The translations under genes and the position numbers were made by a program. A DNA stretch of 64,000 bases from assembly GCF_035046485.1 (NCBI RefSeq), contig NC_085137.1, positions 454,576,980-454,640,979 of the forward strand, written 5' to 3'. Below, in pieces: positions 1 through 64,000 of this stretch (the stretch's first letter is position 1; each line of letters opens with the position of its first letter). The notes beneath the pieces were generated by a model, which saw only the letters and a list, made by a program, of their open reading frames with translations, searched no databases and had not been told where the DNA came from. Origin of the DNA: Aedes albopictus (lineage: Eukaryota; Arthropoda; Insecta; Diptera; Culicidae).

Positions 1-617
1 GTAGCTTGGGAAAGCATCTCCCAGAAGCTTGAGGAAGCTTCTCCCAGTAGCCTGGGAAAGCTTCTCCCAGAAGCTTGGGAAAGCTTTTCCCAGAAGCTTG
101 GGAAAGCTCTTCCAGTAGCTTGGGAAAGCATCTCCCAGAAGCTTGAGGAAGCTTCTCCCAGTAGCCTGGGAAAGCTTCTCCCAGAAGCTTGGGAAAGCTT
201 TTCCCAGAAGCTTGGGAAAGCTCCCAGAATCTTGGGAAAGCATCACTCAGAAGCCTGGGAAAGCTTCTCCACGAAACTTGGAAAAGCTTCTCCAAGAAGC
301 TTGGCAAACCTTCTCCAAGAAGCTTGAGAAAGCTTCTCTTGGAAGCTTGGGAAAGCTTCTCTTAGAGGCTTGGGAAAGCTTCTCTAAGAAGCTTAGGAAT
401 GCTTCTCTAAGAAACTTGGGAAAGCTTCTCTAAGAAGCTTGGGAAAACTTCTCTAAGAAGCTTGGGAAAACTTCTCTAAGAAGCTTATGAAAGCTTCTCC
501 AAGAAGCTTGGGAAAGCTTTTCCAAGAAACTTGGGAAAGGTTCTCTAAGAAGCTTGGGAAAGCTTTCCTAAGAAGCATGTTTAAACTTCTCTATGATGAT
601 TTAAGAAGCTTCTCTTA
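1..617. repeat. 23-bp quasi-palindromic array A1, part 1 (HindIII-rich)
   Basis: The unit has arms AGAAGCTT and AAGCTTCT, a 4-bp loop GGGA and a 3-bp linker CCC that drifts to TAA or CAA. The array enters from the left edge of the window. The arm core AAGCTT is itself a palindrome. Short open frames over it are by-products of the repeat. Confidence 0.93.
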
Positions 618-919
618 TGTCGTTTTCGTTTTTGCGGCGGTGCTACACCGCTTCGTGCTACACTTTCCACCACAAAAACGAACATTTTCGGCGCAGTTGC
701 ATTGGTGTGCATGAATAAAAACCAAAATATTTACAATTTTGCAAACGCTGATTGGTTGACGCGGTGTACACCTGCTACACTCCCGATTTTCTGAGTGCTG
801 CACTATCTTGAGCGGTGCAGAAAAAGTGCTGCACCGGTGCAGCACGAAAATCAAAAACGAACACTTTCGGTGCAAAAGTGCTGCACCGGTGTAGCACCAC
901 CGCAAAAACGAAAACGACA
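618..919. mobile_element. 302-bp MITE with TTA target-site duplication, inserted in array A1
   Basis: The terminal inverted repeats are about 33 bp, starting TGTCGTTTTCGTTTTTGCGG, and match at the two ends with one mismatch. TTA flanks both ends (615-617 and 920-922). Removing the element and one TTA restores a normal array unit, agcttctc-TTA-gaagctt, which confirms the boundaries. A 3-bp TTA duplication is typical of PIF/Harbinger-type elements, so that class is inferred. It has no transposase. Confidence 0.88.
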
Positions 920-1146
920 TTAGAAGCTTGAGATAGCTTCTCTTAGAAGCTTGGGAAAGCTTCTCTATGAGGCTTGGGAAAGCTTCTCTAAGCAGCTTGG
1001 GAATGCTTCTCTAAGAAACTTGGGAAAGCTTTTCCCAGAAGCTTGGGAAGCTTCTCCCAGATGCTTGGGATAGCTTCTCCCAGAAGCTTGGGAAAGCTTC
1101 TCCCAGAAGCTTGGGAAAGCATCTCCCAGAAGCTTGGGAAGCTTCT
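920..1146. repeat. 23-bp array A1, part 2
   Basis: This continues the AAGCTT-armed array between two inserted elements. Linkers are TTA/TAA on the left and CCC on the right. Confidence 0.9.
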
Positions 1147-1358
1147 AAAAGACAATTACACCGTCTTCGACCTTGCGGCCACTACAGACTGAACATTACA
1201 ACATTAGACAACGGACAACACATATAACACCCAGTGGCCCAGTGGAGAATTTTCCGTTTGACGAAAAGTTTTCCCCGACTGGAGCGGGAATCGAACCCAC
1301 ACACCGAGGCTTACGAGACACCTAAACGACTGACGCCGCTAACCGCTCGGCCACGAAG
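1147..1358 (-). mobile_element. tRNA-derived SINE inserted in array A1
   Basis: Read on the minus strand it starts with a Leu/Ser-type tRNA-like head. An A-box-like TGGCCGAGCGG lies near 1340-1352 and a B box GGTTCGATTCC near 1285-1295. About 130 bp of unrelated tail follows and ends in TCTTTT. Both flanks are array sequence (agcttct on the left, cccag on the right), so it is an insertion. No target-site duplication can be separated from the repeat. The family name is not recognised; the long tail argues against a functional tRNA gene. Confidence 0.7.
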
Positions 1359-2515
1359 CCCAGTTGCTTGGGAAAGCTTTTCCAGTAGCTTGGGAAAGCA
1401 TCTCCCAGAAGCTTGAGGAAGGTTCTCCCAGAAGCTTGGGAAAGCTTCTCCCAGAAGCTTGGGAAAGCTTCTCCCAGAAGCTTGGGAAAGCTTCTCCCAG
1501 AAACTTGGGAAAGCATCTCTCAGAAGCTTGGGAATGCTTCTCCACGAAACTTGGAAAAGCTTATCCCTGAAGCTAGGGAAAGCTTCTCATAGCTGCATGA
1601 ATGTTGGAAAAGCTGCTCCAAGAATCTTGGAATCTTGGAAAAGCTGCTCCAAGAAGCTTGGGAAAGCTTCTCCAAGAAGCTTGGAAAGCTTCTCCAAGAA
1701 GCTTGGGAAACCTTCTCCAAGAAGCTTTGGAAAGCTTCTCCAAGAAGCTTTGGAAAGCTTCTCCAAGAAGCTTGGGAAAGCTTCTCTTAGAAGCTTGGGA
1801 AAGCTTCTCTTAGAAGCTTGGGAAAGCTTCTCTTAGAAGCTTGGGAAAGCTTCTCTTAGAAGCTTGGGAAAGCTTCTCTTAGAAGCTTGGGAAAGCTTCT
1901 CTTAGAAGCTTGGGAAAGCTTCTCTTAGAAGCTTGGGAAAGCTTCTCTAAGAAGCTTGGGAAAGCTTCTCTTAGAAGCTTGGGAAAGCTTTTCTTAGAAG
2001 CTTGGGAAAGCTTCTCTTAGAAGCTTGGGAAAGCTTCTCTTAGAAGCTTGGGAAAGCTTCTCTTAGAAGCTTGGGAAAGCTTCTCTTAGAAGCTTGAGAA
2101 AGCTTCTCTTTGAAACTTGGGAATGCTTCTCTAAGAAACTTGGGAAAGCTTCTCTAAGAAGCTTGGGAATGCTTCGCCAAGAAACTTTGGAAAACTTCTC
2201 TAAAAAGCTTGGGAAAGCTTCTCCAAGCAGCTTGGGAAAAAATCTCTAATAATCTTGGGAAAACTTATCTTCGAAGCTTGCGAAAACCTCTCTAAGAAGC
2301 TTAGGAAAGCTTCTCCAAGAAGCTTGGGAAAGATTTTCCAAGAAGCTTGGGAAAGCTTTTCCAAGAAGCTTAGGATAGTTTCTCTATGAAGCATGGGAAA
2401 GCTTTCCTAAGAAGCTTGTTTGAGCTTCTCTATGATGATTTGAGAAGCTTCTCCATGGAGCTTGGAGCTTCCCAATTCTTTAAGCAACTTGAGAATGCTT
2501 CTCCAAGGAGCTTAT
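1359..2515. repeat. 23-bp array A1, part 3
   Basis: The AAGCTT-armed units continue. Linkers change in blocks: CCC first, then CCA, then CTT/TTA at about 1780-2100, and the array decays towards 2515. One irregular unit near 1600-1640 breaks the register. Confidence 0.93.
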
Positions 2516-2964
2516 TAAAATTATATTATGTGAGGTATACTTAAGAACAATATTGCATCGGTTTTCCTTTTTGAAAATTCTTCTGACAAAAGATTTTCAG
2601 CGTGTTTTTTGAGAATCCAATCTGTTTTGTCGTCCCCATTGAAATGGCTTTCACAGTTCTTACACGCAGCTTTGTTTGAAGTGTTAGAGCGCCAGATCAC
2701 CGTGCGGGTGGTACACTCTTTTGTTTCACTACACAAAAGCCAACGCAACTCATCGCTTTATGACGAACACCACTAACCCGGGAGAAGTTATTGAAAACGC
2801 TTTTCTATCTCCTCTAGAACGAACAAAAATGGATTTTATCAAGATTTTCGGCCCTGCTTTTATTCAATGCTACTGGATAACACTTACATGCACAGGAAAA
2901 AATATTACGATTTCGTACTCATTTTACGTACGCGAATGAAAATCTACAGAGAAAACTGCTAGTA

Positions 2965-3120
2965 TTTAAATTTTGTGCTCAATGCAGAACTTTTTCCGTG
3001 TAAATGGTTCTTTGTTCAAGGCTGGTGAGATAGATGAAACAGATCGCGTGCGTCTCTCATTACTACACGAACCAGTGTTCGAATCCCGTCCGTCAGTTAT
3101 TTTTTTACTGGTAATTTTTC
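2965..3120 (+). mobile_element. tRNA-like SINE fragment, copy 1 of a direct pair
   Basis: A B-box-like GTTCGAATCCC (about 3069-3079) is preceded by a tRNA-like body and followed by a T-rich stretch. The block is similar to 3189-3342 along its whole length. The family is not recognised. Confidence 0.5.
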
Positions 3121-3188
3121 AGTGAAGCGATTTCAATTGATTGATTTGAACTTGGTGAATAAAAACCGATCGAGAGAATCATTATTAT

Positions 3189-3342
3189 ACCAATTTCGTG
3201 CTTAATGCTTTACTTTTTTCGTCTAAACTGTTCTTTATTCATGGGCAGTGAGATAGACGAGACAGATCGCGCGCGGCTCTCACTGCCAGGTGACAAGTGT
3301 TCGAATCCCGTCGCCATTCTTTTTTTTACTGTCATTTCTATT
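3189..3342 (+). mobile_element. tRNA-like SINE fragment, copy 2 of a direct pair
   Basis: It is homologous to 2965-3120, sharing the body gagatag-a-gaaacagatcgcg (one or two differences) and GTTCGAATCCCGTC, and also ends in a T-run. The two copies are about 220 bp apart in direct orientation with unique sequence between them. Confidence 0.5.
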
Positions 3343-4914
3343 GCAGGAGTTTTTGAGAATTATTGACTTTGACGTGGTCAATGCTCAGATGAAATGTATC
3401 TTATTTTTACTGTGTTCTATCACGATTACGTTTCTTGGCAGCATGGCAAGGTACAAAACTGATAGGCACTTTGATTATATGAGCCCTCTTTCCTTACTTC
3501 GTACTGCTCAAGCATGGATGGTGTGGATCATAGCAGTGTAGGGTAGTGGCAATGCGTTACCATTGAATAGAAAAGAGAACCGTCGTAACTCACACTGACT
3601 GTCCTATCTCCTCTGCCGACCGACGACGCCACCAAAGGATATTATTATTTTTATATTCCACCGGCTGCTGCTGCTGCTGTGGCGCCACAGAGCAGCGGAG
3701 TGGCGAAGTCGTCATCGGCGAAGTACAGAAGAGCCGGTTGCCGGCGACGATGAAGTGTCATTAAGTTGACGGCGGTGGCTCGGCACCGGGAGTGAATGAA
3801 GCGAAAAGTGCCTTATCTCATTGCTTACCGTTGCGCGAGTGAAACTCTTCGATGCGACGTAGGCGCGCTCGAGATCGGAAAGTGGAAGGCTTCTTCAGGC
3901 TACTTTGTCCTCCGGTTCAACCAAACACTGGTTGGTCGGTGGGATTTGGTGTTCCGTTTTTTTCTCCTTTCGAGCTTTGAAGAACACAAGTGTGACGTCG
4001 AGAGTGCTTCGTCTTTTCCGGTTCTGAAGAATATGTGGGAGCCGGGGGTCGGCCTTTCAGTCGGCTCTCGGTGGTGATAAAGATATGATACTGAAGGGAT
4101 TTCACCCGTATTGGATGAGAGATGAGGGCGGCTTTGAGAGGCTCAGTTCGACAGTGACGTCTTTATGGCGTCGTCAGGGATGTTTCTTGAGGCATTAATC
4201 AAATTGTGGGAACTGATAAAAATCGATGGGTGTAGCTTAAAACACGGTAGCTTCCTTGATACCTACGGATCATCACTGAGTTGTGACTATTATGTTCAAC
4301 TATTAAAACAGACTAAGACGAAAGTCATTTCATGTTTCTTTACGTGGATCTCATTGACTCAACTCCTTAACTTTTTCCACGTGGTGTTTTATTGTAGTTT
4401 TAAACTAAACCTTTAGCACAAAAATATTACGCTCACTTTTTCGCAACCTGAAAGTCACTATTCGATCACTATTTTCTATGCATTTTTTGAAACAAAAGGA
4501 TCAATTTCAGTCTAGCATTATTGTTCTTCATCACCACTCCAAGCAATCGCAAATTGATCAGTCGGTTTCATACTCACTTAAACACACCAAATGCAAGCCA
4601 CTTTCACCCGGAACATTAAGTTTAAGATGCTGAAGAGAAAACGGGGAAAAACAAAAACGAAATCCAGTATAATAGTGCACCCTGCTTTGTTAGTGGTAGT
4701 CCTCTTCTCCTACTCCAAGCATGCCAAATTCTGTGGGAAAACCTTGTCGGATTCTTCATTCAAGTTTTCCTTCATTGAAAAGCTTTCGCCTTTTCTCGGC
4801 TGAGCAGTAGGAAAGGGTGGGTTTCAAGAAACAATGCGATTTTTTATCTCCGAGAAACCAGGATAATTGCTGTTTTGAGTGTCGTTCAAATTCAGGAAGT
4901 AGGTTCTTATTTTT

Positions 4915-6299
4915 AGGATTTCTGACAAAATCCTCACAAGGTTTTCTCGAAGGATTTGAAACGAAATCCTTGCAAGAATTTAGACGAAATCCTCGCATGA
5001 TTTTAGACGAAATCCTCGTGAGATTTCTGACAAAATCCTCACAAGATTTCAGACGAAATCCTCACAGGATTTCAGATAAAGTCCTCACAGTATTTCAGAA
5101 GAAATTCTTGCAGGATTTCAGAAGAAATTCTCGCTGGATTTCAGAAGAAATCCTCGCAGGATTTCAGAAGAAATTCTCGCAGGATTTCAGAAGAAATTCT
5201 AGCAGGATTTCAGAAGAAATTCTCGCAGGATTTCAGATGAAATCCTCGCAGGATTTCAGATGAAATCCTCGCAGAATTTCAGATGAAATCCTCGCAGGAT
5301 TTCAGAAGAAATCCTCGCAGGATTTCAGAAGAAATCCTCGCAGGATTTCAGACGAAATTCTCGCAGGATTTCAGACGAAATTCTCGCAGGATTTCAGACG
5401 AAATCCTCGCAGAATTTTCGACGAAATCCTCGCTGGATTTCAGACGAAATCCTCGCAGGATTTCAGACGAAAACCTCGCAGGATTTCAGACGAAATTCTT
5501 GCAGAATTTCAGAAAAAAATCTTGCAGAATTGCAGATGAAATTCTTGCAGAATTTCAGAAGAAATTCTTGCAGAGTATCAGAGAAAATCTTTGTAGGGTT
5601 TCAGTGGGAACTGAGGCTGGATTTTAGACGGAGCCCTCGCCGGATTTCAGACGAAATCCTTGCAGGATTTCAGACGAAATTCTTACAGAATTTCAGACGA
5701 AATCTTTGGAGGGTTCCATTGGGAACCTGCGCTGCATTTGAGACGAAATTCTTGCAGAATTTCACATGAAAATCTTGCAGAGTTTCAGACGAAATTCTTG
5801 CAGAGTTTCAGACGAAATCTTTGAAGGATTTCAGTGGGAACCGAGGCTGGATTTGAGACGGAGCCTTCGCCGGATTTCAGACGAAATTCTTGCAGAGTTT
5901 CAGACGAAATTCCTGCAGAGTTTCAGACGAAATCTTTGCAGGGTTCCAGTGGGAACCGGCGCTGGATTTGAGACGAAATTCTTGCAGAATTTCACACGAA
6001 ATTCTTGCAGAATTTCACACGAAATTCTTGCAGAATTTCACACGAAATTCTTGCAGAATTTCACACGAAATTCTTGCAGAATTTCACACGAAATTCTTGC
6101 AGAATTTCATACGAAATTCTTGCATAGTTTCAGACGAAATCTTTACAGGGTTTCAGTAGGAACCGAGGCTGGATTTGAGTCGGAGTCCTCGCCGGATTTC
6201 AGACGAAATCCTTGCAGGATTTCAGACGAAATTCTTGCAGAATTTCAAACGAAATTCTTGCAAAATTTCAGACGAAATTCTTGCAGAATTTCAGACTTA
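4915..6299. repeat. 23-bp quasi-palindromic array A2a (AGGATTTC arms)
   Basis: The main unit has arms AGGATTTC and GAAATCCT, loop AGAC (or AGAA, AGAT) and linker CGC. At about 5980-6115 the arms are AGAATTTC and GAAATTCT with loop ACAC, still complementary. At 5560-6200 there is a five-unit higher-order repeat of 115 bp, marked by a divergent unit containing gggaacc-g-g-gctgg. Confidence 0.92.
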
Positions 6300-6311
6300 A
6301 GTGCAAGTTAG

Positions 6312-9070
6312 TGGAATCCTCTCAGGATTGCAGACGGCATCCTCTCAGGATTGCAGACGAAATCCTCTCAGGATTCAAGACGGAATCCTCTCAGGATTCC
6401 AGACGGAATCCTCTCAGGATTCCAGACGGAATCCTCTCAGGATTCCAGACGGAATCCTCTCAGGATTCCAGACGGAATTTTCTCAGGATTCCAGACGGAA
6501 TCCTCTCAGGATGCCAGACGGAATCCTCCCAGGATGCCAGACGGAATCCTCTCAGGATGCCAGACGGAATCCTCTCAGGATGCCAGACGGAATCCTCTCA
6601 GGATTCCAGACGGAATCCTCTCAGGATTCCAGACGGAATCCTCTCAGGATTCCAGACGGAATCCTCTCAGGATTCCAGACGGAATCCTCTCAGGATTCCA
6701 GACGGAATCCTCTCAGGATTCCAGACGGAATCCTCTCAGGATTCCAGACGGAATCCTCTCAGGATTCCAGACGGAATCCTCTCAGGATTCCAGACGGAAT
6801 CCTCTCAGGATTCCAGACGGAATCCTCTCAGGATTCCAGACGGAATCCTCTCAGGATTCCAGACGGAATCCTCTCAGGATTCCAGACGGAATCCTCTCAG
6901 GATTCCAGACGGAATCCTCTCAGGATTCCAGACGGAATCCTCTCAGGATTCCAGACGGAATCCTCTCAGGATTCCAGACGGAATCCTCTCAGGATTCCAG
7001 ACGGAATCCTCTCATGATTCCAGACGGAATCCTCCCAGGATTCCAGACGGAATCCTCCCAGGATTTCAGACGGAATTCTCACAGGATTCCAGACGAAATC
7101 CTCGCAGGCATTCAGATGAAATCCTCTCAAGATTCCAGACGGAATCCTCCCAGGATTCCAGACGGAATCCTCCCAGGATTCCAGACGGAATCCTCCCAGG
7201 ATTCCAGACGGAATCCTCCCAGGATTCCAGACGGAATCCTCCCAGGATTCCAGACGGAATCCACCCAGGATTCCAGACGGAATCTTCTCAGGATTCCAGA
7301 CGGAATCCACCCAGGATACCAGACGGATTCCTCTCAGGATTCCAGACGGAATCCTCTCAGGATTCCAGACGGAATCCTCTCAGGATTCTAGACGGAATCC
7401 TCTCAGGATTCCAGACGGAATCCTCTCAGGATTCCAGACGGAATCCTCCCAGGATTCCAGACGGAATCCTCCCAGGATTCCAGACGGAATCCTCCCAGGA
7501 TTCCAGACGGAATCCTCCCAGGATTCCAGACGGAATCCTCCCAGGATTCCAGACGGAATCCTCCCAGGATTCCAGACGGAATCCTCCCAGGATTCCAGAC
7601 GGAATCCTCCCAGGATTTCAGACGGAATCCTCCCAGGATTTCAGACGGAATCCTCCCAGGATTCCAGACGGAATCCTCTCAGGATTCCAGACGGAATCCT
7701 CCCAGGATTCCAGACGGAATCCTCCCAGGATTCCAGACGGAATCCTCCCAGGATTCCAGACGGAATCCTCCCAGGATTCCAGACGGAATCCTCCCAGGAT
7801 TCCAGACGGAATCCTCCCAGGATTCCAGACGGAATCCTCCCAGGATTCCAGACGGAATCCTTCCAGGATTCCAGGCGGAATCCTCCCAGGATTCCAGACG
7901 GAATCCTCCCAGGATTCCAGACGGAATCCTCCCAGGATTCCAGACGGAATCCTCCCAGGATTCCAGACGGAATCCTCCCAGGATTCCAGACGGAATCCTC
8001 CCAGGATTCCAGACGGAATCCTCCCAGGATTCCAGACGGAATCCTCCCAGGATTCCAGACGGAATCCTCCCAGGATTCCAGACGGAATCCTCCCAGGATT
8101 CCAGACGGAATCCTCCCAGGATTCCAGACGGAATCCTCCCAGGATTCCAGACGGAACCTCCCAGGATTCCAGACGGAATCCTCCCAGGATTCCAGACGGA
8201 ATCCTACCAGGATTCCAGACGGAATCCTACCAGGATTCCAGACGGAATCCTACCAGGATTCCAGACGGAATCCTCCCAGGATTCCAGACGGAATCCTCCC
8301 AGGATTCCAGACGGAATCCTCCCAGGATTCCAGACGGAATCCTCCCAGGATTCCAGACGGAATCCTCCCAGGATTCCAGACGGAATCCTCCCAGGATTCC
8401 AGACGGAATCCACCCAGGATTCCAGACGGAATCTTCTCAGGATTCCAGACGGAATCCACCCAGGATTCCAGACGGAATCCTCCCAGGATTCCAGACGGAA
8501 TCCTCCCAGGATTCCAGACGGAATCCTCCCAGGATTCCAGACGGAATCCTCCCAGGATTCCAGACGGAATCCTCCTAGGATTCCAGACGGAATCCTCCCA
8601 GGATTCCAGACGGAATCCTCCCGGGATTCCAGACGGAATCCTACCAGGATTCCAGACGGAATCCTACCAGGATTCCAGACGGAATCCTACCAGGATTCCA
8701 GACGGAATCCTACCAGGATTCCAGACGGAATCCTACCAGGATTCCAGACGGAATCCTACCAGGATTCCAGACGGAATCCTACCAGGATTCCAGACGGAAT
8801 CCTACCAGGATTCCAGACGGAATCCTACCAGGATTCCAGACGGAATCCTCCCAGGATTCCAGACGGAATCCTCCCAGGATTCCAGACGGAATCCTCCCAG
8901 GATTCCAGACGGAATCCTCCCAGGATTCCAGACGGAATCCTCCCAGGATTCCAGACGGAATCCTCCCAGGATTCCAGACGGAATCCTCCCAGGATTCCAG
9001 ACGGAATCCTCCCAGGATTCCAGACGGAATCCTCTCAGATTCCAAGAAACTCTCTTAGAATTCCAGATTT
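6312..9070. repeat. 23-bp quasi-palindromic array A2b (AGGATTCC arms, loop AGAC)
   Basis: About 119 units carry arms AGGATTCC and GGAATCCT and loop AGAC. The 3-bp linker defines blocks: CTC (about 6312-7015), CCC (most of 7135-8200 and 8830-9030) and ACC (about 8205-8250 and 8640-8830). It follows A2a with a short break. The unit is the exact reverse complement of that in array A3 (22779-25562). All three forward frames lack stops for long stretches, which produces a spurious 788-codon frame. Confidence 0.96.
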
Positions 9071-10666
9071 AATTCTTTTGGCATTTGCTTAACTTAATAT
9101 TTCAAGCAGTTAAGCAGCAAACACACATAGTACAATTAACGTTTACAACCTACCGATAATCTTCGCCAACCACGATTCCCACCACAGAACACGTACTAGG
9201 ATATGTGCTTTCCCGTTCGTAATAACTGGTGAGCGTTCGCAATCGCTTCCAAACATTAGAAATGAAAGGAAAGGCGAATCTCTTCGGAGATGAAAAATGG
9301 TAAACTTTTTGATACCCTCCTTCCTTCGCATAATTCCGTCTTAACGCACAGCCAAAAAGTGGAATTGCGGAGAGAATTATTCGCCGGGATTTCGGTCACG
9401 TAGATGCCGCAATGGTGACACGGGTAACTATGAGGTGGAAGGACGGGGAAAAGACGTTTCCCCGCGAAGAAGACGCGTTGGCGTTGTCACCGAAGACGAC
9501 GACGTCGACGATTGAGAAATTAGTTTTCGGAAAGTTCGCAGTTTCTGTGTTTGCTAGTACTTTGCTGGGGCTGGGTGGGAAGAAAGATTGCGATAAGAAC
9601 GATGAACTTCTTGAAGGTGACGGGGGTTGAAACTCTTTCTACTTACCTAGTTGGAAACGAGGTGCGCTTAATCTTGGCAATTAGCAGTTGGGATTAATTG
9701 AGGGGGGAATTACTGTGGGGATCGTGATCGCATTCTGCGGTTCCACGGGAGTTATGACGGGAAGGTGAGGAAACGTGACAACATTTAGCGGAAGATTACA
9801 CAATTTTAGGAGGTAAGAGTCGTTCTCCGTAGCACCTTTAAGGATTCAACGATGCAAAATGTCAAACATCAAATTTCAAGCCCCATGAATCGGAAGTCCA
9901 TTAAACCAAAGTCCCCCAAGTCCCGTCGGACAATAACTGACAGCGACAGCCAACCACAAAAGCCGGGCGCAATTTTTCCAACGTCAGCATGATAATAACC
10001 ATCATTATATCAATCGTTATTGTTATTACTTCATCCACCACACCGGCACACGATTCGTCGTCGTCATCCTCTTTACATCATCCACACTACACGTAGAGTA
10101 TGTGTATGTATGATTGTGGCAACGACGATGGAAGAGGGCTAATCCTCAGTCCACTCAGACTGGCAATCGCAGAATCCCCGGCCATTTCGGAAAACTCCAA
10201 GGAAATCCGACTGACTGCCGATGCGCCGGAGAAGAAAAGGACAATGGAACATCCGAATCCTCCGTGCTTTGAGTGTACGTATGGGTGTGTGTGTCTTTGT
10301 CTGTGGTCAGGTCAAGTAGTTGCCGAAGAAGAAGGCTGGCAGCACTTTTAATCCACCCGTCTCCGTTTCCGTTTTGGCAGTTACATTGTGGGATTTTTCC
10401 AAGAAACCCAACGTGTGTCGAATCTTTGGAGTCATGGACCCCATACGAAGCGAGAGCCTAAGTGGGATGATTATCATTAATCGCTCTGCAGGATTTAAAG
10501 CAGTGCAATCAATCTTGCTTTCCCATATGGTTACGTGATACCCCAATCTTGAGGGGCTTTTGCACAAGTTCAAAGAAGAAAGAGAATCCGTGGAATAATA
10601 TTTACTGAAGAATGTTTCAGAAATGTTTTGATAACACTTTGAACTATTTTATTGAAAAATTTGATT
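9071..10666. other. Single-copy region without recognisable gene
   Basis: The sequence is mixed AT-rich and moderately GC-rich, with short simple repeats of GAC/GTC trinucleotides near 9480 and 10050. I see no long frame with family similarity, no RNA gene and no clear element. Confidence 0.5.
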
Positions 10667-11597
10667 TAAAGCCTGTATCCGCAATAATTGGGACACAGAA
10701 ATACAGCTGTAACTGTGCAATATGCAGATTAAAATTGCTCAAATTTAACTTAATAACATCTTAAGATGTGTTGATTACACCTACACAATTTCATGTGAAT
10801 CGGTGCAGTGCTTTTTGTTGTAGCAATGAAAGAGTAGAATGTGCGCTATTGAATTTTGTACAGTCCCTAGTTTTTCTTGTCAGCGCTGTAACTTTTAAAT
10901 TAGGCAAAGGAAATGGCTGAAATTTTGAATACAAACCTCTCAATCTACAATTGTTGCATGGGCAAAATTTCAAAAAAAAATATGCACTATCAACAATTTT
11001 ATAGTCGAAACATGTATTGGGATTGAACGTGATTTTAGCCCCTCAGGCAGCAAATAGTCAGCACCTTTTATTGTTTCGATTGTACTATTGAAAGTACTAT
11101 ACCTATAATCATCAAATTTTGCAGGAATAATGTACACATAATCAACTACCTTCTGTGAAAATTTCATGAAAATTGACATAGAAATTCAAAAGTTATGAAT
11201 AGGCAAACAGCACATGCAAAACACGAAACATTTCCATTAACACTCATCCCTATCAACACCAGTGGCTTCCAAACCAAATGACCAAAGTTGATGGAATTTT
11301 GCAAGAAAGTGTCTCTATAGGTATCATAACTGCTAACGAAATTTCATAATTATCATCACAGAACTTTGAACTGTAGCGTAAAAGAACCATCTATTATGCG
11401 AAGAAAAATTGGTCATAATTGTACAAAATGCTTGTTTTCATCCACAGTTCAAAGTAATTCATCGATTTTTATGAAATTTGGCACAAATAATAAACAAACA
11501 CAAGAGAGTTCTCAGTCAATTATTTGGCCAAATTTACCAATTCATTACAGAGCTTTCACCGTACTTCTGTGTCCCGATTATTGCGGATACAGGCTGT
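10667..11597. mobile_element. 931-bp non-autonomous DNA transposon candidate
   Basis: The ends are inverted repeats: AGCCTGTATCCGCAATAAT followed by t/c GGGACACAGAA, about 34 bp with few mismatches. The direct repeat ATTTGATT flanks the element (10659-10666 and 11598-11605), consistent with an 8-bp target-site duplication as in hAT elements, although the terminal bases differ slightly between ends. No transposase is encoded. Confidence 0.7.
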
Positions 11598-11740
11598 ATT
11601 TGATTCAATTATTTAGTCTAGTGAACATGATGGCTACTTAAGTAGAATCAGGCTATTGATTCAATAAATTTACAAGAGATAACACTCAAGTAACATTTTA
11701 GTCAGAAAGATTCAAAGACAGCCTCGGAAGTGTTGAGATA

Positions 11741-13070
11741 CCAGAAAAGACAGAGAAGACAGAGAATACAGAGAAGACAGAGAAGACAGAGAAGACAGAG
11801 AAGACAGAGAGGACAGAGAAGACAGAGAAGACAGAGAAGACAGAGAAGACAGAGAAGACAGAAGACAGAGACGACAGAGACGACAGAGACGACAGAGAAG
11901 ACAGAGAACACAGAGAATACAGAGAAGACAGAGAAAATAGTAGACAGAGAAGACAGAGAAAATAGAGGAGACTGAAGGCAGAGAAGACAGAGAAGACAGA
12001 GAAGACAGAGAAGACAGAAAAGACAGAGAAGACAGAGAAGACAGAGAAAATAGAGGAGACCGAAGGCAGAGAAGACAGAAAAAAAAAGAGCAGACATAGA
12101 AAGCAGAGCGGACAAAGAAGACAGAGATGACAGAGAAGACAGAGCAGACATAGAAGGCAGAGCAGACAGAGAAGACAGAGCAGACAGAGAAGACAGAGAA
12201 TACAGCGAAGACAGAGAAGACATAGAAGACAGAGAAGATAGAGTAGACAGAGAAGACGGAGAATACAGCGTAGACAGAGCAGACAGAGAAGACAGAGTAG
12301 ATAGAGAAGGTGGAGAAGACAGAAAAGACAGAGAAGACAGAGAATACAGCGTAGACAGAGAAGACAGAGCAAACAGAGAAGGCAGAGCAGACATAGAAGG
12401 CAGAGCAGACAGAGCAGACAGAGAAGACAGAGAAGACAGCGAAGACATAGAAGACAGAGAATACAGCGAAGACAGAGAATACAGCGAAGACAGAGCAGAC
12501 AGAGAAGACAGAGTAGACAGAGAAGATGAAGAAGACAGAAAAGACAGAGAAGACAGAGAATACAGCGAAAACAGAGAAGACAGAGCAGACAAAGCAGACA
12601 GAGAAGACAGAGCAGACAAAGCAGACAGAGAAGACAGAGAAGACATAGAAGGCAGAGCAGGCAGAGAAGACGGAGACAGAGTAGACAGGGAAGACAGAGA
12701 ATACAGCGAAAACAGAGAAGACAGAGTAGACAGAGAAGATGGGAAGACAGAGAATACAGCGGAGACAGAGAAGACAGGGAAGACAGAGAATACAGCGAAG
12801 ACAGAGAAGACAAGGAAGACAGAGATGATAGAGAAGCCAGAGCAGACATAGAAGGCAGAGCGGACAAAGAGGACAGAGAAGACAGAGAATACAGCGAAGA
12901 CAGAGCAGATAGAGAAGACAGAGAAGACAGAGAAGATGGAGGAGACAGAAAAGACAGAGAAGACAGAGAATACAGCGAAGACAGAGAAGACAACAGACAA
13001 AGCAGACAGAAAAGACAGAGAAGACAGAGAAGGCAGAAAATACAGAAAAGATAGAGAAGAAAGAGAAGAG
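11741..13070 (+). repeat. GA-rich 9-bp minisatellite (GAAGACAGA)n, forward segment 1
   Basis: The unit gaagacaga is interspersed with variants such as gaatacagc, gcagacaga and gtagacaga. There is no stop in three minus-strand frames, which generates spurious Ser/Leu-rich frames of more than 430 codons. Confidence 0.93.
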
Positions 13071-13185
13071 TATTTTCTGTATTCTTATCTTCTCCGTATT
13101 CTCTGTCTTCTCCGTCTTCTCTCTGTCTTCTCTAGCTTTTCTGCCCTCTGTCTTCTTTGTCTTCTCTGTTTTTCCCATCTGATGA
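13071..13185 (-). repeat. GA minisatellite, strand-switched segment 1
   Basis: The strand bias flips to (tcttctctg)n at 13071. The junction is a hairpin with gaaaatac before and gtattttc after a purine-rich spacer. The segment returns to the forward orientation near 13186. Confidence 0.85.
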
Positions 13186-13894
13186 CAGAAAAGACAGAGC
13201 AGACATAGAAGGCAGGGAATACAACGCAGACAGAGAATACAGCGCAGACAGAGAAGACAGATTAGACAAAGAAGACAGAGAAGACAGCGCAGACAGAGCA
13301 GACAGAGAAGACAGAGAAGACAGAGAAGACAGCGAAGACATAGAAGACATAGAAGACAGAGTAGACAGAGAAGACAGAGAATACAGCGAAGACAGAAAAG
13401 AAAGAGTCGACAGAAAAGACAGAGTAGACAGAGAAGATGGAGAAGACAGAAAAGGCAGTGAAGACAGAGAATACAGCGAAGACATAGAAGACATAGAAGA
13501 CAGAGTAGACAGAGAAGACAGAGCAGACAGAGAATACAGCGAAGACAGAGAAGACATATAAGACGGAGACAGAGCGGACAGGGAAGACAGAGAAGACAGA
13601 GAATACAGCGAAAACAGAGAAGACATAGAAGACAGAGTAGACAGAGAAGATGGAGAAGACAGAAAAGACAGAGAATACAACGGAGACAGAGAAGACAGAG
13701 ATGATAGAGAAGACAGAGTAGACAGAGAAGATGGAGGAGACAGAAAAGACAGAGAAGACAGAAAATACAGCGGAGACAGAAAAGACAGAGAAGACAGAAA
13801 ATACAGCGGAGACAGAGAAGACAGAGCAGACAAAGCAGACAGAAAAGACAGAGAAGACAGAAAATACAGAAAAGATAGAGAAGAAAGAGAAGAG
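13186..13894 (+). repeat. GA minisatellite, forward segment 2
   Basis: This continues the (gaagacaga)n array with gaatacagc variants. Its last ~70 bp duplicate the end of forward segment 1 at an offset of 824 bp. Confidence 0.88.
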
Positions 13895-14135
13895 TATTTT
13901 CTGTATTCTTTATCTTCTCTGTATTCTCTGTCTTCTCCGTCTTCTCTCTGTCTTCTCTAGCTTTTCTGTCATTCCTGTTTTCAATGCCTTCTCTGTCTTT
14001 TCTGCCCTCTGTCTTCTTTGTCTTCTCTGTTTACCCATCTTATCGGTCTTCTCTGTTTTCTCTATCTTCAATGTCTCCCTTGTTTTCTCTGCTTTTCTTT
14101 CTTCTCTGTCTTTTCTGTTTTCTCTGTCTTTTCTG
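13895..14135 (-). repeat. GA minisatellite, strand-switched segment 2
   Basis: This is a near copy of 13071-13185 with a small insertion and an extended tct-rich tail. It is interrupted by a transposon at 14136. About 17 bp of the same tract resume after 14930. Confidence 0.85.
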
Positions 14136-14137
14136 TA

Positions 14138-14928
14138 CCGTCGTGCGGGGCTTCTTTATACACTTTTTAATAGTTTTTCAACTTTATGACATTGTAACTC
14201 CCAGAGTAGTGAATGTATTTCCACAATTTTTACACATAATAATTGTGAGTATGTATGTAGGATGCATGCAAAATTTGAACTAAATCCATCCATAAACAAA
14301 AAAGTTGTCCATACATCAATCGGAGACATATCATATAGAACCAGAGGGGGGCTACTTTGGACATTCCTAATTAAAACAAAACTGCAGTTAAAATTCCGGG
14401 TTTATTTAGAACACTACTTTGTACCAATACTGTTGTATACTATATCATACATGATTTCAATAAATATATGCGTTTTTAGGTGGTTCTGTGCTACCTTTGG
14501 TTTTATGAGCAGCGTGATATTTTAATACAGACTAAAAGGCTGTCTGGGGGCCATCATTCCATTATTTAGGTGAAACGGTCATTTATATTGTGTATCCATA
14601 CAAATATTCGATTGTATATGCTACGTCGATACTTCTTGCACGAATTGAGCAACCCTTTGAAATTTATGAACTGCAGAAACAATGCTTACAGAGCAAATGT
14701 TCTGATACGTTATGTATATTTTTATGATTCATTCGATGTTTTTTCGCCTCCTGACAAGCAATAAAGAGTTTGATTGAAAAACAATTTCAACCAAATGAAG
14801 GGGAAAATATTGCGTCATAATAGTCCCAAAGACAACAAACAGATTTGAACGATATTTCAAATTCAAAAAATCCATATTCAAAAGTGTCCAAAGTAGCTCC
14901 GTATTTCAAAAGTAGCCCCGCACGACGG
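14138..14928. mobile_element. 791-bp Tc1/mariner-like MITE with TA duplication
   Basis: The terminal inverted repeats begin CCGTCGTGCGGGGCT and agree at both ends (14138-14152, 14914-14928). TA flanks both (14136-14137, 14929-14930), as in the Tc1/mariner superfamily. It interrupts the edge of the GA minisatellite, so it is younger than the array. It contains no transposase reading frame. Confidence 0.85.
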
Positions 14929-16113
14929 TATTCTATGTCTTCTCTATCTATTCAGATAGATTTGTAAAAAATAAAAAATAAAAAGACGAATTGGAGTAAC
15001 GATATGACGATAATGACGACAATGACGATGATATAACGTTCTTTCCACTGCGAAGCTCGGACAGAAGGTCCTCTTATTATGAATCTGAGCACTGGACCGC
15101 GCATTCAAACTCCGACATCGTGTCGCTCTTTAAATCGCGCGAGTTTTTGTGTTGATGTTTCCCGTCGGTGCGGCATTTCTCCCTTAGACGACGAGATGAG
15201 ATAAATTACTTTCTTTCGCCTATTCCGCGAAGAAGGAGGCTCTAAATGGGATTACCCCCATGGAACCTGGGAGGGGTGAGACCGATTGGCGACGGGTAAC
15301 TCGCCTCGCCTTCGCCTCATCAACGATGATAAAAATATACATTGCGAGGAAACGAAGCGAACTCCAAAATGGTGCGTGAATGGAATTTTGCGTTCGTCCG
15401 TTTTTTTCGTTTCGTTTTTCTCTCAATTAGGTGGAAAATTTGGAATCCATTTGGCGATGAAAATGGTGGCGTCGGGTTTGCTGGTGAGAATTAAATTCAA
15501 CTACGTTTTTTGTTTAACTTTTGGGACAAAAATTCGGATTTCGTTCCGGTTGAGTGAGTTAAATTTTAATTGATTTGGAATGATACGGAACAATCAATTG
15601 ATTGAACTTGTCAAGTATTCATAGCAGCTAGTCCTTAGGGGAAATTTTCATCTTTGAACTTTCTGTAAAAGTTTTGAAACATTCCGATTTAGTAATGTGA
15701 AATTCAAAATACTTGCTTTAAAGAGAAAACGAAGATCCAATCGTAGTAGTAAACTTGGGTCCAGTGCTCTCTAAAACTTTGATAAAACCGTCAACTTTTT
15801 GATTAATGTATCAATTCGAATGGTTTTATGATAGCCAAAAGATTGTTTCCAAATAATGATAAAACCGACATAAAACTAAAGGCTTTTCTCATTAGTTAAA
15901 AGGTTCGATACAACCAAGTCAAAAATTTAATTATTCAATTGCATTAAAGACTCCAACAAAATCAATTCCACCGTAAAACGCTTGGCTGTCTTCACGACCG
16001 TATCTTAATGTTGTTTCAAAGACTCTAATAAAACCAATTGTAAGGGACTTGACATATCCTTCAATAGTAAATGGTTGTTATTTTTGCTAGAGGTTTTCGA
16101 CTGGAAATGGTTT

Positions 16114-16335
16114 GGCTTTCTCAGTCTTGGGAATTCAAACGATGAAATTTGTATTGCCCAACGTTTCGGCCTGATTTATTCGGCTTTTTTCAAGGGTAAA
16201 AATGTTTACCGTTTTTTGTTTTAACAACGACAAAAAATGATAGACAGCTTAACCCTTGAAAAAGGCCAAATATATCAAGCCGAAACGTCGGGTAATACAA
16301 ATTTAATCGTTTAGATTCCCTAGACTGAGAAAGCC
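16114..16335. mobile_element. Foldback MITE of about 222 bp
   Basis: The arms of about 85 bp are complementary, starting GGCTTTCTCAGTCT on the left and ending AGACTGAGAAAGCC on the right. Each arm contains a ccgaaacg motif and ends in caaggg/cccttg. The centre is about 40 bp. Weaker similarity may extend the arms to about 16070 and 16360. Related motifs (cgaaacgt) occur near 34745 and 40095. Confidence 0.75.
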
Positions 16336-17384
16336 AGAGTCTTCATAGTTGTTCCTTTTAACCATTGAGAAAAGTTAGTTTTAAAATCGCATTAAACTGG
16401 CTGTGTACAAGACCATATTTACTTGATGGCCAAAACAGATACAAATTGCAAAATTGCCATATATTTTGATCAAATATGCCAATATTGAACACTAGCTTAA
16501 AATCACTAGGCAGAAACCGTGTGAAGTCACGCATCATATTGCCGGAAATGACCGTTTGCCAGCTACATTGTTACATTGATAATGGTTGGCAATGCAAACT
16601 ATCCCATTGTGAAACATTCTAATTTTCCGCCTTCTAAACTCATTTATCTAAATGGATGACCATTCGCAGAACAACCATTTCGAACCACCGGATGCATCAT
16701 TGATTCTCATTAGTATGCCCCTTGGATATTAATCAATCAAGAGCAACGGCGTGGATCATCGGAAATGCTTGTTCTGTGAAGTAAAAGCGCCGAAATGGAA
16801 ATTCTACAGCTCAGGAACTAATGCGATTAGTTGCTCGCTCACGGGCTTTTGAACGTATGCACCTTCAAAGTAGGAGCAGCAGCAAATTGTATCCCTACCG
16901 GGAGATGATTCCGGAACAAGCACCGTGTTGACAGAAACATGCAATAACACGAACATTAGAGAATGCATGTTCACCATCCCCGTCGGCTCAGATGCATGAA
17001 TGAGATGACTCACTAGAGAGAGAGTCCACCAAGGTGTTCGTGTTGCTAAAGTTGTAATCAAACGGAATATTTAAGTTGGGCTCTATAATGGTCATTGTAG
17101 TCCTCGTCCGGGATTGCCCTTAAATAGGTCACAACGAACGCTGGATGCACCACAGATAATGAATGCAATATTGATGAGATTGAAATTATACTTGCTAATT
17201 GGGTTTGTTGCAAGGATGAATGTTTGACGTACTACATGGTGTGAATACTGATTTTGCAGTTCATTTTATGACCTTAGAGGATGGTAGAAGATTTGCTAGG
17301 AATGTGAAAGATGGGTGTGAGAAAACCCATCAATTTTCCATTGAAAAAACTCCTAAAACTTACGCCTACCATACAATAACTATA

Positions 17385-17572
17385 CATTCACGATACAAAT
17401 AATGATTTTATACCATTAAATATATTGTGAGTGAAAACATCATAATAAGAGTAACGTATTCTCGATAAAATATAACGTAATAAACGATGGTTTTAGCCTA
17501 CAACACAAAAACTTTATTTTCACGATACAACTAATGATTATATACCATTTAATAGATTGTGAGTATAAAACA
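17385..17572 (+). repeat. Two diverged direct copies, offset 132 bp
   Basis: The block from cacgatacaa-taatgat to attgtgagt-aaaacat at about 17389-17442 recurs at 17521-17572 with several substitutions. The origin is unknown. Confidence 0.6.
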
Positions 17573-19610
17573 TAACAGGATTTATATAATCCAAAAATCG
17601 ATGTTTCAATACATTCCCGCAAAGAAAAACATATATTTTCTGTCTTTCACTTGTCAAATTATACAAGCTATCTTCCACGTAATGTTAGATATGATCACCC
17701 AAATTGTTTACCTGAAATTAAGATTACAAGTAAATTATAAAATATGCTAGAACTCAAAAGAAACTTTTGCTAGTTAAACATTTTCGCGAATGTTCTGCAT
17801 TTGCTCCTTGTGAAAAATGGGTTTAACAGATTTTTTTTTGAAAGTGCGGTAATATTCAGTATGGTCACCATTAATTCAATTGTTGGACCATAGAGCAATA
17901 TATCGTTCTTATTCCATCATACAATTTATTGTTAAACTCATTTTTACATGACAACATTCTTAGTTTTATTATGGTTTTATTTCAGTTTCAACCCCAAATT
18001 TCGCCACAAAAAAAAAAACTCAAATTTATTACTAAGGCTTGAACTTCACTATGGGTTTAACCTACAATTCAACTATATCTTGATATAATCTCGATAACTC
18101 TAATTATAACAATAAAATTTCATCAACAATTCTTTCTTCAAGAAATTACTTCATTTTTTTAACTGAACGGAGAGATTCTTCTAAACTTCTAGGAAAGAAA
18201 CCAACCCACATTCCTCGTCACTATCTCCACCTCACTCCACATTCGCTTCCAAAATTACACCTAAATGGGCCATTTCCAGGCTGTTGGGCTTTCAAATGGG
18301 TTTCTCTTTCCAATAAACCGTCAACATCACCGGTTATCCTCTCTTGCCACCAGTCCAGTCAGTCGGAGGGAACGCTTCCGACTCAGTTGGTCTGTGTGAA
18401 CTCGTCGTCTTCATTTTCACAAATTTACATTCCAGCTCCCATCCCGACCGGCAGACTGACTAAGAAAAGAAAACTGAGCCAACTTTCCGAAGCACGAACC
18501 AATAAACCGGCCGGGACGACGACGACGAGAGACTGTCGACGAAATTGATTCAATATTGCCGGATTTTGCCCTTTCTAACAAGGAACAAAGTGGCAGCCAG
18601 TCAGTGGAAGGCCTCTTTGGAGGGGCAATCACGGTCGTTGCTGACGAGGACGACGACACCAAGCGAGATAAATTTGGAAACTATGAATGATCCTTCGAGC
18701 CGTGTGATTGGTATTTCTAGTAACTTTTCGGAGAAAGACTCATTTCTAAGAAAAATAGTTTTATAATGGTTTTGTGGACGACCTAATTGATTTATAAATC
18801 CTTGCATGTGTCAAGGGATTGTTTTACACTAGTTGATGCTTCTTCACTTCCTATAACACATTCAATTCAAGCCTTTAAGCCTTTAAGATTATACTCATGT
18901 AATATTTTGATGTTCAATTAGTCTTGAAGAGGTTTTGAGAACCGTTATAAAGCTTAATACCTGTTATTGTGGTCTTCCGAACGGCTCTCATGCACAATCC
19001 AAGAAAAGCAACACAAAATCAAAGGAAATTGAGTTTCCTTTTGTTCCTTTATTGAAAAACGACGATGACGATGGCACTCGATGGACCCAAAAAGCTGGTG
19101 AATACGTATTATTCTACAGATTCCAGACCGGGAGACCCCGGTTCATCGCATCTCGTAGTTGGACCGTTGATTGCCCACTTACGACGTCGGCAGGAGCAGC
19201 TCCTGTGCGCTCTCATCGAAGTGCAATGATTTCTTTCTGGTGGAAAGAGTCAGGTAACGACCGGCAATGTCCCACTATTTCAGCGGGTTGATGGGTGAAT
19301 GGGTTTTGAGGTGTCACTCTCGAGGTGAATGATTTGCACACGTATACGAAATGAGCAGTGGGCGGACACGTAGCTTCAAGAGAGTTCAAGAGTTACAATA
19401 TTGGAAAGTGCACACTCTTGGGTCCTTGATGAGAAAGATTGGAATATTTGAAAACTGGTCATGCAATGCTAGGAAAAACAATACTGGAAGTAATTTGAAG
19501 TCCATTTAGTTCTAGGAAGGTTTGGAGAAAAAACCCTAATTAATCCACCTAGTGATTCTTTTCCTTCGTTTTCCTGCGTTGACTAAATCCACTAAGGCGT
19601 TGACTAAGGC

Positions 19611-20515
19611 CACTTCCGGCGGGACACCTGGAACCGAATTTGGAACACAATTTCTTGCAAACCGATCATCTGGTTATCGAAAAACCCGCAATTTGCTATG
19701 TCACAAGCATAGGTTTGGCTCATTTTCATGCTTGCTTCCGGTGGGACACCTGGAAACGGTTCCGGAATACAACTGGTAGTTCCAAATATGGTCCGAACCT
19801 GATTTCTTGCTAACTGATCATCACATTATTGAAAAATGGCACGGTTTAATGCGTCACCAGCATGGGTTTGGCTCTCTTAGATGCTTGGTCACTTCCGGCG
19901 GGACACCTGGAACCGGTTCCGGAATTCAACTGGTTGTTTCAAATATGGTCCGAACCTGATTTCTTGCTAACCAATCATCAGATTATTGAAAAAACCGCGA
20001 TTAGATGTGTCTCAAGCATGAATTGCCTCACTTACATGCTTGGCCACTTCCGGTGGGACACCTGGAACCGGTTTCAAATATGATCCGAACCTTGCTAATC
20101 GATCATCAGGTTTTCGAAAAATCCACGATTTGATGCGTCACAAGCATGGATTTGGCTCTCTTTCATGCTTGGCCACGTCCGGCGGGACACGTGGAACCGA
20201 TTCCGCGTACTTTCGGTACTTTCAAATGAGGTCAGCGCCTAATTTTTGGCTACCCGATCATGAGGTTTTTAGAAAAAGCCACGATTTGATGCGTCACACG
20301 TTTGGCTGACTTTCATGCTTGGCCACTTCCGGAGGGACACCTGGAACCGGTTCCGGTATACAACTGTTAGTTTTAAATATGGTCCGTACCTGATTTCTTG
20401 CTAACTGATCATCATATTATTGAAAAATCTGCGATTTGATGGGTCACAAGCATAAGTTTGGCTCACTTTCATGCTTGGCCACTTCCGGCGGGACACTCGG
20501 AACTTTCTGCTCAAT
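19611..20515 (+). repeat. Satellite of about 155 bp, seven diverged copies
   Basis: Each copy starts near CACTTCCGGCGGGACACCTG followed by gaaccggttcc. Copies start at about 19611, 19733, 19890, 20045, 20173, 20321 and 20480. Spacing is 122-159 bp, so some copies carry deletions. Shared blocks include gatttcttgctaa-cgatcatc and a caagcat-ggtttggct stretch. Short frames within it are chance. Confidence 0.88.
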
Positions 20516-21654
20516 CGTACCAAAACCCAAAACAGATGTGGAAACAGAATTCGAGGGACAATTATTCAATCTTATTATTTTAAGAAAATTATAGTGTTTA
20601 CGGTTTCTTACGGTCATCGGCTAGAGAAAGGCACGTTGATTCAACAATCGGTGTTACTAGAGAAAGATCACCTCCGAAAGAACGGTTAAAAGGTGTCAAT
20701 TCTAAAATTACCTACTAACTATCACTGTTGCATACATGATTCTTACGAAGTTTTGTCACCTAATCGGAAAAGATTAGTATACATCGTTATCACGTTAACC
20801 AATTGGATTGGATCAAAATTAATCAACAGTTTTGTATCCTACGCCCATCCAATATAACAGTTTTTGATTGTTATTACTAGCTAAAACTGTTCTCAAACAT
20901 ACAAGTCCCATTCATCGGGCCAATCACGTCCAGGCCGGTGCATAAAACGTACCTAGAAGACGTCAACTTGTCCCACTCGGGCAGGGGTTTTATTGCTGCC
21001 CATTAAAGTGTCTTTCGGTCATGACAATTTCTCTGTTTAATCGTGCCATCACTTCTGGACAATCCAGGGAAGGCACGGTGTCCCTTCAGATTCAGACCAC
21101 CGTACCCATATTTCTAAAACGACCCCCACACCGACTCTGACTGACTCCGACTGACTGACTGTTTGGCATTCAAAGCACATTATTTCAACCTGCCTGCTAG
21201 TAGGTGGCTGTAATATCCGACTCGAATATTCTCGAAATGACCCAAACCCACGAAAGATGTGTTTTTCTTCCTTCAAATTTGGAGATGGCGCGCCGACCGA
21301 CCGCCATAAATGTCCGTGCCAATGGGATGTGACACGTACCTATTAGTCGCTCGTATGCCCAATGTTCTCCTCGATGGTATCAGCATTAGGGTGCGCTATT
21401 GAAACTCAAAATTCTATGTTACTGGTTTCAAGTTGTACAAGAATATGAAGTTTCAGAAGAATTACGAATCCTAGACATGCCCCAATCGTTTCATCGGTAT
21501 CTCCATGAATTTTCATACAAATGTCTAAAACTCTCACCAAAATATTTTCAAATCTTTCTTAAAACTCAAATCAAAGTCCAATTCGTTTTGGAAAGGTTTT
21601 GAAAACCTCCACAAAACCTAAATGATTTTATTTTGGTTTCATAAAGTTCTATGG

Positions 21655-21860
21655 TTTTCCTGTGTTTTTTTACTTTTATACAAAACATATACAACAGAAA
21701 CATGTATTTGATGAACACATTGAGATTTTAATTGTGAAAAAACAACACGTGCTCCGGAGGGAATCAAACCAACGACTGGACGGGCGCTTCTTTCCTCCAA
21801 GCTACGGTGCCACTAGGACTAGATCATCTCTCCATACGCCCTGACATTCATGCACATTGC
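21655..21860 (-). mobile_element. tRNA-derived SINE-like copy, minus strand
   Basis: On the minus strand a tRNA-like body with gaaagaagcgcccgtc and a B-box-like GGTTTGATTCC is followed by cggagcacgtg and a tail containing gtttctgttgt. The same order of blocks is present in the plus-strand copy at 21955-22150, so the two are head-to-head diverged copies. Confidence 0.6.
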
Positions 21861-21954
21861 ACACAATAGAGACGTGTAGATGTTCATCTAATTCCATTCG
21901 AAGGAGATTTGGATTGTGTAAAGGAACAAACCATGTGCATTAGTGAAATCGGGT

Positions 21955-22150
21955 TCAGTTCTGTGCCTTCAGGGGACGGAGATGGTCAAGTGGCTCCGTA
22001 GCTTTGAAGAAAGAAGCGCCCGTCTAGCGAATTGGGAGTCGTGGGTTCGATTCCCACCGGAGCACGTGGATTCTTTTCATAATCCAAATCTCAATCCACT
22101 TGTTTCTGTTGTGTGCATGAATGTCAAAGCAATCAAACAACATATTTAGG
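21955..22150 (+). mobile_element. tRNA-derived SINE-like copy, plus strand
   Basis: A possible A box is at ggtcaagtggctccgtagc (about 21983-22001). The body has gaaagaagcgcccgtc, a B box GGTTCGATTCC lies near 22047-22057, then cggagcacgtg and a tail with gtttctgttgt. It pairs with the inverted copy at 21655-21860. Confidence 0.6.
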
Positions 22151-22778
22151 TTTTGGTAACTTTTAACTTGTAATGTTATGCAAAGTTAAAAACATATAAT
22201 TGTAGGTTTTGAAAGAATCTCAAACAAGCCGCACCCTTATGGGCATGGTGTCACACGCAGGATTCGCCCCCGGGGGTGATAAGCGGCCTGATATGGACTC
22301 GCAATGACTCCCACATCACCTGACTGGCTGGTTGGCAACCTTGGAGACGTGAAAAAGGGCATCCACCATCCTCCTCATGTTGGTTGTTCGATGATTATAA
22401 AATATTTATTCAAATGCCACCTACCTCGCAGGAGGCCGCCCCCCCGTGGGAACATAATTCTAATTTTATTACTTTTATTGCGCTGATAATGGCGGTCGTA
22501 CGCAAAGAGGGATCCTCGATGGTGTTCTTAAGAATGCTACCAAACATGGGAATAAAACGAGGCAAAATAAATTTTCACATGATATTTATACGTATGTGTA
22601 ACAAGGTAAGGTGAGGTGTGGGACAACATTGTTATCTCTGTCCAACCGTTTTATTTTATCACGATACACTTTGGAATTTATCATTGAATTCATCATTGAA
22701 AGATCTAAAAAAACCTACAGTGAAGACTGTCAGAATTCCAAAAAGCTTCACCAACTCTTTTTTTTTGTAAGTCTCATA

Positions 22779-25562
22779 GGTCCTTGGGAGAATTCCGTCT
22801 GAAATCCTGGGAGAATTTCGTCTGGAATCGTAGGAGGATTTCGTCTTGAATCCTGCGAGAATTCCGTCTGAAATCCTGAGAGGATTCCGTCTGAAATCCT
22901 GAGAGGATTCCGTCTGGAATCCTGAGAGGCTTCCTTCGGGAATCCTGAGAGGATTCCTTCGGGAATCTTGAGAGGATTCCTTCGGGAATCCTGAGAGGAT
23001 TCCATCGGGAATCCTGAGAGGATTCCTTCGGGAATGATGAGAGGATTCCTTCGTTAATGCTGAGAGGATTCCTTCGGGAATCCTGAGAGGATTCCTTGTG
23101 GAATCCTGAGAGGATTCCTTCGGGAATCCTGAGAGGATTCCTTCGGGAATCCTGAGAGGATTCCGTCTGGAATCCTACGAAAATTCCGTCTGGAATCCTG
23201 GGAGGATTCCGTCTGGAATCCTGGGAGGATTCCGTCTGGAATCCTACGAAAATTCCGTCTGGAATCCTGGGAGTATTCCGTCTGGAATCCTGGGAGGATT
23301 CCGTCTAGAATCCTGGGAGAATTCCGTCTGGTATCCTGGCAGAATTTCGTCTGGAATCCTGGGAGGATTCCGTCTGGAATCCTGGGAGTATTCCGACTGG
23401 AATCCTGAGAGGATTCCGTCTGGAATCCTGAGAGGATTCCGTCTGGAATCCTGAGAGGATTCCGTCTGGAATCCTGAGAGGATTCCGTCTGGAATCCTGA
23501 GAGGATTCCGTCTGGAATCCTGAGAGGATTCCGTCTGGAATCCTGAGAGGATTCCGTCTGGAATCCTGAGAGGATTCCGTCTGGAATCCTGAGAGGATTC
23601 CGTCTGGAATCCTGAGAGGATTCCGTCTGGAATCCTGAGAGGATTCCGTCTGGAATCCTGAGAGGATTCCGTCTGGAATCCTGAGAGGATTCCGTCTGGA
23701 ATCCTGAGAGGATTCCATCTGGAATCCTGGGAGGATTCCGTCTAGAATCCTGGGAGAATTCCGTCTGGTATCCTGGCAGAATTTCGTCTGGAATCCTGGG
23801 AGGATTCCGTCTGGAATCCTGGGAGTATTCCGACTGGAATCCTGAGAGGATTCCGTCTGGAATCCTGAGAGGATTCCGTCTGGAATCCTGAGAGGATTCC
23901 GTCTGGAATCCTGAGAGGATTCCGTCTGGAATCCTGAGAGGATTCCGTCTGGAATCCTGAGAGGATTCCGTCTGGAATCCTGAGAGGATTCCGTCTGGAA
24001 TCCTGAGAGGATTCCGTCTGGAATCCTGAGAGGATTCCGTCTGGAATCCTGAGAGGATTCCGTCTGGAATCCTGGGAGGATTCCGTCTGGAATCCTGGGA
24101 GGATTCCGTCTGGAATCCTGGGAGGATTCCGTCTGGAATCCTGGGAGGATTCCGTCTGGAATCCTGGGAGGATTCCGTCTGGAATCCTGGGAGGATTCCG
24201 TCTGGAATCCTGGGAGGATTCCGTCTGGAATCCTGGGAGGATTCCGTCTGGAATCCTGGGAGGATTCCGTCTGGAATCCTGGGAGGATTCCGTCTGGAAT
24301 CCTGGGAGGATTCCGTCTGGAATCCTGGGAGGATTCCGTCTGGAATCCTGGGAGGATTCCGTCTGGAATCCTGGGAGGATTCCGTCTGGAATCCTGGGAG
24401 GATTCCGTCTGGAATCCTGGGAGGATTCCGTCTGGAATCCTGGGAGGATTCCGTCTGGAATCCTGGGAGGATTCCGTCTGGAATACTGGGAGGATTCCGT
24501 CTGGAATCCTGGGAGGATTCCGTCTGGAATCCTGGGAGGATTCCGTCTGGAATCCTGGGAGGATTCCGTCTGGAATCCTGGGAGGATTCCGTCTGGAATC
24601 CTGGGAGGATTCCGTCTGGAATCCTGGGAGGATTCCGTCTGGAATCCTGGGAGGATTCCGTCTGGAATCCTGGGAGGATTCCGTCTGGAATCCTGGGAGG
24701 ATTCCGTCTGGAATCCTGGGAGGATTCCGTCTGGAATCCTGGGAGGATTCCGTCTGGAATCCTGGGAGGATTCCGTCTGGAATCCTGGGAGGATTCCGTC
24801 TGGAATCCTGGGAGGATTCCGTCTGGAATCCTGGGAGGATTCCGTCTGGAATCCTGGGAGGATTCCGTCTGGAATCCTGGGAGGATTCCGTCTGGAATCC
24901 TGGGAGGATTCCGTCTGGAATCCTGGGAGGATTCCGTCTGGAATCCTGGGAGGATTCCGTCTGGAATCCTGGGAGGATTCCGTCTGGAATCCTGGGAGGA
25001 TTCCGTCTGGAATCCTGGGAGGATTCCGTCTGGAATCCTGGGAGGATTCCGTCTGGAATCCTGGGAGGATTCCGTCTGGAATCTTGGGAGGATTCCATCT
25101 GGAATCCTGGGAGGATTCCGTCTGGAATCTTGGAAGGATTCCGTCCGGAATCTTGGAAGGATTCCGTCCGGAATCTTGGAAGGATTCCGTCCGGAATCTT
25201 GGAAGGATTCCGTCCGGAATCTTGGAAGGATTCCGTCCGGAATCTTGGAAGGATTCCGTCCGGAATCTTGGAAGGATTCCGTCCGGAATCTTGGAAGGAT
25301 TCCGTCCGGAATCTTGGAAGGATTCCGTCCGGAATCTTGGAAGGATTCCGTCCGGAATCTTGGAAGGATTCCGTCCGGAATCTTGGAAGGATTCCGTCCG
25401 GAATCTTGGAAGGATTCCGTCCGGAATCTTGGAAGGATTCCGTCCGGAATCTTGGAAGGATTCCGTCTGGAATGATCCTATCTAGAATCCTGAAATGATT
25501 TCGACTGGAATCATGTGAGTATTACGTCTGGAATCCCGTAAGGATTCCCTCCGGAGTCCTGT
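22779..25562. repeat. 23-bp quasi-palindromic array A3 (AGGATTCC arms, loop GTCT)
   Basis: Main units have arms AGGATTCC and GGAATCCT, loop GTCT and linker GAG (mainly before about 24070) or GGG (about 24070-25080). The block 25130-25460 has loop GTCC, linker GGA and arm GGAATCTT, giving one G-T wobble. An upstream sub-block (about 22920-23160) has loop TTCG. A 437-bp (19-unit) segment is repeated at 23301 and 23738. The main unit is the reverse complement of the A2b unit. The spurious 597-codon minus-strand frame arises here. Confidence 0.96.
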
Positions 25563-25981
25563 TCAAAGTTAAACTGCTGAAAATTTAAAAGTTAATACTT
25601 AATTTCGGAATCGAAAGAGAATGGTGAAATCTTCTGCACAGTTACCGCTTGAAACAGTGTGTCTCACATTATATAGCTTATATTCAACCAACCAGCAATA
25701 AAATCACAAAATTGGTTCGCCGTGTTCTAATCAACTTTTTTGTTTCATTCTTTTCATTTCACGCTATCCCAAACAAAAAAAATAAAACTGAATCTGGTCG
25801 CCATCTTATGATTTCGATAATTGTGCTGCATTTGCGTTGCTGTCGTGCTGTTGTCACACCCCTAAAATTACACGCATTCACTCACGCAACGTCCAACATC
25901 TACACAACATCTATCAAACAAACACACACACACACAAAACCCCCGCTGAATTGCCACGATAAGAAGACCGAATTATTGCAG
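25563..25981 (+). other. Region between array A3 and Rbfox1 exon a
   Basis: This is a short AT-rich intron end or 5' region with a CA-repeat run near 25918-25936. The Rbfox1 frame stays open back to 25649, so part of it could be exonic in some transcripts. Composition looks non-coding. Confidence 0.5.
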
Positions 25982-26422
25982 CAAACGGAACCAGAAACGC
26001 AAGTCTCAAGTGCCAACAACCAAAACCAAAACAACCAATCGAACATCAGTACGGCCAGCACCGGCAGCTGTAGTTCCCCGTCGGATATCGCCACAGCCGC
26101 CGCCGCCATCATCGCCAGCAGTGCGCAGCTGGTCAGTAGCGGAGCGGGAAGCAGCAGTAGTAGTCCCGGCAGTTGTATCATGACTACCGGAAGCAGTACC
26201 ATCACGACCACGGCCGGTACCGGGACTGTGCCGCTGAGTACGGCCCAGCAGGCACTAGTGTCGGTTGCGCAGAGCCAACAGCAGCAGCAGCAACAACAGA
26301 ACGTGGCCGCGGCCGTGGCAGCCGCCACCGCGCTAGCCGAATCCAAAGCACAACCAAAGCGACTACACGTGTCGAATATTCCGTTCCGATTTCGGGACCC
26401 GGACCTGCGGTCCATGTTTGGG
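25982..26422 (+). CDS. Rbfox1: Rbfox1/A2bp1 exon a: low-complexity N-terminal region and start of RRM (partial gene)
   Basis: This exon encodes part of the Fox-1 family splicing regulator, a nuclear protein that binds UGCAUG in introns and controls alternative exons. Counting from the acceptor proposed here it has 147 codons. The first ~120 residues are rich in Ser, Thr, Ala, Asn and Gln, with a run of eight Gln (26276-26299, mixed CAG/CAA) and an Ala-rich stretch just after it. The last ~24 residues start the RRM. RNP2 LHVSNI is followed by [14 protein letters not shown], retaining the His and Phe that contact RNA in vertebrate Rbfox. The 3' end is a good donor (GGG then gtaagt at 26423) in phase 0. 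The 5' end is uncertain: I chose the cag at 25979-25981, but its pyrimidine tract is poor. The exon may extend upstream, where the same frame stays open with ATG codons at 25649 and 25808. Identification is firm; the 5' boundary is not. Confidence 0.93.
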
Positions 26423-26668
26423 GTAAGTAGCAAGGGTTGAAAATTATGGGATGGGTGAGGTTTTTAGAATGAATATCGCACTCGAAAAATCTATAAAAGG
26501 TTCCGTTTAAATTCCTGTGAAGATTGCGGCTGTGAAGGTCCTGGATTATTGTGAGGATTCCTTTCGGAATTCTGTGAGGATTCTCCACGGAATCCTGTGA
26601 GGATTCCCCTCGGAATCCTGTGAAGATTTCCCTCGGAATCCCGTGAGGATTCTCCTCGAAATCGTGTG

Positions 26669-27521
26669 AGGATTTTCCTCAGAATCCTGTGATGATTTTC
26701 CTTGGAATCCTGTGAGGATTCCCCTCCTGAATCTTGCGAGGATTCTTTCCGGAATCCTGCGAGGTTTCCTTCCGGAGTCCTGTGAGGATTCCTTCCGGAG
26801 TCCTGCGAGGATTCCCTCCGGAATGCTGCGAGGATTCTCTTTTGAATCGTGTAAAGAATTTCCTCGGAATCCTGTGAGAATCCTCAACGGAATCTCGTGG
26901 GGATTCCCTCTGGAATCTTGTAAGAATTCCTTCTGGAATCTTGTAAGGATTCCCTCTGGAATTTTATAAGGATTCCCTCTGGAATCTTGTAGGGATACCC
27001 TCTGGAATCTTGTAAGGTTTCTCTTTGGAATCCGATGAGGATTCGTCCTGGTATCTTGTGAAGATTCCCCCTGGATTCCTGAGAGGATTCCCCCAAAGAA
27101 TTCTTTTATGATTCCCTCAAAGAATCCTGTAATGATTCCCTTTGGAATCCTGTGAGGATTCCTCCTGGAATCCTGAGAGGATTCCTCTTGGAATCCTGAG
27201 AGGATTCCCCTTGAAACCCTGAGAGGATTTCTCCTGGAATCCTGAGAGGATTTCTCCGGGAATCCTGAGAGGATTTCTCCTGGCATCCTAAGAGGATTTC
27301 TCCTGGAATCCTGAGAGGATTTATCCTGGAATCCTGACAGAATTTCTCCTGGAATCCTGAGAGGATTTCTCCTGGAATCCTAAGAGGATTTCTCCTGGAA
27401 TCCTGAGAGGATTTCTGCCGGAATCCTGAGAGGATTCCTCCGGGAAACACGAGAGGATTTCTCCTGGAATCCTGAGAGGGTTTTCCTGGAATTTTGAGAG
27501 GATTTCTCCTGCAATCCTGAG
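26669..27521. repeat. Higher-order repeat in A4, copy 1 (853 bp)
   Basis: This block of diverged 23-bp units starts near gaggattttcctcagaatcc. It repeats at an offset of 853 bp with very few differences, while neighbouring 23-bp units inside each copy differ much more from one another. Confidence 0.85.
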
Positions 27522-28374
27522 AGGATTTTCCTCAGAATCCTGTGATGATTTTCCTTGGAATCCTGTGAGGATTCCCCTCCTGAATCTTGCGAGGATTCTT
27601 TCCGGAATCCTGCGAGGTTTCCTTCCGGAGTCCTGTGAGGATTCCTTCCGGAGTCCTGCGAGGATTCCCTCCGGAATGCTGCGAGGATTCTCTTTTGAAT
27701 CGTGTAAAGAATTTCCTCGGAATCCTGTGAGAATCCTCAACGGAATCTCGTGGGGATTCCCTCTGGAATCTTGTAAGAATTCCCTCTGGAATCTTGTAAG
27801 GATTCCCTCTGGAATTTTATAAGGATTCCCTCTGGAATCTTGTAGGGATACCCTCTGGAATCTTGTAAGGTTTCTCTTTGGAATCCGATGAGGATTCGTC
27901 CTGGTATCTTGTGAAGATTCCCCCTGGATTCCTGAGAGGATTCCCCCAAAGAATTCTTTTATGATTCCCTCAAAGAATCCTGTAATGATTCCCTTTGGAA
28001 TCCTGTGAGGATTCCTCCTGGAATCCTGAGAGGATTCCTCTTGGAATCCTGAGAGGATTCCCCTTGAAACCCTGAGAGGATTTCTCCTGGAATCCTGAGA
28101 GGATTTCTCCGGGAATCCTGAGAGGATTTCTCCTGGCATCCTAAGAGGATTTCTCCTGGAATCCTGAGAGGATTTATCCTGGAATCCTGACAGAATTTCT
28201 CCTGGAATCCTGAGAGGATTTCTCCTGGAATCCTAAGAGGATTTCTCCTGCAATCCTGAGAGGATTTCTGCCGGAATCCTGAGAGGATTCCTCCGGGAAA
28301 CACGAGAGGATTTCTCCTGGAATCCTGAGAGGGTTTTCCTGGAATTTTGAGAGGATTTCTCCTGCAATCCTGAG
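27522..28374. repeat. Higher-order repeat in A4, copy 2 (853 bp)
   Basis: This is a near-identical tandem copy of 26669-27521. It differs by a few substitutions (for example gcaatcc for ggaatcc near 28251) and leads into the gcaatcc-type block. Confidence 0.85.
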
Positions 28375-31300
28375 AGGATTTCTCCTGCAATCCTGAGAGG
28401 ATTTCTCCTGCAATCCTGAGTGGATTTCTCCTGCAATCCTGAGAGGATTTCTCCTGCAATCCTGAAAGGATTTCTCCTGCAATCCTGAGAGGATTTCTCC
28501 TGCAATCCTGAGAGGATTTCTCCTGCAATCCTGAGAGGATTTCTCCTGCAATCCTGAGAGGATTTCTCCTGCAATCCTGAGAGGATTTCTCCTGCAATCC
28601 TGAGAGGATTTCTCCTGCAATCCTGAGAGGATTTCTCCTGCAATCCTGAGAGGATTTCTCCTGCAATCCTGAGAGGATTCCTCCTGGAATCCTGAGAGGA
28701 TTCCTCCTGGAATCCTGAGAGGATTCCTCCTGGAATCCTGAGAGGATTCCTCCTGGAATCTTGAGAGGATTCCTCCTGGAATCTTGAGAGGATTTCTCCT
28801 GGAATCTTGAGAGGATTTCTCCTGGAATCCTGAGAGGATTCCTCCTGGAATCCTGGGAGGATTCCTCCTAAAATCCTGGGAGGATTCCTCCTGGAATCCT
28901 GGGAGGATTCCTCCTGGAATCCTGGGAGGATTCCTCCTGGAATCCTGGGAGGATTCCTCCTGGAATCCTGGGAGGATTCCTCCTGGAATCCTGGGAGGAT
29001 TCCTCCTGGAATCCTGGGAGGATTCCTCCTGGAATCCTGGGAGGATTCCTCCTGGAATCCTGGGAGGATTCCTCCTGGAATCCTGGGAGGATTCCTCCTG
29101 GAATCCTGGGAGGATTCCTCCTGGAATCCTGGGAGGATTCCTCCTGGAATCCTGGGAGGATTCCTCCTGGAATCCTGGGAGGATTCCTCCTGGAATCCTG
29201 GGAGGATTCCTCCTGGAATCCTGGGAGGATTCCTCCTGGAATCCTGGGAGGATTCCTCCTGGAATCCTGGGAGGATTCCTCCTGGAATCCTGGGAGGATT
29301 CCTCCTGGAATCCTGGGAGGATTCCTCCTGGAATCCTGGGAGGATTCCTCCTGGAATCCTGGGAGGATTCCTCCTGGAATCCTGGGAGGATTCCTCCTGG
29401 AATCCTGGGAGGATTCCTCCTGGAATCCTGGGAGGATTCCTCCTGGAATCCTGGGAGGATTCCTCCTGGAATCCTGGGAGGATTCCTCCTGGAATCCTGG
29501 GAGGATTCCTCCTGGAATCCTGGGAGGATTCCTCCTGGAATCCTGGGAGGATTCCTCCTGGAATCCTGGGAGGATTCCTCCTGGAATCCTGGGAGGATTC
29601 CTCCTGGAATCCTGGGAGGATTCCTCCTGGAATCCTGGGAGGATTCCTCCTGGAATCCTGGGAGGATTCCTCCTGGAATCCTGGGAGGATTCCTCCTGGA
29701 ATCCTGGGAGGATTCCTCCTGGAATCCTGGGAGGATTCCTCCTGGAATCCTGGGAGGATTCCTCCTGGAATCCTGGGAGGATTCCTCCTGGAATCCTGGG
29801 AGGATTCCTCCTGGAATCCTGGGAGGATTCCTCCTGGAATCCTGGGAGGATTCCTCCTGGAATCCTGGGAGGATTCCTCCTGGAATCCTGGGAGGATTCC
29901 TCCTGGAATCCTGGGAGGATTCCTCCTGGAATCCTGGGTGGATTCCTCCTGGAATCCTGGGAGGATTCCTCCTGGAATCCTGGGAGGATTCCTCCTGGAA
30001 TCCTGGGAGGATTCCTCCTGGAATCCTGGGAGGATTCCTCCTGGAATCCTGGGAGGATTCCTCCTGGAATCCTGGGAGGATTCCTCCTGGAATCCTGGGA
30101 GGATTCCTCCTGAAATCCTGGGAGGATTCCTCCTGGAATCCTGGGAGGATTCCTCCTGGAATCCTGGGAGGATTCCTCCTGGAATCCTGGGAGGATTCCT
30201 CCTGGAATCCTGGGAGGATTCCTCCTGGAATCCTGGGAGGATTCCTCCTGGAATCCTGGGAGGATTCCTCCTGGAATCCTGGGAGGATTCCTCCTGGAAT
30301 CCTGGGAGGATTCCTCCTGGAATCCTGGGAAGATTCCTCCTGGAATCCTGGGAGGATTCCTCCTGGAATCCTGGGAGGATTCCTCCTGGAATCCTGGGAG
30401 GATTCCTCCTGGAATCCTGGGAGGATTCCTCCTGGAATCCTGGGAGGATTCCTCCTGGAATCCTGGGAGGATTCCTCCTGGAATCCTGGGAGGATTCCTC
30501 CTGGAATCCTGGGAGGATTCCTCCTGGAATCCTGGGAGGATTCCTCCTGGAATCCTGGGAGGATTCCTTCTGGAATCCTGGGAGGATTCCTCCTGGAATC
30601 CTGGGAGGATTCCTCCTGGAATCCTGGGAGGATTCCTCCTGGAATCCTGGGAGGATTCCTCCTGGAATCCTGGGAGGATTCCTCCTGGAATCCTGGGAGG
30701 ATTCCTCCTGGAATCCTGGGAGGATTCCTCCTGGAATCCTGGGAGGATTCCTCCTGGAATCCTGGGAGGATTCCTCCTGGAATCCTGGGAGGATTCCTCC
30801 TGGAATCCTGGGAGGATTCCTCCTGGAATCCTGGGAGGATTCCTCCTGGAATCCTGGGAGGATTCCTCCTGGAATCCTGGGAGGATTCCTCCTGGAATCC
30901 TGGGAGGATTCCTCCTGGAATCCTGGGAGGATTCCTCCTGGAATCCTGGGAGGATTCCTCCTGGAATCCTGGGAGGATTCCTCCTGGAATCCTGGGAGGA
31001 TTCCTCCTGGAATCCTGGGAGGATTCCTCCTGGAATCCTGGGAGGATTCCTCCTGGAATCCTGGGAGGATTCCTCCTGGAATCCTGGGAGGATTCCTCCT
31101 GGAATCCTGGGAGGATTCCTCCTGGAATCCTGGAAGGATTCCTCCTGGAATCCTGGAAGGATTCCTCCTGGAATCCTGGAAGGATTCCTCCTGGAATCCT
31201 GGAAGGATTCCTCCTGGAATCCTGGAAGGATTCCTCCTGGAATCCTGGAAGGATTCCTCCTGGAATCCTGGAAGGATTCCTCCTGGAATCCTGGGAGGAT

Positions 31301-33487
31301 TCCTCCTGGAATCCTGGGAGGATTCCTCCTGGAATCCTGGGAGGATTCCTCCTGGAATCCTGGGAGGATTCCTCCTGGAATCCTGGGAGGATTCCTCCTG
31401 GAATCCTGGGAGGATTCCTCCTGGAATCCTGGGAGGATTCCTCCTGGAATCCTGGGAGGATTCCTCCTGGAATCCTGGGAGGATTCCTCCTGGAATCCTG
31501 GGAGGATTCCTCCTGGAATCCTGGGAGGATTTCTCCTGGAATCCTGGGAGGATTCCTCCTGGAATCCTGGGAGGATTCCTCCTGGAATCCTGAGAGGATT
31601 CCTCCTGGAATCCTGAGAGGATTCCTCCTGGAATCCCGAGAGGATTCCTCCTGGAATCCTGAGAGGGTTCCTCCTGGAATCCTGGGAGGGTTCCTCCTGG
31701 AATCCTGGGAGGATTCCTCCTGGAATCCTGGGAGGATTCCTCCTGGAATCCTGGGAGGATTCCTCCTGGAATCCTGGGAGGATTCCTCCTGGAATCCTGG
31801 GAGGATTCCTCCTGGAATCCTGGGAGGATTCCTCCTGGAATCCTGGGAGGATTCCTCCTGGAATCCTGGGAGGATTCCTCCTGGAATCCTGGGAGGATTC
31901 CTCCTGGAATCCTGGGAGGATTCCTCCTGGAATCCTGGGAGGATTCCTCCTGGAATCCTGGGAGGATTCCTCCTGGAATCCTGGGAGGATTCCTCCTGGA
32001 ATCCTGGGAGGATTCCTCCTGGAATCCTGGGAGGATTCCTCCTGGAATCCTGGGAGGATTCCTCCTGGAATCCTGGGAGGATTCCTCCTGGAATCCTGGG
32101 AGGATTCCTCCTGGAATCCTGGGAGGATTCCTCCTGGAATCCTGGGAGGATTCCTCCTGGAATCCTGGGAGGATTCCTCCTGGAATCCTGGGAGGATTCC
32201 TCCTGGAATCCTGGGAGGATTCCTCCTGGAATCCTGGGAGGATTCCTCCTGGAATCCTGGGAGGATTCCTCCTGGAATCCTGGGAGGATTCCTCCTGGAA
32301 TCCTGGGAGGATTCCTCCTGGAATCCTGGGAGGATTCCTCCTGGAATCCTGGGAGGATTCCTCCTGGAATCCTGGGAGGATTCCTCCTGGAATCCTGGGA
32401 GGATTCCTCCTGGAATCCTGGGAGGATTCCTCCTGGAATCCTGAGAGGATTCCTCCTGGAATCCTGAGAGGATTCCTCCTGGAATCCTGAGAGGATTCCT
32501 CCTGGAATCCTGAGAGGATTCCTCCTGGAATCCTGAGAGGATTCCTCCTGGAATCCTGAGAGGATTCCTCCTGGAATCCTGAGAGGATTCCTCCTGGAAT
32601 CCTGAGAGGATTCCTCCTGGAATCCTGAGAGGATTCCTCCTGGAATCCTGAGAGGATTCCTCCTGGAATCCTGAGAGGATTCCACCTGGGATCCTGAGAG
32701 GATTCCTCCTGGAATCCTGAGAGGATTCCTCCTGGAATCCTGAGAGGATTCCTCCTGGAATCCTGAGAGGATTCCTCCTGGAATCCTGAGAGGATTCCTC
32801 CTGGAATCCTGAGAGGATTCCTCCTGGAATCCTGAGAGGATTCCTCCTGGAATCCTGAGAGGATTCCTCCTGGAATCCTGAGAGGATTCCTCCTGGAATC
32901 CTGAGAGGATTCCTCCTGGAATCCTGAGAGGATTCCTCCTGGAATCCTGAGAGGATTCCTCCTGGAATCCTGAGAGGATTCCTCCTGGAATCCTGAGAGG
33001 ATTCCTCCTGGCATCCTGGGAGGATTCCTCCTGGAATCCTGGGAGGATTCCTCCTGGAATCCTGGGAGGATTCCTCCTGGAATCCTGGGAGGATTCCTCC
33101 TGGAATCCTGGGAGGATTCCTCCTGGAATCCTGGGAGGATTCCTCCTGGAATCCTGGGAGGATTCCTCCTGGAATCCTGAGAGGATTCCTCCTGGAATCC
33201 TGAGAGGATTCCTCCTGGAATCCTGAGAGGATTCCTCCTGGAATCCTGAGAGGATTCCTCCTGGAATCCTGAGAGGATTCCTCCTGGAATCCTGAGAGGA
33301 TTTCTCCAGGAATCCTGTAAGGTTTTCTTCAGGAATCCTGTAAGGATTTTTTCAGGAATCCTGTAAGGATTTCTTCAGGAATCCTGTAAGGATTTCTTCA
33401 GGAATCCTGAGAGGATTTCTCCAGGGATCCTGAGAGAATTCTTCTTGGAATCCTGTGAGGGTTCTCTCCGGAATCCTGAGAGGAATT

Positions 33488-34441
33488 CTGATTCAATTTA
33501 TATATTCTGTACGATGCACGCACTTACACCAGTTTTAATTATGACCTGCAACCTGCGGGCTTTTCCAACCCCGCGTTCCTTTGATTTTCCTAATCATTCA
33601 GTCAGATAACCAAATGAATCCATGCATGTATTTGTACCACTGTCATTCAGTGAAATCGATCCGGTTGCCTGCTGAGCCCTCATTGCACAACATCGATGAA
33701 TTGATACTCTGAAGATTCCAATGCAAAACACGTTTTGCGACAATTGTAAACTTGTATAACACTTTAATAGTATTTATTTTAGATATTTACAATTGTTTTT
33801 CTCGTTACTCTACGAGCCAAACGGTTTTCTTTTTTCAATTGAACAGTCACTTAAATGTTAATTGAAAATTTTATATTTTTCGAAATTTCCCATGTTTTGT
33901 ACCTTCAAGTACTCTTGTGTAGCGTATTATGCTTGAATTGAGTAAGCTGACCATTCCTATTTATGTACATTTATTTCAAATCTATCCTCATTGGAGCAAC
34001 TATTTAAACAACTCTCTGCCATCTCATCAGGCGGCACAAATCATACTCAATCCTCCTAATGCCCGGACCCGGCTGCATTTCCCCAGAATGATAACACCCC
34101 GAGCTGAATAGAGAGGAGCACATTCACAGGAAAGCGCCAGCAAGCGTATGATACAATGTGGTACCGATCGACTATTCTCCTCCCTCATGGAGGAGCGAGC
34201 ACAAGTTTAAATTAAATTTCTAACCACTACTGTGGCACCCGCCGCCCGCCGGTCTGCCGCAGCGCCAGAAGTTGGTTGTTTCGGGATCAGCGGTTTCGAG
34301 TGCGATATTCCACTAAAAACTCATTTAGCCGTGTGCACCATCCAGCAGCAGAAGCAGAGGCTCGAAACAGAGATGAACATTCTAAATAAGCAAACCAACA
34401 ATTGAGATTAATTTCCAACTTTTCCCTGTTTTCGTCGACAG
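33488..34441 (+). other. Single-copy intron end before Rbfox1 exon b
   Basis: This AT-rich intronic sequence has one TGCATG at 33623-33628. It ends in a pyrimidine tract and cgacag. No gene or element is recognised. Confidence 0.6.
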
Positions 34442-34495
34442 CAATTCGGTACCATCCTGGACGTGGAGATCATCTTCAACGAGCGAGGCAGCAAG
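34442..34495 (+). CDS. Rbfox1: Rbfox1/A2bp1 exon b: 54-nt RRM exon
   Basis: This 54-nt exon encodes 18 residues, QFGTILDVEIIFNERGSK, the segment between RNP2 and RNP1 of the Fox-1 RRM (end of helix 1, strand 2 and loop). It follows exon a directly in phase 0, so the junction reads ...SMFG then QFGTILDVE.... The acceptor is a pyrimidine-rich stretch ending in cgacag at 34441, and the donor is AAG followed by gtatgt at 34496. Vertebrate Rbfox genes also have a 54-nt exon at this position, so exon size and phase appear conserved. The exon is an island between two tandem arrays: the 23-bp array ending near 33487 and the next one starting near 35165. I see no defect in it. Confidence 0.97.
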
Positions 34496-35164
34496 GTATG
34501 TGAAGCGTTTCCGTTTTTTTTTCTGAGATAGGTTTCCGCCGTTCTTTTTTTAGGTTATGCCTTGGTTTAGTTTCCTATAGTCTGAGAGTTAGGTGAATAA
34601 AATTAGGGAAATTTTAACTAGGAAACACGATTGGTGAGCAAAAGTTGTTTCAGAACTTTTGAATTCACCGAAAGAAATTAATTTTCTCTAATTGAAGGGA
34701 AAGCTAAATTTAATCACCCTGGAAAAGACCATTCTTCAAGTGGGTCGAAACGTCTGGATTGAAAATTTCGCCTCCTCTTGAATAATGGTCTATTACACGC
34801 CGACAGAAAGCTCATTAAAACTGAAACAAAACTTCGAAGCCAATTTATGCATAAATCGCAGCAAACGTATTTCTCCTTCCGGTAGCTTTTTTCCTATTTC
34901 ATCATCTCTCCATCCGAACAACCGACGAACAGTGTTGATAAATTAATTAAAATTCTTTCGCGCCGTTTTGTGTTACGTCGCTACAGACTCGCGTAATTAT
35001 GATGTTTGATTATTTCCATCCTGATGTTGCACACCATCAGGGGCCGTACAGTGGGCGAAATCGAGTTCAAAATTGAATCCGGCCATTAAAAGAAATCCGG
35101 AAGGAATTTACCCCAAAAGCCGGAGAGGTCAATCATACAAATTTTGCGATATTTTCGAAGAAAA
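34496..35164 (+). other. Single-copy intron start after Rbfox1 exon b
   Basis: The sequence is AT-rich. A diverged piece near 34720-34795 (agaccattcttcaagtgg ... cgaaacgt ... ttgaataatggtct) is an imperfect inverted repeat related in motif to the foldback element at 16114. Nothing else is seen. Confidence 0.55.
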
Positions 35165-38100
35165 CCCTCTAAGGATTTTGAAGAAAATCCTCCAAGGATT
35201 TTAAAGGAAATCCTCCAAGGATTTTGAAGAGAATCCTCCAAGGATTTCGAAGGGAATCCTCCCCGGATTTCGAAGAAAATCCTCCGATGATTTCGAAGGA
35301 AATCCTCCAAGGATTTCGAAGGAAATCCTCCAAGGATTTCGAAGGAAATCCTCCAAGGATTTCAAAGGAAATCCTCCAAGGATTTCAAAGGAAATCCTCC
35401 AAGGATTTTGAAGGAAATCCTCCAAGGATTTCGAAGGAAATCCTCCTAGGATTTCGAAAGAAATGCTCCAAGGATTTCGAAGGAAATCCTCCAAGAATTT
35501 CGAAGGAAATCCTCCAAGGATTTCGAAGGGAATCCTCTCCGGATTTCGAAGAAAATCCTCCGATGATTTCGAAGGAAATCCTCCGAAGATTTCGAAGGAA
35601 ATCCTCCAAGGATTTCGAAGGAAATCCTCCAAGGATTTCGAAGGAAATCCTCCAAGGATTTCGAAGGAAATCCTCCAAGGATTTCGAAGGAAATCCTCCA
35701 AGGATTTCGAAGGAAATCCTCCAAGGATTTCGAAGGAAATCCTCCAAGGATTTCGAAGGAAATCCTCCAAGGATTTCGAAGGAAATCCTCCAAGGATTTC
35801 GAAGGAAATCCTCCAAGGATTTCGAAGGAAATCCTCCAAGGATTTCGAAGGAAATCCTCCAAGGATTTCGAAGGAAATCCTCCAAGGATTTCGAAGGAAA
35901 TCCTCCAAGGATTTCGAAGGAAATCCTCCAAGGATTTCGAAGGAAATCCTCCAAGGATTTCGAAGGAAATCCTCCAAGGATTTCGAAGGAAATCCTCCAA
36001 GGATTTCGAAGGAAATCCTCCAAGGATTTCGAAGGAAATCCTCCAAGGATTTCGAAGGAAATCCTCCAAGGATTTCGAAGGAAATCCTCCAAGGATTTCG
36101 AAGGAAATCCTCCAAGGATTTCGAAGGAAATCCTCCAAGGATTTCGAAGGAAATCCTCCAAGGATTTCGAAGGAAATCCTCCAAGGATTTCGAAGGAAAT
36201 CCTCCAAGGATTTCGAAGGAAATCCTCCAAGGATTTCGAAGGAAATCCTCCAAGGATTTCGAAGGAAATCCTCCAAGGATTTCGAAGGAAATTCTCCAAG
36301 GATTTCGAAGGAAATCCTCCAAGGATTTCAAAGGAAATCCTCCAAGGATTTCGAAGGAAATCCTCCAAGGATTTCGAAGGAAATCCTCCAAGGATTTCGA
36401 AGGAAATCCTCCAAGGATTTCGAAGGAAATCCTCCAAGGATTTCGAAGGAAATCCTCCAAGGATTTCGAAGGAAATCCTCCAAGGATTTCGAAGGAAATC
36501 CTCCCCGGATCTCGAAGGAAATTCTCCCCGGATTTCGAAGGAAATCCTCCCCGGATTTCGAAGGAAATCCTCCCCGGATTTCGAAGGAAACCCTCCCCGG
36601 ATTTCGAAGGAAATCCTCCCCGGATTTCGAAGGAAACCCTCCCCGGATTTCGAAGGAAACCCTCCCCGGATTTCGAAGGAAATCCTCCTCGGATTTCGAA
36701 GGAAATCCTTCCCGGATTTCGAAGGAAATCCTTCCCGGATTTCGAAGGAAATCCTTCCCGGATTTCGAAGGAAATCCTTCCCGGATTTCGAAAGAAATCC
36801 TTCCCGGATTTCGAAGGAAATCCTTCCCGGATTTCGAAGGAAATCCTTCTCGGATTTCGAAGGAAATCCTTCCCGGATTTCGAAGGAAATCCTTCCCAGA
36901 TTTTGAAGGAAATCCTTCCCGGATTTCGAAGGAAATCCTTCCCGGATTTCGAAGGAAATCCTTCCCGGATTTCGAAGGAAATCCTTCCCGGATTTCGAAG
37001 GAAATCCTTCCCGGATTTCGAAGGAAATCCTTCCCGGATTTCGAAGGAAATCCTTCCCGGATTTCGAAGGAAATCCTTCCCGGATTTCGAAGGAAATCCT
37101 TCCCGGATTTCGAAGGAAATCCTTCCCGGATTTCGAAGGAAATCCTTACCGGATTTCGAAGGAAATCCTTACCGGATTTCGAAGGAAATCCTTACCGGAT
37201 TTTGAAGGAAATCCTTACCGGATTTCGAAGGAAATCCTTACCAGATTTCGAAGGAAATCCTTCCCGGATTTCGAAGGAAATCCTGCCCGGATTTCGAAGG
37301 AAATCCTCCCCGGAATTCGAAGGAAATCCTCCCAGGATTTCGAAGGAAATCTTCCCAGGATTTCGAAGGAAATCCTTCCCGGATTTCAAAGGAAATCCTT
37401 CCCGGATTTCGAAGGAAATCCTTCCCGGATTTCGAAGGAAATCCTTCCCGGATTTCGAAGGAAATCCTTACCGGATTTCGAAGGAAATCCTTACCGGATT
37501 TCGAAGGAAATCCTTACCGGATTTCGAAGGAAATCCTTACCAGATTTCGAAGGAAATCCTTACCAGATTTCGAAGGAAATCCTTACCAGATTTCGAAGGA
37601 AATCCTTCCCGGATTTCGAAGGAAATCCTGCCCGGATTTCGAAGGAAATCCTCCCCGGAATTCGAAGGAAATCCTCCCCGGATTTCGAAGGAAATCTTCC
37701 CAGGATTTCGAAGGAAATCCTTCCCGGATTTCAAAGGAAATCCTTCCCGGATTTCGAAGGAAATCCTTCCCGGATTTCGAAGGAAATCCTTCCCGGATTT
37801 CGAAGGAAATCCTTACCGGATTTCGAAGGAAATCCTTACCGGATTTCGAAGGAAATCCTTACCGGATTTTGAAGGAAATCCTTACCGGATTTCGAAGGAA
37901 ATCCTTACCAGATTTCGAAGGAAATCCTTCCCGGATTTCGAAGGAAATCCTGCCCGGATTTCGAAGGAAATCCTCCCCGGAATTCGAAGGAAATCCTCCC
38001 AGGATTTCGAAGGAAATCTTCCCAGGATTTCGAAGGAAATCCTTCCCGGATTTCAAAGGAAATCCTTCCCGGATTTCGAAGGAAATCCTTCCCGGATTTC

Positions 38101-38727
38101 GAAGGAAATCCTTCCCGGATTTCGAAGGAAATCCTTACCGGATTTCGAAGGAAATCCTTACCGGATTTCGAAGGAAATCCTTACCGGATTTCGAAGGAAA
38201 TCCTTACCAGATTTCGAAGGAAATCCTTACCAGATTTCGAAGGAAATCCTTACCAGATTTCGAAGGAAATCCTTCCCGGATTTCGAAGGAAATCCTGCCC
38301 GGATTTCGAAGGAAATCCTCCCCGGAATTCGAAGGAAATCCTCCCCGGATTTCGAAGGAAATCTTCCCAGGATTTCGAAGGAAATCCTCCTAGGATTTCG
38401 AAGGAAATCCTCCTAGGATTTCGAAGGAAATCCTCCAAGGATTTCGAAGGAAATCCTCGCAAGAATTTCGAAGGAAATCCTCGCAAGGATTTCGAAGGAA
38501 ATCCTCGCAAGGATTTCGAAGGAAGTCCTCGCAAGGATTTCGAAGGAAAACCTCCCAGGATTTCGAAGGAAATCTTCCCAGGATTTTGAAGGAAATCCTC
38601 GCAAGGATTTCGCAAAAAATCCTCACAGGAAATCCTCGCAAGGATTTCGCAAAAAATCCTCACAGGAAATCCTCCAAGGATTTCAAAAGAATGTCTCCAA
38701 GGATATCAAAGAAGACCCTGCAAGAAG
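35165..38727. repeat. 23-bp quasi-palindromic array A5 (AGGATTTC arms, loop GAAG)
   Basis: Units have arms AGGATTTC and GAAATCCT, loop GAAG and linker CCA (about 35590-36490). The linker and first arm base then change to CCC/TCC with CGGATTTC (36490-37140) and TAC (37140-38270). A higher-order repeat of 667 bp (29 units) lies at 37199-38380. The right edge has CGC linkers. Frames of 400-580 codons on both strands are repeat artefacts. Confidence 0.96.
37199..38380. repeat. Higher-order repeat in A5, alternating 15- and 14-unit blocks
   Basis: A marker series (a unit with cctgcccgg, then one with ccccggaattc, then cttcccagg) occurs at about 37257, 37602, 37924 and 38269. Offsets are 345, 322 and 345 bp, exactly 15, 14 and 15 units. 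The compound period is 667 bp. Confidence 0.85.
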
Positions 38728-40189
38728 GAAGAATGGAGTGAAATAAAATGTACGTTTTTGGCCCGAGTTTTCCCACTGTTCATCGGTTTTGTTTTAATTG
38801 GCGAGAAATTCAATTACAGCCACAATTATTCACGTTACAACTCAACTTTCGTTGGATTGAGGAAGGATTGGCTTCGAAGTTTTTTTTGTTTCAGTTTTAC
38901 AATGCTTTTGATTTTTTTTTTTTCAAGGTAGGAATCAATCCCCCGAAAGTCTTGGTTAGGTCAAATTCAGAAAATATCCCCCCCTTCATTACTATATACC
39001 AATGAAAAATATGAAAATTACGCTTAAAAACAATTTGCAATCAAAAAATATAATCTTTTTTTGTTTATATATATTTTTAACATCGTTTTTGTTTTTGTTT
39101 CTTTTTTCCATACTCTCTTCTTCATCGATTTTCATCATCTATCACTAGTACTATCACTTACATTAATCCATTCCTTTTTTGTTTTCTTTTGTACCATATT
39201 TTCCATTTTTCCCCGTTTTTCGTTTTGATTTTTGTTTCTTTTGTTAGTTTAGCGATTGTGTCTATCCGAGTTACTTCCCACTCTTTACACTTTCGACACT
39301 CATCAATTGTTGTTAAACGAAGCCCAACACACACACATACGCATACACACAAACGTATTAGGCCCATTTTGTTCACTCATTGAATCCCAGTACTGCTCGA
39401 AACATAGACTTTCTTTGTAATTGTAATCTTTCTCACTTCGATATGCTTTAGTTACGTTTGCTCCTTCTTCTAGTCCCACTACTACTACTACAACTATCGC
39501 TACTCGTTACATTTCACCCCCTCCTCTCCCGCAATCCCGCCCGGTCCTCTTCGTTATATACTGTAATATATTGAAAGCATACCTTCTCTTACCACTACTA
39601 ACAAATGATGACTGATGACTGGATCGATTGTCGCTTTTGGTTGGTTACTCCGTTTCCGTTTTTGTTAGTTTCTTTTACTTGATATGGATTGATATATGAA
39701 AGTAGTAGATTCCTACAACTGTACGTACACCACAGTGTGGTAGTGTGTTTGTCACGGTTTTTGGGTGGATAGGAAAATTGTGAGCATAAACAAACGCTTT
39801 GAATGTTACGGAAAATAAATGGCTGCACTTGTAAGATGGGTTCGATGCTTGGGATGTGTTAAAAATGGTTATTTTCATGTTTTTTTTTTTGTTATTTGTA
39901 TTTGATCACAATTCTTTTTCCTTTCTGTGCTCTAGTCTATATTATTCGATGACATAAGAGTATGAGATGTTTTTCAATAAAATATTGGCTTAATCATTTA
40001 TTATTTGTGTTATTAGAAATTACTCCGATTATCCAATATGAAATGATAAAAATATTGTATTTAAATACCCTATAGAAGACGATTTTTTAGATAGCCGAAA
40101 CGTTGGTAATAAAAAACAGGTTATTTTCATGTCATATGAACAATTTTTTATTTATTTTCAATGATTTTGTACAGCTTTTTGAGCTACTT
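38728..40189 (+). other. AT-rich single-copy intron segment
   Basis: T-rich intronic sequence with a CA-type microsatellite near 39328-39353. No exon, RNA gene or bounded element is recognised. Confidence 0.6.
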
Positions 40190-41350
40190 GTGATTTCGAT
40201 TCGATTCTGATTCGATTCCGATTCGATTTCGACTCGATTTCGATTCTATTCGATTTTGATTCGATTTCGATTCGATTTCGATTCGATTTCGATTCGATTT
40301 CGATTACGATTCGATTACGATTCGATTTCGATTTCGATTACTATTCGATTTCGATTTCGATTCGATTTCGATTCGGTTTAGATTCGATTTCGATTTCGAT
40401 TTGATTTCGATTCGGTTTAGATTCGATTTCGATTTCGATTTCGATTTCGATTTCGATTTCGATTTCGATTTCGATTCGGTTTCGATTCGATTTCGATTCG
40501 ATTTCGATTCGATTTCGATTCGATTTCGATTCGATTTCGATTCGATTTCGATTCGATTTCGATTCGATTTCGATTCGATTTCGATTCGATTTCGATTCGA
40601 TTTCGATTCGATTTCAATTCGATTTCGATTCGATTTCGATTCGATTTCGATTCGATTTCGATTCGATTTCGATTCGATTTCGATTCGATTTCGATTCGAT
40701 TTCGATTCGATTTCGATTCGATTTCGATTCGATTTCGATTCGATTTCGATTCGATTTCGATTCGATTTCGATTCGATTTCGATTCGATTTCGATTCGATT
40801 TCGATTCGATTTCGATATGATTTCGATTCGATTTCGATTCGATTTCGATTCGATTTCGATTCGATTTCGATTCGATTTCGATTCGATTTCGATTCGATTT
40901 CGATTCGATTTCGATTCGATTTCGATTCGATTTCGATTCGATTTCGATTCGATTTCGATTCGATTTCAATTCGATTTCGATTCGATTTCGATTCGATTTC
41001 GATTCGATTTCGATTCGATTTCGATTCGATTTCGATTCGATTTCGATTCGATTTCGATTCGATTTCGATTCGATTTCGATTCGATTTCGATTCGATTTCG
41101 ATTCGATTTCGATTCGATTTCGATTCGATTTCGATTCGATTTCGATTCGATTTCGATTCGATTTCGATTCGATTTCGATTCGATTTCGATTCGATTTCGA
41201 TTCGATTTCGATTCGATTTCGATTCGATTTCGATTCGATTTCGATTCGATTTCGATTCGATTTCGATTCGATTTCGATTTCGATTCGATTTCGATTCGAT
41301 TTCGATTCGATTTCGATTCGACTTCGATTCGATTTCGATTCGATTTCATG
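40190..41350 (+). repeat. 11-bp array, forward orientation (TTTCGATTCGA)n
   Basis: There are about 100 units, nearly perfect between 40490 and 41340. A left edge (40435-40485) is made of 6-bp ttcgat... units that omit part of the 11-mer. Each unit holds two TCGA palindromes separated by alternating 1- and 2-bp gaps. The spurious plus-strand frames read Phe/Asp/Ser/Ile/Arg repeats. Confidence 0.95.
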
Positions 41351-42000
41351 ATTGGATTTTATGATTCGATTTCATGATATGATTCAATGAATCGATTTCA
41401 TTTTAAATGGATTTCTATTCAATTTTGATTCGATTTCGATTCTATTTCGATTCTATTTCGATTCGATTTCGATGCGATTTCGATTCGATTTCGATTCGAT
41501 TTTGATTCGATTTCGATTCGATTTTGATTCGATTTCGATTTGATTCGATATCGATTCAATTTCATGATTCGATTTTGATTCGATTTCATGATTCGATTGT
41601 ATGATTCCGATTCATGATATGATTCAATGAATCGATTTCATGATTGGATTTTAAAAGATTTCGATTCAATTTTGATTCGATTTCGATTTTATTTCGATTC
41701 GATTTCGATTCGATCTCGATTTGATTTCGATTCGGTTTCATGATCCGATTTCATGATTCGATTTCGATTCGATTTCATGATTTGATTTTATGATTCGATT
41801 GTATGATTCGATTTCATGATTGGATTGTAAAAGATTTCGATTCAATTTTGATTCGATTTCGATTCAATTTCGATTCGATCTCGATATGATTTCGATTCGG
41901 TTTCATAATCCGATTTCATGATTCGATATCGATTCGATTTCATGATTTGATTTTATGATTCGATTTTATAACTCGATTCGATATTCTTAGGATTTAGTTT
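41351..42000 (+). repeat. Degenerate ATGATT/TCGATT tract, forward
   Basis: This is decayed flank of the 11-bp array mixed with gatttcatgattcgattt-type units of variable length. Two sub-blocks (about 41345-41540 and 41570-41750) look like degenerate copies of one another. Confidence 0.75.
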
Positions 42001-43320
42001 CATGATGAGGTTTAATTGATTAAAATCGATTTAAAGATTATATTTCCGTATCAGTTTGAAATTTTGGTGGATTTGTTTTTAAATTCAGGTTTCTATTTGC
42101 TTAGACAGAGCGTCGTAGTTTGATTAATGATGACATCAAAAACAGATAAATATTGATCATTTGAATCAATGTGCCTGTATAAATATGGGTTATTCCCACT
42201 CTTTACACAAAAATCAGGTCAGCAAAGGCACTTCGCATTGGAGTCAGATAAATTGCTTTCATTGATTGCGACTTCCATGAATAACTTTTCTCTGACGACA
42301 ACGACGACGATGATTCATTAATCTTCTCAACTGATACAACCATACACACAATTTCACATCTTCCAACAAAAGCCGACCGAGTGGGAGGCATGCAGCTAGT
42401 AGCAGCTGGTCTTTTGTTCCGAGTTGCAAGCTTCTAAGCTCTCCCCCGGGGGGCATCATCATGACATGATAGGCAAGATTAATCGAACGTTTGATGTCAT
42501 CATATCTCATGAATATCTTTGAGCCCCTTCGTCTGAGTACCCCCACCACTGCATTGCGAGGACCAAAGTGCACATCTTCTGAGACAAAATTTCTTCACAC
42601 AGTTTTATGATACACTTCTGGTCGAAGGTCCTACCGACATAGAAGCGTTCAAAGATAACGTCGTAAAACTCCTTTCTCAGAGCCGGATTGTGTGAACTCC
42701 AACAACAAAAACACCACCATTGCTCGGTTTCGAAAGTTACGACTGTTGACAAAGGGCTTGTCTTTTGTTCAGGCGGGAAAATTGACACAAGTGGGGCGGT
42801 CACACCTTCCCTGGCTGGCGTCCATGTCATCAACTTCTTCTTGATAGTGTGATGACTTAATAAATAGTGAACGCTTCTCTTCAGAAGCTGCGCCGGAGAG
42901 GAAATTGCAATTTTGCCCTCCGCTCCGAAGGATCACTCCTCACAGCCACAGCTAGGGTCAATGTTGCGAACGAGTGAGCACTGCAAAATTGCCACCATTG
43001 ATTTCCGCTGGTGGTGGAGGACGGGAAGGGGCGATAGTGCAGTGAAATGATCAACTTTTGCGCCGCATTGTCCTGCTCCTGCACTCAGGAGCCTTCTGAT
43101 GACACAAACTTAGTTCCACAGTCTCTAATTTCTATGATGAATGTGACAAACGTTGTTTGGGAAGCTGTTCAAAAGTTGCTCGTTACGAAGTTTGTCCAGC
43201 TGGGGTGGTGTGAGCTCGCTTTGCCATGATGAAGCTTCATGGACATCGTTGGAGATGTTATTGTAGCCAAAATGTTTTAAACTTCACGAGAATGCTTGAA
43301 CTTTTTTAAAACACATCTCA
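42001..43320. other. Single-copy intron segment
   Basis: No supported gene. Composition is less AT-rich than its neighbours (42400-43200). Short frames such as 42507-42833 (minus) show no recognisable family. Confidence 0.5.
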
Positions 43321-44035
43321 GTGTGTTAAAGAAACTTAGATCGATTCATGAAATCGGTCATCCGAATCATGGAATCGAATTATTTAAAATAAACATTTTA
43401 AATAATCATGAAAACGAACCAACGAATCGAGTCACGAAATGGTGAAATCGAGTCATGAAATTTTATCGTTAAATCGAAGTAATGAAACAGAATCATGAAA
43501 TTGAATCAAGACATTGAATTGTGAAATAAAATCATGATTCTGAATCATGAAATCGAATCATGGAATTGAATCATAAAAAAGCATCATGGAATTGAGAAAT
43601 AAAATGAAATCCTGAAATAGAGTTATGTGTGAAACTGAATCATGGAATTGAAACACGATATCGAATCATGAAATACAATCATGACATTTAATCATGAAAT
43701 TTGTGAATGAATCATGAAATTAAATCATAAATTCAAATCATGAATTCAAATTAATGGAACAAATCATGAAGCTTTTCATAGCATCATGAAACCGAATCAT
43801 AAATTGGAAAAAATGATAAAACAACGAATCATGAATGAAATCGTTAAAGCTAATAGTTGAATAAATTATGCATTGCATCATGAAATCGAAATGAGAAGTC
43901 AAATCATGATCATGAAACCGTGAACAGACGCATGATATCAATATGTGGAATCGTGTCATTTAAATTGTCAAAAAAATCATTAAAATGAAAACGATACGTC
44001 GAATCGTAATATTCAGTCATGAAACCGAATCGAAT
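43321..44035 (-). repeat. Degenerate ATGATT tract, reverse orientation
   Basis: Units of the type aatcatgaaatcgaatcatg are the reverse complement of those at 41351-42000. Period is irregular (about 11-16 bp). Confidence 0.75.
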
Positions 44036-44654
44036 TTAAGGTTCTGCTCTTAAAAAAGAATGTTGTAAAATCCGATGTAACATGAACAACTTGAAAAATA
44101 CGGCAACATTCGTTTCGACTGTTCAAACAAAAGGAACAAAAATCAACAAGGAATGGAAAATGTTTACACGGTCAATGAAAGAAAAAAAATCAAGAAAATT
44201 GCTGCTCCCTTCTCAGAGGTGTGAACAAAAGCAACCAAGAAAAAAAAACAATGAAACACCGGAAATCCAGACGACGAACGGTCGAGTAATTAGGCTGTGA
44301 CGAGTTATCAGATTGTACGTCTCAACAAAAGTTGGAGGGACAGGGAGGGACGAATTGAGTTCCCTCGGCACTAATTGAGACGCTCTTTTCCGATTTGGAT
44401 TGTTTCGTTGAGAACGAGTAGTCCTTGTAAAATTTTCCAGAAAAAAAAATAAGTTAAAGAAAATAAAATATTCTCAATTGGTTGGAAGAATGACAAAGTG
44501 GCTTGACTGTGAAATCACACTTGTGATTGATTCAATATTTGAAAATCAAATATTTGATATGTACCTTGGTGAAGCTCCTATCTGAAATGGATCGAAACAA
44601 CGCAAAAAAAAATAAAATAAAAAATATCCTATTAAAAGCTAGTACAATACATTG

Positions 44655-44846
44655 TACACCCGATTCTTTTTCTGCACGGGTCTGGTTTTTGCTATAACTC
44701 AGTCATTTTTTAACCGATTCTCATGAAATTTTGTACACTGATAGTACTAACCGTGCCTACATGTGTACAAAATTTCATGAAAATCGGTTAAAAATTGACT
44801 GAGTTATAGCGAAAACCAGACCCGTGCAAAAAAAGAATCGGGTGTA
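44655..44846. mobile_element. Foldback MITE of 192 bp with TA ends
   Basis: It is almost a perfect palindrome. TACACCCGATTCTTTTTCTG on the left answers a run ending AAAGAATCGGGTGTA on the right, and the arms of about 80 bp meet around a spacer of roughly 30 bp. Terminal TA suggests a Tc1/mariner-type target, although TTG on both sides is also possible. Confidence 0.8.
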
Positions 44847-44876
44847 TTGCAACATTATGCTACAGTTTTATTTTCG

Positions 44877-45297
44877 TATTGTTCAATCTGTGGTTGAACA
44901 ATACAAAAACAATAAACAGTCCGAGTTTTGCAAGAGATTTGCATCGGAAAAATCGATTTTTCAGTTATGACGATAACCATCTATTATCATATTGTAAAAT
45001 GTTCATTTACTATACACCGAATGGTTCATAACCATATGCTATATTGTTATTGTATTGTTCTGGTAGAATTGCCTCAATAATTCTTTAAAAACATTACATT
45101 AACGATATAGTTTATGGTTATGCACCATTCGGTGTATAGTAAATGGAAATTTTGCAATATAATAGATGAGTATCGTAATAATAACATATAAGTTGATTTT
45201 TTCGATGATTTCGATGATCTTTCGATGAAAATCTTATGCGCAAATCAGTCTGTTTATTGTTTTTATAGTTTTCAACCATAGATTGTATTGTGTGAAA
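44877..45297. mobile_element. Long foldback element of about 420 bp
   Basis: Arms of about 200 bp are complementary in the same block order: caatctgtggttgaa, aaaacaataaacag, cgataaccatctattat and ttactatacaccgaatgg on the left match the reverse complement of the right arm. Arms have diverged by substitutions and small indels. It starts about 30 bp after the preceding foldback element. Confidence 0.75.
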
Positions 45298-45336
45298 TGG
45301 AAAATGGTCATTTTTAACCGGGCATATACTCTTGAC

Positions 45337-45873
45337 CAGGGTCGTGCAATTTCGAAAGGAAAACATGACGTACGACGACTGTAGCAAATCGTTTCCCATG
45401 CGAACGGACTGCTGCGATGCTTCATCTCTCACCCAGCAACACACTCGTTCATTGCTGCTACAGAAACAAGTGTGTATGAAACATAGGATGATACACTTGG
45501 ATTTTCGTTTCATTTATGAGTCATTGAAATACTTCAACATGCTAAAAACACTATTTAAACCACATTTTTAAATAGTAGTGCACGCCAATAGAATGATAAT
45601 TATGTTTTATGAAAGAGGCTAACAAATTCGACCACTTAAATCCAATTAACCGGCGCCCGTAACCATTGAGAGACTAGCGCGCACCAGTGAGACACTAATG
45701 CTCTGACGGGTGAAGCACAAGCAATGCGACCGGGTGGGAGACTACCGAGTGCCACGATGAGTGGAAAAGTTTTTTTAACGACCGAGTCATTAGAAAAATG
45801 TATGAAACACTTGAAGTGACTCATTCAAATGTTGCATGAAAGTGTATCATTGAAACGAAATTGTACGCCCCTG
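45337..45873. mobile_element. 537-bp hAT-like MITE with 8-bp target-site duplication
   Basis: The ends are inverted repeats CAGGGTCGTGCAATTTCG and CAGGGGCGTACAATTTCG (read inward). The perfect 8-bp duplication CTCTTGAC lies at 45329-45336 and 45874-45881. CAGGG-type ends plus an 8-bp duplication are the hallmarks of hAT elements. No transposase is encoded, so it is non-autonomous. Confidence 0.88.
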
Positions 45874-46521
45874 CTCTTGACTTTCACTTGACACGCAATA
45901 TTTATTCAATTACCTTCAACCGGATTACTTTCTGCGATCCCGTTTCCAAATCTACATAGACAGGTGCCCTTGCTGTCAGCTTCCGGGCAGAACATTTTCT
46001 GCACCCTTACTTTCAGTGTCAAACATCCATCCAGACTCAAAGTAAGATGAAGTGCGATACAGATAAGCCTCACTTTCGATTTCCCAACCCGACGCCGCAG
46101 CGCTCCTCCTTCTTCTACAAGGAATGCAAATTCGAGGCTTCCATTATCGCATTCTTATCATCCCGGTACGGAGGCGGCCTTCCTTGTCTGATGTGCCTAT
46201 TTTCTCGGCAACAAAATTTCCCGAAAGAATGCGATAACGAGCGGAAACAATCCAACTTACATAAATTCAGCTGATTTACAGCCTTAATTTCACCTGCCCG
46301 CGACCCGTCCGTCGTTTGGCTCCCGGGGCGGTAAATGACACTGACAGTGTTTTGCAAATTGCCTCGGAAGTCGTTTGACGATAAAGATGTATTGAGGCAT
46401 TTACTACATTTTTCTAATTGGATGGATGAAGTTCGTCCTAATATCAAAAGTTTTACTTTATGGTGTCGCAGTCTACTGATCGTTGCGTAAAAGCTTAGAG
46501 AAATCGAATGATTTTTTTTGT

Positions 46522-46600
46522 GCTGATGGTTCTGCGGATAACGGCGCCTAGTCCTGTCTTGATGAGCCATGAGTTCAAATCCCACTCCAGAAACTTTTTT
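46522..46600 (+). mobile_element. Possible tRNA-like/SINE fragment with T-run
   Basis: A B-box-like AGTTCAAATCCC (about 46570-46581) is followed by a T9 run that would terminate Pol III. No convincing A box or cloverleaf could be drawn, so this is tentative. Confidence 0.3.
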
Positions 46601-46734
46601 TTTCTTTCCTTATTCTCAGAAAACACTTTACTTTTGCGATTATGACAGTTGTTAAAGTTCTGGAATCAAATTCAAATTGAAATAAGATGGTTAAGTCAAT
46701 TTTTCAAATGAAGTTTCATTAGAGACGATTTTGC

Positions 46735-46810
46735 GATAAATAAAACTTTGAATTGCTAGACAGACACGGAGAAAGTCTGTCTAGCAATTAAAAATTTGAT
46801 TTATGATAAA
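46735..46810. repeat. Short foldback hairpin
   Basis: Arms of about 30 bp, gataaat-aaa-ctttgaattgctagacagac and its approximate complement, enclose about 12 bp. It is probably a tiny MITE remnant. Confidence 0.6.
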
Positions 46811-47342
46811 TTTTCAATCGCGGACTAAGGCATAAAAAAAAATCAAGAAGTTTTCAACAATACACCCACATCGTCCAACGCCATCCCCATCGCCATCATC
46901 ATCCTCCCACAAGTCAGTGTTGCGTCTTGCGTCCTGTCGAGACTTAGGAAAAGAAAAGACGAAAAGTTTTCCACAGCTTCCACTTTCACTGATTACTACA
47001 GTCTGCTGCGTAGTTTCAGAGCTCAGCCTGGGAAAATCCGCTGGGAAATTTCACAGGTACCACGCATTGCGACGAGCGTTCGATTTAATGGTAAATAGCT
47101 CGTCGAATTTGTTTACTCTTCTCCCTCTTATCATATACATTCAATGAAGTTTTAATCATCTTTTGTAAACAGATTGCCGCCTCCTCCGGGGGGGTTCGGT
47201 TGATGTCAGACACACAGAGATATTATTTAGGTGATGACATTTTCGATGCGAAAAGGACTTCGCTCGACTTAGAAGGAGGGGAGGTTCTTCGAAAAAAAAT
47301 GGTGGAAAACGAAGGGAGCACAAGAATAGAAAGTGTTTTCCC

Positions 47343-50300
47343 GAGAGGATTTTTCACAGAACCCTGAGAATCCTTCACAGAATCCTGAGAAGATTCTTCA
47401 CATAATCTTAAGAGGATTCTTCACAGAATTCTGAGAGCATTCTTCACTGAATACGAAGAGGATTCTTGTCAGAATCCTGAAAGGATTCTTGTCAGAATTC
47501 TGAGAGGATTCTTGTCAGAATGCTGAGAGGATTATTGTCAGAATCCTGAGAGGATTCTTGTCAGAATCCTGAGAGGATTCTTGTCAGAATCCTGAGAGGA
47601 TTCTTGTCAGAATCCTGAGAGGATTCTTGTCAGAACCCTGAGAGGATTCTTGTCAGAATCCTGAGAGGATTCTTGTCAGAATCCTGAGAGGATTCTTGTC
47701 AGAATCCTGAGAGGATTCTTGTCAGAATCCTGAGAGGATTCTTGTCAGAATCCTGAGAGGATTCTTGTCAGAATCCTGAGAGGATTCTTGTCAGAATCCT
47801 GAGAGGATTCTTGTCAGAATCCTGAGAGGATTCTTGTCAGAATCCTGAGAGGATTCTTGTCAGAATCCTGAGAGGATTCTTGTCAGAATCCTGAGAGGAT
47901 TCTTGTCAGAATCCTGAGAGGATTCTTGTCAGAATCCTGAGAGGATTCTTGTCAGAATCCTGAGAGGATTCTTGTCAGAATCCTGAGAGGATTCTTGTCA
48001 GAATCCTGAGAAGATTCTTGTCAGAATCCTGAGAGGATTCTTGTCAGAATCCTGAGAGGATTCTTGTCAGAATCCTGAGAGGATTCTTGTCAGAATCCTG
48101 AGAGGATTCTTGTCAGAATCCTGAGAGGATTGTTGTCAGAATCCTGAGAGGATTGTTGTCAGAATCCTGAGAGGATTCTTGTCAGAATCCTGAGAGGATT
48201 CTTTTCAGAATCCTGAGAGGATTCTTATCAGAATCCTGAGAGGATTCTTGTCAGAATCCCGAGAGGATTCTTGTCAGAATCCCGAGAGGAACCTTGTCAG
48301 AATCCCGAGAGGATTCTTATCAGAATCCCGAAAGGATTATTATCAGAATCCCGAGAGGATTCTTGTCAGAATCCCGAGAGGATTCTTGTCAGAATCCCGA
48401 GAGGATTCTTGACAGAATCCCGAGAGGATTCTTGACAGACTCCTGAGAGGATTCTTGACAGAATCCTGAGAGGATTCTTGACAGAATCCTGAGAGGATTC
48501 TTGACAGAATCCTGAGAGGATTCTTGACAGAATCCTGAGAGGATTCTTGACAGAATCCTGAGAGGATTCTTGACAGAATCCTGAGAGGATTCTTGACAGA
48601 ATCCTGAGAGGATTCTTGACAGAATCCTGAGAGGATTCTTGACAGAATCCTGAGAGGATTCTTGACAGAATCCTGAGAGGATTCTTGACAGAATCCTGAG
48701 AGGATTCTTGACAGAATCCTGAGAGGATTCTTGACAGAATCCTGAGAGGATTCTTGACAGAATCCTGAGAGGATTCTTGACAGAATCCTGAGAGGATTCT
48801 TGACAGAATCCTGAGAGGATTCTTGACAGAATCCTGAGAGGATTCTTGACAGAATCCTGAGAGGATTCTTGACAGAATCCTGAGAGGATTCTTGACAGAA
48901 TCCTGAGAGGATTCTTGACAGAATCCTGAGAGGATTCTTGACAGAATCCTGAGAGGATTCTTGACAGAATCCTGAGAGGATTCTTGACAGAATCCTGAGA
49001 GGATTCTTGACAGAATCCTGAGAGGATTCTTGACAGAATCCTGAGAGGATTCTTGACAGAATCCTGAGAGGATTCTTGACAGAATCCTGAGAGGATTCTT
49101 GACAGAATCCTGAGAGGATTCTTGTCAGAATCCTGAGAGGATTCTTGTCAGAATCCTGAGAGTATTCTTGACAGAATCCTGAGAGTATTCTTGACAGAAT
49201 CCTGAGAGGATTCTTGACAGAATCCTGATAGGATTCTTGACAGAATCCTGAGAGGATTCTTGACAGAATCCTGAGAGGATTCTTGACAGAATCGTGAGAG
49301 GATTCTTGACAGAACCCTGAGAGGATTCTTGACAGAATCCTGAGAGGATTCTTGACAGAATCCTGAGAGGATTCTTCACAGAAGCTTGAGAGGATTCTTC
49401 ACAGAATCCTAAGAGGATTCTTCTCAGAATCCTGGGAGGATTCTTCTCAGAATCCTGGGAGGATTCTTCTCAGAATCCTGGGAGGATTACTCTCAGAATC
49501 CTGGGAGGATTCCTCCCAGAATCCTGGCAGGATTCTTCTCAGAATCCTGGCAGGATTCTTCTCAGAATCCTGGCAGGATTCTTCTCAGAATCCTGGGAGG
49601 ATTCTTCTCAGAATCCTGGGAGGATTCTTCTCAGAATCCTGGGAGGATTCTTCTCAGAATCCTGGGAGGATTCTTCTCAGAATCCTGGGAGGATTCTTCT
49701 CAGAATCCTGGGAGGATTCTTCTCAGAATCCTGGGAGGATTCTTCTCAGAATCCTGGGAGGATTCTTCTCAGAATCCTGGCATGATTCTTCACAGAAACC
49801 TGGGAGGATTCTTCTCAGAATCCTGGGAGGATTTTTTTCAGAATCCTGAGAGGATTCTTTTCAGAATCCTGAGAGGATTCTTCTCAGAATCCTGGGAGGA
49901 TTCTTCTCAGAATCCTGGGAGGATTCTTCTCAGAATCCTGGGAGGATTCTGCTCAGAATCCTGGGAGGATTCTTCTCAGAATCCTGGGAGGATTCTTCTC
50001 AGAATCCTGGGAGGATTCTTCTCAGAATCCTGGGAGGATTCTTCTCAGAATCCTGGGAGGATTTTTCTCAGAATCCTGGGAGGATTCTTCTCAGAATCCT
50101 GGGAGGATTCTTCTCAGAATCCTGGGAGGATTCTTCTCAGAATCCTGGGAGGATTCTTCTCAGAATCCTGGGAGGATTCTTCTCAGAATCCTGGGAGGAT
50201 TCTTCTCAGAATCCTGAGAGGATTCTTCTCAGAATCCCGGAAGGATTCTTCTCAGAATCCATAGAGGATTCTTCTCAGAATTCATAGAGGATTTTTCTCA

Positions 50301-50466
50301 GAATCCATAGAGGATTCTTCTCAGAATCCAGAGAGGATTCTTCTCAGAATCCCTAGAGGATTCTTCTCAGAATCCTTAGAGGATTCTTCTCAGAATCCTT
50401 AGAGGATTCTTCTCAGAATCCTTAGAGGATTCTTCACATTATACTGAGATGATTCTTCACTGAATC
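47343..50466. repeat. 23-bp quasi-palindromic array A6 (AGGATTCT arms)
   Basis: Units have arms AGGATTCT and AGAATCCT. The loop defines blocks: TGTC (47460-48400), TGAC (48400-49370) and TCTC (49390-50440). The linker is GAG, then GGG in the TCTC block, then TAG variants at the right edge. There are about 136 units. It decays into ATGATT-rich sequence after 50460. Confidence 0.96.
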
Positions 50467-51275
50467 ATTTGTCATTCAGCTAAATGAATTTTTGTTTCGA
50501 TTTTCATCATTCATTGATTGATTTAACTTCATGATTTGATTTCGTTATTGAACTTCATCTTTCAATGCCACGATTTGATTTAATGATTCACTTTCATGTT
50601 TAGATTTCATTAATCGCTGTTGTGAATTCTTTGCTTCAGTTTCATGACTGTCGTGAGAAATATCATGATTTTTAAGTTTGATGTCATGATTTCATTCCAT
50701 GAAATGACCGTTCTTCGATTTCATGTTTCCCTTCATTTTAATGATCTCCATGAATATCTCGATTTTTAATTTCTTTCGATGATCCGGCGTCCTGGCTCGA
50801 TTTCAGTATGCATTGCATATCACGATTAGAATACATGATTCGATTTCATGTATTGATTTCATGATATAATTTCATGATTTGATTTCATGCTTTGATTATG
50901 AGCAATATTCGGTATCATGTTTTGATATCAGGATTCGATTTTATGATTTGGTTTAAAGATTTGATATCATGATTTTGTTTCATGGTTCGATCGCGATTTG
51001 ATTTTATAATTTGTATTTTTCATACGATTTCATGATTGAAAATCATGGTTCGGTTTCAAAATTCAAATTGATGTTTAGATCTCATGGTGCTCATTATATG
51101 TTTTGATTTCATGAACCAATCATGTGTTTTTTTATGACTCAATTTGGGTTTTGTTTCAGTATTAGATTTTATGAAATAACTCACCAAATAATGGTTAGTT
51201 GTCGTGATACGTTTTCATCTAATTCATGATTGGATTTCATATTTCAATTTCATAATTTTGCTCATGATTAATCTC
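50467..51275 (+). repeat. Degenerate ATGATT tract, forward
   Basis: Irregular units such as gatttcatgatttgatttcatg have the same orientation as 41351-42000. A further weak patch lies at 54870-55080. Confidence 0.7.
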
Positions 51276-51282
51276 CACTGGA

Positions 51283-51545
51283 AGACACCCGACTAGATGG
51301 ACATTACTAAATTATAACAAGCTGTGTTATTTTGTTACAATAATTTTTTATAACAAGGGTTGTTATAAAACATGTACCGTTAGTAGTTAAAATAACAGAA
51401 ATTCTAACAAAGTTGCCACATGAAAAGAACAAAAATGTAATAACTTTTGTTATGATCATAACAAAAATATTACAAAACTTGTTCCAAGAAATATGGTAGA
51501 ATTTAACAAAATTATAACAAATTGTGTTATAATTCCTTGGCAACC
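51283..51545 (+). mobile_element. ATAACAA-rich element, possible left terminus
   Basis: It starts near cccgactaga and is full of ttataacaa and its inverse. A matching inverted block ends near ggtcgggc at 54862. The two could be remnants of one large element or two separate MITE copies. Confidence 0.4.
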
Positions 51546-51654
51546 TTTTAGGGTAAAAACTAAATTTTTATACTCATTTTTGGGGTAAATATTTTTAAGT
51601 GTGTTATTCTATTTTTAGAAAAAGTAGGTGACATAAAAAAAAGTTTCCAGTACG

Positions 51655-51745
51655 TTATAAAATTTTCGGATCCGAACGGGATTTGAACCCAGACACCTAC
51701 CATCGGTAGCAATCTGACGCCTCTGCCAGTGAGGCCATCACAGCA
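51655..51745 (-). mobile_element. tRNA-like SINE fragment, minus strand
   Basis: On the minus strand, a possible A-box region atggcctcactggcagaggcg is followed by B box GGGTTCAAATCCC and cggatccg. It resembles a tRNA-derived SINE head; a functional tRNA could not be folded by eye. Confidence 0.45.
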
Positions 51746-52507
51746 CTTGAAGAGGGCGGTGATACAAGCTTTACTGGTTCTACGTATTGCCAGTTTCCTC
51801 ATTCAAATCCTTGTTTGACAGACGCACATGAGCGGGGTAGTATGACGTCACATTGAACTCGTTGACGTATAATAGACTTGATTTGTCGTTAGTGATTTTG
51901 TTTTAATCTATCACAATTATATCATATGCAGATATGATAACAGCTGTAGATATAATTTAGTTATATTCCACATGTTTTTTTTTATTTTAAGCAATGAAAT
52001 GAAATCTAATACATCCATTAAGTTTATCGTCACTTTTGAAGGAGGCAGGAAGGGTTGAAAATTTTCAATTTTAGCGTGACGTACTTAATAGATGCTCCCT
52101 AAGGTCGAAGCAAAATTGTAGAATAAACAAATTCCATGTTATAATTATTTAGTTCCACTTTTACTTTCTCCATGTTCAATAACATTCACTACTTGGTATA
52201 CTTTTTGAAGAAATTAGAACAGCAGTACTGTTTTGGTATTTATTGTAATCGATCTAATGTTTTCGCGTGTAAAGATACGTCATTTGTGTAAAATTCAACC
52301 CAAAAGTATTGGAAGGCATACAAAACGTAGTTCCATGTAACTGAAACATTGTTTGTCCGTTCACAAATTGCAGCACATGCAATATCCGAAAATGGCCGCC
52401 ACAATGGCCGACTTTGGCCCCTACTCACGATTTCGAGCGCACAAATTTCTTCGTAAACAAAACCAGTGGACCTGATCTTCTTATTTGAAACTTATTACAA
52501 GTGAGCA

Positions 52508-52793
52508 TATATAGCCGAGGCGGTAAACGCTCGGGTACTCAGCATGACCATGCTGAGGGTGACGGGTTCAATTCCCGGTCGGTCCAGGATCTTTTCGTAA
52601 AGGAAATTTCCTCGAATTCCTTGGGCATAGAGTATCTTCGTGCCTGCCACACGATATACGCATGCAAAATGGTCATTGGCAGAGGAAGCTCTCAGTTAAT
52701 AACTGTGGAAGTGCTCATAGAACACTAAGCTGAGAAGCAGGCTTTGCCCCAATGAGGACGTTACGCCAAGCAGAGAGAGAGAGAGAGAGAGAG
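52508..52793 (+). mobile_element. Feilai-type tRNA-derived SINE with 11-bp target-site duplication
   Basis: The element begins with a tRNA-like head (tatatagccgaggcgg, then B-box-like GGGTTCAATTCCC). It continues with the body known from Feilai of Aedes aegypti (ctcagttaataactgtggaa, ctaagctgagaagcaggc) and ends in a (GA)n tail. The perfect direct repeat ACAAGTGAGCA flanks it at 52497-52507 and 52794-52804. It looks nearly full length. The family assignment is from memory of the consensus; the duplication is seen directly. Confidence 0.88.
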
Positions 52794-53167
52794 ACAAGTG
52801 AGCAAGAACAGCATAATAAAATGCACTGTTATTTGAAGTTTGCTTCTTGAGATTTGTGCGTCTGAAGTTCTGAAGCACTGTTGAAGCGGGGTTTCAAGAC
52901 GTTTGTCCTTAAGAAGACTTTGGGTATTATCGACAGGTTAGTTCTCTTCGGCTTGAGGGTTTTATCGGCTAAATAGCCTGAAACATCCCGGTCAACCAGT
53001 GAGAGATTTTCGATATCGATCGATATCGATTTGTATTGAATCGATAGCGATCGCTATCGTCATATAAAGCACTATAAAGGAAATCCGAATCTGGCTGATA
53101 CGGATGCTCACGCAGATATGATGCTTGTTTAAGGCTCAAGCATCCGTCATTATTTTTCGGAAAATAA

Positions 53168-53298
53168 AAAGCAGTTTTCTCGCTGCAAATCAAAACAAGG
53201 ATCATGAAAATATATTCACTGCATTATATTCCTCATGTGGAGTACAGTGAATATAATTTAATAGCAAAAACTTTTGTTTTGAACGAAAAAACTGCTTT
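53168..53298. mobile_element. Foldback hairpin element of about 130 bp
   Basis: Arms start aaaagcagttttctcg on the left and end cgaaaaaactgcttt on the right. The inner parts tatattcactg and cagtgaatata also pair. It is probably a small MITE. Confidence 0.65.
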
Positions 53299-53834
53299 CA
53301 AATGTTTGATGATGACGATGATTTCAATGACGAAAAGTTCAACGTTAAAACAATAAACAAACTGAGAATTTACTTTTTCCAAAGTTGTATTTCTTTGTTC
53401 ATATTTAGAGTTTATCGATCAAAACAACCCATTATCATCAAACCACAGACAAACAGACGTAACACTCTGACATTTCCCATCGTAAACCGAATTAACAGTC
53501 AATTTAAAGATTTGATAATTGGCCAACTGCCTACCCGTGGCGCTCGCTTATTTTTTGTTCGAGTTCGACGTTTGCCCACTACCGCCACCTAGTTCATGGT
53601 CGGCCAAACTCAGTCCTTTTAGTATTGGGCGAACAGGTTTTCGGGACAATGATTTAAATCAAAAAATGTTCGTAGTGTTACGTCTGTTTGTCTGTGATCA
53701 AACTGTTCGTCCAATCAAGTGAGTGAGTGAGCTTCGAATAACTTATGAAAATAGAGCATTTTCTTACATATTGAGAGACTCATGAAGTTAAATCCCGAAT
53801 ATCTCGGCAACGGTTACTTTCAGAAAGGTTATTA

Positions 53835-54108
53835 CAGTAGACGTTCGGTCAGTGCAAGCGGTTTAACTGCAATGCTTTTTAATTGCAATGCTTTTCAACT
53901 GCAAGTCCGGTAAGTGCAACAAATTCACAGTTATCGCACCGCCAAATGTCAAAATGGTGCGCCATGTTTGCCCAAATGAACAGACGGATGAAGTTCACGT
54001 TCATTTAACGTCAATTGATGCTTTGTTGATACTGTCAGGCATTCCAGTTATCGGATTTTTGTTCGCTAAGTGAATCGTAAACATGTTGCAGTTATCGAAC
54101 GTCTACTG
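53835..54108. mobile_element. 274-bp pogo/Tigger-like MITE with TA duplication
   Basis: Ends CAGTAGACGTTCG are inverted and perfect over 13 bp, with weaker similarity further in. TA flanks both (53833-53834, 54109-54110). CAGT ends plus TA target fit the pogo branch of Tc1/mariner. The interior encodes nothing recognisable. Confidence 0.82.
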
Positions 54109-54499
54109 TACCTTTGACATCCTACAAAAATTTAAAAACGGTCTGATAAAAAGTTGCAAACCTTTTTCACGTCGTTTACCCAACTATCTATCGCGTAAGA
54201 ATTCAAAACAAAAGTTAACAGAGAAGAAAGAAAAGCTAATGATCTGACGAAGGGGACATTTGTCAATGCTTACTTGTTTTGTTTCATACCAGACAAGACA
54301 ATTGTGCCACAAAACTAACCCAACATCATTTAGAAAATACTAAGTTGTTGCGTCAACAGGTTCTTTGCCACAGCTTCCAGCAGAAAGAATGTTCATACAA
54401 AAAAGCGGAATGGAAGAGTAGGGGGTTTTAACATGGCGATTTTAGCGTTGCGTTCTAAGTGAATGCTATAAGCTTTGTTTTATGGCTTTTGGCTCGAGT

Positions 54500-54862
54500 G
54501 GTCAATATTACAAAAATTATCAAGCTATTTCGCGTCAATACAAAAAAAGCCCAACAAATTTTAAAATTATTTTGTTGCAAAAAATGTAGCAAATATTACA
54601 ATAAATGTGTTACGATATTTTGTTATAGGCAATTATTTCAATATGCATAATGTTACAAATGCTGTTATATATCTGTTTGAATAAATAATACAAGTTATGT
54701 TATAGTTTTGTTTTTAAAATAATAATAAATTGTGTTACAATTTTATTATGGTTTTTCACATATACGAATCCTCTACAACAAAATTATATCAAATTGTGTT
54801 ATTTCTAACAACGGTTGTAATAATTTTGTTATAATCTTGTTAGGAGCTTCTGGTCGGGCAAT
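54500..54862 (-). mobile_element. ATAACAA-rich element, possible right terminus
   Basis: Rich in ttgtgttacaatttt-type words, it ends cttgttaggagcttctggtcgggc. Its reverse complement resembles the start of 51283-51545. Boundaries are soft. Confidence 0.4.
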
Positions 54863-57092
54863 GATTTTCCTTTGTCATGATTTGTTTTAATGGTTCGGTT
54901 CCAAAGTTTGATTGGATAAATTCATTCCATAATTCAATTTCAAGATACATTTTCATGATTTTAATTCATGATTGGGGCCCTTTTTTCGATTTTGCTCTAC
55001 GATTTTATGTTTCAGTTTCATAAATTTAAAATTGGATTGGATCATCTACTTTCAATATTGGATATTGATTTGTTTCAGTCAAATCTCTATTGATTTTTCA
55101 AACAGCATTTGTTTCCGTAACTGTAATCGTAATCGTCGTTAATATCGGGAAAACAACATCTGCTCACGATTCCCTTCGTACTACTCAAAAAACCGGACAA
55201 ACACACGAGAGATTTTCGGTTAACTCTGTCTCACACAACAAACACAAAGCGTGTAATATCTTAGCATTGATTGGAGTGCACGAATGTTTTAGATAGTGTT
55301 CGATACCGATGAGAAAAAAAAAACTTGGAAATTGATGTAATTATGCGTGCTTATGGTCTCTTCAGAGCAGAAAACCACTAAACGGGGCGTGGCACTACCA
55401 TTGAATTTCCTTTGTATAGATTTAGATTTCTTTCCCCAACTAATACCACCAGAGCAAAGTTACTCACGCATTCACATACACACATTTGACACGCAGACCA
55501 CTTGAGCAAACACACACACATCCATCTGTAGGCTTAGTGTGTGTTTAAACTGGAAGACAAGCCATCATTTAGTTAGTGATTTAGTTTCATATTGTTTCAA
55601 TTAAATTTTTAATTTACCGGATAAATCTCATTACATATTAGTTTAGTTAGCGCCTTGCATATCCATTTGTTTTAATCACTTGATCCTCTTTCCTCCTTTG
55701 TCTCATGATCTCTCTGTCTCTTTCTTTTCCTTTCACAGTCCGTTATGCTACCACATTGAATATCTCTTTAGTATTGAAAGTGGTGTCCTCTTCTACAATA
55801 ATAACCATTTGCATCAACGTAACGGAAGTTTTAGAATGGTTGATGTTCCTTATTTTATCTGTTTTGATTTGATTGAAATTCGGTTAGATTTTATCGAGCA
55901 ATAATGCGAGAGCTTTCAAGTGTTGTCTACCCACTACCTACTCAATTTTATTTCCGAATGGAAACCAAGAATGGTACAGATAATATGATAATTGATTGCT
56001 ATAATTGATAATCGTGCTAGTGATTGCAAGTTTTTTTTCTTTTCCACTGTTCCGATCGGTTTGTTAACACTTCAGTTCTTTTTCCGATTAATTTTGATTG
56101 ATTAATTGCTGAACAACCCATTCGCGCATACACACTCACGAACACTCAAAGCGAACGCTGAACTGAGAGGGAGCGCGCGCGAATACTCTCTTTACCCTTC
56201 TCTCTTATTTCGCTCTTACTCTCGATCTTTCTTTCTCCAATCTCCTCTCTATCAATCGTTTTATTTTCCCATTGATATTGTTTTCGAATCTTATTCTATT
56301 TCTACTGCCAATTAACACCTCATTAACATCAACCCTGTCGAATCAAAGTATGAGACTGATGCTTTACCAATGAGCCTAGAATGTTCGGTTTAGTTACTAT
56401 TTCGGTTTCCACACAAACACACTTCTAGTTTCATTTTTGTTTCGTTTATTTTGCCCTTATTTTCGTCTTCTTCCGGTTTCACTATTTTGGACTGATGCGC
56501 TGTTGGATGATATGATATTGATATAATATATGAGATGGATTTGTGATTTTCGTTGTTACATTTTCTCTTTCCGATCGATTGTTGGTTACTCTTACTACCT
56601 TATTACTTATTACACATACTTTCTTACAACCTATCGCCCCGATGCATACAGTTTTGTATGTTTTTTTTTGGTTTTGTTCCGAAACTAGCAAACCAAAGTC
56701 ATTTTAGTTTTGTAATGGAACCCCATTAGTATCAGTTGTTCACCTTATTTTCTGTGGATTTGATCATGTCTTGATATACCGAAAGTTTTTTTCCTAGTGG
56801 AGCAAGTTATGTTTTCCGGTAAAGTTTGTTATGCCATCCTTAAAAGCGTAAAAGATTCCTTAAAATGTATCAAGTCGAACCCCTATCACTTAAAAACCAA
56901 ATTCTTAAAAAAGAAAATATAATCAAAAATATACCCATTGACAGTTACAGTTACCAAACTCTATTTCGTTCTCATTTCTCTCGACTCTCGATTGATAAAA
57001 GTATATATATACAAAAAAGAAAACCAAAAAAAAAAAGAGAAAGAATAATATTTTTTGTTGCACGTTGTTTTTGAGCGGACCGCTGTTTTTAA

Positions 57093-57098
57093 TGCATG
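57093..57098 (+). promoter_or_regulatory. UGCAUG (Rbfox site) upstream of 93-nt exon
   Basis: The hexamer TGCATG lies 29 bases before the acceptor of the 93-nt exon, within the branch-point and pyrimidine-tract zone. In vertebrates Rbfox binding to such sites upstream of an exon promotes skipping. Function here is inferred from position. Confidence 0.72.
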
Positions 57099-57117
57099 TT
57101 TCTTGTTCTGTCCTTTT

Positions 57118-57123
57118 TGCATG
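57118..57123 (+). promoter_or_regulatory. UGCAUG (Rbfox site) abutting the 3' splice site of the 93-nt exon
   Basis: TGCATG ends three bases before the exon and is followed directly by tag, so it overlaps the acceptor. Rbfox bound here should compete with U2AF at the pyrimidine tract and AG. The position is seen directly; the effect is inferred from the known upstream-site repression rule. Confidence 0.78.
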
Positions 57124-57126
57124 TAG

Positions 57127-57219
57127 GGATTCGGTTTTGTAACATTCGCTAATAGTAGCGATGCGGAGCGAGCACGCGAACGTCTTCACGGCACTGTGGT
57201 TGAGGGACGCAAGATTGAG
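57127..57219 (+). CDS. Rbfox1: Rbfox1/A2bp1 exon c: 93-nt RRM cassette exon carrying RNP1
   Basis: The exon has 31 codons and is phase 0 at both ends. It begins with RNP1 (GFGFVTF, completed by the Lys that ends exon b), continues with [16 protein letters not shown], and ends with VVEGRKIE. The two RNP1 Phe residues and the Arg of EGRK that contact UGCAUG in vertebrate Fox-1 are present. Its size, phase and content match the vertebrate 93-nt exon whose skipping yields an in-frame protein lacking RNA binding, with dominant-negative behaviour. The acceptor is pyrimidine-rich and ends in gtag at 57126. The donor, GAG then gtgtgc, departs from gtaagt at several positions and looks weak, as expected for a regulated exon. 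UGCAUG motifs lie just upstream and just inside the downstream intron. The next RRM exon is not in this window. Confidence 0.97.
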
Positions 57220-57834
57220 GTGTGCATGAACAGATTTTTTTACAAAAAAAAACTTCATACTGAAAATTCCCTGTCCTATATCCCTGATCCAAGGCAATTT
57301 TCCCGCAACTCCTGGAAATCGAGAGAAAATCCGAAATCGTAGATGTTAGACATTTTACTGTGGTCCTAAATTTTTGAATGATGCCTGAGGATGCGGTTGG
57401 GTAGCACAAGTGATGCAATTCTAATTATTTTACAGTTATCATCATTGCTAGATATCTATGTCTTAGGTACAACGAATGTAAATGATAATTTCATAATTTC
57501 CTTTTTCTAGCTAGGTGACGGAGTGGCTGGTCGGCTGGATGAAGAAATGTGTGTTTCCGAAAGCGTAATGCCTCAAGGCATCATTTATGTACTAAATAAC
57601 TTCCTGAGAGCATCCAAAATATAGCTCCAATTTCCACTACAACGTTGTTTGGAGGCCCATGAAGATTTCGTCTGAGCTTGTTTGTTCTTCTGAAATTCTG
57701 GGAGTGTTTTGTCTGAAATTTTGGAATGAATTCAAATTAAAATGCTGTTTCTACATCTGGACCTCTCTAACGTATACGTAGGGAAAACTGCCTACCGCCT
57801 GGAAACTTTTGCAAACTTCTGTTTGAAATCCTGA
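57220..57834 (+). other. Rbfox1: Start of the intron after the 93-nt exon, single-copy
   Basis: This AT-rich sequence follows the gtgtgc donor up to the start of the next 23-bp array. I searched it for the next RRM exon (expected to begin VNNATARV) and did not find it, so that exon must lie beyond the window. Confidence 0.8.
57223..57228 (+). promoter_or_regulatory. UGCAUG (Rbfox site) at the 5' splice site of the 93-nt exon
   Basis: TGCATG occupies intron positions +4 to +9 after the donor gtgtgc, so it overlaps the U1 snRNA pairing region. Downstream UGCAUG normally enhances inclusion, but one overlapping the donor may instead block U1. The donor itself is weak. Confidence 0.7.
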
Positions 57835-60800
57835 TTCTCAGATTCTCAGAGTATTGTGAGAACTCCACCAAAAATCCTGTAGGGATGTCTCCAGCAATCC
57901 TTTAAGAATTTCCCTTAAATCCTGTAAGAATTCTCTCCGGAATTCTGTGAGAATTCTCCCCGGTATCCTGTGAGGATTTTCTCTGGAATCCTGAGAGGAT
58001 TCCCCACGAAATTCTGCGGGGATTCCCCACGGTATCCTGTGAGTATTCCCCCCGAAATCATGTGAGGATTCCCCCTGGAATTCTGTGAGGATTTCCCCAG
58101 GAATCCTGTGAGGGTTCTTCCTGGAATCCTGTGAGGATTCTCCCTGAGATCCTGTGAAGATTCTCCCTGGAATCCTGTAGGATTCCCCCTGGAATTCTGT
58201 GAGGATTTCCCCAGGAATCCTGTGAGGATTTCCCCTGGAATCCTGTGAGGATTTCCCCTGGAATCCTGTGTGTGTTCCCCCTGAAATCTCAGGAAAGTTC
58301 CCCTCGGCATCCTGTGAGAATTCCCCTCGGAACCCTGTGAGGATTCCCCTAGGAATCCTGTGAGGATTCCCCCCGGAATCCTGTGAGGATTCCCCCCGGA
58401 ATCCAGTGAGGATTCCCTTCGGAATCCTGTGAGGATTCCCTTCGGAATCCTGTGAGGATTCCCTTCGGAATCCTGTGAGGATTCCCTTCGGAATCCTGTG
58501 AGGATTCCCTTCGGAATCCTGTGAGGATTCCCTTCGGAATCCTGTGAGGATTCCCTTCGGAATCCTATGAGGATTCCCCCCGGAATCCTGTGAGAATTCT
58601 CCCCGGAATCCTGTGAGGATTCCCCCCGGATTCCTGTGAGGCTTCCCCCCGGAATCCTGTGAGGATTCCCCCCGGAATCCTGTGAGGCTTCCCCCCGGAA
58701 TCCTGTGAGGATTCCCCCCCGGAATCCTGTGAGGATTCCCCCCGGAATCCTGTGAGGATTCCCCCCGGAATCCTGTGAGGATTCCCCCCGAAATCCCGTG
58801 AGGATTCCCCCCGGAATCCTGTGAGGATTCCCCCCGGAATCCTGTGAGGATTCCCCCCGGAATCCTGTGAGGATTCCCCCCGGAATCCTGTGAGGATTCC
58901 CCCCGGAATCCTGTGAGGATTCCCCCCGGAATCCTGTGAGGATTCCCCCCGGAATCCTGTGAGGATTCCCCCCGGAATCCTGTGAAGATTCCCCCCGGAA
59001 TCCTGTGAGGATTCCCCCCGGAATCCTGTGAGGATTCTCCCCGGAATCCTGTGAGGATTCTCCCCGGAATCCTGTGAGGATTCCCCCCGGAATCCTGTGA
59101 GGATTCCCCCCGGAATCCTGTGAGGATTCCCCCCGGAATCCTGTGAGGATTCCCCCCGGAATCCTGTGAGGATTCCCCCCGGAATCCTGTGAGGATTCCC
59201 CCCGGAATCCTGTGAGGATTCCCCCCGGAATCCTGTGAGGATTCCCCCCGGAATCCTGTGAGGATTCCCCCCGGAATCCTGTGAGGATTCCCCCCGGAAT
59301 CCTGTGAGGATTCCCCCCGGAATCCTGTGAGGATTCCCCCCGGAATCCTGTGAGGATTCCCCCCGGAATCCTGTGAGGATTCCCCCCGGAATCCTGTGAG
59401 GATTCCCCCCGGAATCCTGTGAGGATTCCCCCCGGAATCCTGTGAGGATTCCCCCCGGAATCCTGTGAGGATTCCCCCCGGAATCCTGTGAGGATTCCCC
59501 CCGGAATCCTGTGAGGATTCCCCCCGGAATCCTGTGAGGATTCCCCCCGGAATCCTGTGAGGATTCCCCCCAGAATCCTGTGAGGATTCCCCCCGGAATC
59601 CTGTAAGGATTCCTCCCGGAATCCTGTGAGGATTTCCCCCCGGAATCATGTGAGGATTCCCCCCGGAATCCTGTGAGGATTCCCCCCGGAATCCTGTGAG
59701 GATTCCCCCCGGAATCCTGTGAGGATTCCCCCCCGGAATCCTGTGAGGATTCCCCCCCGGAATCCTGTGAGGATTCCCCCCCGGAATCCTGTGAGGATTC
59801 CCCCCCCGGAATCCTGTGAGGATTCCCCCCCCGGAATCCTGTGAGGATTCCCCCCCGGAATCCTGTGAGGATTCCCCCCCGGAATCCTGTGAGGATTCCC
59901 CCCCGGAATCCTGTGAGGATTCCCCCCGGAATCCTGTGAGGCTTCCCCCCGGAATCCTGTGAGGATTCCCCCCGGAATCCTGTGAGGATTCCCCCCCGGA
60001 ATCCTGTGAGGATTCCCCCCGGAATCCTGTGAGGATTCCCCCCGGAATCCTGTGAGGATTCCCCCCCGGAATCCTGTGAGGATTCCCCCCGGAATCCTGT
60101 GAGGATTCCCCCCGGAATCCTGTGAGGATTCCCCCCGGAATCCTGTGAGGATTCCCCCCGGAATCCTGTGAGAATTCCCCCCGGAATCCTGTGAGGATAC
60201 CCCCCGGAATCCTGTGAGGATTCCCCCCGGAATCCTGTGAGGATTCCCCCCGGAATCCTGTGAGGATTCCCCCCGGAATCCTGTGAGGATTCCCCCCGGA
60301 ATCCTGTGAGGATTTCCCCCGGAATCCTGTGAGGATTCCCCCCGGAATCCTGTGAGGATTCCCCCCGGAATCCTGTGAGGATTCCCCCCGGAATCCTGTG
60401 AGGATTCCCCCCAGAATCCTGTGAGGATTCCCCCCGGAATCCTGTGAGGATTCCTCCCGGAATCCTGTGAGGATTTCCCCCCGGAATCCTGTGAGGATTC
60501 CCCCCGGAATCCTGTGAGGATTCCCCCCCGGAATCCTGTGAGGATTCCCCCCCGGAATCCTGTGAGGATTCCCCCCCCGGAATCCTGTGAGGATTCCCCC
60601 CCGGAATCCTGTGAGGGTTCCCCCCCGGAATCCTGTGAGGATTCCCCCCCGGAATCCTGTGAGGATTCCCCCCCGGAATCCTGTGAGGATTCCCCCCCGG
60701 AATCCTGTGAGGATTCCCCCCCGGAATCCTGTGAGGATTCCCCCCCGGAATCCTGTGAGGATTCCCCCCCGGAATCCTGTGAGGATTCCCCCCCGGAATC

Positions 60801-61855
60801 CTGTGAGGATTCCCCCCCGGAATCCTGTGAGGATTCCCCCCCGGAATCCTGTGAGGATTCCCCCCCGGAATCCTGTGAGGATTCCCCCCCGGAATCCTGT
60901 GAGGATTCCCCCCCGGAATCCTGTGAGGATTCCCCCCCGGAATCCTGTGAGGATTCCCCCCCGGAATCCTGTGAGGATTCCCCCCCGGAATCCTGTGAGG
61001 ATTCCCCCCCGGAATCCTGTGAGGATTCCCCCCGGAATCCTGTGAGGATTCCCCCCCGGAATCCTGTGAGGATTCCCCCCCGGAATCCTGTGAGGATTCC
61101 CCCCCGGAATCCTGTGAGGATTCCCCCCCGGAATCCTGTGAGGATTCCCCCCCGGAATCCTGTGAGGATTCCCCCCCGGAATCCTGTGAGGATTCCCCCC
61201 CGGAATCCTGTGAGGATTCCCCCCCGGAATCCTGTGAGGATTCCCCCCCGGAATCCTGTGAGGATTCCCCCCCCGGAATCCTGTGAGGATTCCCCCCCGG
61301 AATCCTGTGAGGATTCCCCTCGGAATCCTGTGAGGATTCCCCTCGGAATCCTGTGACGATTCCCCTTGGAATCCTGTGAGGATCCCCTTGGAATCCTGTG
61401 ACGATTCCCCTTGGAATCCTGTGAGGATTCCCCTCGGAATCCTGTGAGAATTCACTCGGAATCCTGTGAGGATTCCCCTCGGAATCCTGTGAGGATTCTC
61501 CTCGGAATCCTGTGAGAATTCCCCTCGGAATCCTGTGAGAATTCCCCTCGGAATCCTGTGAGAATTCCCCTCGGAATCCTGTGAGAATTCCCCTCGGAAT
61601 CCTGTGAGGATTCCCCTCGGAATCCTGTGACGATTCCCCTTGTAATCCTGTGAGGATCCCCTTGGAATCCTGTGACGATTCTCCTTGGAATCCTGTGAGG
61701 ATTCCCCTCAGAATCCTGTGAGAATTCACTCGGAATCCTGTGAGGATTCACTCGGAATCCTGTGAGGATTCACTCGGAATCCTGTGAGGATTCCCCTCGG
61801 AATCCTGTGAGGATTCCCCCCGGAATCCTGTGGGGATTCCCCCCGGAATCGAATC
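57835..61855. repeat. 23/24-bp quasi-palindromic array A7 (loop CCCC)
   Basis: Units have arms AGGATTCC and GGAATCCT, loop CCCC or CCCCC (occasionally six C) and linker GTG. Hence 23- and 24-bp units are mixed, with long 24-bp runs at 59720-59920, 60520-61020 and 61045-61310. The left edge (57835-58330) is degenerate. An 841-bp higher-order repeat links a marker unit (cccagaatcc) at 59571 and 60412. The right edge (61320-61850) has loops CCTC, CTTG and CACT. Open frames of more than 1000 codons on the minus strand are artefacts. Confidence 0.96.
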
Positions 61856-64000
61856 GAAATCGAATCGAAATCGAATCGAAATGAATCGAAATCGAATCGA
61901 AATCGAATCGAAATCGAATCGATATCGAATCGAAATCGAATCGAAATCGAATCGAAATCGAATCGAAATCGAATCGAAATCGAATCGAAATCGAATCGAA
62001 ATCGAATCGAAATCGAATCGAAATCGAATCGAAATCGAATCGAAATCGAATCGAAATCGAATCGAAATCGAATCGAAATCGAATCGAAATCGAATCGAAA
62101 TCGAATCGAAATCGAATCGAAATCGAATCGAAATCGAATCGAAATCGAATCGAAATCGAATCGAAATCGAATCGAAATCGAATCGAAATCGAATCGAAAT
62201 CGAATCGAAATCGAATCAAAATCGAATCGAAATCGAATCGAAATCGAATCGAAATCGAATCGAAATCGAATCGAAATCGAATCGAAATAGAATCGAAATC
62301 GAATCGAAATCGAATCGAAATTGAATCGAAATCGAATCGAAATCAAATCGAAATCGAATCGAAATCGAATCGAAATCGAATCGAAATCGAATCGAAATCG
62401 AATCGAAATCGAATCGAAATCGAATCGAAATCGAATCGAAATCGAATCGAAATCGAATCGAAATCGAATCGAAATCGAATCGAAATCGAATCGAAATCGA
62501 ATCGAAATCGAATCGAAATCGAATCGAAATCGAATCGAAATCGAATCGAAATCGAATCGAAATTGAATCGAAATCGAATCGAAATCGAATCGAAATCGAA
62601 TCGAAATCGAATCGAAATCGAATCGAAATCGAATCGAAATCGAATCGAAATCGAATCGAAATCGAATCGAAATCGAATCGAAATCGAATCGAAATCGAAT
62701 CGAAATCGAATCGAAATCGAATCGAAATCGAATCGAAATCGAATCGAAATCGAATCGAATCGAATTCGAATCGAAATCGAATCGAATTCCAATCGAAATC
62801 GAATCGAAATCGAATCCAAATCGAATCGAAATCGAATCGAAATCGAATCGAAATTGAATCGAAATCGAACCGAAATTGAACCGAAATCGAACATAAATCG
62901 AACCGAAATCGAACCGAAATCGAACCGAAATCGAACCGAAATCGAACCGAAATCGAACCGAAATCGAACCGAAATCGAACCGAAATCGAACCGAAATCGA
63001 ACCGAAATCGAACCGAAATCGAACCGAAATCGAACCGATATCGAACCGAAATCGAACCGAAATCGAACTGAAATCGAACCGAAATCGAACCGAAATCGAA
63101 CCGAAATCAAATCGAAATCGAATTGAAATCGAATCGAAATGGAATTGAAATCAAATCGAAATCGAATTGAAATCGAATCGAAATCGAATCGAAATCGAAT
63201 CGAAATCGAATCGAAATCGAATCGAAATCGAATCGAAATCGAATCGAAATCGAATCGAAATCGAATCGAAATCGAATCGAAATCGAATCGAAATCGAATC
63301 GAAATCGAATCGAAATCGAATCGAAATCGAATCGAAATCGAACCGAAATCGAATCAAAATCGAATCGAAATCGAATCGAAATCGAATCGAAATCGAATCG
63401 AAATCGAATCGAAATCGAACCGAAATCGAACCGAAATCGAATCGAATTCCAATCGAATTCCAATCGAATTCGAATCGAAATCGAATCGAAATCGAATCGA
63501 AATCGAATCGAAATCGAATCGAAATCGAAATCGAATCGAAATCGAACCGAAATCGAACCGAAATCGAACCGAAATCAAATCGAAATCGAATTGAAATCGA
63601 ATCGAAATGGAATTGAAATCAAATCGAAATCGAATCGAAATCGAATCGAAATCGAATCGAAATCGAATCGAAATCGAATCGAAATCGAATCGAAATCGAA
63701 TCGAAATCGAACCGAAATCGAAATCGAATCGAAATCGAACCGAAATCGAACCGAAATCAAATCGAAATCGAATCGAAATCGAATCGAAATCGAATCGAAA
63801 TCGAATCGAAATCGAATCGAAATCGAATCGAAATCGAATCGAAATCGAATCGAAATCGAATCGAAATCGAATCGAAATCGAATCGAAATCGAATCGAAAT
63901 CGAATCGAAATCGAATCGAAATCGAATCGAAATCGAATCGAAATCGAATCGAAATCGAATCGAAATCGAATCGAAATCGAATCGAAATCGAATCGAAATC
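61850..64000 (-). repeat. 11-bp array, reverse orientation (TCGAATCGAAA)n
   Basis: The unit is the reverse complement of the 40190-41350 array. Blocks with an aaccgaaatcg variant occur at about 62870-63110, 63415-63440, 63540-63575 and 63710-63755. A few units gain or lose bases (62755-62800, 63440-63480). It runs off the right edge of the window, so its full length is unknown. Confidence 0.96.

Follow-up and report, generated by a model that had tools for sequence, protein, structure and literature searches.

The human minisatellite MSY1 occupies one locus, is 75% A+T, and consists of a 25-bp unit of invariant length that is predicted to form a hairpin, with variant units arranged in blocks; the hairpin has been proposed to act in mutation, and slippage is considered plausible for simple length changes (PMC2599865). 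Centromeric satellite DNA contains dyads under 10 bp that are able to form stem-loops or cruciforms (Kasinathan and Henikoff, cited in PMC9070824). Minisatellites of the mosquito Aedes aegypti have 7–99 bp units, and tandem repeats account for several percent of its genome (about 4.5–6.7% per chromosome), with hairpins and cruciforms named as a source of breaks (PMC4021624). For mitochondrial repeats, a pause-melting misalignment model attributes unit gain and loss to a nascent strand that melts and mispairs (PMC3599147).

The window analyzed here is a 64,000-nucleotide stretch of the Aedes albopictus genome (contig NC_085137.1), and every test was drawn from this same window in one assembly. 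It contains seven 23-bp array loci comprising 10 segments, 1,158 units, and 26,484 bp, or 41.4% of the window. This agrees with the coverage of about 40% in the original prediction, whose eight arrays are reached only by splitting 4915–9050 or by counting differently. All ten segment consensuses have the 8-4-8-3 layout (8-bp arm, 4-bp loop, complementary 8-bp arm, 3-bp linker) with 8/8 paired positions, which a base-shuffled unit reaches at some rotation in only 0.00015–0.0013 of 20,000 trials. Six of the 8/8 consensus units are predicted to fold as DNA hairpins of −6.0 to −7.1 kcal/mol. The layout had been called fixed, but individual units depart from it: loops of 4, 5, and 6 bases occur in 88, 39, and 4 of 131 parsed units of array A7, and 4 of 119 units of A4 have 4-base linkers. 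Among 1,019 ungapped units, 625 are fully paired and 394 carry at least one mismatch.

The first array, A0 (1–2515), has the unit AGAAGCTT GGGA AAGCTTCT C(C/T)N and, as originally noted, shares the hairpin design with an 8/8 consensus. It is an interrupted array of three pieces (1–592, 920–1147, and 1362–2515), the interruptions being an insert with inverted ends (613–924) and another stretch (1148–1361). A1 consists of a degenerate part, A1a (4915–6300; AGGATTTC AGAC GAAATCCT CGC/TGC, with a sub-family AGAATTTC ACAC GAAATTCT TGC), and A1b (6312–9050; AGGATTCC AGAC GGAATCCT C(C/T)C). The A1b unit is the reverse complement of the A2 unit (22785–25560; AGGATTCC GTCT GGAATCCT G(G/A)G), and inverted A2 matches A1b at 91.4% over 2,691 bp. 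A3 (26520–33490; AGGATTCC TCCT GGAATCCT GGG) contains the longest run of identical units, at 46, and an 833-bp block duplicated at 99.8% (26668–27500 and 27521–28353). A4 (35150–38710; AGGATTTC GAAG GAAATCCT CCA) has higher-order periods at lags of 667 and 345 bp. The remaining arrays are A6 (47340–50465; AGGATTCT TGTC/TGAC/TCTC AGAATCCT GAG/GGG) and A7 (57900–61850; AGGATTCC CCCC GGAATCCT GTG), which continues directly into an 11-bp array.

The arrays lie in and around a mosquito Rbfox (RNA-binding Fox) gene. Its plus-strand exons are at 25982–26422 (containing the RRM start, donor at 26423), 34442–34495 (RRM, donor at 34496), and 57127–57220 (RRM, 3′ end approximate). The three exons joined match Fox-1, and a 23-residue exon piece alone had no match among solved structures. 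A3, which lies within an Rbfox intron, and A4 and A6 are located in introns between the RRM exons.

All of the loops, linkers, and arms originally listed are present, although the diversity of loops and linkers is partly an effect of strand. When units are oriented with the purine linker last, loops are mostly pyrimidine and linkers mostly GRG-like, and A1b and A2 are one unit on opposite strands; thus, the arrays are not independent designs. Arms starting AGGATT are the consensus at 6 of the 7 loci. On the question of an independent origin of A0, it matches A3 at 12 of 23 positions (P = 0.06 against random palindromes). A comparison of 15 flanks of 400 bp from eight arrays, including the 11-bp array A5, found neither transposon flanks shared between arrays nor the shared ends of a tandem-repeat-carrying element of the foldback or terminal-inverted-repeat type; its only match was between the left and right flanks of A4 (33 bp, inverted). 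Two-unit patterns had no match for three arm types in viral contigs or for one in genome contigs, and the A3 intron likewise had none among plasmid sequences. These are collections of viral or prokaryotic DNA that may omit the mosquito genome, and all three results carry little weight.

Whether the stem influences array growth was assessed from the variants that multiply. Variants were classed as amplified when their longest run was 3 or more and as unamplified when it was 1. Amplified and unamplified variants number 16 and 175 in the arms versus 40 and 71 in the loop or linker (Fisher P = 8e-9, OR 0.16). Of 23 rotations, the effect is strongest at the true axis, and none of 5,000 position shuffles, permuted per array or identically across arrays, reaches the observed value at runs of 3 or more (P = 2e-4). 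Units derived by one step show the same deficit, with runs of 3 or more in 2/102 arm-breaking changes, 3/110 of all arm changes, and 13/67 loop or linker changes. Singletons are about equally frequent per site (81 over 16 arm positions versus 36 over 7 others). The claim that the hairpin is maintained is supported in one specific form: stem-breaking variants arise about equally per site and seldom become tandem runs. The rare side-by-side multiplication of fold-broken copies suggests that the fold itself helps the repeats grow.

The contrast between arms and loop or linker survives dropping any one of the 10 segments (worst P = 0.004) and is present at non-CpG sites (P = 6e-8) and for variants found in no more than 10% of units (P = 2.4e-4). 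Its direction is alike in 8/8 array groups; three are significant alone at P < 0.05, including A0 with its different arms (P = 0.005), and five are not. Restricted to transitions at C or G, it is not significant (arms 10 versus 30, loop or linker 14 versus 23; P = 0.33). Amplified variants were too scarce in the 11-bp and 9-bp arrays for these to act as negative controls. Because several arrays share a GGG/GAG linker polymorphism, perhaps by inheritance, some of the amplified linker variants do not count as independent events. Should many singletons be sequencing errors, the underlying mutation rates might vary between positions; the same pattern is seen in A0, which is clearly diverged.

Plain common descent with neutral turnover holds that one palindromic ancestor spread, that unequal exchange homogenized the arrays, and that the stem is a relic with no effect. 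The common orientation and the similarity of loops and linkers after orienting fit this explanation, as do the absence of per-mutation compensation described below and the degenerate ends, block duplications, and higher-order repeats that are usual in tandem arrays. It predicts equal ratios of amplified to singleton variants in stem and loop or linker, whereas the observed ratios are 16:175 and 40:71. In simulations with parameters chosen by the author rather than fitted, neutral turnover gave an OR of 0.97 (sd 0.19, lowest 0.61) with P < 0.01 in 0/60 runs, and stem-dependent growth gave 0.06; the observed 0.16 lies below all 60 neutral values. Neutral turnover is considered unlikely.

Alternatively, the constraint could act on the arm letters rather than on their pairing, for instance if they form a repeated dyad-symmetric motif bound by a protein. 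Such a constraint would likewise hold back the amplification of arm variants, and the AGGATT-starting consensus at most loci is compatible with it. However, arm differences between arrays are paired, and A0 shows the same effect with different arms. In addition, arm transversions are amplified least (4 versus 116) and arm transitions more (12 versus 59; P = 0.002), a difference that is not significant in the loop or linker (P = 0.32), although these numbers are small. Greater amplification of arm transitions is what tolerance of a G-T pair on one strand would predict. Together these points make a constraint on arm letters improbable.

Intact and broken units were also compared for adjacent and separate copies. 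With distance from the commonest unit held equal, an adjacent identical copy is commoner for intact units (Mantel-Haenszel OR 3.98, P = 2.7e-4), whereas for separate copies the difference between intact and broken units is smaller and not significant (OR 1.72, P = 0.19). Variants that are never adjacent recur elsewhere equally often in arms (88/175) and loop or linker (37/71; P = 0.89), and units at distance 2 from the commonest one show no difference (intact 2/14, broken 7/44). The adjacent-versus-separate contrast is suggestive only, because without distance matching intact units also recur in separate places more often (25/62 versus 49/253; OR 2.8, P = 0.001).

The second arm was originally said to change always to match the first, which is true between consensuses but not within arrays, where mismatched units are frequent and some mismatched sub-families are amplified. 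In A4, CGGATTTC GAAG GAAATCCT TCC (7/8 paired) reaches a run of 9, and its mismatch is carried by 69 units. Others are AGGATTTC..GCAATCCT in A3 (run 9), a stem-broken A2 sub-family of 14 copies with the arm GGAATCTT (run 14), and AGAATTCC in A7 (run 4). Of the 20 units that reach runs of at least 4, four lack full 8/8 pairing. Per-mutation compensation within arrays is absent: changes on both sides of a pair were counted 7 times, and random placement would give 8.6 (sd 2.7). The few arm changes between array or sub-array consensuses are paired, at position pairs 6/13 and 7/12 (each C-G or T-A) and 2/17 (G-C or A-T), and pairing is kept in the different arms of A0. These paired changes presumably arose via tolerated one-sided intermediates. 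Foldback template switching, by which one arm would be corrected from the other, had been offered as their source and would produce paired consensuses. It also predicts an excess of both-sided changes, which is lacking, and runs with a mismatched pair outnumber runs with an alternative Watson-Crick pair by 507 to 21; this mechanism is highly unlikely.

Selection on RNA would instead keep the fold for the sake of transcribed hairpin or double-stranded RNA, as small RNAs, ADAR substrates, or regulators within Rbfox introns. The intronic positions of A3, A4, and A6 and the 2.7-kb inverted partnership of A1b and A2 are consistent with this, and 500 nt of A3 as RNA fold far below shuffles (z −16.7). 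Paired or G-T states make up 9/16 amplified versus 37/175 unamplified arm variants (P = 0.004), which transition mutation bias could also produce. Sense-strand wobble was considered as a sign of RNA selection and set aside: G-T and A-C intermediates reach runs of 3 or more in 11/153 and 3/125 cases, a difference that is not significant (P = 0.10). Transcripts were envisaged as strings of hundreds of hairpins, which is not the predicted optimum. Folds of seven stretches on both strands gave 1–8 RNA hairpin loops over 13–17 units, with 1 or 2 in 12/14, whereas about one hairpin per unit is best for DNA in 11/14. Since long rods rather than one-unit hairpins predominate among the best RNA folds, a single stem mismatch should matter little for RNA. 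Known structured RNA families have no Rfam gathering-score match within the arrays, the sole such match in the window being a tRNA at 21992–22065. Selection on RNA thus appears quite improbable.

The arrays combine a dyad, tandem runs, block duplications, and a deficit of stem-breaking variants in tandem runs. The reading that stands about an even chance is that they form a local family of hairpin-unit minisatellites in which intact-stem units are favored in single-unit duplication, with hairpin slippage as the likeliest cause. Most or all arrays would descend from a single ancestor, a 23-bp unit whose stem is an 8-bp dyad, and would have grown in and around the Rbfox introns. Single units would duplicate beside themselves, with an intact stem favored at that step, probably because, when replication or repair exposes single-stranded DNA, folding of a unit allows the strand to slip by precisely that unit's length. 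Duplication also affects larger blocks, through unequal exchange or template switching and without clear stem dependence, and this block copying is presumably blind to the stem.

Tandem repeats are, in the author's judgment, usually regarded as passive, and covariation is normally taken as a mark of functional RNA. It is tentatively proposed, at somewhat less than even confidence, that hairpin-forming units drive their own spread one at a time and that units incapable of folding are mainly passengers in blocks. Pairing would then be kept by biased amplification (molecular drive) rather than by selection on a product, and DNA arrays without any encoded function would come to show RNA-like covariation with one another. 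Covariation can come from copying bias alone if it is the intact hairpin that determines which units expand. The ratio of stem to loop amplification provides a simple test that is applicable to any assembled repeat array.

A literature search judged by titles and the beginnings of abstracts, with subscription journals largely outside its scope, found no description of the 23-bp unit in mosquitoes. The claim that no family with this signature has been described was nevertheless too strong, since a hairpin-unit minisatellite, MSY1, had already been published (PMC2599865). The Aedes aegypti repeats are likewise abundant Aedes tandem repeats, for which the parts of PMC4021624 consulted give densities and neither unit sequences nor a dyad family. 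The pause-melting model concerns mitochondrial repeats with other units, and its abstract contains no stem/loop amplification test (PMC3599147). Dyads under 10 bp are shared with dyad-rich centromeric satellites; unlike these, the arrays are kilobase blocks within and near the introns of a conserved gene, with A3, A4, and A6 between RRM exons, which argues against a centromeric location. As in MSY1, the unit folds as a hairpin, and variant units lie in blocks (runs up to 46). Unlike MSY1, the arrays occupy seven loci with several arm words, their GC content is roughly 0.42–0.61 in array-covered kilobases, and unit length varies, with loops of 5 or 6 bases in 43/131 A7 units. The arrays are best read as a family of hairpin-unit minisatellites resembling human MSY1, with single-unit expansion favoring intact stems.

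Tandem Repeats Finder lists seven loci of period 23 in the window: A0 (1-2515, split into three), A1 (4915-9050), A2 (22785-25560), A3 (26520-33490), A4 (35150-38710), A6 (47340-50465), and A7 (57900-61850). All loci of this period were taken in, and therefore none was picked for its pairing. Cyclic alignment resolves them into 10 segments with 1,158 units that together span 26,484 bp (41.4% of the window), and self-match is highest at period 23 in 10/10 segments. Every segment consensus pairs at all eight stem positions (8/8) in a frame of an 8-bp arm, a 4-bp loop, a complementary 8-bp arm, and a 3-bp linker (8-4-8-3), a level reached by 0.015-0.13% of trials when the same bases are shuffled at random. 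The predicted architecture is thus present in every consensus but is not fixed, as the A7 loop is 5 or 6 nucleotides long in 43 of 131 units. Many loop and linker designs are also present as predicted; however, the unit of A1b, the second part of A1, is the unit of A2 in opposite orientation, and the other arrays, likewise written with the purine linker last, converge on mostly pyrimidine loops and GRG-like linkers. Loop and linker variety therefore exaggerates the count of independent designs. The A0 and A3 units match at 12/23 positions (P=0.06).

The arrays surround and interrupt a gene region. Three + strand exons (25982-26422, 34442-34495, and about 57127-57220) carry the coding sequence for an Rbfox (Fox-1) RRM. 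The joined RRM peptide matches RNA binding protein fox-1 homolog 1 (4zka, E 2e-42), while a longer peptide matches Pfam RRM_1 and shares 80% identity over 204 aligned columns with Aedes aegypti AAEL017168-PA, the RRM being identical. This points to a source mosquito near the Ae. aegypti reference, though apparently distinct from it. A2 precedes the first of these exons, A3 lies within one intron, A4 and A6 lie within the next, and A7 follows the third exon.

A1b (6312-9045) and A2 (22785-25570) are inverted copies with 91.4% identity over 2,691 bp, about 14 kb apart, and could form kilobase double-stranded RNA if included in one transcript. Two 11-bp arrays (40190-41945 and 61850-64000), built of GATTTCGATTC and its reverse complement, likewise form an inverted pair (89% over 1.75 kb). 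At 61830-61870, A7 runs straight into the second of these through the common letters GGAATC/GAATC, as if the 11-bp array had been seeded from A7's last unit. A 2.1-kb 9-bp array (11742-13893) has the nearly all-purine unit CAGAGAAGA and extreme strand asymmetry, with an AT skew of 0.87 at 12001-13000. A0 is interrupted by a MITE-like insert with 38-bp inverted ends of 95% identity (613-924) and by a second stretch (1148-1361) that appears tRNA-like by eye and is absent from the tRNA search results. A tRNA-Ala (AGC) gene or pseudogene lies at 21992-22065 on the + strand.

Stem and loop/linker changes differ in how often they spread. The comparison, modeled on that of McDonald and Kreitman, reads unamplified variants as mutation and tandem-run variants as amplification success. 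Singletons are about equally frequent per site (81 across 16 arm positions, 36 across 7 others), with sequencing errors possible among them. Among units derived in one step, runs of 3 or more are reached by 2/102 arm-breaking changes, 3/110 arm changes of any kind, and 13/67 loop/linker changes. When every variant in the 1,158 units is counted by its longest run, regardless of other changes in the unit, 16 arm variants are amplified (run of 3 or more) and 175 are unamplified (run of 1), versus 40 and 71 for loop/linker variants (OR 0.16, P=8e-9); variants with a longest run of 2 (32 arm, 14 loop/linker) are intermediate and excluded from this count.

The contrast is largest at the true frame among 23 rotations, with a shift of 12, which places the loop on the linker, nearly as large. 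Position-label permutation, which preserves linkage of variants, reaches the observed value in 0/5,000 shuffles at runs of 3 or more, whether labels are permuted per array or identically across arrays; at runs of 2 or more, P is 2e-4 and 1e-3, respectively. The direction is the same in 8/8 array groups (A0 P=0.005, A1a 0.22, A1b 0.53, A2 0.056, A3 0.02, A4 0.058, A6 0.02, A7 0.16), although linker polymorphism common to arrays may be inherited between them. The contrast is not significant at C/G transitions (P=0.33) and is significant at A/T transitions (P=0.001), C/G transversions (P=7e-5), A/T transversions (P=0.004), and non-CpG sites (P=6e-8), as well as, with P=2.4e-4, for variants that at most 10% of units carry. 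All of these tests draw on a single data set (one window, one assembly) and so overlap with one another.

A neutral model of mutation with block duplication and deletion, in which the stem has no effect, yields an OR of 0.97 (sd 0.19, lowest 0.61) over 60 sets of ten arrays, none with P<0.01. When each mismatch makes duplication of a single unit four times less likely, the OR is 0.06 (20 sets), the parameters of both models being author-chosen and unfitted. The observed 0.16 lies between these values, as expected of a weaker or mixed process. The amplification pattern would fit hairpin-stabilized slippage as the mechanism.

Adjacent and separate copies can be compared among 305 distinct units, the 10 commonest excluded, matched for distance from the commonest unit. 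Adjacent identical copies are commoner for intact units (Mantel-Haenszel OR 3.98, P=2.7e-4), with no difference at distance 2. For copies in separate places, intact units show a weaker, non-significant excess (OR 1.72, P=0.19); the ORs for copies at least 5 units apart (1.64, P=0.27) and among units never adjacent (0.81, P=0.88) are likewise not significant. Never-adjacent variants recur elsewhere equally (arms 88/175, loop/linker 37/71); unmatched for distance, intact units recur separately more often (25/62 vs 49/253, P=0.001). Block copying is evident in A3, which holds an 833-bp block duplicated at 99.8%, and in the higher-order repeats of A4 (36800-38380; best lag 667 bp at 98.0%, 345 bp at 96.5%). 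These patterns suggest, without proving, that single-unit expansion heeds the stem and block copying ignores it.

The original prediction held that the second arm always matches, with foldback correction of one arm from the other as a possible cause. Pairs 6/13, 7/12, and 2/17 each show two-sided changes between consensuses or amplified sub-families, but matching is not universal among individual units: of 1,019 gapless, insertion-free units, 625 pair at 8/8, 262 at 7/8, and 132 lower (the other 139/1,158, 56 of them in A7, carry gaps or insertions and are excluded). Minimum spanning trees, built segment by segment from distinct units (305 edges carrying 325 arm changes), contain 7 cases in which both partners changed, versus 8.6 (sd 2.7) expected with changes placed at random; therefore, no mechanism restoring pairing mutation by mutation is seen, and foldback correction within segments is not supported. 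Mismatched-pair runs comprise 153 G-T, 125 A-C, and 229 others, and 21 runs carry an alternative Watson-Crick pair. At A1a pair 2/17, 24 units carry GC, 13 AT, 12 GT, and 8 AC, and one-sided intermediates therefore exist.

In a set of 10 author-chosen units, six 8/8 consensus units are each predicted to form one DNA hairpin, with energies of -6.0 to -7.1 kcal/mol; for four mismatched units that reach runs of at least 3, the predicted energies are -2.6 to -5.4 kcal/mol. Across 14 folds, covering each strand of seven stretches of 13-17 units, the best DNA structures form about one hairpin per unit in 11/14, the exceptions being both A3 strands and one A6 strand. The best RNA structures instead have 1-8 hairpin loops, and only 1 or 2 in 12/14 folds, which are long rods, contrary to the expectation that RNA copies would be strings of hairpins; for an A3 segment of 500 nt, RNA folding gives a z of -16.7. 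Prediction thus favors the one-unit hairpin more for single-stranded DNA than for the transcript.

Dyads are described as enriched at some centromeres (PMC9070824), and Aedes aegypti as rich in minisatellites (PMC4021624). The closest published case found is human MSY1, whose 25-bp unit is predicted to fold into a hairpin and whose units lie in blocks; its hairpin has been proposed to take part in mutation (PMC2599865). MSY1 and the mosquito arrays have in common a hairpin-capable unit of similar length (25 bp vs 23 bp). What appears to be new is a mosquito family that occupies several loci, uses different arm words, and shows a measured difference in amplification between stem and loop; the literature covered, mostly titles and abstract openings and largely outside subscription journals, does not seem to report it.
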